A stretch of DNA of 64,000 nucleotides from the NCBI RefSeq assembly GCF_029227915.1, contig NC_079875.1, positions 27,650,001 through 27,714,000 on the forward strand. The letters are read 5' to 3'. The first letter of the stretch is position 1, and each line of letters starts with the position of its first letter. The position numbers and the translations under genes are program-made. Under the pieces are notes generated by a model. The model did no database searches, was not told where the DNA came from, and saw nothing but the letters and a program-made list of their open reading frames with translations. The stretch comes from Hydractinia symbiolongicarpus. Its lineage: Eukaryota > Cnidaria > Hydrozoa > Anthoathecata > Hydractiniidae. Positions 1 through 64,000 of the stretch are shown one piece after another.

Positions 1-3
1 ATT

Positions 4-324
4 ATGGAGGCTACATCTACTTTTGGGGCACGTGCAAGAGAGATGATATATCAAGATCAAAAACGGTATAGATGGCGAGAAATGACAGATATTGCATTTT
101 TAGTGATGAAGTATAACGAAGTGTTGCGTCATGGACTCCTGATGGATATGAAGGAGGAATCACAAAATTCTTCTGCATACGAAGGAAGGTTTAAAGAAGG
201 CATGACCTTTTTAGAGAACAAAAACTTTCCTCATTTCTTATACGGAACAGTGGCTCGGGAAAGGGACCTACAAAACAGCAAAATCATCTACATTTCCAAT
301 TCATTTAGAAAATCACAAGGTTGA
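4..324 (+). CDS. Hypothetical protein or gene fragment, 106 aa
   Basis: An open frame of 106 codons starting at ATG and ending TGA. The product is charged and rich in Arg, Lys and Glu, with an aromatic patch near residues 72-82 (NFPHFLYGTVA). No signal peptide or membrane segment is visible and I recognise no family. The sequence downstream is full of stops in all frames, so this may be a stranded last exon or a fragment of a dead gene. It begins 4 bases into the window, so the true start may lie outside. Confidence 0.35.
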   Translation: MEATSTFGARAREMIYQDQKRYRWREMTDIAFLVMKYNEVLRHGLLMDMKEESQNSSAYEGRFKEGMTFLENKNFPHFLYGTVARERDLQNSKIIYISNSFRKSQG

Positions 325-1119
325 TTTATTACAAAACTACAAAACCAAAGTTAACTGTAAAATAGTAATAAGTAAGATATTTTAGATTGTTGAAAATCAA
401 ATAAAATTAAAACCACCATACACCAACCAACCTATCAGTAGTACGAAATACTTAACTTCAGTAATTGTTAAAGGCAATAAAATGGAAAAAATATCAACAT
501 ACAAGAGGGGGAAAGTTTCAATGTCTTATGTGCCCCTAACAATGTTGTATCAGGTCTACAAGGCATTGAAGAATCGCATTCTCCTCTGACATTCATTTTC
601 ATGTTGTAGACGAACTTTCGCTCTTAAAAGCTACAACGTTAGAAACAGATTTTGTGAATGCAATGTTTCAGGAAACAGTTCTTATCAGGTGGTTATGATC
701 ATCAGTTAGTCAACAAGGTAGCAGATTACAAAGTATATGAATAGCTTGATGTTGATTAAGTGACTGGTTCAAAAACCACAGTAACGAAATCTACACTCAT
801 TTGCTTTCAGAAATTTAAGTGCAAGCAAAAGCAAGAGAGTGTTTATCTGTTTAAACAAAAAATGCTTTTAAAGGAAAGTTTTGTTATCATAAACAACTGC
901 AATAAGACTCCAAAGAAGGCATTTGCCCTTAACAGATGGATTTGAATTGCTAAAAAGTTATTCCAAAACAATCAATCGTAAAATAGGAAGTCTGAAAATA
1001 AAGACTGCACCTAAAGAAAATAAGCAGGCTAATCATTAGTAAGTATCTAAAAGACCTAATTATGCCACATTTTTATATTATGCGTTTGAAAGCCTATTAG
1101 CACGTTAAAGATATTTCTA
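325..1119. other. No gene recognised
   Basis: All frames are broken by frequent stops. A 61-codon frame at 760-945 (+) has no recognisable motif. The stretch may be decayed mobile-element sequence, since reverse-transcriptase fragments follow directly. Confidence 0.5.
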
Positions 1120-1205
1120 AAAGACTACGTAACAATTTTGGGATTGCAGAGTTTTGTCAGAAACATTTCCCCATTTCAACAAACTCTTTAAATGCAACCA
1201 ACTTA
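1120..1205 (+). pseudogene. Reverse transcriptase C-terminal remnant
   Basis: Reading with one frame change gives NFGIAEFCQKHFP followed by FNKLFKCN. This resembles the C-terminal segment of a reverse-transcriptase family common in cnidarian genomes, where a run like this follows the catalytic domain. It lies upstream of a catalytic-domain fragment, the reverse of the expected order, so the locus has been rearranged. The call rests on short matches from memory and is tentative. Confidence 0.4.
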
Positions 1206-1276
1206 TCCATTTGAATTGAATAGGCAAGGTAAAGAATTGCAAAGCAATATTAAAAGAGCATTGCAGGGTTCACAGT

Positions 1277-1735
1277 GCGGAGGTATGCTAGCTTGTTGGT
1301 CTATACCTGCTGGATAAACTTTCCAAGTTAATAGACAAAAATCAGGTGGGCCTTTACAGAGACGACAGACTTGCTTTTATATACAATCAGAATGGTCCAT
1401 AGCTTGAAAAGCTTAGAAAAGAAATTAAAACATTTTAATCAGAGGGTCTTGATATTACCATTCTAACCTTACGGCAACCGATTTTCTGAGCGTTACGTTT
1501 GTCATGCCTACTGGTATATTCTACCCATTTAGGAAACCAAATAATAACCATATACATAAATGCTAAACCAAACAATCCTCCAACGATCATAAATCAACTG
1601 CTAAGGATGATTAACGAAAAAATTTAAGAGTTTAGTTAGGCAAAAAGCATTTACGAAAACGCACTGTCATCCAGCGGTTTCCACATTACACTTGTATACG
1701 AGCCAGTTAAAGAGAACACGCATTTCTATCAATCC
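1277..1735 (+). pseudogene. Reverse transcriptase remnant with YRDD motif
   Basis: The frame from 1277 reads AEVC, a TAG stop, then LVGLYLLDKLSKLIDKNQ and LYRDDRLAFIYNQNG. The catalytic YRDD lies at 1355-1366 and fits the YxDD box of reverse transcriptases. After a frame change it continues with FYPFRKPNNN (about 1519-1550), NPPTIINQLLRMINE (about 1575-1620) and SIYENALSSSGFHITLVYEP (about 1646-1710). These are characteristic segments of one retroelement RT family found in cnidarians. At least three stops and two frameshifts make it non-functional. Whether the parent element is Penelope-like or a LINE cannot be told here. Confidence 0.7.
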
Positions 1736-2110
1736 ATGAAGGAAAACTACACATTGAATCGATTAGACTTGCGTTCAGAGACGCACACAAATAATACCAA
1801 CAAATATAAAAACGTTATTTTTCACGCTAGGAAGTCATTTTTGTTTAACAGTGGACAAGCATTGATAAAAAGAAAAGGTGGATTATTTGACGTAACTACA
1901 GGTGCGTATGACGGAGCTCGTCAGAATTTTTTTACTCTACCAGGTCTCACAATGTTACAACAATAATGATATTGAAATTTATAGGGATAACGGTTTGGTC
2001 GTTTGGTTGTGGACCACAATCTAAAAAAGTCAAGAAACTCATACAAAGTATATTAAAAAATCATGGTTTAGGAATCGAAAAAGAAAGTTTGTCAAAGATA
2101 ATCTAATAAA
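1736..2110 (+). pseudogene. Second reverse transcriptase remnant, same family
   Basis: A 76-codon frame (1736-1966) contains IFHARKSFLFN and GLFDVTTGAYDGA, the segment that in this RT family lies just upstream of the YxDD box. It is followed, after stops, by IYRDNGLVVW (about 1976-2005) and KVKKLIQSILKNHGLGIE. The catalytic motif is YRDN, with the second Asp replaced by Asn, which would inactivate the enzyme. This fragment follows the C-terminal part of the preceding one, so two copies or a rearranged copy lie head to tail. Confidence 0.6.
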
Positions 2111-4241
2111 AAAAATGCCAGCACGAGAACAAATTCCTTTTAAACAATTGGAAAAGTAACGATTAGTGTTTATGGATTTATATAGAAAATTATTGACATT
2201 GTAGTTGTATGCCTGATGGTCGTGAATACGTGAAACTTATAGTTGCATACGTAGTTGTTGTGTTTTTTCAAGCTAACTGAAAGTTATATCACTCTTTTTT
2301 GTTTATATGAACAACCACCTACGATATAAAGCTCCTGTGTTTACGCCAGTCAAGCACTCTACTCGTATCAACGAAAGCTAATAAGAAACAAAGAGAAGAA
2401 TAGAAGTAACTACATCGCAAAGCAGATCTAACTAGCCATCTAAGACAAAGATGTTAATGAAAAAAGGGAGGTTTCTCTTTAAAGAATAAGAGGCCACTGG
2501 AGAATTTCGGTATTCTTCGCTTTACAGGGATGATCAAAAAGCTAATGGTTTTCGGCTGTACTGAAACAAACACCTATGAATGTGGAAACATGAGAATTGT
2601 TGAAATTCCATGCTTGGGATCTGGTGCGGGCCCTTGAGTAAGCCTCCCTTGCCTCCTGAAAGACACCAGCCGCATTAAACGTTGGAAAGAGAAGAGTCAA
2701 CAAACACAAATCGTATCGTTGTTGCTTTTACCTACTGACACAGAGCCCAGAGCTAAGAAAGGTAGACTAGGAATCCAGCCGTTAGAAATGTTGTGACAAA
2801 GAATGAAAAGCAGCAAATCTGGAAACAGAAAAGCTTTCTGACCTTAGACATGAACACTTGAGAAATCAAGAAACCGCCCCTTTAGAAAAGTAGACTTAAA
2901 CCCAGCGGCGGCAACCCAGAAAATCATTACTTCATCACCAGTCAACTTATATGCTTCAAAATGTGCCTCGCTCTATTCTTTGGAATACGACTATTCATTT
3001 AAGAACATCCCTACACCGGACAGGGAAACTGTCTGTTGTTGTAGTGTTTCCTAAGGTTTTGAATCTCTGGCCAACAAAGAAGAATCTTCACGCTGGGAAA
3101 CGATTAACAGGAGAAAATCTTTGTGCGGTTTAATTCTTATTGATGGCGATTCAGCATGAGCGAGTGATTGTTACTATAGCCCTGGGCTAACCCAAGCCAT
3201 GTGAGGAAAATTGTTGAGATGGCACACATGCTGGCCGTTGGATGTTACCGGGTATTGTCTACCAGAGCGGGGACCCCAATTGGGTCCGCGTAGCTCAAAA
3301 TGATCATTAAAAACTTCTAGACTCCCCATCTAAGCCCCTCCTTAAAATAATATAACCCCTTGATATTTGTGAGGCTAGTCATGTAAAATATGCACATCTA
3401 TTTATCTATAGCACATGTGATTAAAAATTAGGATTAAAAAAAAATTATCAGGATTAAGAAAAAGAATGACTGGTTCTAAATAATACTGAATACTCAATAA
3501 GCCAAACAATTATTTACAGATGATAACTTGAAGGTTACTTTCTTTTATCAATTTCACCTTTAAAATTGACGAAAACTCTTTTCTTAAAACAATGAAACGC
3601 GTTTGATCTACGGCTGAATTTGGTTCTTGGTTTTAATGAAGACATTGCAATGTTTTGTAAAAAAAGAAGACATTGCCGTGCCAATTTTGTAAATACTTCT
3701 AAAGGAATAACACACCACGTGCGTTCAAAACAACAATAAAATTTGCTAGGAGCAGCAGTACTTTTGTGGGACTTTTGTGCAATATATTATGAAAGGTATA
3801 AATTATTTCTTGTACTGTGGTGCTTCTTTTTTCTTAGTAGGCCTTAGTGTTTTTTCTTGAAATACAAGAGAAAAATAATTTACAAAGAGGTGGCAAGCCA
3901 CCGCAATGATGAACTCAACCTGTTAGGTCTTTGGAAATAAGCTAAAGGTTCTACTTCTCTACAGAAAATGCCTCTAAAAGCACATTTCTCCCTTTTTACA
4001 AGGAATTAATTAAAAATATATATAAAAAAATAAAAAGGACACAACACATTTGAAAAGATGAACAGAACTTTAACCAAGGGCACGTAGGTTTCGACCCATA
4101 TTTCTAAACCTAAGTACCCTGGATATCTAGCTGGGTCACCTCGAAGAGGTCTGCGGACGGTCATCAGCAGAAACTAGACATCCCTATCTTCCTAAAGTAA
4201 ACTTTGACCACTTTCTGTTTAACTGAGCTATTCTTTGTTTT
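2111..4241. other. No gene recognised; includes a GC-richer block
   Basis: No convincing coding region. About 2,500-3,310 is visibly richer in G and C than its surroundings and has relatively few stops in places (for example a 60-codon frame at 2951-3133), but I recognise no protein. A stretch at 2393-2452 is similar to one at 5181-5244. From 3,310 to 4,080 the sequence is AT-rich and featureless. Confidence 0.5.
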
Positions 4242-4475
4242 TAAGTCAGGTAATAAGTGGAGTCGTTACTCTCCAAAGACAAGATCATATGTGATCAAAC
4301 CCACCTGCTAATTTTTTTTTTAACTGGGGTAATAAGTGGAGTCGTCACTCTCCAAAGACAAGACTGAGCGTAGTCAAGCCACCTTGCTAAACTAATTTTT
4401 ATTTGAGGTGATAAGTGGAGTCGTCACTCTCCAATGACAACACTGAGTGTAGTCAAGCCCCCCTTGCTGACTCAT
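4242..4475. repeat. Tandem repeat, 79 bp x 3
   Basis: The motif AATAAGTGGAGTCG recurs at 4252, 4331 and (as GATAAGTGG) 4410, a period of 79 bp. Each unit continues with TCACTCTCCAA(A/T)GACAA and a GATCAA/GTCAA(A/G)CC tail. Copies differ by a few substitutions and in the length of the T-run between them. Confidence 0.85.
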
Positions 4476-4491
4476 TCTGGTTAAAATATTT

Positions 4492-5060
4492 TTACCTCAG
4501 CTCTTCTAAAATGAAAACATATGACTTGTGACTGTTAATAAGGCGATCATCACAGAAAATTACTGCTCTATCGTTGCAATGTATCCACCTGTGAACCATT
4601 TGGTCGAAGGCTATGGTTGTGTAGTGACCATTATTTAAGTTGCCGCAATAGTTGATAATAGCCCTTAATTGAAAATTTTTACGAAATTTCACTTCGTCAT
4701 CTACGGTATGGAAAGGGTGCCAGGGTAAACAGTAAAACAAGAGGCAATTTTTGACGCAAGGCCGTTGGCACTGGCAAAACGTTTTAGCTGTAAAATGGGA
4801 TGGGAACTGCACAACACTACCTCTTTTTCAACTAGAGCAGTTTGATGAGAGTTGCAAACATGGCATTGGTGTCTGACAACTCCTCGCTTTCAAAGAAATT
4901 ATCTAAGGAAGATTGTAGCGTAGGGTACAGAGAAAGTTGGATGCATGGTGCTATAACTTCTGAGGAGCTGGTAATATGACATGAATTGCAAGTGGTTGAT
5001 GTCTTGATGCCAATACTAAAAAGACTCTCAAGAAATGGAAAGTCTAATGACAGACCAGGT
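4492..5060 (-). pseudogene. Ubiquitin-specific protease (USP) C-terminal fragment
   Basis: On the minus strand the last about 106 codons (4812 to 4492) contain LRAIINYCGNLNNGHYTT, then WIHCNDRAV and SYVFILEEL. This is the His-box end of the USP (peptidase C19) fold: G-H-Y carries the catalytic His and the later CND supplies the catalytic Asp/Asn. Upstream, in another frame, TTCNSCH (a zinc-ribbon CxxC) and TLQSSLDNFFESEEL (about 5010-4870) match the finger region that precedes it. The two parts are separated by stops and a frame change, and the Cys-box N-terminal half is absent. It is a decayed fragment, perhaps carried by a mobile element. Confidence 0.7.
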
Positions 5061-5834
5061 AGGAGTTATTCAAGAACCTCGGGGACGTATTGCTGAGCTT
5101 CCCTTCGCAGCTGAGATATGATGTTGCATAGCACGCAAAAAATGGGAGGGATCAACTGGACTTCTAGAAACAGCCAAACTTTGAAGAGAATAGGAGTAAC
5201 TACATCGCAATGCAGATATAACTAGCCTTTAAGGACAGAGATTGTATATATATCACCCGTTATATCTTAGGAACCCTACTTGTTACGATTTATCTTATGT
5301 TAGGAACTCTACTCGTTATGATCTAGCATTTATTATTATTCAAGACTATAGCATACCAGCAAGTCACAACATTGTCTCAGTTATTGATCTCATCCTTATA
5401 CATGGCGCTGCGAGCAGTTTAATCATACCTACAACCTTCGATTCCTTGACGCTTGTTCCTTTAACAAACCAAGTCTCGAATCCATCATTCGTTTGTTCAA
5501 ACGTGAACTCGACCTGGGTAAGTTATACAAACATTCAAAAAAAAAAAAAACTTTCACAGACCACTGAAAACTTGTTATTTCACTCGAAGTTATACGATTA
5601 CACATACATCAAACATATTTGAACTTGCTGCATCATAGAACCTTGTTTACTCACTAATTTGCTTTGTTATCGCAATTGTATTCACTTTTCGTCATTTTGT
5701 GAGTGCTCCGAACACTCTCGCTTGTTATTATTCCTTGGTCACACCGCCATCTTGGATTTACGCCATCATGGTCACACGCCGACTTGCTCTTCAAAGATTT
5801 CCCGCTATATCGCCGTACTCCGCCTTGAATTGCA

Positions 5835-6935
5835 ATGTCGAACCCTGAGGACGCCGCCCCAACCGCCCCGACCCCCGCCGGCACCCATGCAACTACCGCC
5901 GCTCTGGCCATGGTGCTAGAAATGCAAAAGCAACAGAAAGTCATGCAGGAACAATGGACCCAATTCATGTCCCAAGTCCTCCCTACCGTAGCTCTGAACA
6001 ACCAAGCACCTGCACCTCCATCTACCAACGAAAGAAATCGATGTTCGAAACCGGACTGACCGACGATTTCTGCGGATTGCAGTGACAATAAATGGATAAT
6101 CTTCACGAATGCGTGGAGACGATACAAACAAATGACCCACCTTCAAAACATACAGGATATCAGGAATGAACTACGCTCCACCTGCGATTCCAACGTGAAT
6201 GAAATGCTTTACAACTTTGTTGGGCCAGACGCCCTCGATAGAGCCACCGAAGCAGAACTGCTATCATACATCAAATCGGTTGCAGTAAAAACGATTCACC
6301 CTGAAGTTTACCGGCAACAGTTCATCTCCATGCGACAAAGTGACAGCGAAACGATCACTCACTTCATCTCCCGTTTAAAATCTCAAGCGATGCTCTGCGA
6401 CTTTTCACGTAAATGTGACTGCGATGACCAAAACTGTGAAATATCGTATTCCGAAAATATGATTATGTCGCAAGTCATAGCAGGAATATTGAGCTCCTTC
6501 CATCGCACAAAGATCTTAAGTGAAATGACTTCCATAGAGACACTTACCCAAATGACAGACTGCCTCCTTACACTCGAAGCAACCGCTCAAGCCACGGAGC
6601 ACTTCAAACCATCATTGCCCGCCCAATCAGATGTAAGCGCCGTCAAATCCGACTACCAACACAACAAACGTAGTGACTTAAGACAGAAGTCACTAGGCAA
6701 CAATCGCCCAAACTATCTCGAAGGAGATCGAAAATGCAGAGGATGTGGACACAACCGTCATCCAAAAGGAAGAGAGCAATGCCCAGCACAAGGCAAAAAA
6801 TGTAATAACTGTGGAAAACTTAACCATTTCGCGAATGTTTGCATGAGCAGTAAGACGAACGCCATTCAAGACGCCCCAGATCCATCCGACCCAGCCGAAA
6901 CTTCCTTCCTTGGTAGCATCACCGAGTCCTTCTGA
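5835..6935 (+). pseudogene. gag: Gypsy gag with one in-frame stop
   Basis: A single reading frame of about 366 codons, interrupted once by TGA at 6057-6059; the frame is the same on both sides. The N-terminal part is Ala/Pro-rich, then Gln-rich with coiled-coil potential (LEMQKQQKVMQEQW). The middle (about 6090-6600) is the capsid-like region with WRRYKQM and SRLKSQAMLCDF. The C-terminal end has two Cys/His knuckles: CRGCGHNRHPKGREQC and the canonical CNNCGKLNHFANVC (CX2CX4HX4C), about 6740-6845. It belongs to the K02A2.6-like Gypsy type. The frame ends in TGA at 6933-6935, and pol follows in another frame. Confidence 0.8.
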
Positions 6936-6973
6936 CTAGATGGCGTACCTCACGGACAATGGGAAAATGATAA

Positions 6974-7930
6974 ATTCATCGAAAAAAACCATCCCCACAG
7001 CCAACAGTAAATATCTCTATTTCACTCAACTCATCTGCACATCAGAAACTTTGTAAATCGTTTTCTTTGAATAAACTTCAACCTACCAGAGTTAGCGCCA
7101 TCGCTGATACTGGCGCTCAAACATGTACAGCAGGAATAGAACTGCTTTCACAATTGAATTGTAGTAAAAACGCTTTGATAAAAACTCAACATCGTCTCCG
7201 CGCTGTGAACTATAACGACATCAGTAGTAAAGGCGCAATCATTGCTGACATCACCGTCGGTACATCGACCACCACAGAAATTGTTTACTTATGTGACAAA
7301 GTTAAAGGATTTTTTCTATCAAAAACAGCACTGAAAAAGTTGAACATCGTACACTCTACCTTCCCGGAGCAGATTGCAACCAGCCAACTGAATGCAACAG
7401 ACTCACCAGACGACTCCGTTGCCGAGTGCGGATGTCCACGTCGTTCACCATGTCCACCCATACCTTACACAATTCCGTTTCCAGCGACACCAGAGTATAC
7501 AGAACAATTAGAGGTTTGGATCAAAACATACTTTTCGAGTAGTGCATTTAACACTTGCAAACACTAAAAGCTACAAGTGATGACAGGCGAACCATTAAAA
7601 ATCCAATTTCGTGAGGACGAAAACCCTGTCTCCGTTCATAAACCAATACCAGTACCACATCACTGGAAAGAATCCGTCAAAGACCAACTCGATCAAGATG
7701 TAAACTTGGGGATAGTCGAACCAGTCCCAACTGGAACACCTACAAACTGGTGTTCTCGGATGATTACCGTTCCCAAGAACGACGGCACAGATTTGCAAAA
7801 ACTAAACGCATCTACCAAACGAGAAACTCATTACAGCCAATCACCCTTCAACATCGTAAGTGTAGTTCCACCGCAAACCAAAAAGACAACCCTCGACGCC
7901 TGGAACGGATACCACAGCGTTCCATTCTGA
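6974..7930 (+). pseudogene. pol: Gypsy pol fragment: protease and start of reverse transcriptase
   Basis: The frame is open from 6974. Protease is marked by ADTGAQT (about 7102-7122), the retropepsin D-T-G-A active site. A TAA at 7565-7567 interrupts the frame. It continues in the same frame with MTGEPLKIQFRE and HKPIPVPHHW, then GIVEPVPTGTPTNWCSRM and VPKNDG, the N-terminal RT fingers region. A few codons usually found between NDG and DLQKLN seem to be missing. It ends at DAWNGYHSVPF, just inside RT, before the YxDD box. Beyond 7930 the sequence switches abruptly to a minus-strand transposase fragment. Confidence 0.8.
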
Positions 7931-8559
7931 TTTCATTTTCAGCTTTAACCATTAGGTTCCTGGCTGTGGCAACATAAGAACTATGTAATTCTTCATTCAT
8001 GGATTCAAAAGAATCTGAGTTCATTGGTTGTGGCATATTATCGTGCACAATGTTTTCAAGGCAATATGACCACAATGGCTCGATATTTGATTTCATATGA
8101 CCTCCTACCTCTCTCTCCATCTTCTTGTAATACTTCACAAGAAGTTTGAAAGTTCATTTCCCAATCACATTTATTACATTTCAGACACAGAGCATGCGAA
8201 AGTCCTTCCTTCTTTTGTACATCATGCTGAATGTTGATCGCAGAAGTGCAGCTTGGGCATATAGCTACAAAGTAGAGTAACCCAAGCAGAAGGTCTGTGT
8301 CGATCAGTATGTTGCATTCATAGTTAGAATGTGTATCTTCTTCTTGGTTAATGATAAGAAAAGACCAATTAATCTTATTTGTAGACGCTGAAGGGTTTGC
8401 TGCATTTTTAGCATCTTCAGGCTGTTGTGTATTCTTATCTGGATTGTGATTCAATTCCTCATGTGTTTGTGCACTTGAATCTGTCCCAGAAACATTTTTT
8501 CTCTCGTAATAACGTCTTTTTCTAGCTCTCCCAAATTTAAATCTTTTACCTGATCCCAT
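7931..8559 (-). pseudogene. Mutator-like transposase, N-terminal fragment
   Basis: The frame from 8559 begins MGSGKRFKFGRARKRRYYER, then a low-complexity polar stretch. A zinc-binding knuckle follows (CPSCTSAI at about 8260, CLKCNKCDWEM at about 8190), then RGRRSYEIKYRAIV. This layout (basic start, CxxC pairs, YEIN/YEVN-like motif) is that of the Mutator-like transposase domain proteins of cnidarians and insects. A frameshift near 8060 puts the continuation (MPQPMNSDSFESMNEELHSSYV) in another frame, and the gene is cut at 7930 by the Gypsy fragment. The DDE catalytic part is absent. Confidence 0.65.
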
Positions 8560-10725
8560 AATTTCAATGTAAAGCTCTTTTCTATAATGTAAGCCTCCAT
8601 CAGCAGCCCCAAATGTAAAATGTGGTTTTAACTCATGGAATTTAGCGTGGTAAAAGGGCGAAATAGCTACAGCACGCCCCCAATGGGTGTTTTTGAAAAT
8701 TTGAATTATTATTATTATTATTGTTATTATTTATTAGCATATGCATGGAAGGGCAGTTATGTTGCAACTTATAAAAACTTGGCCAGAAATCACATAATTA
8801 CGTCATGGACAAAAAGTAGTGATTGAATATGAAAATTCAGACTTCATACTTTAAAATTTAATATTCGAAATCTGGATTCACCGGTGCCGTTTGAGTAATT
8901 TTAACATTAATGTACCTTAGAGGCAGCATTTCTGCCCGACAAAAGGGTTGCACTTTGACAATCAGGGTTATTTTTCTATTTTTCACGGTTAAAGAGATAT
9001 TTTTCAATCATTTTTGATGGTTAAATTATTTTTTAATATCATCGCCTCACTATCCCATAAAAACATTAATTTAAAAAAAATGTCAAGTGAACATGTTGTT
9101 AACTAATGTCAGGTAGGTGTATCAAGAGTGGGCCGATTTCAATGCGTATTTAGAGCGTTTATATGGCCCGAAAAAATAATTTGTTTACTCTAATTTTTGG
9201 CATAGGTATGCGTCAGACATTATAGAATCGACATGAAAATTCTCTTTTAGTGTATCCAAGTGGACACTGAGAATTTAGAGTTTAATCAAGAGCTTGTAAA
9301 AAAGCAACATTGCAGCAAATCTGCCCGTTCTGTTATATGCACGAATTCCAAAAAAAATCGGAAATGTTAAAAAAATCTAGAAAAGTTAATTTTTGCAAAT
9401 ATTATTCGTTGAACCCTTTTTCCCCATGTGTACTTTAACTTTGCCAAATAGCTTAAAGACTTGTAGGACTTTAACAAAGTTTTACAAATGAGGCAGATTT
9501 GCTGCACTTATTATCACTCAAGTTTCGGATATTTGCAAAAAAAAAAAAGAATGATAAACATGTTTTTAGCAGATTTAAGTTATAATAATCAATAACAGAA
9601 GTCCGACGTTTAGACACGGATGGTTTTTTTGTCAAAGATGTCTTTTCCTTGCACGAGGCAGGCAAGAGCCAGCGAAATATCTAGACACAAGTCGAAAATC
9701 ATCGTGTTTATCTCCATCATCATTATTTCGTGATTGTCCATAATGCTTTAAAAGATCAACGATTCAAAAAATATCCCCACCCCTGGATTTTTGTCCGTAA
9801 TTTTTTATTGTCTAGCAGGATTGACTTTAAACTTGTACAGTACACTTCTTGATTTGTGAGTTATCCCTATGCAGACTCGACTTGAGGATGAAGATGAGTT
9901 GATGAGTTCCAATTAAACGAATTTGGTCAAATCGATCAATCTTAACCAACAGCTTCCACTTTGCATTCAATTGAATTAAGTTACTAGTCCTCAGGATCCT
10001 GCTAATCATTACTTATTTAATTAACCCTAGAAATTAGAAATCTTTGATAATAAGTAGCAATTTGTCATGCGACAGATTTTTTTTGATTTTGTTTCACAAC
10101 TTTTTAAACGCTCATCTTTTATGTCTTCGTTAAAAGAAGTTTTGGGGATATTAAAAACGAAACATATACAAAAGTTCTCTGTTCTCAAATATTTCGATCG
10201 AGAGGTATTAAAAATAAAATTGGTTTAAATTTATCCTGCTTTTGAAATTAAAGATAGTAATATCAGTCTTTCCTAGACTTTTTTAGAATCGTTAAAGTTT
10301 TTTACGTCATCAAAAAACATATGTACATGATATAAAATAAACAACAAGCAATCAGAAGGCATTCGCCTTTTTTCTAGTGATTTAAGTGCAAGCTTTACTT
10401 AGAGATTTTTCCAGGATAAAAACTCTCCGATACCTCGTAGCCAAATGAAGTTGGTTTCATTTACCTATTTTCCGAAAAGAAACCATATAGAAACGGCATA
10501 TTTCTACGCTTAAAGTAAGGCAATCACCTTATCATCTTTTACAACTTTTTAGGGGGTGTTCGGGTGGACTTTCTCTTTAACTTGTTACAGCTATAATGGT
10601 TAATCGACTTGTGAGAAGGGTGACAGTTGTTGCACGTGTTATAACGCTAAAACTGGAACTAGTGTGCCGCGTAACGGCACACGAATATTTCGTAACGAAA
10701 ATAAATACGATAAACGTTCGAAATG
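8560..10725. other. No gene recognised
   Basis: AT-rich sequence without a credible coding frame. It contains a (TTA)n microsatellite at 8705-8736. A 14-bp inverted repeat (GCAGCAAATCTGCC at about 9312 and its complement at about 9491) may be the remains of a small inverted-repeat element. A short palindrome GTGTGCCG..CGGCACAC lies at about 10662-10682. Confidence 0.5.
8705..8736. repeat. (TTA)n microsatellite
   Basis: An imperfect run of TTA triplets with one TTG interruption. Confidence 0.9.
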
Positions 10726-11104
10726 TTACATCCGGCAAATGCTTTTTCTTTTGGACGCTTCGTAATTAATCCTCGTTCTTAACTGTACAAGCATAGAGCC
10801 ATCTAAGGCCATTTTAATGAGATCATCCGTCTTTGGCCCACTTTTGATTATGTGGCCACATCGCTGACGAATTTTCGATTTCTTCTTCTGAAAACATTTT
10901 TCGTCGGGCAATATTGCTGGATGCAACGACAGATGACTGAGGAGACGCTGCTACATTGGTCTACACATAATAAAGAAAGTAAATCATCAAGTCGGTTTTT
11001 ATGCATATTGTGATGACATTCGTAAAACACTATAAATATTTCATACCTCTTTTGACTTAGAGTCATCGTCAAGGTGCTCAGATTCCACAATATCAGTCTG
11101 TTCT

Positions 11105-11325
11105 TTAACGATTAAGTTCTTTAATGTTCAAGGAGAAATACCTCTGACGCACGTCTTCAATTTTAACATTTCGTTCCACAATTTTGTCTGCGAAAGCAGA
11201 CTTTAAAATTCTCTCCTCTTCTGTTGTCCATGATCTCTTAGCATCGTATTTCAAAACTGGAGATGCAGTTGCGCCATACTTTGAGTCCACTTCTCCATGA
11301 AAATACCCTCGAACCACTTTAAAAC
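11105..11325 (-). pseudogene. Gene A exon: SANT-like C-terminal domain
   Basis: The acceptor at 11326 (CATAG) joins in phase 1 to the catalytic exon. The product contains RSWTTEEERILKSAFADKI and KIEDVRQRYFSL, a Trp/Glu-rich helical domain like those at the C-termini of cnidarian recombinase genes. TAA at 11105-11107 ends this frame. Another frame continues EQTDIVESEHLDDDSKSKE to a GTATGA donor, which suggests a 1-nt indel. A further exon (about 10970-10850) has ARRKMFSEEEIE, a second similar motif, also frameshifted before the 66-codon frame 10926-10726. Confidence 0.55.
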
Positions 11326-11682
11326 CTATGTAATAATCAAATTATAGATATTGTGTAAAATTTTCTACTATCAGACATTGTCCAGAATTTCTCCCGAAGT
11401 CACGAAATTAAGTCAGAAAAACTAAGCACAACCTTGAATTCGCAAAAAACAACAACAACAACAACAAAACAAGGAAAAACGTCAATGATAAAAATAAATC
11501 AACGAAATACAACGCGAAAAAAATAAAAATATATTGGGGCAATATGCTGGTTTTGAAACCTCGGAAATTTCTTATCGCAAAATTTTTACTCTTTAAAAGC
11601 AAACCTAATTTCATTCTCATGCTTCTGTTATTCGTTAATTTAAAAAATAACAAACGAAAACCAACTACGCTTATACTCCTGT

Positions 11683-11737
11683 AACGCCATAACTATTAAA
11701 ATGGCATTAACATTGCGATTTTAATAGTTATGGCGTT
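11683..11737. repeat. Perfect 20-bp inverted repeat (hairpin)
   Basis: Arms 11683-11702 (AACGCCATAACTATTAAAAT) and 11718-11737 are exact reverse complements, separated by 15 nt. The hairpin lies in the intron between the catalytic and SANT-like exons of gene A, close to the donor. Confidence 0.9.
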
Positions 11738-11789
11738 TAGTAACCACAAATGTACAAACTTCACGGACAACTTTAAATGAAGGACTTAC

Positions 11790-12417
11790 CTTGCTTAGAT
11801 TGATTTAATTTTTTACGATTCACATAGTGCGTTTCTGCAGTTTGGATGCTATGTGACATTGCCGCAGCTGATTCAGCATAAAAACCAGTTTCCGCTTCTC
11901 GAATTCCAGTGCTAGCACTTTTTCTTAATATTGTGCAACTCAGATTTTTAGGTAACTTATCGGTCAATGCATAAATGCCTGCCTTTAGCCAAAGACTGTG
12001 CAGCTGACGACTGATAGCACCAGATCCCATATGTTTACCAGACCATGATGTAAAAACATATGGACAACAAACGCTAATTTGAGAGCGTATTTTATTAACG
12101 AACAATGATAGCCAATCAAACACATGTCTTTCTAGTATCACAATGGCATGCCCATACACGTGAAAGGTTTTGTGATCTCTAACTTTGATCACATAACGGC
12201 CATCATCCTGTTGAAGTGCAGCTTCAAATTCTTTTAATTTCATGTTTGCACTAACACCAGAGCGTTGGGCTGTGCTCGTATGTAGCTCCACAAACAAGAA
12301 ATCTCTCATTATGCAAAAATCTGTCATGTTTATCATATTTTGACAGTATGGGCTGGCGTATTGACCAAACAGCTTAATGGCAGCCCTGCTATGTTCACTT
12401 CCTTTATAGGTGGAAAT
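11790..12417 (-). pseudogene. Gene A exon: tyrosine recombinase catalytic domain
   Basis: In frame with the preceding segment across one stop. Catalytic features in order: AQRSGVSAN (box I Arg, about 12270), VRDHKTFHVYGHA (Lys in the beta-hairpin, about 12180), CTILRKSASTGI (box II Arg, about 11935), and MSHSIQTAETHYV with the His/Trp position and the nucleophilic Tyr (about 11860-11825). These match the R-K-(H)-R-(H/W)-Y set of tyrosine recombinases. The exon ends at a GTAAGT donor at 11789, phase 1, and joins the exon starting at 11325. Confidence 0.75.
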
Positions 12418-13379
12418 TTACTGAGGAGTAACCATCATGATCTCATCCTCTTCTTGTCGTTCCCAGAATCTCTCCTTTGACTGCTTTTTGTAGGTTTTCG
12501 ACCATGCCAAAAGTTTCATTTTCATCACTGACACCTTTTCTAAGGAACAATTTGGAATTTCCACCTCTTCTGCAATAACGAAGTCGCAGAAATCGCCAAG
12601 TGATCTCAAGTATCTCTTAACCGTGTCAGCTTCATATTTCATTTCCTTACAATATTCTGTCAAAAAATGGTCTCTCAAAAGCCTCGGTTGGAACATGTCA
12701 CTGACAGATGAAGCTTTTATTACAGTATACATTCTCTTGATCTGCGATGCTGTTTGCTTTGATGCTTGTTCGTTCTTCTGTCCTCCGTCAGCTGAAATGA
12801 TGTACTTAAAAAACTGATCAACAAGGAATTTTGTCAACTGCTTGCTGGGACTGGACGTTTTCTTGTTGAGGCTGGTATTCGGAATCGGTGTCAGATTTAA
12901 ATTCGGAAGAAGAACCTGATTCCGAACTTTTGGCGCTTTGTCGATCGTGCATAACTTCATTCGTGTTTTTTACTTGGACTTCTTCCACCCTCGGCTTCAA
13001 ACTGACTCGCAATTGAGCCTTCAAATTTACCTTTACTTTTTAAAAGTCTCCTTTGTTCTGCAGAGCCCCGCGGTATGTGATGCACTTTGAGCAAGTGTTC
13101 GTTCAATCTCAGTACTGCAGCTTCACAGGAACCAATATGGCACCACCGTTTTTTATGGTAATCACGCAGTTTTTTGTTGCTTTCTGCGTTATTTATTTTT
13201 CTTTTCCCTTTGTTGTTATTGTGTTTCTTTCTTAAGTCAAACTTTTCCATGGCACCAACAGCCTTTTCTCGGCACCACTTGTGTACTTCACTCAAATGAC
13301 GGGAAACGTCTGTGACAGGTTTCGAACAACACTTAATGGGACACTTTATTTGTCGTCGCTTCGTTAATTTTTGCTTTCT
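12418..13379 (-). pseudogene. Gene A exon: C2H2 fingers and recombinase core-binding domain
   Basis: From the acceptor at 13380 the exon reads KQKLTKRRQIKCPIKCC, then VTDVSRHLSEVHKW, a C2H2-type finger. A second finger is WCHIGSCEAAVLRLNEHLLKVHHI (about 13140-13070). After an acidic Ser/Glu stretch comes FKYIISADGG, LLRDHFLTEYCKEMKYEADT, VKRYLRSLGDFCDFVI and WSKTYKKQ (about 12810-12450), the helical core-binding domain typical of Crypton-like recombinases. The reading frame shifts twice between 13030 and 12830, and a TAA ends the frame at 12418-12420; the same frame then continues into the catalytic domain. Confidence 0.7.
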
Positions 13380-14196
13380 AAAAGGAATAAAAGTAGTTTC
13401 AGTATGCTAACAAAGTTGGACAAGCACAAAATTTAACACGCAGTAAATGTCTGCACCATTTACTTATTAGATTTTTCACTAAATAAGTATACGTTTATTT
13501 TAATTTAACAAAAATAGAAGTGTCTCTCGAAACTTATCCATCGCATATCTCAGTCTATCCCTTCATCAAATGTTCGATATTAATTATAATAACGCATGAA
13601 TTATACTTACAAATTTAGATCGGGTTTCTCATTGTTAGTCACTTTCTCTAATCGTTCAAGACTCTAAAAAATATAATTTACAAGGATTCAGTAACAACAC
13701 GTGAATAAAAATACAGTGTTTAAATTGGTGAATTATTTTGTGCTTTTATAAGCCTACTCTCGCCAGGTCTTATAATGTATGAAATGTTTACCTCTTGTAT
13801 AGCCCTGAAATCGTTTTGTTCCAGTAAACGGGAAACCTGTTCCTTGATTTGTTTAATTTCTACCTCGAATACTACAAAATAAACATTACAGACACTTAAT
13901 TTACTTGCTCCCTAATTGAAGACTGGTATTAATAACAACCAATGCTTGCTAGCGTCATTACCCCATTATTTTCAAGTGCACTTTTATGGTCACGTTTTAG
14001 TTTGACTGGTGACTCCTCCATCTAAACAAAGTGAAAATATTGTATACTGAAAGACTTTTTTATTTAACTTAATTAAAATATGCCTCCTTTTTTATGATTA
14101 TCACTGTATAAATTTCGCATCGACATTATTTATTCATCTTTAAATGGCTATGCAAATCGCTTTTGCTTTAAATCAAAATATAAATTGCAGGTGTAC

Positions 14197-14325
14197 CTGG
14201 TTAATTTCACATTCGTGCTCTACCACACATTCTGCGCAAAATAATTGATTCTTTAATTTACAGTGATCTTGCTGACACTTATCAAATTTATCTGCAAACA
14301 CCTCCTTGTTACATCCAATACAGAC
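14197..14325 (-). CDS. Gene A exon: Cys-rich zinc-binding module 2
   Basis: 43 codons between acceptor TTTTTAG and donor GTACAC, phase 0 on both sides. Reads CIGCNKEVF, FDKCQQDHC, then LFCAECVVEHEC. The paired CxxC motifs with His suggest a treble-clef or B-box-like zinc fold. It aligns in layout with the preceding exon, so the pair probably arose by exon duplication. No named family recognised. Confidence 0.55.
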
Positions 14326-14429
14326 CTAAAAATACAAATAAAATCAGAGGTAAACATACTGGCAGATCAGATTGTTATCTTTAAATATTTTGTTGTCGCA
14401 GTGATAAATATAAAAACAAATATTCGTAC

Positions 14430-14576
14430 CTTCACATTCCTTAGGACAGTCTTCTTGCGGCATAAATGAGATTCCAGACAGTTTTCGCAAAAAGATTTTT
14501 GGTATGTAACACACAAAAGCGCATTGCATTCGCCCATTTCACCTGGAGGTTTTCTCTTTTGACAATAGCAACATAT
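14430..14576 (-). CDS. Gene A exon: Cys-rich zinc-binding module 1
   Basis: 49 codons between acceptor ATTCAG and donor GTACGA, phase 0 on both sides, joining exactly in frame to the exon at 14325. Contains CCYCQKRKPPGEMGEC, then SFCENCLESHLC. The CxxC ... FCENCL(x)3HxC order is the same as in module 2. The role is unknown; DNA or protein binding by the recombinase is an inference from context. Confidence 0.55.
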
Positions 14577-14639
14577 CTGAAATTAATAAAAATAAAGTGA
14601 TAATGAATTAAACCTTTTCTTTATCCCATGGTTAACTTC

Positions 14640-14822
14640 TCCAGAATTATTCAATCCATCATCTATTTGTTCATCTGTATCAATTATCACAGACATGTTA
14701 TCCTTCGGATTGTCATCAATTGTCACCACTTGGTTTGCAACCAACACATCCGTTACTACAGTAAGATCTTTATTCTCATCTACGTCGTCCTCTTCTATAG
14801 AGGGTTTGGTTAACATCGTCTA
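14640..14822 (-). CDS. Gene A exon: acidic linker
   Basis: Acceptor TTAATAG at 14823, then TMLTKPSIEEDDVDENKD and an Asp-rich tail ending near GLNNSGE, where a GTTAAC donor is possible. The exon joins in phase 0 to the exon 14974-14894 upstream (YFDYVAKVLFPETK and LLQSLFSTNADK). It has no recognisable fold and is probably a disordered acidic segment. Confidence 0.45.
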
Positions 14823-17503
14823 TTAAAAAGAGGGATATAAGAAATAACTTCAAAAATTTTAAAAAGCATTTACTTGCAACACACAAATTTTACCTTATCA
14901 GCATTGGTGCTAAAGAGACTCTGAAGCAATGTCTTTGTTTCTGGAAAGAGCACTTTAGCCACATAATCAAAATACTAAATAAAAAGTCACGTGTCCTGTG
15001 AAGTAATTATTGGAATAAAAATCCAATGAGGAGTGTAATTTGCTGAAAAAGGCACTTACTTTGGAATGCACTGTGCAAAAGTAATTTGTGTAATCTGTGT
15101 AAATTTGTGTAATAAGTAATCTGTGAAATTACCAAAGGATACCTCCATTGCAAGGCAAGCTGAAAAAAAATCAAAATTATGAATATCCATCTATACTTAT
15201 TCAATAAAATATAAACATGGAGTAATGTGCACCTCTTTTTCTTCCCTTTAAATTATATGCTTCATGTCCCTCACAGTAAACCTAGGTACATAAGTAAAAC
15301 AAAGACTGTTTACAAATTTTAGTTGTTGTAAAAGCTTACATTTTAATGACAATTAGGGTTTTCCTAAAAAACTACGAACACAATAAATATGAGATTATAT
15401 AATTTACAGAAACAATATTGTACACATAACAATTTATCTTAACTAATTTTGAAAAACGAATTTCTAGATTGTTAATTCTGTAATGAAAATCATTTATTTT
15501 TATTTACCTTTCCAGAAAAAATATCCAAAATTTTTTTTCCTACATGGCGTATCATTTTCACTACTACATCTTCAGGAACATCTTTTAAATTTCTGAAACA
15601 AAACAAAAATAATGGAATTGAAATTAAGAGAACAATTAGATGACAGTACAAGCTTAATAACCAAAAAAAAAACTCACTGGAAAGACACCCAAGACAACTT
15701 TTCATCTTTCATCTCCAACTCAGTGTAATTCTAATAATGGTGTAGAGATATATTACTATGATTATCATACATCTGTAACGTAAAATGCTTATCAAATAAT
15801 CTGCGGTATTTAAATATTAAATTCCCATAGTTATTTGGTAGTAGGTCTTGTACGCTGCATGCAAATTTTATTGTTTTGTTGTTATTATTAATAATATAAG
15901 CCAGACAGCATACGAAACAAAATGCAACAACCCCCCTTGAATATATTATACTTAACTATCGAATTTAGAAGCTGTTTTTTACGTTTAAAAAAACAATATG
16001 AAGACAAAGGCAAATAATAATACTTTGAATGCTTTTCTTTTTACAAATAATTTTATAGAAGAAAGTAAAGTTTCTGTCAAAAAATAAGAACTAATTTTAA
16101 TTAAAAATTTGAATACTCTAAGACGATGCAAAACATATTTGACCTGGTGTGGGACATTGAATTATTTAAAGTCTTGCTTTGTTTATACTCAACCTAGCTG
16201 CAGGTCACTGAGTATCAAAATCTCAACTAAATAATTCTGAATGTCTCATTAAACCTTGTTGAATGTCTGTTTAAATTAGTCACCATGCAAAAATTAAAAG
16301 TAGGTCAGATTTTTACCAATGCAGTTTTGTTTGCATCACAAAGATTGGGATTTTTCAGCAACCAGTCTTTTTCCTAGAAAGATACAAAGAATATGGAGAG
16401 TTACCTTAAATGTAAAGTTTAGACTTTCAGAATTTAAAGATTCTCACAGTCTATTCTTACTTTAGAAGTATCAACACCAGGCTCAATATCGACGTGCACT
16501 ACACCATCACGACACGTCATTCTTTCTTTTAATTGAAAATCAATTTGATCTAAAGTATGGATTTTATCACTACAATACTTTATATACGGAATGTGCAGTG
16601 TTTTACAAACATGAGGAAACAAAAAGAATGTTAATATGAATATTTTATTCTCTTTTCCACTTTCAAATTACACTACACTTAATAATAACACTCTTCACCT
16701 TTTTGGATAGTATCTTTATTAGAAATGGACTCGTCTTTATTCTTAAAAAAATGAAAGTATTTTAAATAACCAACAAGGTCAACTGTCCATTCACATAAAA
16801 AGTTTTACTTAACATACACATTCGCTGTAACTTATTGACTGAATCATGCTCAAATTCATGGCAAATTTTCTTTTACGATCCTGAAATAAATAAAATAAAC
16901 TCTTGTCAATAGATAAGCATGTATTTTAATTTTGATGTAAGGTAAACTAATTACCTTTCTCCAGATGCCAGAAGAGTAAATAGTAAACAGTTTCACTGTT
17001 TTAAAAACTAGCATCTTATAATACTGCTTGAATGCTTACCAGGTTAGACCAAATAATAAATAAATTAAGAAATAAGTTAAGAAAAATATACATAAAATTA
17101 TTGGTACGTACATTTATTTCCATGTCGGAAGTTGTTTTGCTTGTAAAAAATAGTTTGCAATATATTCTTTGTTCTTAAGACTAGTCCAAAAACACCCCAA
17201 TAACCCATCTATATTATACCTGTAAACGTCTGTCTGTCTGTCACGCAAAATGAATAAATAAATAATTAATAAAATGAATGTATATACATACATTTATTCG
17301 TAACGACAAAATAGCACAGTGCGGGAGCCATTGGACACATTGTCCAATTTGTATGCGTAACCTGCAAAGTAATGAAAAATAATATTAGTTAAATCTGCTC
17401 CTTTCAGGATTCTGAATAGTATTGCTTAATTATTTATGCAGAATATAATGCAGATAAGTGATACTAGGTACATCTGTGAATGTTATCAAATTAGCATAGA
17501 CAA

Positions 17504-17893
17504 CTATATATAATTCTGAAAATGCTGGTTGGCATAATCTGCCATCCCAGTTGGGAGTTTCCACTTGTGTTCCTCTGTTTTGGTAACTATCTTAAATCGT
17601 TTTACCATTTTGTTTTCCTCTCCTGATCTATCTGAAGAAGAAGACGAGGAGGAGGATGGAGATCTTTTTCTTTTCCTCCCTTTTTTGGACTTCTTTTTGG
17701 AAGACCTTACCTTTCGCCTTGGAGTTACATCCTCCTCCTCCTCTCTCATAGCTGGCTCGTAAAACGTGTTTTCTCCAGCTGGCTCACATGCTGGCTTATT
17801 AGAGTCTCCAGCAGTTTCATTATTTTGTTCTTCTAATTCAAAACTCTTGGTGACATTAGACTCTTCATTGACAATATTATCTTGTTGTTCCAT
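17504..17893 (-). CDS. Acidic/basic nuclear-type protein or N-terminal exon, 129 aa
   Basis: Starts at ATG and ends TAG. Residues 1-60 are acidic and polar. A strong nuclear-localisation block follows (RRKVRSSKKKSKKGRKRKR, about residues 59-77), then a Ser run and the segment HKWKLPTGMADYANQHFQNYI. The KWxLPxxMAxYAN segment recalls the start of ORFs carried by tyrosine-recombinase retroelements in cnidarians. No donor site is evident before the stop, so it may be an independent truncated gene rather than exon 1 of gene A. A possible next exon at about 17353-17290 is weak. Confidence 0.45.
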   Translation of the reverse strand: MEQQDNIVNEESNVTKSFELEEQNNETAGDSNKPACEPAGENTFYEPAMREEEEDVTPRRKVRSSKKKSKKGRKRKRSPSSSSSSSSDRSGEENKMVKRFKIVTKTEEHKWKLPTGMADYANQHFQNYI

Positions 17894-18012
17894 ATTACGA
17901 AGATTTATTGGATTTTTGGTAGGATATTCGTGGATTAAAATGTTTTATTTTAATTCACGAAGAGCTCTGACCGTTCGTGTAGCGAACAAAGTGAGAAGAG
18001 GAGGAGAGGAAT

Positions 18013-18187
18013 GGGCTCTACTCTGTTAAGCGAGGCAAGGTTGGGAAACGCAGTATTAGATCGCCGGAGATTTTATGAAATAAAATTCTGGAATTACGTA
18101 AGGGCGCGAAGCGGCTGCAAAGTAATTCCGATTTTATAAATAAAATCGGAGAAAGATCTAATACTGCCCACCCTCCCACTACCTTGT
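18013..18187. mobile_element. MITE-like element, copy 1
   Basis: Begins with GGGCTCTACTCTG and contains GCAGTATTAGATC at 18050-18062, matched by its reverse complement at 18155-18167. The outer flanks (CAAGGT near 18036 and its complement near 18183) extend the terminal inverted repeat imperfectly. The core 18091-18157 is 67 nt and includes an ATTTTATAAATAAAAT palindrome. There is no coding capacity. Confidence 0.7.
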
Positions 18188-18443
18188 ATTTTTTCGTTTA
18201 GTCCAATGTATATAGTATATGTATGTTCCTTCCGTTTAGGCTCGTACTACGCCAGCGGAAGAAGATAGAATTTCATTTATTTTGATAGACTTTTATTAAT
18301 TTCATTTGTAAGAACTTTAAAGCTTATAATATAGCATTCTCCTTTAAAAGTTGTAGTTTTATCTAACATTTTCCTTGGTAAAATATATTATTGGGCATTG
18401 TTTAAAACGAAATAATCCGAAAATAAAGCACATCGGTCGGACT

Positions 18444-18557
18444 GGGCTCTACTCTGTTAAGCGAGGCAAGGTTGGGAAACGCAGTATTATATCTTTCTCC
18501 GATTTTATTTATAAAATCGGAATTACTTTGCGGGCGCTTGGCGCCCTTACGTAATTC
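18444..18557. mobile_element. MITE-like element, copy 2, with inverted core
   Basis: The first 46 nt (18444-18489) are identical to 18013-18058 of copy 1. The next 67 nt (18491-18557) are nearly the reverse complement of the core of copy 1 (18091-18157), with changes near the GC-rich middle. The right terminal repeat is missing or diverged. It lies just downstream of a PIF/Harbinger remnant, which may have supplied the transposase for such elements (inference). Confidence 0.7.
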
Positions 18558-18610
18558 GAGAATTTTAAAACTTTATTTCCATAAGATATTTAGGTATAAG
18601 TGGTAAAAAT

Positions 18611-19322
18611 TTATTTTACATCACACCTGTGCAAAAACACTTTAAAACAAGATTGCAGGTGAACCCGGAGGGGATATGCAGGGTCTCCATAGATGCACAG
18701 TGGATTTCCATTACTGTCATAGCTATGTCGTTGAAGGAGGTTAAGCCCTGAATCTGCCAGCATGCCACTGCCATGACGTTTTTCCGCTATAGGACCAAAC
18801 ATATTAGCTGTATGCCCATTTCGTGTTATTACTGATTGAAACTTAGGGGCGTGTTAAAGCCCCAACAGCTTTCAAGTGGTGCACCCTTACCAAACTTGGT
18901 TGAAAGAATTTAGTATAAAGTATAGTATAAAGTAGTATAAAGTAAAATTTTTCATATGTTGCAAAATGATGCACAGTTCAGGTATAGATCTACCAAAACG
19001 AGGGACCATGTCAAGGTATCTGCAGGGATAAGCAAACCGTTTTAGTAGGATGCATAGTACTTCTATCGATGTGCATACGGTGCCATTAGAACAGCAAATA
19101 TTATCTGGTATTTGTAAAGCATCATTAAGCCTGTAAATACCATTCTTCAAAAAACGAAATTCAATTCTACACTCATCATCACATAGTAGTTCAAGATTAT
19201 ATCTATCATACATCCAATAGGGTATTTCTGGATTTATTGATGAGCACAAATTCATCATCAGTGATCATATTATCGTCATAAGCTAAAAGCAACGATTCTC
19301 TAACGGTTTTTAACTTAGGCAT
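18611..19322 (-). pseudogene. PIF/Harbinger transposase, internally deleted
   Basis: ATG at 19322 begins MPKLKTVRESLLLAYDDN, the N-terminus of HARBI1-like transposases of this group. After a 1-nt frame change near 19225 it continues IPYWMYDRYNLELL, ECRIEFRFLKNGIYRL and RFAYPCRYLDMVPRFGRS (to about 18975). Then the frame is lost. A second block (about 18860-18611) reads FQSVITRNGHTANMFGPI, then LCIYGDPAYPLRVHLQ, the DDE_4 region with the D of GDPAY. The middle, with the first catalytic Asp, is deleted and the C-terminal end is missing. Function is lost. Confidence 0.75.
18911..18947. repeat. Short tandem repeat AGTATAAAGT
   Basis: Three to four imperfect copies of AGTATAAAGT lie within the transposase remnant. 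Confidence 0.7.
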
Positions 19323-21496
19323 TTTTTAGTTGCTGTTTTTTCGCTCGCTACCTTCAATTTTGATTTCTCCCGCGGCAACGCAACAGCATAGACGCACGTA
19401 ATTGTATGCCTAAGTCAACTTCGACATTTGACACCTTAACCTACTTTTCAAACCGATTAAAATTCACATTACCATAGCAACAATATGCACTTGCATTGTA
19501 CATGTCAGACTATAAGACACTGCAAACGCTCTGTTGGCACTGCTCTTTAACAAAATGTAACGTATGTGTACCTTTGACCTTGTGCAACTCTCAAATTGGG
19601 CGTAACTGCAATTTATTTATGAAAAGAACCCTAAGTACAAATTTGCAAGTAACCTTCTAAATTGTCACTCGAATAGCTGTCGTAGAAAGTTCTAAACTGT
19701 AGCTAGTCACATATCTCATCATGAATCAAAACGATCCTTAGGGTTTGCTTAAGCTAAGCGAATGTAACAAAGGTGAGATAAAAAAAAAAGAAAATTGTTT
19801 TTACAAACTGATGATAATACATAAACCAAGGTATGGCCCACTATGACACGGAGTTATGTGCACAATTATGTGCACATTACTTTTGAAATGCAAAGTGCTA
19901 AATAAGTCTCTCGTGCTATGCTATAACAATAAAAACTCATTCCAACTTGTTTCTTATTATTGCGTTTCATCTCCTAACCCATTATAGCAAGATAGCTAGG
20001 TAAGACTTGACAATTGTTGTTACTTTCCCTTTTTACGCATTGCGGTATTTTTAAGACAATAATGAAAACTTGTGATGTAACTAGCTGCCATAAATAAAGT
20101 TTTTTCATTTGTAACATTGGTGCAGCTACAGCTTGAAGCAATTTTAGCATGTTTCGATCTTGAACCTTGTTTCTTCTGGACAAGCTCTTATGTGAGTACT
20201 GAGTATTTTAAATAATTAATAAATCAATTTATCGCAGTATTTTAAAGAGTAAAAATACAAAGCAAAAGGTCACTAATTCATGTTTTCCTTATGCCTTACG
20301 CTCTGCCGGGGTTTTAAATTTTTTTTCCTACAAGCGCTTTTCTAGTGGGCAGACCTGCGCGATATTAAACTCCGTAATCTTAGAATCTGAAGAAATTAAA
20401 AGAATGAAATCATAAAATTTCTAGTTAAGATAAGGAAAATGCAGGGTTTTCACCTTGACTTTGGTAAATTATTTTTCTACAATACAGCTACAATACAAAT
20501 TATATTTTATCTTCTTATAACTGAGAAGAACTGAAAATAAACTGATTAGAAATGCTAATTAGGTCATTTTAGATGTTAAGAAAAAATTCTGAAATAGTAC
20601 TTCTCTAATCAAATGATGGAAATAAGAAGTGCCTTATTTGTGGTATAACGACCGGCGAGGCATATTTTTGATTGGTTTTTTGTTTGTTTACTCTAACCAG
20701 ATGTCAATATTTGTGCGAACTAACGAAGTTTACCCTTCTTTGATCGATCTCAAGAAACGGAAAAGACATTAAAACAACTCTTTACTCTAAGACAATTTTC
20801 CACTTGCAGGATCATAAAATTTCGGTAAACGAAAAGAATGGCTTATGATTTATACCCAATCATGCCTTAATTACCTGTTCCGTTCATGTCGGAAAAAAAT
20901 ATTCTTGAAGCAGTCGTTTTAAATGTGAGCTTTTCGCTGTTTCTTAAACTATTATGTATTTTCACTTCATATTTTTGAGCAAATAATGTAAAAGTTTACC
21001 AATCTACGTTTAATCAATTTATAAATTTCTGTCCAGTTTGTTCGGAAGTGGATTTACACTTGAGACACCTGTTACTCCGAAGATTGGTGAAACAGCAAAA
21101 TCACTTGCGTATAACGTGACCGTGAGAAGGTACAAAAGGTCTACCCGACGGTAATTATTAGTGTATTGGCGCAAAACATTTCCTATAGGATGACACATAG
21201 TCATTTTACAGGTTTGAACCAAGGAGAAATAAAGAAAGCAAAATGTGGACTAATTTTTCTTTCTGAACATAAAATCACAAATAAATTGCAAAGAATAAAT
21301 GGATCGATTCATAACTTAAAAAAAAAGGAAAAAAATCCACACTAACTCATTTGTGCGTAATACTTGTACAGAACGCAGGAATGTAAATAGACACCAAAAT
21401 GACTAGAAAGTAGGTAATTCAAAGCGACAACTTCACAAGTTAGCTAAAGTCAGTATATCCAAACAAAAAATTAGTAAAGCAAAAATAACTGCATGA
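19323..21496. other. No gene recognised
   Basis: AT-rich intergenic sequence between the Harbinger remnant and the 3' end of recombinase gene B. Frames at 20183-19974 (-) and 21222-21019 (-) have no recognisable motif. No tRNA, repeat array or obvious regulatory block was seen. Confidence 0.5.
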
Positions 21497-24400
21497 TTAA
21501 CTAGTTAGTCCAATTTCTTTCAACCTTTTATTCTTTATGTCATCGAACTTTTTCCGCTCGTTGTTTATTTTTGTTCGCACAGCGAAGGCAAAATTGGCTG
21601 ATTCAAAGTAACTTTTTGCAAAATTTTCCATTTCCAGTCGACCTAAAATAATGCAAGAATGATTGAGTATACTCGCACAAAAGACACAAAATAGTTGCTT
21701 TAAGCAACTATGCCTCATTTGCAAGTGATTGTTCAAACAATCTATTTACCTATACTTAAAAACCATCGAACAAAAGCTAAATTATTTGATACCTGGAAAT
21801 GGTCGATCATTGGTGCGACGCACGTAACAACCAAATTTTTCGAAGAACACTTTATTTAATTCCGAAGTCCACTTGACACTGGATTTGACAGCTAAGTATA
21901 AAAGCAACAATAAGATAAGTTTTGTTAATATCAAACCTAAAAAAGTGGTTTAACTAAACCTATATATATGAAGAAGCGATAAAAGTGTTCGACTTACGTT
22001 TGCATTTCAATCTCTCATTCTCTTCTTTATCTATTGGAATAAAATCTGGTTGTTTTTTTAAACTAGAAAATTCCTGGAAATTATAACTCTTGGTTAGCAA
22101 GACGACCATTCAAACTATTATTGCTTTAACAGAAAAAATATTGTCCTTTATAACTTATATATAGCAGCGTTTTTATACTATGGCAACTCAAAAATCAGTA
22201 AAGTTAATGACACTTGAAAGATCTAAGCATTTTTCAACATATTTAATCTCCAGGATCATTGGAAAGTTGAATTTCTGAGAGAATTTAAGATTGGGGAAGA
22301 CGCCAAATTCTTTAAAATCTAATTTGCACACGAAGCAACCTACAAAGGTTTCTTTAAACTTAATTTTTTACATCACTTACCTTCATAGGAAGTAGGATCA
22401 CATGAATCATCTCTAATTTGGGCATCTAGATAGAAATGGATATTCATAAACATGAAATACATCTTTTGCAAAAAATACTTGTACATCCCATAAATTTTAA
22501 ACAATCCAGGTTGATATTTCTCGGTATATAAATAATTTTCATAACTGTCTAAGTGTTATTGAGAAAACTAAAATAAATAATTAAAACAGAAAGACTCTTG
22601 AAAGGATACTCACCAGTAATTTTAACGTACTTTTTTCTTTTTTTTGATCTGCCTATAATTCAAAGTCAAATGTACAATCAAATGGTCAACAAAAAATACA
22701 TATTTATTTCGGTGAACTCGCAATTACTTTTAAGTAAGTGAAAAAAAGTTAAGTACATGTAATTTGTAAAAATATTACGTTTAATATTAGTGATACTAGA
22801 CAATTTTCCGCAAAAACGTTAAGTAATATATTTTGCATAGAGGACTATAAAAACAACTTATATTTCATCAAGACCAGATATGATTTTTAATTGACCTATG
22901 TGAGATTTAAAACAAATAAGGTCTAGTTTTCAAATTCAATGTTCTATAAATGAACATTTCCCACAACGCAGAGTAGGACAGGTTGAATAAATATTGTTTG
23001 GCAAAAAAATCAAAACTCAAACCACTCACCACGCAAAGGATACTTCCTAGCTTCAACTGGTCCTAAAAACAAAAACAAAAAAACCATCGTATATCTAAAA
23101 CAAGGTCATGGTTGGTATTATAAATCAGACGTTGTTTTAAATTAAATTTAAAACTAACCATTTTTTGATTCAATAGCTTCTTCATCCGATAAACTGCTCG
23201 ACAGCATCATCACTCTTTTCCCCACTGATCTTTTTGTCTTTGTCGCTGAATAAAAAACCAAAAAAAACAAACACTTTGCAAGTCACTGAGGCCCAAAGGA
23301 TTGAATCAATAAACTACAGTGAAGTATTAACCTTCAGCTGATGTTCTTACGGGAGTACTTGTCACTGCATAGTTAGTTGCCAATTTCTTGTCTTCTAAAG
23401 AAAGAAAGTATTAGTCTGCTATGTAGTCCATTGAGCAGCTTCAAGGTAATTTTCCAAACAATATAAAACAATGATGGGGACGATCTTTAGGTTTTGGATC
23501 ACACATTGATTTGAAAAAATTTCATCAAAAACAATGACTAATAAAAAGAACAAAATAACGAGTTTTGTAACTAACAGAAATTTTCTCTATTTGCACCAGA
23601 CAACATTAGAAAAAGCAACACATACCTGTATGAGTTTTGTCTTTAAATGTTTTTAAACTTTTATCAGTTTCTTCAATATGACCGTTATCTATAAACAATC
23701 AAGTTATAAACACTGAAAGACTTGCTAATCATGAAAAGTCATTCTACATTTTGCTCATCTGCAATCTTTTAATAATTTTTTAATGAAATCAAATTTGGAA
23801 CACGTATTATTTCGATCATAATAATCGTGAAATAATATTAGCTGATTTGAACATTTGTTAAATACATTATAAGAAAAAATTAAACAAATAAATGAAATAC
23901 AGTGGTTAAAACGACAAAAATTTATAAAAAAGGTTTAATAAAACATAACCCGGCAAGTCTTCCATTATATCCTGGTTTCCTAAATCTCAATAAACAAGAA
24001 AAAAATTAAATTTACCACTCATGATCTATGATAAAGTTGTTACCTAGAATGCGTGCCACTTCCACAATTTTATTCCATACAGAAAGGCTCCTCCCTAACA
24101 AATAAATACATACCGCTTGCATGGAGATTTATTAATTGTTTTCCAATCTTTGTGACTCCCATTAAAGCTAATGGGGCTTGATAAATATCTTTATTCATGC
24201 TTTCAGAATGACCCATATGGGCGTAGAACAGTTGTCTTTCCTGTTGTGGCAGGTCCAACGCAGCATATAAAGTGCTGACGCGGTGTCTATTAGTGGTTGC
24301 ATTTATAATTTCCACATTGGTAAGTTCTAGTTTCTTACAGACTTCTTTCAATGCATGCCAGCCAGACACATTTAAAGATGACAGCTGTGTGCTGGCAAAC

Positions 24401-27400
24401 ACAAAATCATTATTTTTATCGATACCAGCCTTGAATCTAAATTTTGGATCAACTAACCTTTTCATAGCAGAAGTAGTGTCGTTTGGAAATAAAACAGACA
24501 CCAAATGATGATTTCCTTTACCCGTCATGTAGGTTATTTTTAGTGAACTCACTAATAGTTTGTCAGCTTCATTCAAACTCTGAAGACGTTGTTGATCAAT
24601 CCAGTTATCGCTTTCTGCTTCTAACCAATCTTTTACTAGGAGGCGACTTGTTTCCCCACCACGGCGCCCATTCAATAATGTTAGTCGTGTGAGTACTAAG
24701 TTCCTCAGTTCAACAAAAGAGTGAGCAGTCCATAACTCAAAAACACACAGTAGTTCACCCATTCTCTTGAGAATATGTTGATGTATTTTCTCAATGTCGC
24801 TTTCCAAAGGCAACTGACATGGTTTTCTTATTTTAACTAGCCTTTTTTTTTCAAGCTTGTATCGTGCAGAGGAAACCATGCAATCCTCGTTGGCTTTATA
24901 GCATACCATAAATTTTTCGATTTCACTGGCCTCCTCTTCGTTAGCTAACATATATTGATGAGCATACAATATTTTTACACTTTTGTTGATGATGTAAAAA
25001 ACATTCTGGCGTAGTCCTGGCTTAAGACTACGATCAACATTCAAAGTAACAGCGTCAATGGCATCAGTAAAACACGTAAAATTCTTTCGCACAAACATAT
25101 CTAACAAATTACCATGATCATGACAAACGCCATTCATCCTCTTAAAAGATTGGTACAGGCTACCTAACACTCGCATATGACCCCTAACAGATTTATTCAC
25201 GGTGGCTGCTTTTTCTTTTTTGACTACAAGCTTTGCAAACAACTTCATTCCAATTCGTAATATCATTTCATCTTTGCGACATATATTTCCTATTATTAAA
25301 CAAGGCAAATTAAATTTTCAAATATTCATTTTGTGTTTAAAGGTTTAGAAAATTGAAAAAAACATTATTTGCATCAATTTTAATGTACAGTGGAAGGTTG
25401 TACATTGAAATAGATGTTCTTAAACCTTTGGGGGCGTGAATACAAATTAAATAAACCTACATTTTTTTTCTGTCAAACATTTGTGAGTATTTATTTTAAC
25501 GAAATAAACTTAAAACCTTTTGAAAACATAATTTTATGAATTAGGTCAATAATCTAAAAGATCAATTCATATATTTTTTTTAAAATTAAACTACAACTTT
25601 AATTGAACACTTTTTTACTATTTCGCTCATAAAAAACAACAAAAAAATGTTACACTTGATCATATCCAGGATGTAACATGATTATGTTCATTAAATAATT
25701 ATTTGAATGAATTAAGGATTTCTATGAAATACATATAAGGACTTTTAATGAATAGTACAAGTATTTTTTAACTCCTTAAATCCCAGAAGTTTCCTTTGCA
25801 ATTTTTTATTATTTTTGATTACTGTAGTTATTCGTAATAATTTAATAAAGAACAATGAAAATTTCATGAATTGGTAACAAATGTAAAGAACAGGGATGTT
25901 ATCACCATAAAGCTGTCCTACAAATCAATTGCTAAACTATGAACAAAGTATGGAAAAAAGCTCGTAACGTAAATATAAAAATGATAACTTACCTACGGGA
26001 TCATCTCTAAGCTTGGCCAAAATGACTTCCTTGAATTGATCCGACATTTGGAGTGACATTGGAAGGAATTCCAGTGACAATGGCAAGCCTGTTGGGACAG
26101 CATCTTGTCTTCTCATGCACGTTCTTTTGTGGCTGGCAAAGAAACGCTTAGAGATAAAAGCAAAGCATAAATTACAACGTTGCAATTCCAAGTATTTCTT
26201 TCTTTGACGTTCTCCTTGGAAAATAGGATTTTCTGTGGTAGCTTGTAACTTGTTGTACATTAAAATTCCTTCCCTTTTAATTTTTTTCCATTCCTCAATT
26301 TGCTTCACCTTAGTCATCTTTAGTGCATTTTTCACTCTTTCATTTTCCTTATGACATTTTTTAATGTGTCTGCTCAATTTTGAAGACATTATAGAACAAT
26401 AAATGCACATTCTATACGGTTTTTTGTAAGGACTTTTTTTCTGAAATAAAAAGATAAGATGATTCTAGAATTGCTACATAACACAAAACATAAAGCCTTG
26501 CATCAATAATCCTAAATTTAAATAAAATAGCATTGGAAAGTATTAATCAGTCAGTAGTATATAAGTTTACACAATCTTAAAATGCATCGATAATAGTACC
26601 TGCAGTTTTTTAGACTCGGCTTCAATTGTTTCCTGTTCACTATCAGTATTCACAATGTCTAAATCCTCATCAATCTCCAAACCAGAATCATTTTTCACTG
26701 AAACCTGTTTGTGTTAAATAATACTATTGATAATTAAAAATAATAAATTAGGAAGCAACTTGTTGGTAGTTCAAAAGGGCTGAACAAATCATTGTAAATT
26801 AAATAAGCATCATCACAAAACTCACTTGTTCACAACAGCTGACTTCCCTAATGGTCTGCGTATGTTCAGCAACTTGACACACCTGCAAAATTTCCAGATA
26901 TAAAAAAAGCTATGCAAGGATGTATGAAAAGTTATTACAAACATACAATACCTTTGTCGATGCTAGAGTTTCTATTTCTTCAAGATCAACTTTCATCTAA
27001 CATTAATAAAGAGTAACTATTAGGTGTATTTAATTATTACTATTGACCGTGGGACCTAATGGAATTGATTTTGGACTTTGACCTTATAAATGCAGGAGAT
27101 GAGAAAATTGGACTCCTAGAATTAACATTCTTCTTACTTTGGCATGAATGCTGGAACTACACTACATATTGCTTTAATTAAGTAATCATTTGGTGGTGCA
27201 TGCTTTATTACCAAGTCATAACATCAGACAACTGACAAAACAAGTACTTTTAAAATAAATTTTTAAAAAAAATAAAAACAAAAAAATTGAAATTACATGC
27301 CTTCAATGCACAAGGCAAATTAAGCAAGTTTGGGTCAAATCCGAGAAATTAAATTCTCACAAAATGTCAATATTTCATGATTTTCAACAAAAGTTCTACA

Positions 27401-28953
27401 AAAATAAGTTTTCAACCAATAAACCATTAAATTGGCGTTAAATGGAAAAGTTACTGAGCACAAAAAAAGATTTGGTTTTATAAAATCTAATCTTTTAAAT
27501 TTAATGATTTTCTGAATAAATGAAGAATTTCCTATAATTTTCTCTAATTATAACCAGTGCATCACAATGTAACCTTTGTAAACCAAAATTAACTGTCAGG
27601 TAATTTTACCATGAAGTTAATTTTTCATTTTTTCACTTCAACAATTCATAATTTTCAACATTTAGGTAAATCGATGACAGTATATTTTAGCAGCAAAAAA
27701 AAACATGAAAATTTTATTAACCTGAACTAACATTTGCTGAAAATATACCGGCATTTGTATTAAATTTAAATTAGAAATGCTGCAATGTAAAAAATATATG
27801 AGTAATGATGGAATACATACGAACTTCTCCAATACTTTTGTCTAAAAATAAAATAGCATCAATTTATTACTAAAAATATCATACCGTACAACTTTCTAGT
27901 GGACTTCAACTACACTGTATTCCAATAAAAAAAATGTGCAATGTCTTTATAGCATAATTATAACGGTAATAGTCTAAGCATTTCTTATATTAAATCAGGT
28001 GCTATCTATATCTCCTCCTCACAATTTAAAATCTTCAAAAACAAAAATGTACATAGGTGAATCTTTATTATATCGCAATAAAGATTCACCTATGTATATG
28101 CACCATCCAGATAAACTATCTAACATATTGCCGTAGTGTGGTGTAGTGGTTTTGTCTTTGGCTCCCAACTCTAGATTCCGGAGTTCGAATCCCACTCGCT
28201 GCCTGGCAGTATGTTAGTGATGAACAAAATAGTTCTTCTTCATTATAACAAAAATGTATATGGGAGAATTCTAACATACCAGTGTTTCAGTTTTGTCATT
28301 TCTAAAAAATAAACATAGAAATATTACAACAAAATTATCTTTAAAGAACTAAATAAGTTACTTTAATTTCGACTAAAAAAGCATTGTTTACGTCGTTTAC
28401 AGCAAATCTCATGTGAATGACACCATAAAAACACCAATTTTTCATAGTTTCGTTTGTAATATTTTATCACTTTTTGTAATATTTGAAAACAATAATTACC
28501 TAAAATTAATTTTTAATGGAAAAGTTGTTTCTTCATTACTACCATTCAAAATGGAACACTAAAAAATGAATAGTAAGTTTAAAATTTTTAAGTATTATTA
28601 GTGGAATTACTGGACCTTCAATACGTACTGTTTCACTGTCAGAACTGCTGAAATCAGGGACAATTTCAATTTCCTGAAACATAAATATTTATCATCAATA
28701 CAATTAAAAATTATACTTTAAACGGAATCATGAATTGCATACATACTGGATAAGTAATTTTTACATCATCGTCACTACAATCCAGCTTGGCAAAATCTAT
28801 GTCCTTGTAGTAGTCTGCAAATTTATCTCCACCAATGACATTCTTTTTATTTACACCACTGCCAATATTTTCCTGAATCTTTTTTTTTGATTGGTAAGTA
28901 CTGTTCTTGTACGTATTTACACCTGAAAATCTTGCTCGAGGTTGTGACTTCAT
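21497..28953 (-). CDS. Crypton-like tyrosine recombinase gene B, 17 exons
   Basis: Exons (minus strand, GT..AG borders read by eye): 28953-28747, 28673-28629, 27841-27821, 26996-26952, 26882-26826, 26704-26600, 26440-25993, 25289-24114, 23688-23626, 23394-23332, 23245-23159, 23062-23030, 22652-22614, 22425-22381, 22073-21998, 21891-21793, 21642-21497 (TAA 21499-21497). The sum is about 917 aa. Order of domains: basic N-terminus (MKSQPRARFSG), acidic linkers, zinc-finger exon, recombinase catalytic exon, six small linker exons including a nuclear-localisation-like RSKKRKKY, then SSVKWTSELNKVFFEKFG and a Lys-rich end, a SANT-like tail. Exons before 26440 join in phase 0 and those after 25993 in phase 1. 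Only 22381 to 22073 does not fit, so a small exon is missed or there is an indel. The protein should act in the nucleus on DNA; it may be an active Crypton or a domesticated gene. Confidence 0.7.
24114..25289 (-). CDS. Gene B exon 8: tyrosine recombinase catalytic domain
   Basis: The exon encodes 392 residues without a stop. The N-terminal half is the helical core-binding region. Catalytic motifs: LTLLNGRRGGETSRL (box I Arg, about 24680), YMTGKGNHHLVSV (Lys, about 24510), TTNRHRVSTLYAAL (box II His/Arg, about 24285), and FYAHMGHSESMNKDIYQAP with the second His and the nucleophilic Tyr (about 24230-24175). The complete set suggests an active or conserved enzyme, unlike gene A. The acceptor TAATAG at 25290 joins phase 1 to exon 7; the donor is GTATGT at 24113. 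Without splicing the frame would run on to a stop at 24070. Confidence 0.85.
25993..26440 (-). CDS. Gene B exon 7: zinc-finger exon
   Basis: The acceptor TTTCAG at 26441 opens KKSPYKKPYR, then MCIYC, SRHIKKCH, a C2H2 finger (CxxC ... HxxxxH). Later CNLCFAFISKRFFASHKRTC is a second finger of C2HC type. The exon ends SDQFKEVILAKLRDDPVG at a GTAAGT donor (phase 1), which joins NICRKDEM of exon 8. In cnidarian recombinase genes this finger pair regularly precedes the catalytic domain. Confidence 0.8.
28050..28096. repeat. Perfect 20-bp inverted repeat (hairpin)
   Basis: Arms 28050-28069 (TACATAGGTGAATCTTTATT) and 28077-28096 are exact reverse complements, with a 7-nt loop ATATCGC. It lies in an intron of gene B, next to a tRNA-derived sequence. 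Confidence 0.9.
28132..28205 (+). repeat. tRNA-derived SINE-like head
   Basis: It has an A-box-like TGGTGTAGTGG and a B-box-like GAGTTCGAATCCC at tRNA spacing. The acceptor-like ends GTAGTG and CGCTGC can pair with G-T wobbles, but the T-stem is mostly unpaired, so it is not a working tRNA. Sense orientation is opposite to gene B and intronic. The element's 3' end was not defined. Confidence 0.55.
28747..28953 (-). CDS. Gene B exon 1, start inside tRNA-array sequence
   Basis: 69 codons, MKSQPRARFSG to DVKITYP, ending at a GTATGT donor in phase 0. The first 29 nt of the exon (28953-28925) are the reverse complement of the spacer that follows tRNA-Trp in the array units (GAAAATCTTGCT(C/T)(C/G)A and onward). 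The rest of the exon is unique. The ATG therefore sits in repeat-derived DNA, and the gene's promoter should lie in the first array unit. The start is the first ATG of an open frame with a good donor; an upstream non-coding exon cannot be excluded. Confidence 0.65.
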
Positions 28954-29061
28954 TATTGCGTACTAAGGCTTTTTTTATATCCTTAGAGACAACGAAGACA
29001 GTCCCCATTTTTCCAAAGCCATTCCTAATAAAACATTGTGACATGTTGCATGTGTCATGGA

Positions 29062-29133
29062 GGCTCAATGGTCTAGTGGCATGATTCACGCTTTGGGTGC
29101 GAGAGGTCCCGGGTTCAAATCCCGGTTGAGCCC
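29062..29133 (+). tRNA. tRNA-Pro-TGG: tRNA-Pro(TGG)
   Basis: First Pro copy of the array, 110 bp upstream of the gene B start codon on the opposite strand. The anticodon stem reads CACGC instead of CTCGC, giving an A-A mismatch at 28/42; otherwise consensus. Confidence 0.85.
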
Positions 29134-29214
29134 ATTATTAAAGTGTAACTAATGTTAAAGATAGGGACTGTCTTCTTCGTCTCTATGGATATAATAAAAT
29201 GCAAGGGACATAGA

Positions 29215-29270
29215 GGCTCAATGGTCTAGTGGCATGATTCTTGCTTTAGGTTCAAATCCCGGTTGAGCCC
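29215..29270 (+). pseudogene. 56-nt deleted tRNA-Pro
   Basis: Short form; described at 32738. Confidence 0.85.
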
Positions 29271-29517
29271 ATTGTTGGAGTGTAACTAATGTTGTCAGTG
29301 CAATTTCCGCTTGTTTCATTTTTTACAAAGACACTCGAAATAGCACATCCTTAATGCTATTTACTGAAGAGAACAAACCAAACTCGACTGAATCGCCAGT
29401 CTTGCCCTGAAGTTAAGAGTACTTCCTTATTGTAGGTGTTATCACATGCGCCTAACATCCCTAACGTGCCTTTTGGATTCGGGTCAGGCACACATGTAGT
29501 AATAACTTAACTACTCT

Positions 29518-29528
29518 GGGTCAGAAAA
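29518..29528. other. Scar of a deleted tRNA-Trp
   Basis: ACTCTGGGTC runs straight into AGAAAAAACAG. In other units about 26 bp of spacer and the Trp gene lie between them; the last bases of Trp (GTCA) form the joint, suggesting a microhomology deletion. Confidence 0.8.
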
Positions 29529-29723
29529 AACAGTATCAAAACATGGTTACAAAATAATAGTTCTTGAGTTAAGTAATTGTAAGAAGAAAATCTTGCTACA
29601 GGTTGTGACTTCATTATTGCGTACTGAGGCTTTTTTTTATGTCCTTAGAGACAACGAAGACAGTCCCTATTTTTCCAAATCCATTCTTAATAGAACATTG
29701 TGACATGTTGCATGTGACATGGA

Positions 29724-29795
29724 GGCTCAATGGTCTAGTGGCATGATTCTCGCTTTGGGTGCGAGAGGTCCCGGGTTCAAATCTCGGTTGAGCCC
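29724..29795 (+). tRNA. tRNA-Pro-TGG: tRNA-Pro(TGG)
   Basis: T-stem 3' strand CTCGG (G-T wobble at 52/62). Confidence 0.9.
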
Positions 29796-29876
29796 TTTAT
29801 TAAAGAGTAACTAATGTTAAAGATAGGGACTGTCTTCTTCGTCTCTATGGATATAATAAAATGCAAGGGACATAGA

Positions 29877-29932
29877 GGCTCAATGGTCTAGTGGCATGAT
29901 TCTTGCTTTAGGTTCAAATCCCGGTTGAGCCC
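29877..29932 (+). pseudogene. 56-nt deleted tRNA-Pro
   Basis: Short form, consensus. Confidence 0.85.
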
Positions 29933-30211
29933 ATTGTTGGAGTGTAACTAATGTTGTCAGTGCAATTTCCGCTTGTTTCATTTTTTACAAAGACACTCGA
30001 AATAGCTCATCCTTAATGCTCTTTACTGCAGAGAACAAACCAAACTCGACTGAATCGCAAGTCTTGCCTTGAAGTTAAGAGTACTTACTTATTGTAGGTG
30101 TTATCACATGCGCCTAACATCCCTAACTTGCCTTTTGGATTCGGGTCAGGCACACATGTAGTAATAACTTAACTACTCTGGGTCCCAGTCTTACGCAGTT
30201 GTATAGCTACG

Positions 30212-30283
30212 GACTCTGTGGCGCAATGGTAGCGCGTCTGACTCCAGATCAGAAGGTTGCGTGTTCAATTCACGTCAGAGTCA
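30212..30283 (+). tRNA. tRNA-Trp-CCA: tRNA-Trp(CCA), reference copy
   Basis: 72 nt. The acceptor stem GACTCTG/CAGAGTC pairs fully, with discriminator A. The D-arm is GCGC-AATGGTA-GCGC with GG in the loop. The anticodon stem-loop is TCTGA-CTCCAGA-TCAGA with CCA at 34-36. The T-arm is GCGTG-TTCAATT-CACGT. It matches the metazoan tRNA-Trp sequence closely. Internal A box (TGGCGCAATGG) and B box (GTGTTCAATTC) are present. It is followed by GAAAAAACAG; the first run of four or more T is TTTTTTT about 107 nt downstream (30391-30397), so the trailer would be long. Confidence 0.95.
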
Positions 30284-30390
30284 GAAAAAACAGTATTAAA
30301 ACATGGTTACAAAATAATAGTTCTTGAGTTAAGTAATTGTAAGAAGAAAATCTTGCTTCAGGTTGTGACTTCATTATTGCGTACTGAGGC

Positions 30391-30397
30391 TTTTTTT
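30391..30397 (+). terminator. Pol III-type T-run after tRNA-Trp
   Basis: The run GGCTTTTTTTA is the first T-run of four or more after the Trp gene at 30212. An equivalent run of six to eight T occurs in every unit just before the inverted-repeat left arm. Confidence 0.6.
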
Positions 30398-30614
30398 ATA
30401 TCCTTAGAGACAACGAAGACAGTCCCCATTTTTCCAAAGCCATTCCTAAGAGAACATTGTGACATGTTGCATGTGACATGGAGGCTCAATGGTCTAGTGG
30501 CATGATTCTCGCTTTGGGTGCGAGAGGTCCCGGGTTCAAATCTCGGTTGAGCCCTTTATTAAAGAGTTACTAATGTTAAAGATAGGGACTGTCTTCTTCG
30601 TCTCTATGGATATA
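30397..30614. repeat. Imperfect inverted repeat around tRNA-Pro (representative unit)
   Basis: The left arm (about 30397-30430, TATCCTTAGAGACAACGAAG and onward to CAGTCCC) is nearly the reverse complement of the right arm (about 30582-30614, GGGACTGTCTTCTTCGTCTC to GGATATA). The pair encloses tRNA-Pro. It recurs in all units with little change. Confidence 0.85.
30483..30554 (+). tRNA. tRNA-Pro-TGG: tRNA-Pro(TGG)
   Basis: T-stem CTCGG wobble variant. Confidence 0.9.
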
Positions 30615-30635
30615 ATAAAATGCAAGGGACATAGA

Positions 30636-30719
30636 GGCTCAATGGTCTAGTCTGTGGCGCAATGGTAGCGCGTCTGACTCCAGATCAGAAGGTTGCGTGT
30701 TCAATTCACGTCAGAGTCA
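30636..30719 (+). pseudogene. Chimera of tRNA-Pro 5' end and tRNA-Trp
   Basis: GGCTCAATGGTCTAG of the short Pro form (30636-30650) is fused to Trp from its fourth base. The Trp-like part 30648-30719 is 72 nt but its first three bases are TAG instead of GAC, so two acceptor pairs (1-72 and 3-70) are lost. The crossover lies between GGTCTAG and GACTCTG. A full Trp gene follows 175 bp on. Confidence 0.9.
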
Positions 30720-30822
30720 GAAAAAACAGTATTAAAACATGGTTACAAAATAATGGTTCTTGAGTGAAGTAGTTGTAAGAAGAAAATCTTGCTCCACGCT
30801 GTGACTGTTGTGAATGGCTACG

Positions 30823-30894
30823 GACTCTGTGGCGCAATGGTAGCGCGTCTGACTCCAGATCAGAAGGTTGCGTGTTCAATTCACGTCAGAGTCA
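30823..30894 (+). tRNA. tRNA-Trp-CCA: tRNA-Trp(CCA)
   Basis: Consensus; second member of a 175-bp Trp doublet. Confidence 0.93.
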
Positions 30895-31094
30895 GAAAAA
30901 ACAGTATTAAAACATGGTTACAAAATAATGGTTCTTGAGTGAAGTAATTGTAAGAAGAAAATCTTGCTCCAGGTTGTGACTTCATTATTGCGTACTGAGG
31001 CTTTTTTTTATATCCTTAGAGACAACGAAGACAGTCCCTATTTTTCCAAAGCCATTCTTAATAGAACATTGTGACATGTTGCATGTGACATGGA

Positions 31095-31130
31095 GGCTCA
31101 ATGGTCTAGTGGCAAATCCCGGTTGAGCCC
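31095..31130 (+). pseudogene. tRNA-Pro with 36-nt deletion
   Basis: GGCTCAATGGTCTAGTGGC joins AAATCCCGGTTGAGCCC. The whole anticodon arm, the variable loop and the T-stem 5' strand are lost, along with most of the B box. This is a unique event in the array. Confidence 0.9.
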
Positions 31131-31211
31131 AATATTAAAGTGTAACTAATGTTAAAGATAGGGACTGTCTTCTTCGTCTCTATGGATATAATAAAATTCA
31201 CGGGACATAGA

Positions 31212-31267
31212 GGCTCAATGGTCTAGTGGCATGATTCTTGCTTTAGGTTCAAATCCCGGTTGAGCCC
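31212..31267 (+). pseudogene. 56-nt deleted tRNA-Pro
   Basis: Short form, consensus. Confidence 0.85.
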
Positions 31268-31547
31268 ATTGTTGGAGTGTAACTAATGTTGTCAGTGCAA
31301 TTTCCGCTTGTTTCATTTTTTACAAAGACACTCGAAATAGCTCATCCTTAATGCTCTTTACTGCAGAGAACAAACCAAACTCGTCTGAATCGCAAGTCTT
31401 GCCCTGAAGTTAAGAGTACTTCCTTATTTTAGGTGTTATCACATGCGCCTAACATCCCTAACGTGCCTTTTGGATTCGGGTCAGGTACACATGTAGTAAT
31501 AACTTAAACTACTCTGGGTCCCAGTCTTACGCAGTTGTATAGCTACG

Positions 31548-31624
31548 GACTCTGTGGCGCAATAACTCTGTAGCGCGTCTGACTCCAGATCAGAAGGTTG
31601 CGTGTTCAATTCACGTCAGAGTCA
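31548..31624 (+). tRNA. tRNA-Trp-CCA: tRNA-Trp(CCA) with D-loop insertion
   Basis: 77 nt. GG of the D-loop is replaced by AACTCTG, which repeats bases from the gene's own 5' end; G18-G19, needed for D-loop/T-loop contact, are lost. Probably non-functional. Confidence 0.8.
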
Positions 31625-31825
31625 GAAAAAACAGTATTAAAACATGGTTACAAAATAATAGTTCTTAAGTTAAGTAATTGTAAGAAGAAAATCTTGCTTC
31701 AGGTTGTGACTTCATTATTGCGTACTGAGGCTTTTTTTTATGTCCTTAGAGACAACGAAGACAGTCCCTATTTTTTCCAAATCCATTCTTAATAGAACAT
31801 TGTGACATGTTGCATGTGACATGGA

Positions 31826-31897
31826 GGCTCAATGGTCTAGTGGCATGATTCTCGCTTTGGGTGCGAGAGGTCCCGGGTTCAAATCTCGGTTGAGCCC
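31826..31897 (+). tRNA. tRNA-Pro-TGG: tRNA-Pro(TGG)
   Basis: T-stem CTCGG wobble variant. Confidence 0.9.
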
Positions 31898-31978
31898 TTT
31901 ATTAAAGAGTAACTAATGTTAAAGATAGGGACTGTCTTCTTCGTCTCTATGGATATAATAAAATGCAAGGGACATAGA

Positions 31979-32034
31979 GGCTCAATGGTCTAGTGGCATG
32001 ATTTTTGCTTTAGGTTCAAATCCCGGTTGAGCCC
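31979..32034 (+). pseudogene. 56-nt deleted tRNA-Pro, internal T5
   Basis: GATTTTTGC replaces GATTCTTGC, creating a run of five T that could stop Pol III inside the copy. Confidence 0.85.
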
Positions 32035-32313
32035 ATTGTTGGAGTGTAACTAATGTTGTCAGTGCAATTTCCGCTTGTTTCATTTTTTACAAAGACACTC
32101 GAAATAGCACATCCTTAATGCTATTTATTGAAGAGAACAAACCAAACTCGACTGAATCGCAAGTCTTGCCTTGAAGTTAAGAGTACTTACTTATTGTAGG
32201 TGTTATCACATGCGCCTAACATCCCTAACGTGCCTTTTGGATTCGGGTCAGGCACACATGTAGTAATAACTTAACTACTCTGGGTCCCAGTCTTACGCAG
32301 TTGTATAGCTACG

Positions 32314-32385
32314 GACTCTGTGGCGCAATGGTAGCTCGTCTGACTCCAGATCAGAAGGTTGCGTGTTCAATTCACGTCAGAGTCA
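32314..32385 (+). tRNA. tRNA-Trp-CCA: tRNA-Trp(CCA)
   Basis: GTAGCTCG instead of GTAGCGCG: one D-stem pair is lost. Confidence 0.88.
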
Positions 32386-32584
32386 GAAAAAACAGTATTA
32401 AAACATGGTTACAAAATAATAGTTCTTGAGTTAAGTAATTGTAAGAAGAAAATCTTGCTTCAGGTTGTGACTTCATTATTGCGTACTGAGGCTTTTTTTA
32501 TATCCTTAGAGACAACGAAGACAGTCCCCATTTTTCCAAAGCCATTCCTAAGAGAACATTGTGACATGTTGCATGTGACATGGA

Positions 32585-32656
32585 GGCTCAATGGTCTAGT
32601 GGCATGATTCTCGCTTTGGGTGCGAGAGGTCCCGGGTTCAAATCCCGGTTGAGCCC
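32585..32656 (+). tRNA. tRNA-Pro-TGG: tRNA-Pro(TGG), reference copy
   Basis: 72 nt. The acceptor GGCTCAA/TTGAGCC pairs fully; discriminator C, as in eukaryotic tRNA-Pro. The anticodon arm is CTCGC-TTTGGGT-GCGAG with TGG at 34-36. The T-arm is CCGGG-TTCAAAT-CCCGG. It matches metazoan tRNA-Pro closely. A box TGGTCTAGTGG and B box GGTTCAAATCC are intact. No T-run of four or more separates it from the 56-nt copy that starts 153 bp downstream. Confidence 0.95.
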
Positions 32657-32737
32657 TTTATTAAAGAGTTACTAATGTTAAAGATAGGGACTGTCTTCTT
32701 CGTCTCTATGGATATAATAAAATGCAAGGGACATAGA

Positions 32738-32793
32738 GGCTCAATGGTCTAGTGGCATGATTCTTGCTTTAGGTTCAAATCCCGGTTGAGCCC
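32738..32793 (+). pseudogene. 56-nt deleted tRNA-Pro, reference copy
   Basis: Identical to tRNA-Pro through the D-arm, then GATTCTTGCTTTAGGTTCAAATCC. A net 16 nt are missing, from the anticodon's last two bases through the anticodon 3' strand, variable loop and most of the T-stem 5' strand. The acceptor stem, D-arm, T-loop and both Pol III boxes are kept. The form is present in almost every unit and ends with CATTGTTGGAGTGTAAC. The next T-run is ATTTTTTAC, about 57 nt downstream. It cannot decode, but could be transcribed. Confidence 0.9.
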
Positions 32794-33072
32794 ATTGTTG
32801 GAGTGTAACTAATGTTGTCAGTGCAATTTCCGCTTGTTTCATTTTTTACAAAGACACTCGAAATAGCACATCCTTAATGCTATTTACTGAAGAGAACAAA
32901 CCAAACTCGACTGAATCGCAAGTCTTGCCCTGAAGTTAAGAGTACTTCCTTATTGTAGGTGTTATAACATGCGCCTAACATCCCTAACGTGCCTTTTGGA
33001 TTCGGGTCAGGCACACATGTAGTAATAACTTAACTACTCTGGGTCCCAGTCTTACGCAGTTGTATAGCCACG

Positions 33073-33144
33073 GACTCTGTGGCGCAATGGTAGCGCGTCT
33101 GACTCCAGATCAGAAGGTTGCGTGTTCAATTCACGTCAGAGTCA
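33073..33144 (+). tRNA. tRNA-Trp-CCA: tRNA-Trp(CCA)
   Basis: Consensus. Confidence 0.93.
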
Positions 33145-33345
33145 GAAAAAACAGTATTAAAACATGGTTACAAAATAATAGTTCTTAAGTTAAGTAATTG
33201 TAAGAAGAAAATCTTGCTTCAGGTTGTGACTTCATTATTGCGTACTGAGGCTTTTTTTTATGTCCTTAGAGACAACGAAGACAGTCCCTATTTTTTCCAA
33301 ATCCATTCTTAATAGAACATTGTGACATGTTGCATGTGACATGGA

Positions 33346-33417
33346 GGCTCAATGGTCTAGTGGCATGATTCTCGCTTTGGGTGCGAGAGGTCCCGGGTTC
33401 AAATCTCGGTTGAGCCC
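33346..33417 (+). tRNA. tRNA-Pro-TGG: tRNA-Pro(TGG)
   Basis: T-stem CTCGG wobble variant. Confidence 0.9.
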
Positions 33418-33498
33418 TTTATTAAAGAGTAACTAATGTTAAAGATAGGGACTGTCTTCTTCGTCTCTATGGATATAATAAAATGCAAGGGACATAGA

Positions 33499-33554
33499 GG
33501 CTCAATGGTCTAGTGGCATGATTTTTGCTTTAGGTTCAAATCCCGGTTGAGCCC
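33499..33554 (+). pseudogene. 56-nt deleted tRNA-Pro, internal T5
   Basis: Same GATTTTTGC change as 31979. Confidence 0.85.
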
Positions 33555-33833
33555 ATTGTTGGAGTGTAACTAATGTTGTCAGTGCAATTTCCGCTTGTTT
33601 CATTTTTTACAAAGACACTCGAAATAGCACATCCTTAATGCTATTTATTGAAGAGAACAAACCAAACTCGACTGAATCGCAAGTCTTGCCTTGAAGTTAA
33701 GAGTACTTACTTATTGTAGGTGTTATCACATGCGCCTAACATCCCTAACGTGCCTTTTGGATTCGGGTCAGGCACACATGTAGTAATAACTTAACTACTC
33801 TGGGTCCCAGTCTTACGCAGTTGTATAGCTACG

Positions 33834-33905
33834 GACTCTGTGGCGCAATGGTAGCTCGTCTGACTCCAGATCAGAAGGTTGCGTGTTCAATTCACGTCAG
33901 AGTCA
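33834..33905 (+). tRNA. tRNA-Trp-CCA: tRNA-Trp(CCA)
   Basis: D-stem change GTAGCTCG, as at 32314. Confidence 0.88.
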
Positions 33906-34104
33906 GAAAAAACAGTATTAAAACATGGTTACAAAATAATAGTTCTTGAGTTAAGTAATTGTAAGAAGAAAATCTTGCTTCAGGTTGTGACTTCATTATT
34001 GCGTACTGAGGCTTTTTTTATATCCTTAGAGACAACGAAGACAGTCCCCATTTTTCCAAAGCCATTCCTAAGAGAACATTGTGACATGTTGCATGTGACA
34101 TGGA

Positions 34105-34176
34105 GGCTCAATGGTCTAGTGGCATGATTCTCGCTTTGGGTGCGAGAGGTCCCGGGTTCAAATCCCGGTTGAGCCC
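34105..34176 (+). tRNA. tRNA-Pro-TGG: tRNA-Pro(TGG)
   Basis: Consensus. Confidence 0.93.
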
Positions 34177-34257
34177 TTTATTAAAGAGTTACTAATGTTA
34201 AAGATAGGGACTGTCTTCTTCGTCTCTATGGATATAATAAAATGCAAGGGACATAGA

Positions 34258-34313
34258 GGCTCAATGGTCTAGTGGCATGATTCTTGCTTTAGGTTCAAAT
34301 CCCGGTTGAGCCC
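34258..34313 (+). pseudogene. 56-nt deleted tRNA-Pro
   Basis: Short form, consensus. Confidence 0.85.
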
Positions 34314-34592
34314 ATTGTTGGAGTGTAACTAATGTTGTCAGTGCAATTTCCGCTTGTTTCATTTTTTACAAAGACACTCGAAATAGCACATCCTTAATGC
34401 TATTTACTGAAGAGAACAAACCAAACTCGACTGAATCGCAAGTCTTGCCCTGAAGTTAAGAGTACTTCCTTATTGTAGGTGTTATAACATGCGCCTAACA
34501 TCCCTAACGTGCCTTTTGGATTCGGGTCAGGCACACATGTAGTAATAACTTAACTACTCTGGGTCCCAGTCTTACGCAGTTGTATAGCCACG

Positions 34593-34664
34593 GACTCTGT
34601 GGCGCAATGGTAGCGCGTCTGACTCCAGATCAGAAGGTTGCGTGTTCAATTCACGTCAGAGTTA
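34593..34664 (+). tRNA. tRNA-Trp-CCA: tRNA-Trp(CCA)
   Basis: 3' end GTTA: first acceptor pair becomes G-T. First of a Trp doublet. Confidence 0.9.
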
Positions 34665-34767
34665 GAAAAAACAGTATTAAAACATGGTTACAAAATAATG
34701 GTTCTTGAGTGAAGTAGTTGTAAGAAGAAAATCTTGCTCCACGCTGTGACTGTTGTGAATGGCTACG

Positions 34768-34839
34768 GACTCTGTGGCGCAATGGTAGCGCGTCTGACTC
34801 CAGATCAGAAGGTTGCGTGTTCAATTCACGTCAGAGTCA
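34768..34839 (+). tRNA. tRNA-Trp-CCA: tRNA-Trp(CCA)
   Basis: Consensus; second of the doublet. Confidence 0.93.
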
Positions 34840-35039
34840 GAAAAAACAGTATTAAAACATGGTTACAAAATAATAGTTCTTAAGTTAAGTAATTGTAAGA
34901 AGAAAATCTTGCTTCAGGTTGTGACTTCATTATTGCGTACTGATGCTTTTTTTTATGTCCTTAGAGACAACGAAGACAGTCCCTATTTTTCCAAATCCAT
35001 TCTTAATAGAACATTGTGACATGTTGCATGTGACATGGA

Positions 35040-35111
35040 GGCTCAATGGTCTAGTGGCATGATTCTCGCTTTGGGTGCGAGAGGTCCCGGGTTCAAATCT
35101 CGGTTGAGCCC
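35040..35111 (+). tRNA. tRNA-Pro-TGG: tRNA-Pro(TGG)
   Basis: T-stem CTCGG wobble variant. Confidence 0.9.
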
Positions 35112-35192
35112 CTAATTAAAGAGTAACTAATGTTAAAGATAGGGACTGTCTTCTTCGTCTCTATGGATATAATAAAATGCAAGGGACATAGA

Positions 35193-35248
35193 GGCTCAAT
35201 GGTCTAGTGGCATGATTCTTGCTTTAGGTTCAAATCCCGGTTGAGCCC
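35193..35248 (+). pseudogene. 56-nt deleted tRNA-Pro
   Basis: Short form, consensus. Confidence 0.85.
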
Positions 35249-35527
35249 ATTGTTGGAGTGTAACTAATGTTGTCAGTGCAATTTCCGCTTGTTTCATTTT
35301 TTACAAAGACACTCGAAATAGCACATTCTTAATGCTATTTACTGAAGAGAACAAACCAAACTCGACTGAATCGCAAGTCTTGCCCTGAAGTTAAGAGTAC
35401 TTCCTTATTGTAGGTGTTATCACATGCGCCTAACATCCCTAACGTGCCTTTTGGATTCGGGTCAGGCACACATGTAGTAATAACTTAACTACTCTGTGTC
35501 CCAGTCTTACGCAGTTGTATAGCCACG

Positions 35528-35599
35528 GACTCTGTGGCGCAATGGTAGCGCGTCTGACTCCAGATCAGAAGGTTGCGTGTTCAATTCACGTCAGAGTCA
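35528..35599 (+). tRNA. tRNA-Trp-CCA: tRNA-Trp(CCA)
   Basis: Consensus. Confidence 0.93.
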
Positions 35600-35798
35600 G
35601 AAAAAACAGTATTAAAACATGGTTACAAAATAATGGTTCTTGAGTGAAGTAATTGTAAGAAGAAAATCTTGCTCGAAGTTGTGACTTCATTATTGCGTAC
35701 TGAGGCTTTTTTTATATCCTTAGAGACAACGAAGACAGTCCCCATTTTTCCAAAGCCATTCCTAAGAGAACATTGTGACATGTTGCATGTGACATGGA

Positions 35799-35870
35799 GG
35801 CTCAATGGTCTAGTGGCATGATTCTCGCTTTGGGTGCGAGAGGTCCCGGGTTCAAATCCCGGTTGAGCCC
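35799..35870 (+). tRNA. tRNA-Pro-TGG: tRNA-Pro(TGG)
   Basis: Consensus. Confidence 0.93.
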
Positions 35871-35951
35871 TTTATTAAAGAGTAACTAGTGTTAAAGATA
35901 GGGACTGTCTTCTTCGTCTCTATGGATATAATAAAATGCAAGGGACATGGA

Positions 35952-36007
35952 GGCTCAATGGTCTAGTGGCATGATTCTTGCTTTAGGTTCAAATCCCGGT
36001 TGAGCCC
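35952..36007 (+). pseudogene. 56-nt deleted tRNA-Pro
   Basis: Short form; 5' flank ACATGGA like that of full Pro. Confidence 0.85.
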
Positions 36008-36286
36008 ATTGTTGGAGTGTAACTAATGTTGTCAGTGCAATTTCCGCTCGTTTCATTTTTTACAAAGACACTCGAAATAGCACATCCTTAATGCTATTTA
36101 CTGAAGAGAACAAACCAAACTCCACTGAATCGCAAGTGTTGCCCTGAAGTTAAGAGTACTTCCTTATTGTAGGTGTTATCACATGCGCCTAACATCCCTA
36201 ACGTGCCTTTTGGATTCGGGTCAGGCACACATGTAGTAATAACTTAACTACTCTGGGTCCCAGTCTTATGCAGTTGTATAGCAACG

Positions 36287-36358
36287 GACTCTGTGGCGCA
36301 ATGGTAGCGCGTCTGACTCCAGATCAGAAGGTTGCGTGTTCAATTCACGTCAGAGTCA
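36287..36358 (+). tRNA. tRNA-Trp-CCA: tRNA-Trp(CCA)
   Basis: Consensus; first of a doublet. Confidence 0.93.
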
Positions 36359-36461
36359 GAAAAAACAGTATTAAAACATGGTTACAAAATAATGGTTCTT
36401 GAGTGAAGTAGTTGTAAGAAGAAAATCTTGCTCCACGCTGTGACTGTTGTGAATGGCTACG

Positions 36462-36533
36462 GACTCTGTGGCGCAATGGTAGCGCGTCTGACTCCAGATC
36501 AGAAGGTTGCGTGTTCAATTCACGTCAGAGTCA
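36462..36533 (+). tRNA. tRNA-Trp-CCA: tRNA-Trp(CCA)
   Basis: Consensus; second of the doublet. Confidence 0.93.
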
Positions 36534-36733
36534 GAAAAAACAGTATTAAAACAAGGTTACAAAATAATAGTTCTTGAGTTAAGTAATTGTAAGAAGAAAA
36601 TCTTGCTTCAGGTTGTGACTTCATTATTGCGTACTGAGGCTTCTTTTTATATCCTTAGAGACAACGAAGACAGTCCCTATTTTTCCAAATCCATTCTTAA
36701 TAGAACATTGTGACATGTTGCATGTGACATGGA

Positions 36734-36805
36734 GGCTCAATGGTCTAGTGGCATGATTCTCGCTTTGGGTGCGAGAGGTCCCGGGTTCAAATCCCGGTTG
36801 AGCCC
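36734..36805 (+). tRNA. tRNA-Pro-TGG: tRNA-Pro(TGG)
   Basis: Consensus. Confidence 0.93.
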
Positions 36806-36886
36806 TTTATTAAAGAGTAACTAGTGTTAAAGATAGGGACTGTCTTCTTCGTCTCTATGGATATAATAAAATGCAAGGGACATGGA

Positions 36887-36942
36887 GGCTCAATGGTCTA
36901 GTGGCATGATTCTTGCTTTAGGTTCAAATCCCGGTTGAGCCC
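36887..36942 (+). pseudogene. 56-nt deleted tRNA-Pro
   Basis: Short form, consensus. Confidence 0.85.
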
Positions 36943-37221
36943 ATTGTTGGAGTGTAACTAATGTTGTCAGTGCAATTTCCGCTCGTTTCATTTTTTACAA
37001 AGACACTCGAAATAGCACATCCTTAATGCTATTTACTGAAGAGAACAAACCAAACTCCACTGAATCGCAAGTGTTGCCCTGAAGTTAAGAGTACTTCCTT
37101 ATTGTAGGTGTTATCACATGCGCCTAACATCCCTAACGTGCCTTTTGGATTCGGGTCAGGCACACATGTAGTAATAACTTAACTACTCTGGGTCCCAGTC
37201 TTATGCAGTTGTATAGCAACG

Positions 37222-37293
37222 GACTCTGTGGCGCAATGGTAGCGCGTCTGACTCCAGATCAGAAGGTTGCGTGTTCAATTCACGTCAGAGTCA
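37222..37293 (+). tRNA. tRNA-Trp-CCA: tRNA-Trp(CCA)
   Basis: Consensus; first of a doublet. Confidence 0.93.
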
Positions 37294-37396
37294 GAAAAAA
37301 CAGTATTAAAACATGGTTACAAAATAATGGTTCTTGAGTGAAGTAGTTGTAAGAAGAAAATCTTGCTCCACGCTGTGACTGTTGTGAATGGCTACG

Positions 37397-37468
37397 GACT
37401 CTGTGGCGCAATGGTAGCGCGTCTGACTCCAGATCAGAAGGTTGCGTGTTCAATTCACGTCAGAGTCA
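37397..37468 (+). tRNA. tRNA-Trp-CCA: tRNA-Trp(CCA)
   Basis: Consensus; second of the doublet. Confidence 0.93.
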
Positions 37469-37668
37469 GAAAAAACAGTATTAAAACAAGGTTACAAAAT
37501 AATAGTTCTTGAGTTAAGTAATTGTAAGAAGAAAATCTTGCTTCAGGTTGTGACTTCATTATTGCGTACTGAGGCTTTTTTTTATATCCTTAGAGACAAC
37601 GAAGACAGTCCCTATTTTTCCAAATCCATTCTTAATAGAACATTGTGATATGTTGCAAATGACATGGA

Positions 37669-37740
37669 GGCTCAATGGTCTAGTGGCATGATTCTCGCTT
37701 TGGGTGCGAGAGGTCCCGGGTTCAAATCCCGGTTGAGCCC
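37669..37740 (+). tRNA. tRNA-Pro-TGG: tRNA-Pro(TGG)
   Basis: Consensus. Confidence 0.93.
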
Positions 37741-37821
37741 ATTATTAAAGTGTAACTAATGTTAAAGATAGGGACTGTCTTCTTCGTCTCTATGGATATA
37801 ATAAAATGCACGGGACATAGA

Positions 37822-37877
37822 GGCTCAATGGTCTAGTGGCATGATTCTTGCTTTAGGTTCAAATCCCAGTGAAGCCC
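37822..37877 (+). pseudogene. 56-nt deleted tRNA-Pro
   Basis: 3' end CCCAGTGAAGCCC: acceptor 3' strand altered at several bases, pairing weakened. Confidence 0.85.
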
Positions 37878-38157
37878 ATTGTTGGAGTGTAACTAATGTT
37901 GTCAGTGCAATTTCCGCTTGTTTCATTTTTTAGAAAGACACTCGAAATAGCACATCCTTAATGCTATTTACTGCAGAGAACAAACCAAACTAGACTGAAT
38001 CGCAAGTCTTGCCCTGAAGTTAAGAGTACTTCCTTATTGTAGGTGTTATCACATGCGCCTAACATCCCTAACGTGCCTTTTGGATTCGGGTCAGGTACAA
38101 ATGTAGTAATAACTTAAACTACTCTGGGTCCCAGTCTTATGCAGTTGTATAGCTACG

Positions 38158-38229
38158 GACTCTGTGGCGCAATGGTAGCGCGTCTGACTCCAGATCAAAA
38201 GGTTGCGTGTTCAATTCACGTCAGAGTCA
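38158..38229 (+). tRNA. tRNA-Trp-CCA: tRNA-Trp(CCA)
   Basis: TCAAAAGG instead of TCAGAAGG: C-A mismatch in the anticodon stem (28/42). First of a doublet. Confidence 0.88.
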
Positions 38230-38332
38230 GAAAAAACAGTATTAAAACATGGTTACAAAATAATGGTTCTTGAGTGAAGTAGTTGTAAGAAGAAAATCTT
38301 GCTCCACGCTGTGACTGTTGTGAATGGCTACG

Positions 38333-38404
38333 GACTCTGTGGCGCAATGGTAGCGCGTCTGACTCCAGATCAGAAGGTTGCGTGTTCAATTCACGTCAGA
38401 GTCA
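38333..38404 (+). tRNA. tRNA-Trp-CCA: tRNA-Trp(CCA)
   Basis: Consensus; second of the doublet. Confidence 0.93.
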
Positions 38405-38604
38405 GAAAAAACAGTATTAAAACAAGGTTACAAAATAATAGTTCTTGAGTTAAGTAATTGTAAGAAGAAAATCTTGCTTCAGGTTGTGACTTCATTATTG
38501 CGTACTGAGGCTTCTTTTTATATCCTTAGAGACAACGAAGACAGTCCCTATTTTTCCAAATCCATTCTTAATAGAACATTGTGACATGTTGCATGTGACA
38601 TGGA

Positions 38605-38676
38605 GGCTCAATGGTCTAGTGGCATGATTCTCGCTTTGGGTGCGAGAGGTCCCGGGTTCAAATCCCGGTTGAGCCC
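38605..38676 (+). tRNA. tRNA-Pro-TGG: tRNA-Pro(TGG)
   Basis: Consensus. Confidence 0.93.
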
Positions 38677-38757
38677 ATTATTAAAGTGTAACTAATGTTA
38701 AAGATAGGGACTGTCTTCTTCGTCTCTATGGATATAATAAAATGCACGGGACATAGA

Positions 38758-38813
38758 GGCTCAATGGTCTAGTGGCATGATTCTTGCTTTAGGTTCAAAT
38801 CCCGGTTGAGCCC
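38758..38813 (+). pseudogene. 56-nt deleted tRNA-Pro
   Basis: Short form, consensus. Confidence 0.85.
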
Positions 38814-39093
38814 ATTGTTGGAGTGTAACTAATGTTGTCAGTGCAATTTCCGCTTGTTTCATTTTTTACAAAGACACTCGAAATAGCTCATCCTTAATGC
38901 TCTTTACTGCAGAGAACAAACCAAAGTCGTCTGAATCGCAAGTCTTGCCCTGAAGTTAAGAGTACTTCCTTATTTTAGGTGTTATCACATGCGCCTAACA
39001 TCCCTAACGTGCCTTTTGGATTCGGGTCAGGTACACATGTAGTAATAACTTAAACTACTCTGGGTCCCAGTCTTACGCAGTTGTATAGCTACG

Positions 39094-39165
39094 GACTCTG
39101 TGGCGCAATGGTAGCGCGTCTGACTCCAGATCAGAAGGTTGCGTGTTCAATTCACGTCAGAGTCA
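39094..39165 (+). tRNA. tRNA-Trp-CCA: tRNA-Trp(CCA)
   Basis: Consensus. Confidence 0.93.
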
Positions 39166-39365
39166 GAAAAAACAGTATTAAAACAAGGTTACAAAATAAT
39201 AGTTCTTGAGTTAAGTAATTGTAAGAAGAAAATCTTGCTTCAGGTTGTGACTTCATTATTGCGTACTGAGGCTTTTTTTTATATCCTTAGAGACAACGAA
39301 GACAGTCCCTATTTTTCCAAATCCATTCTTAATAGAACATTGTGATATGTTGCATATGACATGGA

Positions 39366-39437
39366 GGCTCAATGGTCTAGTGGCATCATTCTCGCTTTGG
39401 GTGCGAGAGGTCCCGGGTTCAAATCCCGGTTGAGCCC
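39366..39437 (+). tRNA. tRNA-Pro-TGG: tRNA-Pro(TGG)
   Basis: GGCATCATT instead of GGCATGATT: one D-stem pair (12/23) lost. Confidence 0.88.
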
Positions 39438-39518
39438 ATTATTAAAGTGTAACTAATGTTAAAGATAGGGACTGTCTTCTTCGTCTCTATGGATATAATA
39501 AAATGCACGGGACATAGA

Positions 39519-39574
39519 GGCTCAATGGTCTAGTGGCATGATTCTTGCTTTAGGTTCAAATCCCAGTGAAGCCC
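39519..39574 (+). pseudogene. 56-nt deleted tRNA-Pro
   Basis: CCCAGTGAAGCCC end, as at 37822. Confidence 0.85.
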
Positions 39575-39854
39575 ATTGTTGGAGTGTAACTAATGTTGTC
39601 AGTGCAATTTCCGCTTGTTTCATTTTTTAGAAAGACACTCGAAATAGCACATCCTTAATGCTATTTACTGCAGAGAACAAACCAAACTAGACTGAATCGC
39701 AAGTCTTGCCCTGAAGTTAAGAGTACTTCCTTATTGTAGGTGTTATCACATGCGCCTAACATCCCTAACGTGCCTTTTGGATTCGGGTCAGGTACACATG
39801 TAGTAATAACTTAAACTACTCTGGGTCCCAGTCTTACGCAGTTGTATAGCTACG

Positions 39855-39926
39855 GACTCTGTGGCGCAATGGTAGCGCGTCTGACTCCAGATCAAAAGGT
39901 TGCGTGTTCAATTCACGTCAGAGTCA
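39855..39926 (+). tRNA. tRNA-Trp-CCA: tRNA-Trp(CCA)
   Basis: TCAAAAGG anticodon-stem mismatch. Confidence 0.88.
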
Positions 39927-40125
39927 GACAAAACAGTATTAAAACATGGTTACAAAATAATGGTTCTTGAGTGAAGTAATTGTAAGACGAAAATCTTGCT
40001 CCAGGTTGTGACTTCAATATTGCGTACTGAGGCTTTTTTTATATCCTTAGAGACAACGAAGACAGTCCCTATTTTTCCAAAGCCAATCTTAATAGAATAT
40101 TGTGACATGTTGCATGTGACATGGA

Positions 40126-40197
40126 GGCTCAATGGTCTAGTGGCATGATTCTCGCTTTGGGTGTGAGAGGTCCCGGGTTCAAATCCCGGTTGAGCCC
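40126..40197 (+). tRNA. tRNA-Pro-TGG: tRNA-Pro(TGG)
   Basis: Anticodon stem GTGAG (G-T wobble at 30/40). Confidence 0.9.
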
Positions 40198-40277
40198 ATT
40201 ACTAAAGTGTAACTAATGTTAAAGATAGGGACTGTCTTCTCGTCTCTATGGATATAATAAAATGCACGGGACATAGA

Positions 40278-40333
40278 GGCTCAATGGTCTAGTGGCATGA
40301 TTCTTGCTTTAGGTTCAAATCCCGGTTGAGCCC
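40278..40333 (+). pseudogene. 56-nt deleted tRNA-Pro
   Basis: Short form, consensus. Confidence 0.85.
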
Positions 40334-40613
40334 ATTGTTGGAGTGCAACTAATGTTGTCAGTGCAATTTCCGCTTGTTTCATTTTTTAGAAAGACACTCG
40401 AAATAGCACATCCTTAATGCTATTTACTGCAGAGAACAAACCAAACTAGACTGAATCGCAAGTCTTGCCCTGAAGTTAAGAGTACTTCCTTATTGTAGGT
40501 GTTATCACATGCGCCTAACATCCCTAACGTGCCTTTTGGATTCGGGTCAGGTACACATGTAGTAATAACTTAAACTACTCTGGGTCCCAGTCTTACGCAG
40601 TTGTATAGCTACG

Positions 40614-40685
40614 GACTCTGTGGCGCAATGGTAGCGCGTCTGACTCCAGATCAAAAGGTTGCGTGTTCAATTCACGTCAGAGTCA
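40614..40685 (+). tRNA. tRNA-Trp-CCA: tRNA-Trp(CCA)
   Basis: TCAAAAGG anticodon-stem mismatch. Confidence 0.88.
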
Positions 40686-40884
40686 GACAAAACAGTATTA
40701 AAACATGGTTACAAAATAATGGTTCTTGAGTGAAGTAATTGTAAGAAGAAAATCTTGCTCCAGGTTGTGACTTCATTATTGCGTACTGAGGCTTTTTTTA
40801 TATCCTTAGAGACAACGAAGACAGTCCCTATTTTTCCAAAGCTATTCTTAATAGAATATTGTGACATGTTGCATGTGACATGGA

Positions 40885-40956
40885 GGCTCAATGGTCTAGT
40901 GGCATGATTCTCGCTTTGGGTGTGAGAGGTCCCGGGTTCAAATCCCGGTTGAGCCC
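40885..40956 (+). tRNA. tRNA-Pro-TGG: tRNA-Pro(TGG)
   Basis: Anticodon stem GTGAG wobble. Confidence 0.9.
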
Positions 40957-41036
40957 ATTACTAAAGTGTAACTAATGTTAAAGATAGGGACTGTCTTCTC
41001 GTCTCTATGGATATAATAAAATGCACGGGACATAGA

Positions 41037-41092
41037 GGCTCAATGGTCTAGTGGCATGATTCTTGCTTTAGGTTCAAATCCCGGTTGAGCCC
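41037..41092 (+). pseudogene. 56-nt deleted tRNA-Pro
   Basis: Short form, consensus. Confidence 0.85.
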
Positions 41093-41372
41093 ATTGTTGG
41101 AGTGCAACTAATGTTGTCAGTGCAATTTCCGCTTGTTTCATTTTTTACAAAGACACTCGAAATAGCACATCCTTAATGCTATTTACTGCAGAGAACAAAC
41201 CAAAGTAGACTGAATCGCAAGTCTTCCCCTGAAGTTAAGAGTACTTCCTTATTGTAGATGTTATCACATGCGCCTAACATCCCTTACGTGCATTTTGGAT
41301 TCGGGTCAGGCACACATGTAGTAATAACTTAAACTACTCTGGGTCCCAGTCTTACGCAGTTGTATAGCTACG

Positions 41373-41444
41373 GACTCTGTGGCGCAATGGTAGCGCGTCT
41401 GACTCCAGATCAGAAGGTTGCGTGTTCAATTCAAGTCAGAGTCA
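41373..41444 (+). tRNA. tRNA-Trp-CCA: tRNA-Trp(CCA)
   Basis: T-stem TCAAGTC instead of TCACGTC: G-A mismatch at 51/63. Confidence 0.86.
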
Positions 41445-41644
41445 GAAGAAACAGTACTAAAACATGGTTACAAAATAATAGTTCTTGAGTGAAGTAATTG
41501 TAAGAAGAAAATCTTGCTTCAGGTTGTGACTTCATTATTGCGTACTGAGGCTGTTTTTTATATCCTTAGAGACAACGAAGACAGTCCCTATTTTTCCAAA
41601 GCCATTCTTAATAGAACATTGTGACATGTTGCATGTCACATGAA

Positions 41645-41716
41645 GGCTCAATGGTCTAGTGGCATGATTCTCGCTTTGGGTGCGAGAGGTCCCGTGGTCA
41701 AATCCCGGTTGAGCCC
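41645..41716 (+). tRNA. tRNA-Pro-TGG: tRNA-Pro(TGG), damaged T-loop
   Basis: CCGTGGTCAAATCC replaces CCGGGTTCAAATCC, altering T-stem base 53 pairing, the T54 position and the B box. Probably poorly expressed or unstable. Confidence 0.75.
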
Positions 41717-41797
41717 ATTATTAAAGTGTAACTAATGTTAAAGATAGGGACTGTCTTCTTCGTCTCTATGGATATAATAAAATGCACGGGACATAGA

Positions 41798-41853
41798 GGC
41801 TCAATGGTCTAGTGGCATGATTCTTGCTTCAGGTTCAAATCCCGGTTGAGCTC
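41798..41853 (+). pseudogene. 56-nt deleted tRNA-Pro
   Basis: GCTTCAGG variant; 3' end GAGCTC instead of GAGCCC. Confidence 0.85.
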
Positions 41854-42133
41854 ATTGTTGGAGTGTAACTAATGTTGTCAGTGCAATTTCCGCTTGTTTC
41901 ATTTTTTAGAAAGATACTCGAAATAGCACATCCTTAATGCTATTTACTGCAGAGAACAAACCAAAGTAGACTGAATCGCAAGTCTTCCCCTGAAGTTAAG
42001 AGTACTTCCTTATTGTAGATGTTATCACATGCGCCTAACATCCCTTACGTGCATTTTGGATTCGGGTCAGGCACACATGTAGTAATAACTTAAACTACTC
42101 TGGGTCCCAGTCTTACGCAGTTGTATAGCTACG

Positions 42134-42205
42134 GACTCTGTGGCGCAATGGTAGCGCGTCTGACTCCAGATCAGAAGGTTGCGTGTTCAATTCACGTCAG
42201 AGTCA
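42134..42205 (+). tRNA. tRNA-Trp-CCA: tRNA-Trp(CCA)
   Basis: Consensus. Confidence 0.93.
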
Positions 42206-42404
42206 GAAAAAACAGTATTAAAACAAGGTTACAAAATAATAGTTCTTGAGTTAAGTAATTGTAAGAAGAAAATCTTGCTTCAGGTTGTGACTTCATTATT
42301 GCGATTGAGGCTTTTTTTTATATCCTTAGAGACAACGAAGACAGTCCCTATTTTTCCAAATCCATTCTTAATAGAACATTGTGATATGTTGCATATGACA
42401 TGGA

Positions 42405-42476
42405 GGCTCAATGGTCTAGTGGCATGATTCTCGCTTTGGGTGCGTGAGGTCCCGGGTTCAAATCCCGGTTGAGCCC
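42405..42476 (+). tRNA. tRNA-Pro-TGG: tRNA-Pro(TGG)
   Basis: Anticodon stem 3' strand GCGTG: T-T mismatch at 28/42. This variant travels with the spacer variant GCGATTGAGG. Confidence 0.87.
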
Positions 42477-42557
42477 ATTATTAAAGTGTAACTAATGTTA
42501 AAGATAGGGACTGTCTTCTTCGTCTCTATGGATATAATAAAATGCACGGGACATAGA

Positions 42558-42613
42558 GGCTCAATGGTCTAGTGGCATGATTCTTGCTTTAGGTTCAAAT
42601 CCCAGTGGAGCCC
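42558..42613 (+). pseudogene. 56-nt deleted tRNA-Pro
   Basis: 3' end CCCAGTGGAGCCC. Confidence 0.85.
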
Positions 42614-42661
42614 ATTGTTGGAGTGTAACTAATGTTGTCAGTGCAATTTCCGCTTGTTTCA

Positions 42662-42667
42662 TTTTTT
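42662..42667 (+). terminator. Pol III-type T-run after Pro and short Pro
   Basis: The first run of four or more T after the Pro gene at 42405 is ATTTTTTAG, past the short copy. This predicts a joint transcript of about 260 nt. The same run follows the short copy in every unit. Confidence 0.6.
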
Positions 42668-42893
42668 AGAAAGACACTCGAAATAGCACATCCTTAATGC
42701 TATTTACTGCAGAGAACAAACCAAACTAGACTGAATCGCAAGTCTTGCCCTGAAGTTAAGAGTACTTCCTTATTGTAGGTGTTATCACATGCGCCTAACA
42801 TCCCTAACGTGCCTTTTGGATTCGGGTCAGGTACACATGTAGTAATAACTTAAACTACTCTGGGTCCCAGTCTTACGCAGTTGTATAGCTACG

Positions 42894-42965
42894 GACTCTG
42901 TGGCGCAATGGTAGCGCGTCTGACTCCAGATCAGAAGGTTGCGTGTTCAATTCACGTCAGAGTCA
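42894..42965 (+). tRNA. tRNA-Trp-CCA: tRNA-Trp(CCA)
   Basis: Consensus. Confidence 0.93.
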
Positions 42966-43164
42966 GAAAAAACAGTATTAAAACAAGGTTACAAAATAAT
43001 AATTCTTGAGTGAAGTAATTGTAAGAAGAAAATCTTGCTCCAGGTTGTGACTTCATTATTGCGTACTGAGGCTTTTTTTATATCCTTAGAGACAACGAAG
43101 ACAGTCCCTATTTTTCCAAAGCCATTCTTAATAGAATATTGTGACATGTTGCATGTGACATGGA

Positions 43165-43236
43165 GGCTCAATGGTCTAGTGGCATGATTCTCGCTTTGGG
43201 TGCGAGAGGTCCCGGGTTCAAATCCCGGTTGAGCCC
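43165..43236 (+). tRNA. tRNA-Pro-TGG: tRNA-Pro(TGG)
   Basis: Consensus. Confidence 0.93.
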
Positions 43237-43316
43237 ATTATTAAAGTGTAACTAATGTTAAAGATAGGGACTGTCTTCTCGTCTCTATGGATATAATAAA
43301 ATGCACGGGACATAGA

Positions 43317-43372
43317 GGCTCAATGGTCTAGTGGCATGATTCTTGCTTCAGGTTCAAATCCCGGTTGAGCCC
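43317..43372 (+). pseudogene. 56-nt deleted tRNA-Pro
   Basis: GCTTCAGG variant. Confidence 0.85.
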
Positions 43373-43652
43373 ATTGTTGGAGTGTAACTAATGTTGTCAG
43401 TGCAATTTCCGCTTGTTTCATTTTTTAGAAAGACACTCGAAATAGCACATCCTTAATGCTATTTACTGCAGAGAACAAACCAAAGTAGACTGAATCGCAA
43501 GTCTTCCCCTGAAGTTAAGAGTACTTCCTTATTGTAGATGTTATCACATGCGCCTAACATCCCTTACGTGCATTTTGGATTCGGGTCAGGCACACATGTA
43601 GTAATAACTTAAACTACTCTGGGTCCCAGTCTTACGCAGTTGTATAGCTACG

Positions 43653-43724
43653 GACTCTGTGGCGCAATGGTAGCGCGTCTGACTCCAGATCAGAAGGTTG
43701 CGTGTTCAATTCACGTCAGAGTCA
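43653..43724 (+). tRNA. tRNA-Trp-CCA: tRNA-Trp(CCA)
   Basis: Consensus. Confidence 0.93.
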
Positions 43725-43923
43725 GAAAAAACAGTATTAAAACAAGGTTACAAAATAATAGTTCTTGAGTTAAGTAATTGTAAGAAGAAAATCTTGCTTC
43801 AGGTTGTGACTTCATTATTGCGATTGAGGCTTTTTTTTATATCCTTAGAGACAACGAAGACAGTCCCTATTTTTCCAAATCCATTCTTAATAGAACATTG
43901 TGATATGTTGCATATGACATGGA

Positions 43924-43995
43924 GGCTCAATGGTCTAGTGGCATGATTCTCGCTTTGGGTGCGTGAGGTCCCGGGTTCAAATCCCGGTTGAGCCC
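43924..43995 (+). tRNA. tRNA-Pro-TGG: tRNA-Pro(TGG)
   Basis: GCGTG anticodon-stem variant. Confidence 0.87.
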
Positions 43996-44076
43996 ATTAT
44001 TAAAGTGTAACTAATGTTAAAGATAGGGACTGTCTTCTTCGTCTCTATGGATATAATAAAATGCACGGGACATAGA

Positions 44077-44132
44077 GGCTCAATGGTCTAGTGGCATGAT
44101 TCTTGCTTTAGGTTCAAATCCCAGTGGAGCCC
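44077..44132 (+). pseudogene. 56-nt deleted tRNA-Pro
   Basis: CCCAGTGGAGCCC end. Confidence 0.85.
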
Positions 44133-44412
44133 ATTGTTGGAGTGTAACTAATGTTGTCAGTGCAATTTCCGCTTGTTTCATTTTTTAGAAAGACACTCGA
44201 AATAGCACATCCTTAATGCTATTTACTGCAGAGAACAAACCAAACTAGACTGAATCGCAAGTCTTGCCCTGAAGTTAAGAGTACTTCCTTATTGTAGGTG
44301 TTATCACATGCGCCTAACATCCCTAACGTGCCTTTTGGATTCGGGTCAGGTACACATGTAGTAATAACTTAAACTACTCTGGGTCCCAGTCTTACGCAGT
44401 TGTATAGCTACG

Positions 44413-44484
44413 GACTCTGTGGCGCAATGGTAGCGCGTCTGACTCCAGATCAGAAGGTTGCGTGTTCAATTCACGTCAGAGTCA
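44413..44484 (+). tRNA. tRNA-Trp-CCA: tRNA-Trp(CCA)
   Basis: Consensus. Confidence 0.93.
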
Positions 44485-44684
44485 GAAAAAACAGTCTTAA
44501 AACATGGTTACAAAATAATGGTTCTTGAGTGAAGTAATTGTAAGAAGAAAATCTTGCTCCAGGTTGTGACTTCATTATTGCGTACTGAGGCTTTTTTTTA
44601 TATCCTTAGAGACAACGAAGACAGTCCCTATTTTTCCAAAGCCATTCTTAATAGAACATTGTGACATGTTGCATGTGACATGGA

Positions 44685-44756
44685 GGCTCAATGGTCTAGT
44701 GGCATGATTCTCGCTTTGGGTGCGAGAGGTCCCGGGTTCAAATCCCGGTTGAGCCC
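44685..44756 (+). tRNA. tRNA-Pro-TGG: tRNA-Pro(TGG)
   Basis: Consensus. Confidence 0.93.
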
Positions 44757-44837
44757 AATATTAAAGTGTAACTAATGTTAAAGATAGGGACTGTCTTCTT
44801 CGTCTCTATGGATATAATAAAATGCACGGGACATAGA

Positions 44838-44893
44838 GGCTCAATGGTCTAGTGGCATGATTCTTGCTTTAGGTTCAAATCCCGGTTGAGCCC
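44838..44893 (+). pseudogene. 56-nt deleted tRNA-Pro
   Basis: Short form, consensus. Confidence 0.85.
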
Positions 44894-45173
44894 ATTGTTG
44901 GAGTGTAACTAATGTTGTCAGTGCTATTTCCGCTTGTTTCATTTTTTACAAAGACACTCGAAATAGCTCATCCTTAATGCTCTTTACTGCAGAGAACAAA
45001 CCAAACTCGTCTGAATCGCAAGTCTTGCCCTGAAGTTAAGAGTACTTCCTTATTTTAGGTGTTATCACATGCGCCTAACATCCCTAACGTGCCTTTTGGA
45101 TTCGGGTCAGGTACACATGTAGTAATAACTTAAACTACTCTGGGTCCCAGTCTTACGCAGTTGTATAGCTACG

Positions 45174-45250
45174 GACTCTGTGGCGCAATAACTCTGTAGC
45201 GCGTCTGACTCCAGATCAGAAGGTTGCGTGTTCAATTCACGTCAGAGTCA
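45174..45250 (+). tRNA. tRNA-Trp-CCA: tRNA-Trp(CCA) with D-loop insertion
   Basis: Same 5-nt net insertion as 31548; probably non-functional. Confidence 0.8.
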
Positions 45251-45449
45251 GAAAAAACAGTATTAAAACATGGTTACAAAATAATAGTTCTTGAGTTAAG
45301 TAATTGTAAGAAGAAAATCTTGCTTCAGGTTGTGACTTCATTATTGCGTACTGAGGCTTTTTTTATATCCTTAGAGACAACGAAGACAGTCCCCATTTTT
45401 CCAAAGCCATTCCTAAGAGAACATTGTGACATGTTGCATGTGACATGGA

Positions 45450-45521
45450 GGCTCAATGGTCTAGTGGCATGATTCTCGCTTTGGGTGCGAGAGGTCCCGG
45501 GTTCAAATCCCGGTTGAGCCC
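45450..45521 (+). tRNA. tRNA-Pro-TGG: tRNA-Pro(TGG)
   Basis: Consensus. Confidence 0.93.
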
Positions 45522-45602
45522 TTTATTAAAGAGTTACTAATGTTAAAGATAGGGACTGTCTTCTTCGTCTCTATGGATATAATAAAATGCAAGGGACATA
45601 GA

Positions 45603-45658
45603 GGCTCAATGGTCTAGTGGCATGATTCTTGCTTTAGGTTCAAATCCCGGTTGAGCCC
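45603..45658 (+). pseudogene. 56-nt deleted tRNA-Pro
   Basis: Short form, consensus. Confidence 0.85.
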
Positions 45659-45937
45659 ATTGTTGGAGTGTAACTAATGTTGTCAGTGCAATTTCCGCTT
45701 GTTTCATTTTTTACAAAGACACTCGAAATAGCACATCCTTAATGCTATTTACTGAAGAGAACAAACCAAACTCGACTGAATCGCAAGTCTTGCCCTGAAG
45801 TTAAGAGTACTTCCTTATTGTAGGTGTTATAACATGCGCCTAACATCCCTAACGTGCCTTTTGGATTCGGGTCAGGCACACATGTAGTAATAACTTAACT
45901 ACTCTGGGTCCCAGTCTTACGCAGTTGTATAGCCACG

Positions 45938-46009
45938 GACTCTGTGGCGCAATGGTAGCGCGTCTGACTCCAGATCAGAAGGTTGCGTGTTCAATTCACG
46001 TCAGAGTTA
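45938..46009 (+). tRNA. tRNA-Trp-CCA: tRNA-Trp(CCA)
   Basis: 3' end GTTA; first of a doublet. Confidence 0.9.
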
Positions 46010-46112
46010 GAAAAAACAGTATTAAAACATGGTTACAAAATAATGGTTCTTGAGTGAAGTAGTTGTAAGAAGAAAATCTTGCTCCACGCTGTGACTGTTG
46101 TGAATGGCTACG

Positions 46113-46184
46113 GACTCTGTGGCGCAATGGTAGCGCGTCTGACTCCAGATCAGAAGGTTGCGTGTTCAATTCACGTCAGAGTCA
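46113..46184 (+). tRNA. tRNA-Trp-CCA: tRNA-Trp(CCA)
   Basis: Consensus; second of the doublet. Confidence 0.93.
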
Positions 46185-46384
46185 GAAAAAACAGTATTAA
46201 AACATGGTTACAAAATAATGGTTCTTGAGTGAAGTAATTGTAAGAAGAAAATCTTGCTCCAGGTTGTGACTTCATTATTGCGTACTGAGGCTTTTTTTTA
46301 TATCCTTAGAGACAACGAAGACAGTCCCTATTTTTCCAAAGCCATTCCTAAGAGAACATTGTGACATGTTGCATGTGACATGGA

Positions 46385-46456
46385 GGCTCAATGGTCTAGT
46401 GGCATGATTCTCGCTTTGGGTGCGAGAGGTCCCGGGTTCAAATCCCGGTTGAGCCC
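46385..46456 (+). tRNA. tRNA-Pro-TGG: tRNA-Pro(TGG)
   Basis: Consensus. Confidence 0.93.
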
Positions 46457-46537
46457 AATATTAAAGTGTAACTAATGTTAAAGATAGGGACTGTCTTCTT
46501 CGTCTCTATGGATATAATAAAATGCACGGGACATAGA

Positions 46538-46593
46538 GGCTCAATGGTCTAGTGGCATGATTCTTGCTTTAGGTTCAAATCCCGGTTGAGCCC
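46538..46593 (+). pseudogene. 56-nt deleted tRNA-Pro
   Basis: Short form, consensus. Confidence 0.85.
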
Positions 46594-46873
46594 ATTGTTG
46601 GAGTGTAACTAATGTTGTCAGTGCAATTTCCGCTTGTTTCATTTTTTACAAAGACACTCGAAATAGCTCATCCTTAATGCTCTTTACTGCAGAGAACAAA
46701 CCAAACTCGTCTGAATCGCAAGTCTTGCCCTGAAGTTAAGAGTACTTCCTTATTTTAGGTGTTATCACATGCGCCTAACATCCCTAACGTGCCTTTTGGA
46801 TTCGGGTCAGGTACACATGTAGTAATAACTTAAACTACTCTGGGTCCCAGTCTTACGCAGTTGTATAGCTACG

Positions 46874-46950
46874 GACTCTGTGGCGCAATAACTCTGTAGC
46901 GCGTCTGACTCCAGATCAGAAGGTTGCGTGTTCAATTCACGTCAGAGTCA
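46874..46950 (+). tRNA. tRNA-Trp-CCA: tRNA-Trp(CCA) with D-loop insertion
   Basis: Same insertion as 31548. Confidence 0.8.
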
Positions 46951-47150
46951 GAAAAAACAGTATTAAAACATGGTTACAAAATAATAGTTCTTAAGTTAAG
47001 TAATTGTAAGAAGAAAATCTTGCTTCAGGTTGTGACTTCATTATTGCGTACTGATGCTTTTTTTTATGTCCTTAGAGACAACGAAGACAGTCCCTATTTT
47101 TCCAAATCCATTCTTAATAGAACATTGTGACATGTTGCATGTGACATGGA

Positions 47151-47222
47151 GGCTCAATGGTCTAGTGGCATGATTCTCGCTTTGGGTGCGAGAGGTCCCG
47201 GGTTCAAATCTCGGTTGAGCCC
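47151..47222 (+). tRNA. tRNA-Pro-TGG: tRNA-Pro(TGG)
   Basis: T-stem CTCGG wobble variant. Confidence 0.9.
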
Positions 47223-47303
47223 CTAATTAAAGAGTAACTAATGTTAAAGATAGGGACTGTCTTCTTCGTCTCTATGGATATAATAAAGTGCAAGGGACAT
47301 AGA

Positions 47304-47359
47304 GGCTCAATGGTCTAGTGGCATGATTCTTGCTTTAGGTTCAAATCCCGGTTGAGCCC
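47304..47359 (+). pseudogene. 56-nt deleted tRNA-Pro
   Basis: Short form, consensus. Confidence 0.85.
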
Positions 47360-47638
47360 ATTGTTGGAGTGTAACTAATGTTGTCAGTGCAATTTCCGCT
47401 TGTTTCATTTTTTACAAAGACACTCGAAATAGCACATTCTTAATGCTATTTACTGAAGAGAACAAACCAAACTCGACTGAATCGCAAGTCTTGCCCTGAA
47501 GTTAAGAGTACTTCCTTATTGTAGGTGTTATCACATGCGCCTAACATCCCTAACGTGCCTTTTGGATTCGGGTCAGGCACACATGTAGTAATAACTTAAC
47601 TACTCTGTGTCCCAGTCTTACGCAGTTGTATAGCCACG

Positions 47639-47710
47639 GACTCTGTGGCGCAATGGTAGCGCGTCTGACTCCAGATCAGAAGGTTGCGTGTTCAATTCAC
47701 GTCAGAGTCA
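47639..47710 (+). tRNA. tRNA-Trp-CCA: tRNA-Trp(CCA)
   Basis: Consensus. Confidence 0.93.
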
Positions 47711-47909
47711 GAAAAAACAGTATTAAAACATGGTTACAAAATAATGGTTCTTGAGTGAAGTAATTGTAAGAAGAAAATCTTGCTCGAAGTTGTGACTTCA
47801 TTATTGCGTACTGAGGCTTTTTTTATATCCTTAGAGACAACGAAGACAGTCCCCATTTTTCCAAAGCCATTCCTAAGAGAACATTGTGACATGTTGCGTG
47901 TGACATGGA

Positions 47910-47981
47910 GGCTCAATGGTCTAGTGGCATGATTCTCGCTTTGGGTGCGAGAGGTCCCGGGTTCAAATCCCGGTTGAGCCC
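47910..47981 (+). tRNA. tRNA-Pro-TGG: tRNA-Pro(TGG)
   Basis: Consensus. Confidence 0.93.
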
Positions 47982-48062
47982 TTTATTAAAGAGTAACTAG
48001 TGTTAAAGATAGGGACTGTCTTCTTCGTCTCTATGGATATAATAAAATGCAAGGGACATGGA

Positions 48063-48118
48063 GGCTCAATGGTCTAGTGGCATGATTCTTGCTTTAGGTT
48101 CAAATCCCGGTTGAGCCC
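48063..48118 (+). pseudogene. 56-nt deleted tRNA-Pro
   Basis: Short form, consensus. Confidence 0.85.
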
Positions 48119-48398
48119 ATTGTTGGAGTGTAACTAATGTTGTCAGTGCAATTTCCGCTCGTTTCATTTTTTACAAAGACACTCGAAATAGCACATCCTT
48201 AATGCTATTTACTGCAGAGAACAAACCAAACTCGTCTGAATCGCAAGTCTTGCCCTGAAGTTAAGAGTACTTCCTTATTTTAGGTGTTATCACATGCGCC
48301 TAACATCCCTAACGTGCCTTTTGGATTCGGGTCAGGTACACATGTAGTAATAACTTAAACTACTCTGGGTCCCAGTCTTACGCAGTTGTATAGCTACG

Positions 48399-48470
48399 GA
48401 CTCTGTGGCGCAATGGTAGCGCGTCTGACTCCAGATCAGAAGGTTGCGTGTTCAATTCACGTCAGAGTCA
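48399..48470 (+). tRNA. tRNA-Trp-CCA: tRNA-Trp(CCA)
   Basis: Consensus. Confidence 0.93.
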
Positions 48471-48669
48471 GAAAAAACAGTATTAAAACAAGGTTACAAA
48501 ATAATAGTTCTTGAGTTAAGTAATTGTAAGAAGAAAATCTTGCTTCAGGTTGTGACTTCATTATTGCGATTGAGGCTTTTTTTTATATCCTTAGAGACAA
48601 CGAAGACAGTCCCTATTTTTCCAAATCCATTCTTAATAGAACATTGTGATATGTTGCATATGACATGGA

Positions 48670-48741
48670 GGCTCAATGGTCTAGTGGCATGATTCTCGCT
48701 TTGGGTGCGTGAGGTCCCGGGTTCAAATCCCGGTTGAGCCC
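48670..48741 (+). tRNA. tRNA-Pro-TGG: tRNA-Pro(TGG)
   Basis: GCGTG anticodon-stem variant. Confidence 0.87.
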
Positions 48742-48822
48742 ATTATTAAAGTGTAACTAATGTTAAAGATAGGGACTGTCTTCTTCGTCTCTATGGATAT
48801 AATAAAATGCACGGGACATAGA

Positions 48823-48878
48823 GGCTCAATGGTCTAGTGGCATGATTCTTGCTTTAGGTTCAAATCCCAGTGGAGCCC
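48823..48878 (+). pseudogene. 56-nt deleted tRNA-Pro
   Basis: CCCAGTGGAGCCC end. Confidence 0.85.
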
Positions 48879-49158
48879 ATTGTTGGAGTGTAACTAATGT
48901 TGTCAGTGCAATTTCCGCTTGTTTCATTTTTTAGAAAGACACTCGAAATAGCACATCCTTAATGCTATTTACTGCAGAGAACAAACCAAACTAGACTGAA
49001 TCGCAAGTCTTGCCCTGAAGTTAAGAGTACTTCCTTATTGTAGGTGTTATCACATGCGCCTAACATCCCTAACGTGCCTTTTGGATTCGGGTCAGGTACA
49101 CATGTAGTAATAACTTAAACTACTCTGGGTCCCAGTCTTACGCAGTTGTATAGCTACG

Positions 49159-49230
49159 GACTCTGTGGCGCAATGGTAGCGCGTCTGACTCCAGATCAGA
49201 AGGTTGCGTGTTCAATTCACGTCAGAGTCA
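49159..49230 (+). tRNA. tRNA-Trp-CCA: tRNA-Trp(CCA)
   Basis: Consensus; followed by GAAAAACAG, one A fewer than elsewhere. Confidence 0.93.
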
Positions 49231-49428
49231 GAAAAACAGTATTAAAACATGGTTACAAAATAATGGTTCTTGAGTGAAGTAATTGTAAGAAGAAAATCTT
49301 GCTCCAGGTTGTGACTTCATTATTGCGTACTGAGGCTTTTTTTATATCCTTAGAGACAACGAAGACAGTCCCTATTTTTCCAAAGCCATTCTTAATAGAA
49401 TATTGTGACATGTTGCATGTGACATGGA

Positions 49429-49500
49429 GGCTCAATGGTCTAGTGGCATGATTCTCGCTTTGGGTGCGAGAGGTCCCGGGTTCAAATCCCGGTTGAGCCC
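49429..49500 (+). tRNA. tRNA-Pro-TGG: tRNA-Pro(TGG)
   Basis: Consensus. Confidence 0.93.
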
Positions 49501-49580
49501 ATTATTAAAGTGTAACTAATGTTAAAGATAGGGACTGTCTTCTCGTCTCTATGGATATAATAAAATGCACGGGACATAGA

Positions 49581-49636
49581 GGCTCAATGGTCTAGTGGCA
49601 TGATTCTTGCTTCAGGTTCAAATCCCGGTTGAGCCC
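49581..49636 (+). pseudogene. 56-nt deleted tRNA-Pro
   Basis: GCTTCAGG variant. Confidence 0.85.
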
Positions 49637-49916
49637 ATTGTTGGAGTGTAACTAATGTTGTCAGTGCAATTTCCGCTTGTTTCATTTTTTAGAAAGACAC
49701 TCGAAATAGCACATCCTTAATGCTATTTACTGCAGAGAACAAACCAAAGTAGACTGAATCGCAAGTCTTCCCCTGAAGTTAAGAGTACTTCCTTATTGTA
49801 GATGTTATCACATGCGCCTAACATCCCTTACGTGCATTTTGGATTCGGGTCAGGCACACATGTAGTAATAACTTAAACTACTCTGGGTCCCAGTCTTACG
49901 CAGTTGTATAGCTACG

Positions 49917-49988
49917 GACTCTGTGGCGCAATGGTAGCGCGTCTGACTCCAGATCAGAAGGTTGCGTGTTCAATTCACGTCAGAGTCA
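49917..49988 (+). tRNA. tRNA-Trp-CCA: tRNA-Trp(CCA)
   Basis: Consensus. Confidence 0.93.
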
Positions 49989-50187
49989 GAAAAAACAGTA
50001 TTAAAACAAGGTTACAAAATAATAGTTCTTGAGTTAAGTAATTGTAAGAAGAAAATCTTGCTTCAGGTTGTGACTTCATTATTGCGATTGAGGCTTTTTT
50101 TTATATCCTTAGAGACAACGAAGACAGTCCCTATTTTTCCAAATCCATTCTTAATAGAACATTGTGATATGTTGCATATGACATGGA

Positions 50188-50259
50188 GGCTCAATGGTCT
50201 AGTGGCATGATTCTCGCTTTGGGTGCGTGAGGTCCCGGGTTCAAATCCCGGTTGAGCCC
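50188..50259 (+). tRNA. tRNA-Pro-TGG: tRNA-Pro(TGG)
   Basis: GCGTG anticodon-stem variant. Confidence 0.87.
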
Positions 50260-50340
50260 ATTATTAAAGTGTAACTAATGTTAAAGATAGGGACTGTCTT
50301 CTTCGTCTCTATGGATATAATAAAATGCACGGGACATAGA

Positions 50341-50396
50341 GGCTCAATGGTCTAGTGGCATGATTCTTGCTTTAGGTTCAAATCCCAGTGGAGCCC
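50341..50396 (+). pseudogene. 56-nt deleted tRNA-Pro
   Basis: CCCAGTGGAGCCC end. Confidence 0.85.
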
Positions 50397-50676
50397 ATTG
50401 TTGGAGTGTAACTAATGTTGTCAGTGCAATTTCCGCTTGTTTCATTTTTTAGAAAGACACTCGAAATAGCACATCCTTAATGCTATTTACTGCAGAGAAC
50501 AAACCAAACTAGACTGAATCGCAAGTCTTGCCCTGAAGTTAAGAGTACTTCCTTATTGTAGGTGTTATCACATGCGCCTAACATCCCTAACGTGCCTTTT
50601 GGATTCGGGTCAGGTACACATGTAGTAATAACTTAAACTACTCTGGGTCCCAGTCTTACGCAGTTGTATAGCTACG

Positions 50677-50748
50677 GACTCTGTGGCGCAATGGTAGCGC
50701 GTCTGACTCCAGATCAGAAGGTTGCGTGTTCAATTCACGTCAGAGTCA
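50677..50748 (+). tRNA. tRNA-Trp-CCA: tRNA-Trp(CCA)
   Basis: Consensus. Confidence 0.93.
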
Positions 50749-50948
50749 GAAAAAACAGTATTAAAACATGGTTACAAAATAATGGTTCTTGAGTGAAGTA
50801 ATTGTAAGAAGAAAATCTTGCTCCAGGTTGTGACTTCATTATTGCGTACTGAGGCTTTTTTTTATATCCTTAGAGACAACGAAGACAGTCCCTATTTTTC
50901 CAAAGCCATTCTTAATAGAACATTGTGACATGTTGCATGTGACATGGA

Positions 50949-51020
50949 GGCTCAATGGTCTAGTGGCATGATTCTCGCTTTGGGTGCGAGAGGTCGCGGG
51001 TTCAAATCCCGGTTGAGCCC
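50949..51020 (+). tRNA. tRNA-Pro-TGG: tRNA-Pro(TGG)
   Basis: GGTCGCGGG: first T-stem pair (49/65) becomes G-G. Confidence 0.88.
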
Positions 51021-51101
51021 AATATTAAAGTGTAACTAATGTTAAAGATAGGGACTGTCTTCTTCGTCTCTATGGATATAATAAAATGCACGGGACATAG
51101 A

Positions 51102-51157
51102 GGCTCAATGGTCTAGTGGCATGATTCTTGCTTTAGGTTCAAATCCCGGTTGAGCCC
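51102..51157 (+). pseudogene. 56-nt deleted tRNA-Pro
   Basis: Short form, consensus. Confidence 0.85.
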
Positions 51158-51437
51158 ATTGTTGGAGTGTAACTAATGTTGTCAGTGCAATTTCCGCTTG
51201 TTTCATTTTTTACAAAGACACTCGAAATAGCTCATCCTTAATGCTCTTTACTGCAGAGAACAAACCAAACTCGTCTGAATCGCAAGTCTTGCCCTGAAGT
51301 TAAGAGTACTTCCTTATTTTAGGTGTTATCACATGCGCCTAACATCCCTAACGTGCCTTTTGGATTCGGGTCAGGTACACATGTAGTAATAACTTAAACT
51401 ACTCTGGGTCCCAGTCTTACGCAGTTGTATAGCTACG

Positions 51438-51514
51438 GACTCTGTGGCGCAATAACTCTGTAGCGCGTCTGACTCCAGATCAGAAGGTTGCGTGTTCAAT
51501 TCACGTCAGAGTCA
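51438..51514 (+). tRNA. tRNA-Trp-CCA: tRNA-Trp(CCA) with D-loop insertion
   Basis: Same insertion as 31548. Confidence 0.8.
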
Positions 51515-51713
51515 GAAAAAACAGTATTAAAACATGGTTACAAAATAATAGTTCTTGAGTTAAGTAATTGTAAGAAGAAAATCTTGCTTCAGGTTGTGAC
51601 TTCATTATTGCGTACTGAGGCTTTTTTTATATCCTTAGAGACAACGAAGACAGTCCCCATTTTTCCAAAGCCATTCCTAAGAGAACATTGTGACATGTTG
51701 CATGTGACATGGA

Positions 51714-51785
51714 GGCTCAATGGTCTAGTGGCATGATTCTCGCTTTGGGTGCGAGAGGTCCCGGGTTCAAATCCCGGTTGAGCCC
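51714..51785 (+). tRNA. tRNA-Pro-TGG: tRNA-Pro(TGG)
   Basis: Consensus. Confidence 0.93.
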
Positions 51786-51866
51786 TTTATTAAAGAGTTA
51801 CTAATGTTAAAGATAGGGACTGTCTTCTTCGTCTCTATGGATATAATAAAATGCAAGGGACATAGA

Positions 51867-51922
51867 GGCTCAATGGTCTAGTGGCATGATTCTTGCTTTA
51901 GGTTCAAATCCCGGTTGAGCCC
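51867..51922 (+). pseudogene. 56-nt deleted tRNA-Pro
   Basis: Short form, consensus. Confidence 0.85.
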
Positions 51923-52201
51923 ATTGTTGGAGTGTAACTAATGTTGTCAGTGCAATTTCCGCTTGTTTCATTTTTTACAAAGACACTCGAAATAGCACAT
52001 CCTTAATGCTATTTACTGAAGAGAACAAACCAAACTCGACTGAATCGCAAGTCTTGCCCTGAAGTTAAGAGTACTTCCTTATTGTAGGTGTTATAACATG
52101 CGCCTAACATCCCTAACGTGCCTTTTGGATTCGGGTCAGGCACACATGTAGTAATAACTTAACTACTCTGGGTCCCAGTCTTACGCAGTTGTATAGCCAC
52201 G

Positions 52202-52273
52202 GACTCTGTGGCGCAATGGTAGCGCGTCTGACTCCAGATCAGAAGGTTGCGTGTTCAATTCACGTCAGAGTTA
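52202..52273 (+). tRNA. tRNA-Trp-CCA: tRNA-Trp(CCA)
   Basis: 3' end GTTA; first of a doublet. Confidence 0.9.
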
Positions 52274-52376
52274 GAAAAAACAGTATTAAAACATGGTTAC
52301 AAAATAATGGTTCTTGAGTGAAGTAGTTGTAAGAAGAAAATCTTGCTCCACGCTGTGACTGTTGTGAATGGCTACG

Positions 52377-52448
52377 GACTCTGTGGCGCAATGGTAGCGC
52401 GTCTGACTCCAGATCAGAAGGTTGCGTGTTCAATTCACGTCAGAGTCA
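52377..52448 (+). tRNA. tRNA-Trp-CCA: tRNA-Trp(CCA)
   Basis: Consensus; second of the doublet. Confidence 0.93.
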
Positions 52449-52648
52449 GAAAAAACAGTATTAAAACATGGTTACAAAATAATGGTTCTTGAGTGAAGTA
52501 ATTGTAAGAAGAAAATCTTGCTCCAGGTTGTGACTTCATTATTGCGTACTGAGGCTTTTTTTTATATCCTTAGAGACAACGAAGACAGTCCCTATTTTTC
52601 CAAAGCCATTCTTAATAGAACATTGTGACATGTTGCATGTGACATGGA

Positions 52649-52720
52649 GGCTCAATGGTCTAGTGGCATGATTCTCGCTTTGGGTGCGAGAGGTCCCGGG
52701 TTCAAATCCCGGTTGAGCCC
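52649..52720 (+). tRNA. tRNA-Pro-TGG: tRNA-Pro(TGG)
   Basis: Consensus. Confidence 0.93.
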
Positions 52721-52801
52721 AATATTAAAGTGTAACTAATGTTAAAGATAGGGACTGTCTTCTTCGTCTCTATGGATATAATAAAATGCACGGGACATAG
52801 A

Positions 52802-52857
52802 GGCTCAATGGTCTAGTGGCATGATTCTTGCTTTAGGTTCAAATCCCGGTTGAGCCC
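52802..52857 (+). pseudogene. 56-nt deleted tRNA-Pro
   Basis: Short form, consensus. Confidence 0.85.
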
Positions 52858-53137
52858 ATTGTTGGAGTGTAACTAATGTTGTCAGTGCAATTTCCGCTTG
52901 TTTCATTTTTTACAAAGACACTCGAAATAGCTCATCCTTAATGCTCTTTACTGCAGAGAACAAACCAAACTCGTCTGAATCGCAAGTCTTGCCCTGAAGT
53001 TAAGAGTACTTCCTTATTTTAGGTGTTATCACATGCGCCTAACATCCCTAACGTGCCTTTTGGATTCGGGTCAGGTACACATGTAGTAATAACTTAAACT
53101 ACTCTGGGTCCCAGTCTTACGCAGTTGTATAGCTACG

Positions 53138-53214
53138 GACTCTGTGGCGCAATAACTCTGTAGCGCGTCTGACTCCAGATCAGAAGGTTGCGTGTTCAAT
53201 TCACGTCAGAGTCA
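53138..53214 (+). tRNA. tRNA-Trp-CCA: tRNA-Trp(CCA) with D-loop insertion
   Basis: Same insertion as 31548. Confidence 0.8.
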
Positions 53215-53414
53215 GAAAAAACAGTATTAAAACATGGTTACAAAATAATAGTTCTTAAGTTAAGTAATTGTAAGAAGAAAATCTTGCTTCAGGTTGTGAC
53301 TTCATTATTGCGTACTGATGCTTTTTTTTATGTCCTTAGAGACAACGAAGACAGTCCCTATTTTTCCAAATCCATTCTTAATAGAACATTGTGATATGTT
53401 GCATATGACATGGA

Positions 53415-53486
53415 GGCTCAATGGTCTAGTGGCATGATTCTCGCTTTGGGTGCGAGAGGTCCCGGGTTCAAATCCCGGTTGAGCCC
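53415..53486 (+). tRNA. tRNA-Pro-TGG: tRNA-Pro(TGG)
   Basis: Consensus; first of a Pro, Pro-like, short-Pro triplet with 153-bp steps. Confidence 0.93.
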
Positions 53487-53567
53487 TTTATTAAAGAGTT
53501 ACTAATGTTAAAGATAGGGACTGTCTTCTTCGTCTCTATGGATATAATAAAATGCAAGGGACATAGA

Positions 53568-53639
53568 GGCTCAATGGTCTAGTGGCATGATTCTCGCTTT
53601 GAGTGCGAGAGGTCCCGGGTTCAAATTCCGGTTGAGCCC
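53568..53639 (+). tRNA. tRNA-Pro body with anticodon TGA
   Basis: 72 nt with Pro-type acceptor, D-arm and discriminator C. The loop reads TTTGAGT, so the anticodon is TGA (Ser UCA) instead of TGG. The T-stem 3' strand is TCCGG, giving a G-T pair at 53/61 and a weaker B box. It lacks the long variable arm needed for seryl-tRNA synthetase. The spacer after it is also diverged (TCGGCGTCTCTCAGTATC). It is either a drifting pseudogene or a decoding variant. Confidence 0.85.
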
Positions 53640-53720
53640 ATTGTTGAAGTGTAACTAATGTTAAAGATAAGGACTGTCTTCGGCGTCTCTCAGTATCTAA
53701 TAAAGCGCACGTGACATGGA

Positions 53721-53776
53721 GGCTCAATGGTCTAGTGGCATGATTCTTGCTTTAGGTTCAAATCCCGGTTGAGCCC
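53721..53776 (+). pseudogene. 56-nt deleted tRNA-Pro
   Basis: Short form; preceded by GCGCACGTGACATGGA. Confidence 0.85.
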
Positions 53777-54055
53777 ATTGTTGGAGTGTAACTAATGTTG
53801 TCAGTGCAATTTCCGCTTGTTTCATTTTTTACAAAGACACTCGAAATAGCACATTCTTAATGCTATTTACTGAAGAGAACAAACCAAACTCGACTGAATC
53901 GCAAGTCTTGCCCTGAAGTTAAGAGTACTTCCTTATTGTAGGTGTTATCACATGCGCCTAACATCCCTAACGTGCCTTTTGGATTCGGGTCAGGCACACA
54001 TGTAGTAATAACTTAACTACTCTGTGTCCCAGTCTTACGCAGTTGTATAGCCACG

Positions 54056-54127
54056 GACTCTGTGGCGCAATGGTAGCGCGTCTGACTCCAGATCAGAAGG
54101 TTGCGTGTTCAATTCACGTCAGAGTCA
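54056..54127 (+). tRNA. tRNA-Trp-CCA: tRNA-Trp(CCA)
   Basis: Consensus. Confidence 0.93.
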
Positions 54128-54326
54128 GAAAAAACAGTATTAAAACATGGTTACAAAATAATGGTTCTTGAGTGAAGTAATTGTAAGAAGAAAATCTTGC
54201 TCGAAGTTGTGACTTCATTATTGCGTACTGAGGCTTTTTTTATATCCTTAGAGACAACGAAGACAGTCCCCATTTTTCCAAAGCCATTCCTAAGAGAACA
54301 TTGTGACATGTTGCATGTGACATGGA

Positions 54327-54398
54327 GGCTCAATGGTCTAGTGGCATGATTCTCGCTTTGGGTGCGAGAGGTCCCGGGTTCAAATCCCGGTTGAGCCC
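54327..54398 (+). tRNA. tRNA-Pro-TGG: tRNA-Pro(TGG)
   Basis: Consensus. Confidence 0.93.
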
Positions 54399-54479
54399 TT
54401 TATTAAAGAGTAACTAGTGTTAAAGATAGGGACTGTCTTCTTCGTCTCTATGGATATAATAAAATGCAAGGGACATGGA

Positions 54480-54535
54480 GGCTCAATGGTCTAGTGGCAT
54501 GATTCTTGCTTTAGGTTCAAATCCCGGTTGAGCCC
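54480..54535 (+). pseudogene. 56-nt deleted tRNA-Pro
   Basis: Short form, consensus. Confidence 0.85.
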
Positions 54536-54815
54536 ATTGTTGGAGTGTAACTAATGTTGTCAGTGCAATTTCCGCTCGTTTCATTTTTTACAAAGACACT
54601 CGAAATAGCACATCCTTAATGCTATTTACTGCAGAGAACAAACCAAACTCGTCTGAATCGCAAGTCTTGCCCTGAAGTTAAGAGTACTTCCTTATTTTAG
54701 GTGTTATCACATGCGCCTAACATCCCTAACGTGCCTTTTGGATTCGGGTCAGGTACACATGTAGTAATAACTTAAACTACTCTGGGTCCCAGTCTTACGC
54801 AGTTGTATAGCTACG

Positions 54816-54887
54816 GACTCTGTGGCGCAATGGTAGCGCGTCTGACTCCAGATCAGAAGGTTGCGTGTTCAATTCACGTCAGAGTCA
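54816..54887 (+). tRNA. tRNA-Trp-CCA: tRNA-Trp(CCA)
   Basis: Consensus. Confidence 0.93.
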
Positions 54888-55087
54888 GAAAAAACAGTAT
54901 TAAAACAAGGTTACAAAATAATAGTTCTTGAGTTAAGTAATTGTAAGAAGAAAATCTTGCTTCAGGTTGTGACTTCATTATTGCGTACTGAGGCTTTTTT
55001 TTATATCCTTAGAGACAACGAAGACAGTCCCTATTTTTCCAAATCCATTCTTAATAGAACATTGTGATATGTTGCATATGACATGGA

Positions 55088-55159
55088 GGCTCAATGGTCT
55101 AGTGGCATGATTCTCGCTTTGGGTGCGAGAGGTCCCGGGTTCAAATCCCGGTTGAGCCC
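55088..55159 (+). tRNA. tRNA-Pro-TGG: tRNA-Pro(TGG)
   Basis: Consensus. Confidence 0.93.
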
Positions 55160-55240
55160 ATTATTAAAGTGTAACTAATGTTAAAGATAGGGACTGTCTT
55201 CTTCGTCTCTATGGATATAATAAAATGCACGGGACATAGA

Positions 55241-55296
55241 GGCTCAATGGTCTAGTGGCATGATTCTTGCTTTAGGTTCAAATCCCAGTGAAGCCC
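55241..55296 (+). pseudogene. 56-nt deleted tRNA-Pro
   Basis: CCCAGTGAAGCCC end. Confidence 0.85.
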
Positions 55297-55576
55297 ATTG
55301 TTGGAGTGTAACTAATGTTGTCAGTGCAATTTCCGCTTGTTTCATTTTTTACAAAGACACTCGAAATAGCTCATCCTTAATGCTCTTTACTGCAGAGAAC
55401 AAACCAAACTCGTCTGAATCGCAAGTCTTGCCCTGAAGTTAAGAGTACTTCCTTATTTTAGGTGTTATCACATGCGCCTAACATCCCTAACGTGCCTTTT
55501 GGATTCGGGTCAGGTACACATGTAGTAATAACTTAAACTACTCTGGGTCCCAGTCTTACGCAGTTGTATAGCTACG

Positions 55577-55648
55577 GACTCTGTGGCGCAATGGTAGCGC
55601 GTCTGACTCCAGATCAGAAGGTTGCGTGTTCAATTCACGTCAGAGTCA
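55577..55648 (+). tRNA. tRNA-Trp-CCA: tRNA-Trp(CCA)
   Basis: Consensus. Confidence 0.93.
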
Positions 55649-55847
55649 GAAAAAACAGTATTAAAACAAGGTTACAAAATAATAGTTCTTGAGTTAAGTA
55701 ATTGTAAGAAGAAAATCTTGCTTCAGGTTGTGACTTCATTATTGCGTACTGAGGCTTTTTTTATATCCTTAGAGACAACGAAGACAGTCCCTATTTTTCC
55801 AAATCCATTCTTAATAGAACATTGTGATATGTTGCATATGACATGGA

Positions 55848-55919
55848 GGCTCAATGGTCTAGTGGCATGATTCTCGCTTTGGGTGCGAGAGGTCCCGGGT
55901 TCAAATCCCGGTTGAGCCC
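55848..55919 (+). tRNA. tRNA-Pro-TGG: tRNA-Pro(TGG)
   Basis: Consensus. Confidence 0.93.
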
Positions 55920-56000
55920 ATTATTAAAGTGTAACTAATGTTAAAGATAGGGACTGTCTTCTTCGTCTCTATGGATATAATAAAATGCACGGGACATAGA

Positions 56001-56056
56001 GGCTCAATGGTCTAGTGGCATGATTCTTGCTTTAGGTTCAAATCCCAGTGAAGCCC
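56001..56056 (+). pseudogene. 56-nt deleted tRNA-Pro
   Basis: CCCAGTGAAGCCC end. Confidence 0.85.
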
Positions 56057-56336
56057 ATTGTTGGAGTGTAACTAATGTTGTCAGTGCAATTTCCGCTTGT
56101 TTCATTTTTTAGAAAGACACTCGAAATAGCACATCCTTAATGCTATTTACTGCAGAGAACAAACCAAACTAGACTGAATCGCAAGTCTTGCCCTGAAGTT
56201 AAGAGTACTTCCTTATTGTAGGTGTTATCACATGCGCCTAACATCCCTAACGTGCCTTTTGGATTCGGGTCAGGTACACATGTAGTAATAACTTAAACTA
56301 CTCTGGGTCCCAGTCTTACGCAGTTGTATAGCTACG

Positions 56337-56408
56337 GACTCTGTGGCGCAATGGTAGCGCGTCTGACTCCAGATCAAAAGGTTGCGTGTTCAATTCACGT
56401 CAGAGTCA
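56337..56408 (+). tRNA. tRNA-Trp-CCA: tRNA-Trp(CCA)
   Basis: TCAAAAGG anticodon-stem mismatch. Confidence 0.88.
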
Positions 56409-56607
56409 GACAAAACAGTATTAAAACATGGTTACAAAATAATGGTTCTTGAGTGAAGTAATTGTAAGAAGAAAATCTTGCTCCAGGTTGTGACTTCATT
56501 ATTGCGTACTGAGGCTTTTTTTATATCCTTAGAGACAACGAAGACAGTCCCTATTTTTCCAAAGCCAATCTTAATAGAATATTGTGACATGTTGCATGTG
56601 ACATGGA

Positions 56608-56679
56608 GGCTCAATGGTCTAGTGGCATGATTCTCGCTTTGGGTGTGAGAGGTCCCGGGTTCAAATCCCGGTTGAGCCC
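56608..56679 (+). tRNA. tRNA-Pro-TGG: tRNA-Pro(TGG)
   Basis: Anticodon stem GTGAG wobble. Confidence 0.9.
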
Positions 56680-56759
56680 ATTACTAAAGTGTAACTAATG
56701 TTAAAGATAGGGACTGTCTTCTCGTCTCTATGGATATAATAAAATGCACGGGACATAGA

Positions 56760-56815
56760 GGCTCAATGGTCTAGTGGCATGATTCTTGCTTTAGGTTCAA
56801 ATCCCGGTTGAGCCC
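56760..56815 (+). pseudogene. 56-nt deleted tRNA-Pro
   Basis: Short form, consensus. Confidence 0.85.
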
Positions 56816-57095
56816 ATTGTTGGAGTGCAACTAATGTTGTCAGTGCAATTTCCGCTTGTTTCATTTTTTAGAAAGACACTCGAAATAGCACATCCTTAAT
56901 GCTATTTACTGCAGAGAACAAACCAAACTAGACTGAATCGCAAGTCTTGCCCTGAAGTTAAGAGTACTTCCTTATTGTAGGTGTTATCACATGCGCCTAA
57001 CATCCCTAACGTGCCTTTTGGATTCGGGTCAGGTACACATGTAGTAATAACTTAAACTACTCTGGGTCCCAGTCTTACGCAGTTGTATAGCTACG

Positions 57096-57167
57096 GACTC
57101 TGTGGCGCAATGGTAGCGCGTCTGACTCCAGATCAAAAGGTTGCGTGTTCAATTCACGTCAGAGTCA
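57096..57167 (+). tRNA. tRNA-Trp-CCA: tRNA-Trp(CCA)
   Basis: TCAAAAGG anticodon-stem mismatch. Confidence 0.88.
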
Positions 57168-57366
57168 GACAAAACAGTATTAAAACATGGTTACAAAATA
57201 ATGGTTCTTGAGTGAAGTAATTGTAAGAAGAAAATTTTGCTCCAGGTTGTGACTTCATTATTGCGTACTGAGGCTTTTTTTATATCCTTAGAGACAACGA
57301 AGACAGTCCCTATTTTTCCAAAGCTATTCTTAATAGAATATTGTGACATGTTGCATGTGACATGGA

Positions 57367-57438
57367 GGCTCAATGGTCTAGTGGCATGATTCTCGCTTTG
57401 GGTGTGAGAGGTCCCGGGTTCAAATCCCGGTTGAGCCC
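57367..57438 (+). tRNA. tRNA-Pro-TGG: tRNA-Pro(TGG)
   Basis: Anticodon stem GTGAG wobble. Confidence 0.9.
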
Positions 57439-57518
57439 ATTACTAAAGTGTAACTAATGTTAAAGATAGGGACTGTCTTCTCGTCTCTATGGATATAATA
57501 AAATGCACGGGACATAGA

Positions 57519-57574
57519 GGCTCAATGGTCTAGTGGCATGATTCTTGCTTTAGGTTCAAATCCCGGTTGAGCCC
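57519..57574 (+). pseudogene. 56-nt deleted tRNA-Pro
   Basis: Short form, consensus. Confidence 0.85.
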
Positions 57575-57854
57575 ATTGTTGGAGTGCAACTAATGTTGTC
57601 AGTGCAATTTTCGCTTGTTTCATTTTTTACAAAGACACTCGAAATAGCACATCCTTAATGCTATTTACTGCAGAGAACAAACCAAAGTAGACTGAATCGC
57701 AAGTCTTCCCCTGAAGTTAAGAGTACTTCCTTATTGTAGATGTTATCACATGCGCCTAACATCCCTTACGTGCATTTTGGATTCGGGTCAGGCACACATG
57801 TAGTAATAACTTAAACTACTCTGGGTCCCAGTCTTACGCAGTTGTATAGCTACG

Positions 57855-57926
57855 GACTCTGTGGCGCAATGGTAGCGCGTCTGACTCCAGATCAGAAGGT
57901 TGCGTGTTCAATTCACGTCAGAGTCA
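57855..57926 (+). tRNA. tRNA-Trp-CCA: tRNA-Trp(CCA)
   Basis: Consensus. Confidence 0.93.
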
Positions 57927-58125
57927 GAAAAAACAGTATTAAAACAAGGTTACAAAATAATAGTTCTTGAGTTAAGTAATTGTAAGAAGAAAATCTTGCT
58001 TCAGGTTGTGACTTCATTATTGCGATTGAGGCTTTTTTTTATATCCTTAGAGACAACGAAGACAGTCCCTATTTTTCCAAATCCATTCTTAATAGAACAT
58101 TGTGATATGTTGCATATGACATGGA

Positions 58126-58197
58126 GGCTCAATGGTCTAGTGGCATGATTCTCGCTTTGGGTGCGTGAGGTCCCGGGTTCAAATCCCGGTTGAGCCC
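58126..58197 (+). tRNA. tRNA-Pro-TGG: tRNA-Pro(TGG)
   Basis: GCGTG anticodon-stem variant. Confidence 0.87.
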
Positions 58198-58278
58198 ATT
58201 ATTAAAGTGTAACTAATGTTAAAGATAGGGACTGTCTTCTTCGTCTCTATGGATATAATAAAATGCACGGGACATAGA

Positions 58279-58334
58279 GGCTCAATGGTCTAGTGGCATG
58301 ATTCTTGCTTTAGGTTCAAATCCCAGTGGAGCCC
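58279..58334 (+). pseudogene. 56-nt deleted tRNA-Pro
   Basis: CCCAGTGGAGCCC end. Confidence 0.85.
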
Positions 58335-58614
58335 ATTGTTGGAGTGTAACTAATGTTGTCAGTGCAATTTCCGCTTGTTTCATTTTTTAGAAAGACACTC
58401 GAAATAGCACATCCTTAATGCTATTTACTGCAGAGAACAAACCAAACTAGACTGAATCGCAAGTCTTGCCCTGAAGTTAAGAGTACTTCCTTATTATAGG
58501 TGTTATCACATGCGCCTAACATCCCTAACGTGCCTTTTGGATTTGGGTCAGGTACACATGTAGTAATAACTTAAACTACTCTGGGTCCCAGTCTTACGCA
58601 GTTGTATAGCTACG

Positions 58615-58686
58615 GACTCTGTGGCGCAATGGTAGCGCGTCTGACTCCAGATCAGAAGGTTGCGTGTTCAATTCACGTCAGAGTCA
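58615..58686 (+). tRNA. tRNA-Trp-CCA: tRNA-Trp(CCA)
   Basis: Consensus. Confidence 0.93.
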
Positions 58687-58885
58687 GAAAAAACAGTATT
58701 AAAACATGGTTACAAAATAATGGTTCTTGAGTGAAGTAATTGTAAGAAGAAAATCTTGCTCCAGGTTGTGACTTCATTATTGCGTACTGAGGCTTTTTTT
58801 ATATCCTTAGAGACAACGAAGACAGTCCCTATTTTTCCAAAGCCATTCTTAATAGAATATTGTGACATGTTGCATGTGACATGGA

Positions 58886-58957
58886 GGCTCAATGGTCTAG
58901 TGGCATGATTCTCGCTTTGGGTGCGAGAGGTCCCGGGTTCAAATCCCGGTTGAGCCC
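58886..58957 (+). tRNA. tRNA-Pro-TGG: tRNA-Pro(TGG)
   Basis: Consensus. Confidence 0.93.
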
Positions 58958-59037
58958 ATTATTAAAGTGTAACTAATGTTAAAGATAGGGACTGTCTTCT
59001 CGTCTCTATGGATATAATAAAATGCACGGGACATAGA

Positions 59038-59093
59038 GGCTCAATGGTCTAGTGGCATGATTCTTGCTTCAGGTTCAAATCCCGGTTGAGCCC
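59038..59093 (+). pseudogene. 56-nt deleted tRNA-Pro
   Basis: GCTTCAGG variant. Confidence 0.85.
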
Positions 59094-59373
59094 ATTGTTG
59101 GAGTGTAACTAATGTTGTCAGTGCAATTTCCGCTTGTTTCATTTTTTAGAAAGACACTCGAAATAGCACATCCTTAATGCTATTTACTGCAGAGAACAAA
59201 CCAAAGTAGACTGAATCGCAAGTCTTCCCCTGAAGTTAAGAGTACTTCCTTATTGTAGATGTTATCACATGCGCCTAACATCCCTTACGTGCATTTTGGA
59301 TTCGGGTCAGGCACACATGTAGTAATAACTTAAACTACTCTGGGTCCCAGTCTTACGCAGTTGTATAGCTACG

Positions 59374-59445
59374 GACTCTGTGGCGCAATGGTAGCGCGTC
59401 TGACTCCAGATCAGAAGGTTGCGTGTTCAATTCACGTCAGAGTCA
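59374..59445 (+). tRNA. tRNA-Trp-CCA: tRNA-Trp(CCA)
   Basis: Consensus. Confidence 0.93.
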
Positions 59446-59644
59446 GAAAAAACAGTATTAAAACAAGGTTACAAAATAATAGTTCTTGAGTTAAGTAATT
59501 GTAAGAAGAAAATCTTGCTTCAGGTTGTGACTTCATTATTGCGATTGAGGCTTTTTTTTATATCCTTAGAGACAACGAAGACAGTCCCTATTTTTCCAAA
59601 TCCATTCTTAATAGAACATTGTGATATGTTGCATATGACATGGA

Positions 59645-59716
59645 GGCTCAATGGTCTAGTGGCATGATTCTCGCTTTGGGTGCGTGAGGTCCCGGGTTCA
59701 AATCCCGGTTGAGCCC
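59645..59716 (+). tRNA. tRNA-Pro-TGG: tRNA-Pro(TGG)
   Basis: GCGTG anticodon-stem variant. Confidence 0.87.
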
Positions 59717-59797
59717 ATTATTAAAGTGTAACTAATGTTAAAGATAGGGACTGTCTTCTTCGTCTCTATGGATATAATAAAATGCACGGGACATAGA

Positions 59798-59853
59798 GGC
59801 TCAATGGTCTAGTGGCATGATTCTTGCTTTAGGTTCAAATCCCAGTGGAGCCC
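59798..59853 (+). pseudogene. 56-nt deleted tRNA-Pro
   Basis: CCCAGTGGAGCCC end. Confidence 0.85.
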
Positions 59854-60133
59854 ATTGTTGGAGTGTAACTAATGTTGTCAGTGCAATTTCCGCTTGTTTC
59901 ATTTTTTAGAAAGACACTCGAAATAGCACATCCTTAATGCTATTTACTGCAGAGAACAAACCAAACTAGACTGAATCGCAAGTCTTCCCCTGAAGTTAAG
60001 AGTACTTCCTTATTGTAGATGTTATCACATGCGCCTAACATCCCTTACGTGCATTTTGGATTCGGGTCAGGCACACATGTAGTAATAACTTAAACTACTC
60101 TGGGTCCCAGTCTTACGCAGTTGTATAGCTACG

Positions 60134-60205
60134 GACTCTGTGGCGCAATGGTAGCGCGTCTGACTCCAGATCAGAAGGTTGCGTGTTCAATTCACGTCAG
60201 AGTCA
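60134..60205 (+). tRNA. tRNA-Trp-CCA: tRNA-Trp(CCA)
   Basis: Consensus. Confidence 0.93.
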
Positions 60206-60405
60206 GAAAAAACAGTATTAAAACAAGGTTACAAAATAATAGTTCTTGAGTTAAGTAATTGTAAGAAGAAAATCTTGCTTCAGGTTGTGACTTCATTATT
60301 GCGTACTGAGGCTTTTTTTTATATCCTTAGAGACAACGAAGACAGTCCCTATTTTTCCAAATCCATTCTTAATAGAACATTGTGATATGTTGCATATGAC
60401 ATGGA

Positions 60406-60477
60406 GGCTCAATGGTCTAGTGGCATGATTCTCGCTTTGGGTGCGAGAGGTCCCGGGTTCAAATCCCGGTTGAGCCC
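60406..60477 (+). tRNA. tRNA-Pro-TGG: tRNA-Pro(TGG)
   Basis: Consensus. Confidence 0.93.
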
Positions 60478-60558
60478 ATTATTAAAGTGTAACTAATGTT
60501 AAAGATAGGGACTGTCTTCTTCGTCTCTATGGATATAATAAAATGCACGGGACATAGA

Positions 60559-60614
60559 GGCTCAATGGTCTAGTGGCATGATTCTTGCTTTAGGTTCAAA
60601 TCCCAGTGAAGCCC
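60559..60614 (+). pseudogene. 56-nt deleted tRNA-Pro
   Basis: CCCAGTGAAGCCC end. Confidence 0.85.
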
Positions 60615-60894
60615 ATTGTTGGAGTGTAACTAATGTTGTCAGTGCAATTTCCGCTTGTTTCATTTTTTACAAAGACACTCGAAATAGCTCATCCTTAATG
60701 CTCTTTACTGCAGAGAACAAACCAAACTCGTCTGAATCGCAAGTCTTGCCCTGAAGTTAAGAGTACTTCCTTATTTTAGGTGTTATCACATGCGCCTAAC
60801 ATCCCTAACGTGCCTTTTGGATTCGGGTCAGGTACACATGTAGTAATAACTTAAACTACTCTGGGTCCCAGTCTTACGCAGTTGTATAGCTACG

Positions 60895-60966
60895 GACTCT
60901 GTGGCGCAATGGTAGCGCGTCTGACTCCAGATCAGAAGGTTGCGTGTTCAATTCACGTCAGAGTCA
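60895..60966 (+). tRNA. tRNA-Trp-CCA: tRNA-Trp(CCA)
   Basis: Consensus. Confidence 0.93.
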
Positions 60967-61165
60967 GAAAAAACAGTATTAAAACAAGGTTACAAAATAA
61001 TAGTTCTTGAGTTAAGTAATTGTAAGAAGAAAATCTTGCTTCAGGTTGTGACTTCATTATTGCGTACTGAGGCTTTTTTTATATCCTTAGAGACAACGAA
61101 GACAGTCCCTATTTTTCCAAATCCATTCTTAATAGAACATTGTGATATGTTGCATATGACATGGA

Positions 61166-61237
61166 GGCTCAATGGTCTAGTGGCATGATTCTCGCTTTGG
61201 GTGCGAGAGGTCCCGGGTTCAAATCCCGGTTGAGCCC
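61166..61237 (+). tRNA. tRNA-Pro-TGG: tRNA-Pro(TGG)
   Basis: Consensus. Confidence 0.93.
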
Positions 61238-61318
61238 ATTATTAAAGTGTAACTAATGTTAAAGATAGGGACTGTCTTCTTCGTCTCTATGGATATAATA
61301 AAATGCACGGGACATAGA

Positions 61319-61374
61319 GGCTCAATGGTCTAGTGGCATGATTCTTGCTTTAGGTTCAAATCCCAGTGAAGCCC
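61319..61374 (+). pseudogene. 56-nt deleted tRNA-Pro
   Basis: CCCAGTGAAGCCC end. Confidence 0.85.
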
Positions 61375-61654
61375 ATTGTTGGAGTGTAACTAATGTTGTC
61401 AGTGCAATTTCCGCTTGTTTCATTTTTTAGAAAGACACTCGAAATAGCACATCCTTAATGCTATTTACTGCAGAGAACAAACCAAACTAGACTGAATCGC
61501 AAGTCTTGCCCTGAAGTTAAGAGTACTTCCTTATTGTAGGTGTTATCACATGCGCCTAACATCCCTAACGTGCCTTTTGGATTCGGGTCAGGTACACATG
61601 TAGTAATAACTTAAACTACTCTGGGTCCCAGTCTTACGCAGTTGTATAGCTACG

Positions 61655-61726
61655 GACTCTGTGGCGCAATGGTAGCGCGTCTGACTCCAGATCAAAAGGT
61701 TGCGTGTTCAATTCACGTCAGAGTCA
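61655..61726 (+). tRNA. tRNA-Trp-CCA: tRNA-Trp(CCA)
   Basis: TCAAAAGG anticodon-stem mismatch. Confidence 0.88.
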
Positions 61727-61925
61727 GACAAAACAGTATTAAAACATGGTTACAAAATAATGGTTCTTGAGTGAAGTAATTGTAAGAAGAAAATCTTGCT
61801 CCAGGTTGTGACTTCATTATTGCGTACTGAGGCTTTTTTTATATCCTTAGAGACAACGAAGACAGTCCCTATTTTTCCAAAGCCAATCTTAATAGAATAT
61901 TGTGACATGTTGCATGTGACATGGA

Positions 61926-61997
61926 GGCTCAATGGTCTAGTGGCATGATTCTCGCTTTGGGTGTGAGAGGTCCCGGGTTCAAATCCCGGTTGAGCCC
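61926..61997 (+). tRNA. tRNA-Pro-TGG: tRNA-Pro(TGG)
   Basis: Anticodon stem GTGAG wobble. Confidence 0.9.
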
Positions 61998-62077
61998 ATT
62001 ACTAAAGTGTAACTAATGTTAAAGATAGGGACTGTCTTCTCGTCTCTATGGATATAATAAAATGCACGGGACATAGA

Positions 62078-62133
62078 GGCTCAATGGTCTAGTGGCATGA
62101 TTCTTGCTTTAGGTTCAAATCCCGGTTGAGCCC
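62078..62133 (+). pseudogene. 56-nt deleted tRNA-Pro
   Basis: Short form, consensus. Confidence 0.85.
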
Positions 62134-62413
62134 ATTGTTGGAGTGCAACTAATGTTGTCAGTGCAATTTCCGCTTGTTTCATTTTTTAGAAAGACACTCG
62201 AAATAGCACATCCTTAATGCTATTTACTGCAGAGAACAAACCAAACTAGACTGAATCGCAAGTCTTGCCCTGAAGTTAAGAGTACTTCCTTATTGTAGGT
62301 GTTATCACATGCGCCTAACATCCCTAACGTGCCTTTTGGATTCGGGTCAGGTACACATGTAGTAATAACTTAAACTACTCTGGGTCCCAGTCTTACGCAG
62401 TTGTATAGCTACG

Positions 62414-62485
62414 GACTCTGTGGCGCAATGGTAGCGCGTCTGACTCCAGATCAAAAGGTTGCGTGTTCAATTCACGTCAGAGTCA
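62414..62485 (+). tRNA. tRNA-Trp-CCA: tRNA-Trp(CCA)
   Basis: TCAAAAGG anticodon-stem mismatch. Confidence 0.88.
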
Positions 62486-62684
62486 GACAAAACAGTATTA
62501 AAACATGGTTACAAAATAATGGTTCTTGAGTGAAGTAATTGTAAGAAGAAAATTTTGCTCCAGGTTGTGACTTCATTATTGCGTACTGAGGCTTTTTTTA
62601 TATCCTTAGAGACAACGAAGACAGTCCCTATTTTTCCAAAGCTATTCTTAATAGAATATTGTGACATGTTGCATGTGACATGGA

Positions 62685-62756
62685 GGCTCAATGGTCTAGT
62701 GGCATGATTCTCGCTTTGGGTGTGAGAGGTCCCGGGTTCAAATCCCGGTTGAGCCC
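62685..62756 (+). tRNA. tRNA-Pro-TGG: tRNA-Pro(TGG)
   Basis: Anticodon stem GTGAG wobble. Confidence 0.9.
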
Positions 62757-62836
62757 ATTACTAAAGTGTAACTAATGTTAAAGATAGGGACTGTCTTCTC
62801 GTCTCTATGGATATAATAAAATGCACGGGACATAGA

Positions 62837-62892
62837 GGCTCAATGGTCTAGTGGCATGATTCTTGCTTTAGGTTCAAATCCCGGTTGAGCCC
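62837..62892 (+). pseudogene. 56-nt deleted tRNA-Pro
   Basis: Short form, consensus. Confidence 0.85.
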
Positions 62893-63172
62893 ATTGTTGG
62901 AGTGCAACTAATGTTGTCAGTGCAATTTTCGCTTGTTTCATTTTTTACAAAGACACTCGAAATAGCACATCCTTAATGCTATTTACTGCAGAGAACAAAC
63001 CAAAGTAGACTGAATCGCAAGTCTTCCCCTGAAGTTAAGAGTACTTCCTTATTGTAGATGTTATCACATGCGCCTAACATCCCTTACGTGCATTTTGGAT
63101 TCGGGTCAGGCACACATGTAGTAATAACTTAAACTACTCTGGGTCCCAGTCTTACGCAGTTGTATAGCTACG

Positions 63173-63244
63173 GACTCTGTGGCGCAATGGTAGCGCGTCT
63201 GACTCCAGATCAGAAGGTTGCGTGTTCAATTCACGTCAGAGTCA
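63173..63244 (+). tRNA. tRNA-Trp-CCA: tRNA-Trp(CCA)
   Basis: Consensus. Confidence 0.93.
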
Positions 63245-63443
63245 GAAAAAACAGTATTAAAACAAGGTTACAAAATAATAGTTCTTGAGTTAAGTAATTG
63301 TAAGAAGAAAATCTTGCTTCAGGTTGTGACTTCATTATTGCGATTGAGGCTTTTTTTTATATCCTTAGAGACAACGAAGACAGTCCCTATTTTTCCAAAT
63401 CCATTCTTAATAGAACATTGTGATATGTTGCATATGACATGGA

Positions 63444-63515
63444 GGCTCAATGGTCTAGTGGCATGATTCTCGCTTTGGGTGCGTGAGGTCCCGGGTTCAA
63501 ATCCCGGTTGAGCCC
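63444..63515 (+). tRNA. tRNA-Pro-TGG: tRNA-Pro(TGG)
   Basis: GCGTG anticodon-stem variant. Confidence 0.87.
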
Positions 63516-63596
63516 ATTATTAAAGTGTAACTAATGTTAAAGATAGGGACTGTCTTCTTCGTCTCTATGGATATAATAAAATGCACGGGACATAGA

Positions 63597-63652
63597 GGCT
63601 CAATGGTCTAGTGGCATGATTCTTGCTTTAGGTTCAAATCCCAGTGGAGCCC
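63597..63652 (+). pseudogene. 56-nt deleted tRNA-Pro
   Basis: CCCAGTGGAGCCC end. Confidence 0.85.
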
Positions 63653-63932
63653 ATTGTTGGAGTGTAACTAATGTTGTCAGTGCAATTTCCGCTTGTTTCA
63701 TTTTTTAGAAAGACACTCGAAATAGCACATCCTTAATGCTATTTACTGCAGAGAACAAACCAAACTAGACTGAATCGCAAGTCTTGCCCTGAAGTTAAGA
63801 GTACTTCCTTATTATAGGTGTTATCACATGCGCCTAACATCCCTAACGTGCCTTTTGGATTTGGGTCAGGTACACATGTAGTAATAACTTAAACTACTCT
63901 GGGTCCCAGTCTTACGCAGTTGTATAGCTACG

Positions 63933-64000
63933 GACTCTGTGGCGCAATGGTAGCGCGTCTGACTCCAGATCAGAAGGTTGCGTGTTCAATTCACGTCAGA
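63933..64000 (+). tRNA. tRNA-Trp-CCA: tRNA-Trp(CCA), cut by window end
   Basis: Consensus through base 68; the last four bases lie beyond the window. Confidence 0.9.

Follow-up and report, generated by a model that had tools for sequence, protein, structure and literature searches.

The window that we analysed, a 64,000-nt stretch of the Hydractinia symbiolongicarpus genome, contains a tandem array of tRNA-Trp, tRNA-Pro and deleted tRNA-Pro (pseudo-Pro) copies, which occupies 28925..64000 and was confirmed by ARAGORN, Rfam and mapping of the array edges. This array and its parts described below lie on the + strand. It is located on C1, a 42,572,105-bp scaffold that is the largest of this species, which agrees with the "animal-like genome" of the first-pass annotation. 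ARAGORN called 96 tRNA genes between 29062 and the end of the window, namely 51 Trp(CCA), 44 Pro(TGG) and one "Ser(TGA)" at 53568, and Rfam at its gathering cut-off gave 96 tRNA matches at the same loci. The last Trp call overruns the window edge. The 51 Trp loci counted previously were thus exact, as was the left edge at 28925, where similarity to the unit consensus begins. The 46 Pro loci counted previously can be recovered by adding to the 44 Pro(TGG) calls the Pro-bodied gene that was labelled Ser and one truncated Pro copy near 31092, which is presumably how that number arose.

The array had been described as still open at the window end. Following the sequence further, we found that it ends near C1:27,802,714 (extended coordinate 152,714) and that the full array measures 124 kb, with ~160 units in a single orientation. 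Over this length, ARAGORN called 329 genes (171 Trp, 128 Pro-TGG, 12 Pro-CGG, 17 Pro-bodied TGA and one Trp-bodied CAA), and 160 left arms of an inverted repeat and 158 pseudo-Pro copies were counted.

The previously proposed period of ~760 bp was borne out, with extra 175-bp Trp-only and 153-bp Pro-only insertions, and the GC content of the unit is about 41%. In a representative 760-bp unit, measured from left arm to left arm (32505..33264), ARAGORN and Rfam identified tRNA-Pro(TGG) and tRNA-Trp(CCA) genes of consensus form at 32585..32656 (58.9 bits) and 33073..33144 (71.2 bits), respectively. Between them lies a pseudo-Pro (32738..32793), a copy of the Pro gene with 16 nt missing from its middle, which is present once per unit; this example retains A-box and B-box motifs and scores below the Rfam cut-off (25.5 vs 29 bits). 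The earlier statement that the array holds no other gene type therefore does not stand, because the deleted Pro pseudogene is found in almost every unit (44 in the window), along with the one TGA gene. Arms of 43 nt with 86% complementarity form an inverted repeat around the Pro gene, the left at 32493..32535 and the right, between Pro and pseudo-Pro, at 32680..32722. The first runs of four or more T residues, which are candidate distal Pol III terminators, are found at 32842..32847, 3' of Pro and pseudo-Pro, and at 33252..33259, ~107-108 nt past the Trp gene. An example of the 175-bp duplication, with two consecutive Trp genes, is located at 34593..34839.

When two units were searched against Rfam for further noncoding RNA in the spacer (E up to 5), only tRNA passed the cut-off; the best match below it, an antisense mir-7360, was rejected (29.4 vs 47 bits, E 0.0055). 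In the window, the inverted-repeat arms had 0/24 and 1/39 variable sites (34 of 44 units). The idea that they are conserved regulatory elements was dropped because 5/24 and 13/39 sites vary over the whole array. Outside the array, a search with the open reading frame at 12418-12966 gave no relatives.

Block duplication and the propagation of defective copies and altered anticodons

Multi-unit blocks of the array have been duplicated, up to 19.5-19.7 kb in length at 99.83% identity. In the window, an exact 3,928-bp repeat is found at 54755..58682 and again at 60073..64000, 5,318 bp (7 units) further along; followed past the window edge, the repeat has a length of 5,549 bp. The 160 units differ from each other by 4.30% on average; 109 of 159 are distinct, and the closest relative of a unit is its neighbour in only 7 cases.

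Single copies vary in a nearly neutral fashion. All stem pairs are intact in 90 of the 172 Trp-type genes and 124 of the 157 Pro-bodied genes, while the others carry a stem mismatch or D-loop insertion (82/172) or are defective by stem or D-loop (33/157). The unchanged consensus gene is present in 66 Trp and 71 Pro copies. Stem-breaking changes made up 10 of 25 in Trp and 11 of 22 in Pro, where chance predicts 11.2 and 9.0, and some of them have been amplified, for example Trp G41A (28 copies) and Pro A41T (16 copies). C62A is a further array-specific variant of Trp. A 5-nt insertion in the D-loop marks another Trp variant (31548..31624), which is found 5 times in the window and 9 times in the whole array. 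The proportion of variable sites did not differ significantly among Trp (18/72), Pro (18/71) and spacer (146/500). Mean diversity in the two genes (Trp, 0.023; Pro, 0.020) was approximately half of that in spacer (0.040) and pseudo-Pro, which hints at some selection.

The gene that ARAGORN named tRNA-Ser (53568..53639) has the body of tRNA-Pro, with G35A and C60T changes and the anticodon TGA. Sixteen of the 17 such genes in the array keep every stem pair.

Pol III signals

The internal A and B boxes of functional Pol III tRNA genes are present together in most copies: 156 of 163 matched Trp genes, 135 of 157 Pro-bodied genes and 154 of 158 pseudo-Pro copies. A T4 run shortly 3' of the gene is usual for working Pol III genes. 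In the first 30 nt downstream, all 329 array genes lack such a run, which is unusual for working genes of this class and counts against the explanation that we prefer below. In a second mixed tRNA array of the same genome, located on C3, such a run was present in 92 of 112 scorable gene calls; for Lys the count was 0/20. We make no claim of Leu/Gln anticodon changes in the C3 array, because the name given to a 95-nt gene depends on whether introns are allowed. Among 49,105 first-look tRNA candidates, 63 were scored.

In folding predictions for modelled long precursors, the Trp cloverleaf pairs were mostly improbable and the Pro acceptor pairs had probabilities of ~0.3-0.5. The exact arm pattern had no match in viral or genome contig collections, as expected for an animal genome. 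Exact matches to the Trp anticodon arm numbered 253, of which 129 (122 on the minus and 7 on the plus strand) lie outside the array. Thus, the array need not be the working source of tRNA-Trp.

Possible origin, maintenance and use of the array

On balance, we consider it probable that this is a redundant tRNA array upheld by unequal exchange, in which single copies are nearly neutral and an intact subset is transcribed by Pol III. The cassette may have originated from a Trp gene with a neighbouring Pro gene, of which a local duplicate arose and one copy lost 16 nt. Growth and homogenisation of the array would proceed by unequal exchange involving multi-unit blocks. Transcription of some intact copies from their internal A and B boxes would yield redundant tRNA-Trp and tRNA-Pro, and the remaining copies would be free to decay. 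Putative transcripts would reach the distal T-runs, ~107 nt past Trp and, via pseudo-Pro, ~140-185 nt past Pro, and then be trimmed. The interpretation given in the first-pass annotation is thus upheld in part. Among the three roles that it offered, neutral or selfish amplification fits best, because the frequency of stem-breaking variants is close to chance and the genes have as large a share of variable sites as spacer.

It is also conceivable, although we think it rather unlikely, that the array is a silent satellite, an amplified repeat that incidentally carries tRNA genes with little or no expression, while working Trp and Pro genes reside elsewhere. The complete lack of near T4 terminators, the stem or D-loop defects in nearly half of the Trp-type genes at about the chance rate, the 129 exact Trp-pattern sites outside the array and the fixation of a pseudogene in the unit are all consistent with this reading. 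However, the reduced diversity of Trp and Pro relative to spacer and pseudo-Pro, the 66 and 71 unchanged consensus copies and the retention of most promoter boxes argue against it.

Under the raised dosage proposed earlier, demand for tRNA-Trp and tRNA-Pro(UGG) would require a high copy number. The lower average diversity of the two genes and the many intact copies, including 90 of 172 Trp-type genes, point in this direction, but stem-breaking variants arise at the chance rate and have been amplified, and the share of variable sites is that of spacer. Selection for dosage appears improbable. We give still less credence to the possibility that the array is an active nursery for re-coded tRNAs, in which the 17 Pro-bodied Ser-UGA genes are expressed and charged, either decoding Ser after remoulding or causing misreading, and in which double transcripts of Pro and pseudo-Pro are made because near terminators are lacking.

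An assembly artefact that exaggerated the number of copies or the extent of large-scale duplication seems highly improbable. One exact repeat, of 11.8 kb, is near the HiFi read N50 of the published assembly (13.2 kb; PMC10411563), which leaves the count of large blocks in doubt, but most units are distinct, and PMC11067881 argues against an artefact by pointing to an independent H. echinata draft that has tRNA arrays. Least credible is the remaining role offered, a chromatin boundary, or a structural function of a dense array of Pol III factors, which would rest on analogy with the human 1q23.3 tRNA repeat, described in PMC4041453 as binding CTCF at a domain boundary, but here no conserved non-tRNA element stood out and the inverted-repeat arms vary array-wide.

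The interest of this array lies in the detail with which copies can be seen to multiply, decay and change coding meaning. Such arrays display multigene-family evolution within one chromosome, from birth by block duplication through single-copy decay to a pseudogene that has become a fixed part of the unit. With the amplified anticodon-changed copies and the lack of near terminators, a laboratory animal offers a test of two long-standing questions: what number of copies in a large tRNA array is in actual use, and how the cell handles many re-coded tRNA genes.

Comparison with known tRNA arrays

This is one of many ncRNA arrays in the H. symbiolongicarpus genome and belongs to a kind already known, since a 2024 paper (PMC11067881) reports that in this species tRNA genes for every one of the 20 amino acids occur in tandem arrays. 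The arrays of H. symbiolongicarpus and H. echinata are described there as roughly even, with similar tRNA copies numbering in the tens to hundreds and similar spacers. The main-text passage on these arrays does not mention the Trp/Pro unit, its pseudogene, terminators, block duplications or anticodon-changed copies, and its supplement may list the array.

Similar to the arrays of Entamoeba, in which each tandem unit likewise combines several kinds of tRNA gene and whose function is described as unclear (PMC2652664), each full unit here carries more than one tRNA type, Trp and Pro. In contrast, nearly all tRNA genes of Entamoeba are arrayed, in 25 unit types, and its authors, in the part of the paper on this point, see no clear pseudogene copies (PMC2652664), whereas the Hydractinia unit has a fixed pseudogene (158 copies) and many defective Trp-type (82/172) and Pro-bodied (33/157) genes. 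TRF reported no microsatellite-like arrays in the Hydractinia unit spacers, another difference from Entamoeba. The tDNA clusters of Nematostella, a cnidarian, and of teleosts are large and heterogeneous, with fifty-plus members; the relevant text gives cluster sizes and not a repeated unit of the Hydractinia kind (PMC2888827). The human 1q23.3 repeat is likewise a tandem unit of several tRNA genes with variable copy number, but its GC-rich unit measures 7.3 kb, contains a CTCF site and is present in 9-43 copies, compared to 0.76 kb, ~41% GC and ~160 units in Hydractinia (PMC4041453).

Anticodon shifts of nuclear tRNA genes (remolding) have been described that stay within one amino acid and that cross from one amino acid to another; the account given in PMC4981973 judges the crossing shifts to be recent and mostly non-functional. 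The Hydractinia array shares with them the change of anticodon, and differs in that one changed gene, with a Pro body and the anticodon TGA, reached 17 copies by growth of the array.

Anatomy and full extent of the array

ARAGORN and Rfam each called 96 tRNA genes in the window, all on the + strand and the first at 29062, comprising 51 Trp(CCA), 44 Pro(TGG) and one 'Ser(TGA)' gene. Unit similarity begins exactly at 28925, the left edge of the array, and each repeat unit of ~760 bp consists, in order, of spacer, Trp, ~121 bp, the left inverted-repeat arm, 57 bp, Pro, 32 bp, the right arm, 27 bp, a pseudogene (pseudo-Pro) and spacer. The pseudo-Pro, present in 44 copies in the window, is a deleted Pro copy from which 16 nt have gone from mid-gene. 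Gene finders miss it because its Rfam score (25.5-25.6 bits for two scored copies) is below the 29-bit cut-off.

Examination of 200 kb to the right of the window placed the right end of the array at approximately 152,714, in window numbering carried rightward, for a total span of ~124 kb. The whole array contains 160 left arms, all forward, 158 pseudo-Pro matches and, by ARAGORN, 329 genes (171 Trp-CCA, 128 Pro-TGG, 12 Pro-CGG, 17 'Ser-TGA' and 1 'Leu-CAA').

As a kind, the Trp/Pro array is already known: tandem tRNA arrays have been reported in H. symbiolongicarpus and H. echinata (PMC11067881), Nematostella and fishes are described as having large clusters of tDNA (PMC2888827), and further cases come from Entamoeba (tRNA gene arrays, PMC2652664), human (a tRNA tandem repeat, PMC4041453) and plants (PMC12652284). 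In the portions of the literature on such arrays that were covered, no mention was met of the pseudogene, the terminators, the blocks or the amplification of anticodon-changed copies; the search was not directed at each of these and does not imply their absence from print.

Growth by blocks and the anticodon-changed copies

Exact repeats of up to 11,801 bp were found 19,714 bp apart; at that spacing 19.5 kb are alike at 99.83% (33 differences), and further block repeats occur at offsets of 5,318, 4,759, 2,280 and 6,264 bp. The array holds 109 distinct units among 159, and the nearest relative is the neighbouring unit in only 7 of them; divergence is 3.57% between neighbouring units, as compared to 4.30% over all units. 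Array growth is therefore by multi-unit blocks, not by single-unit steps.

The final 28 kb of the array (125-153 kb) form a diverged subfamily, at 6.20% to the rest, in which lie 16/17 TGA genes and every one of the 12 CGG genes. Relative to the Pro consensus, 16 of the 'Ser-TGA' copies carry G35A and C60T and one carries G40C in addition; the Pro-CGG genes carry T33C, and the body of the 'Leu-CAA' gene is Trp by sequence. In nuclear tRNA genes, shifts from one amino acid to another are described in PMC4981973 as mostly recent and probably non-functional, and by analogy the default view of the 17 TGA genes is that they, too, are probably recent and non-functional.

Terminators and constraint

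The first 30 nt downstream of the array genes are free of T4 runs in all 329 cases, and the median distance to such a run is 107 nt (Trp), 185 nt (Pro-TGG) or 141 nt (Pro-CGG). Likewise, no T4 run separates a Pro-bodied gene from a pseudo-Pro lying within 250 nt downstream in any of 156 pairs. Most array genes have a TTNTT or T3 motif within 60 nt; such motifs may serve as weak terminators.

For comparison, we used eight tRNA loci (L001-L008) on another contig, C3, where a T4 run was found within 30 nt in 92/112 scorable gene calls, a count in which the loci partly overlap and some genes are counted twice; the exception was Lys (0/20). These loci belong to a second mixed tRNA array, on both strands, with ~1.3-kb units of Ala, Asp, Lys, Ala, a 95-nt gene and Met. 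The Ala anticodon differs among its copies (TGC, AGC, CGC).

Diversity was determined in 127 of the 159 units (730-820 bp long; 32 omitted), 85 of which were distinct. Variable sites numbered 18/72 in Trp, 18/71 in Pro, 14/55 in pseudo-Pro and 146/500 in other sequence, with no significant difference between gene parts and other sequence over these 127 units (Fisher P 0.49 to 0.64). Trp (0.023) and Pro (0.020) had a lower mean diversity than pseudo-Pro (0.034) and other sequence (0.040); among spacer windows, which overlap and come from related copies, 0/260 reached a value as low as that of Pro, and 2.3% of 258 one as low as that of Trp. Stem-breaking changes made up 10/25 in Trp (11.2 expected) and 11/22 in Pro (9.0 expected), and every stem was paired, loops being left out of the criterion, in 90/172 Trp-type and 124/157 Pro-bodied genes. 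On the basis of these diversity, stem-change and stem-pairing results, constraint is read as weak at the family level and almost nil per single copy.

Genomic setting and left flank

The HSymV2.0 scaffolds of H. symbiolongicarpus are numbered by length, and chromosome 1 has been inferred to be most likely the sex chromosome (PMC10411563); judging by its length, the contig that carries the array is probably this chromosome. A first look at the genome gave 49,105 tRNA candidates, 63 of them scored; the candidates listed are on C3, many of them spaced ~1.3 kb apart. A 23-nt Trp anticodon-arm pattern occurred at 253 sites genome-wide (131 plus, 122 minus), 124 inside the array and 129 outside.

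Immediately left of the array lies a tRNA-like sequence (28139-28206), for which ARAGORN and, at cut-off, Rfam gave no tRNA call and which may be a SINE head. A long ORF on the - strand (24070-25317) has 91 protein relatives at E <= 0.001, those with names being mostly from Hydra, Hydractinia and Holothuria; no Pfam match exceeded the cut-off, and from its sequence motifs we take it to be a tyrosine-recombinase-like mobile gene. Farther left, on the + strand at 6060-7930, lie a gag-like ORF and, after it, pol-like pieces of an LTR retrotransposon; the ORF matches an H. symbiolongicarpus protein at 95% identity over 84% of its length, and other matches score higher (e.g. 89% over 100%). A fragment of a ubiquitin C-terminal hydrolase gene (4492-4827, - strand; Pfam UCH, E 6.6e-08) and a 79-bp sequence present as three tandem copies (4234-4468) were also found.
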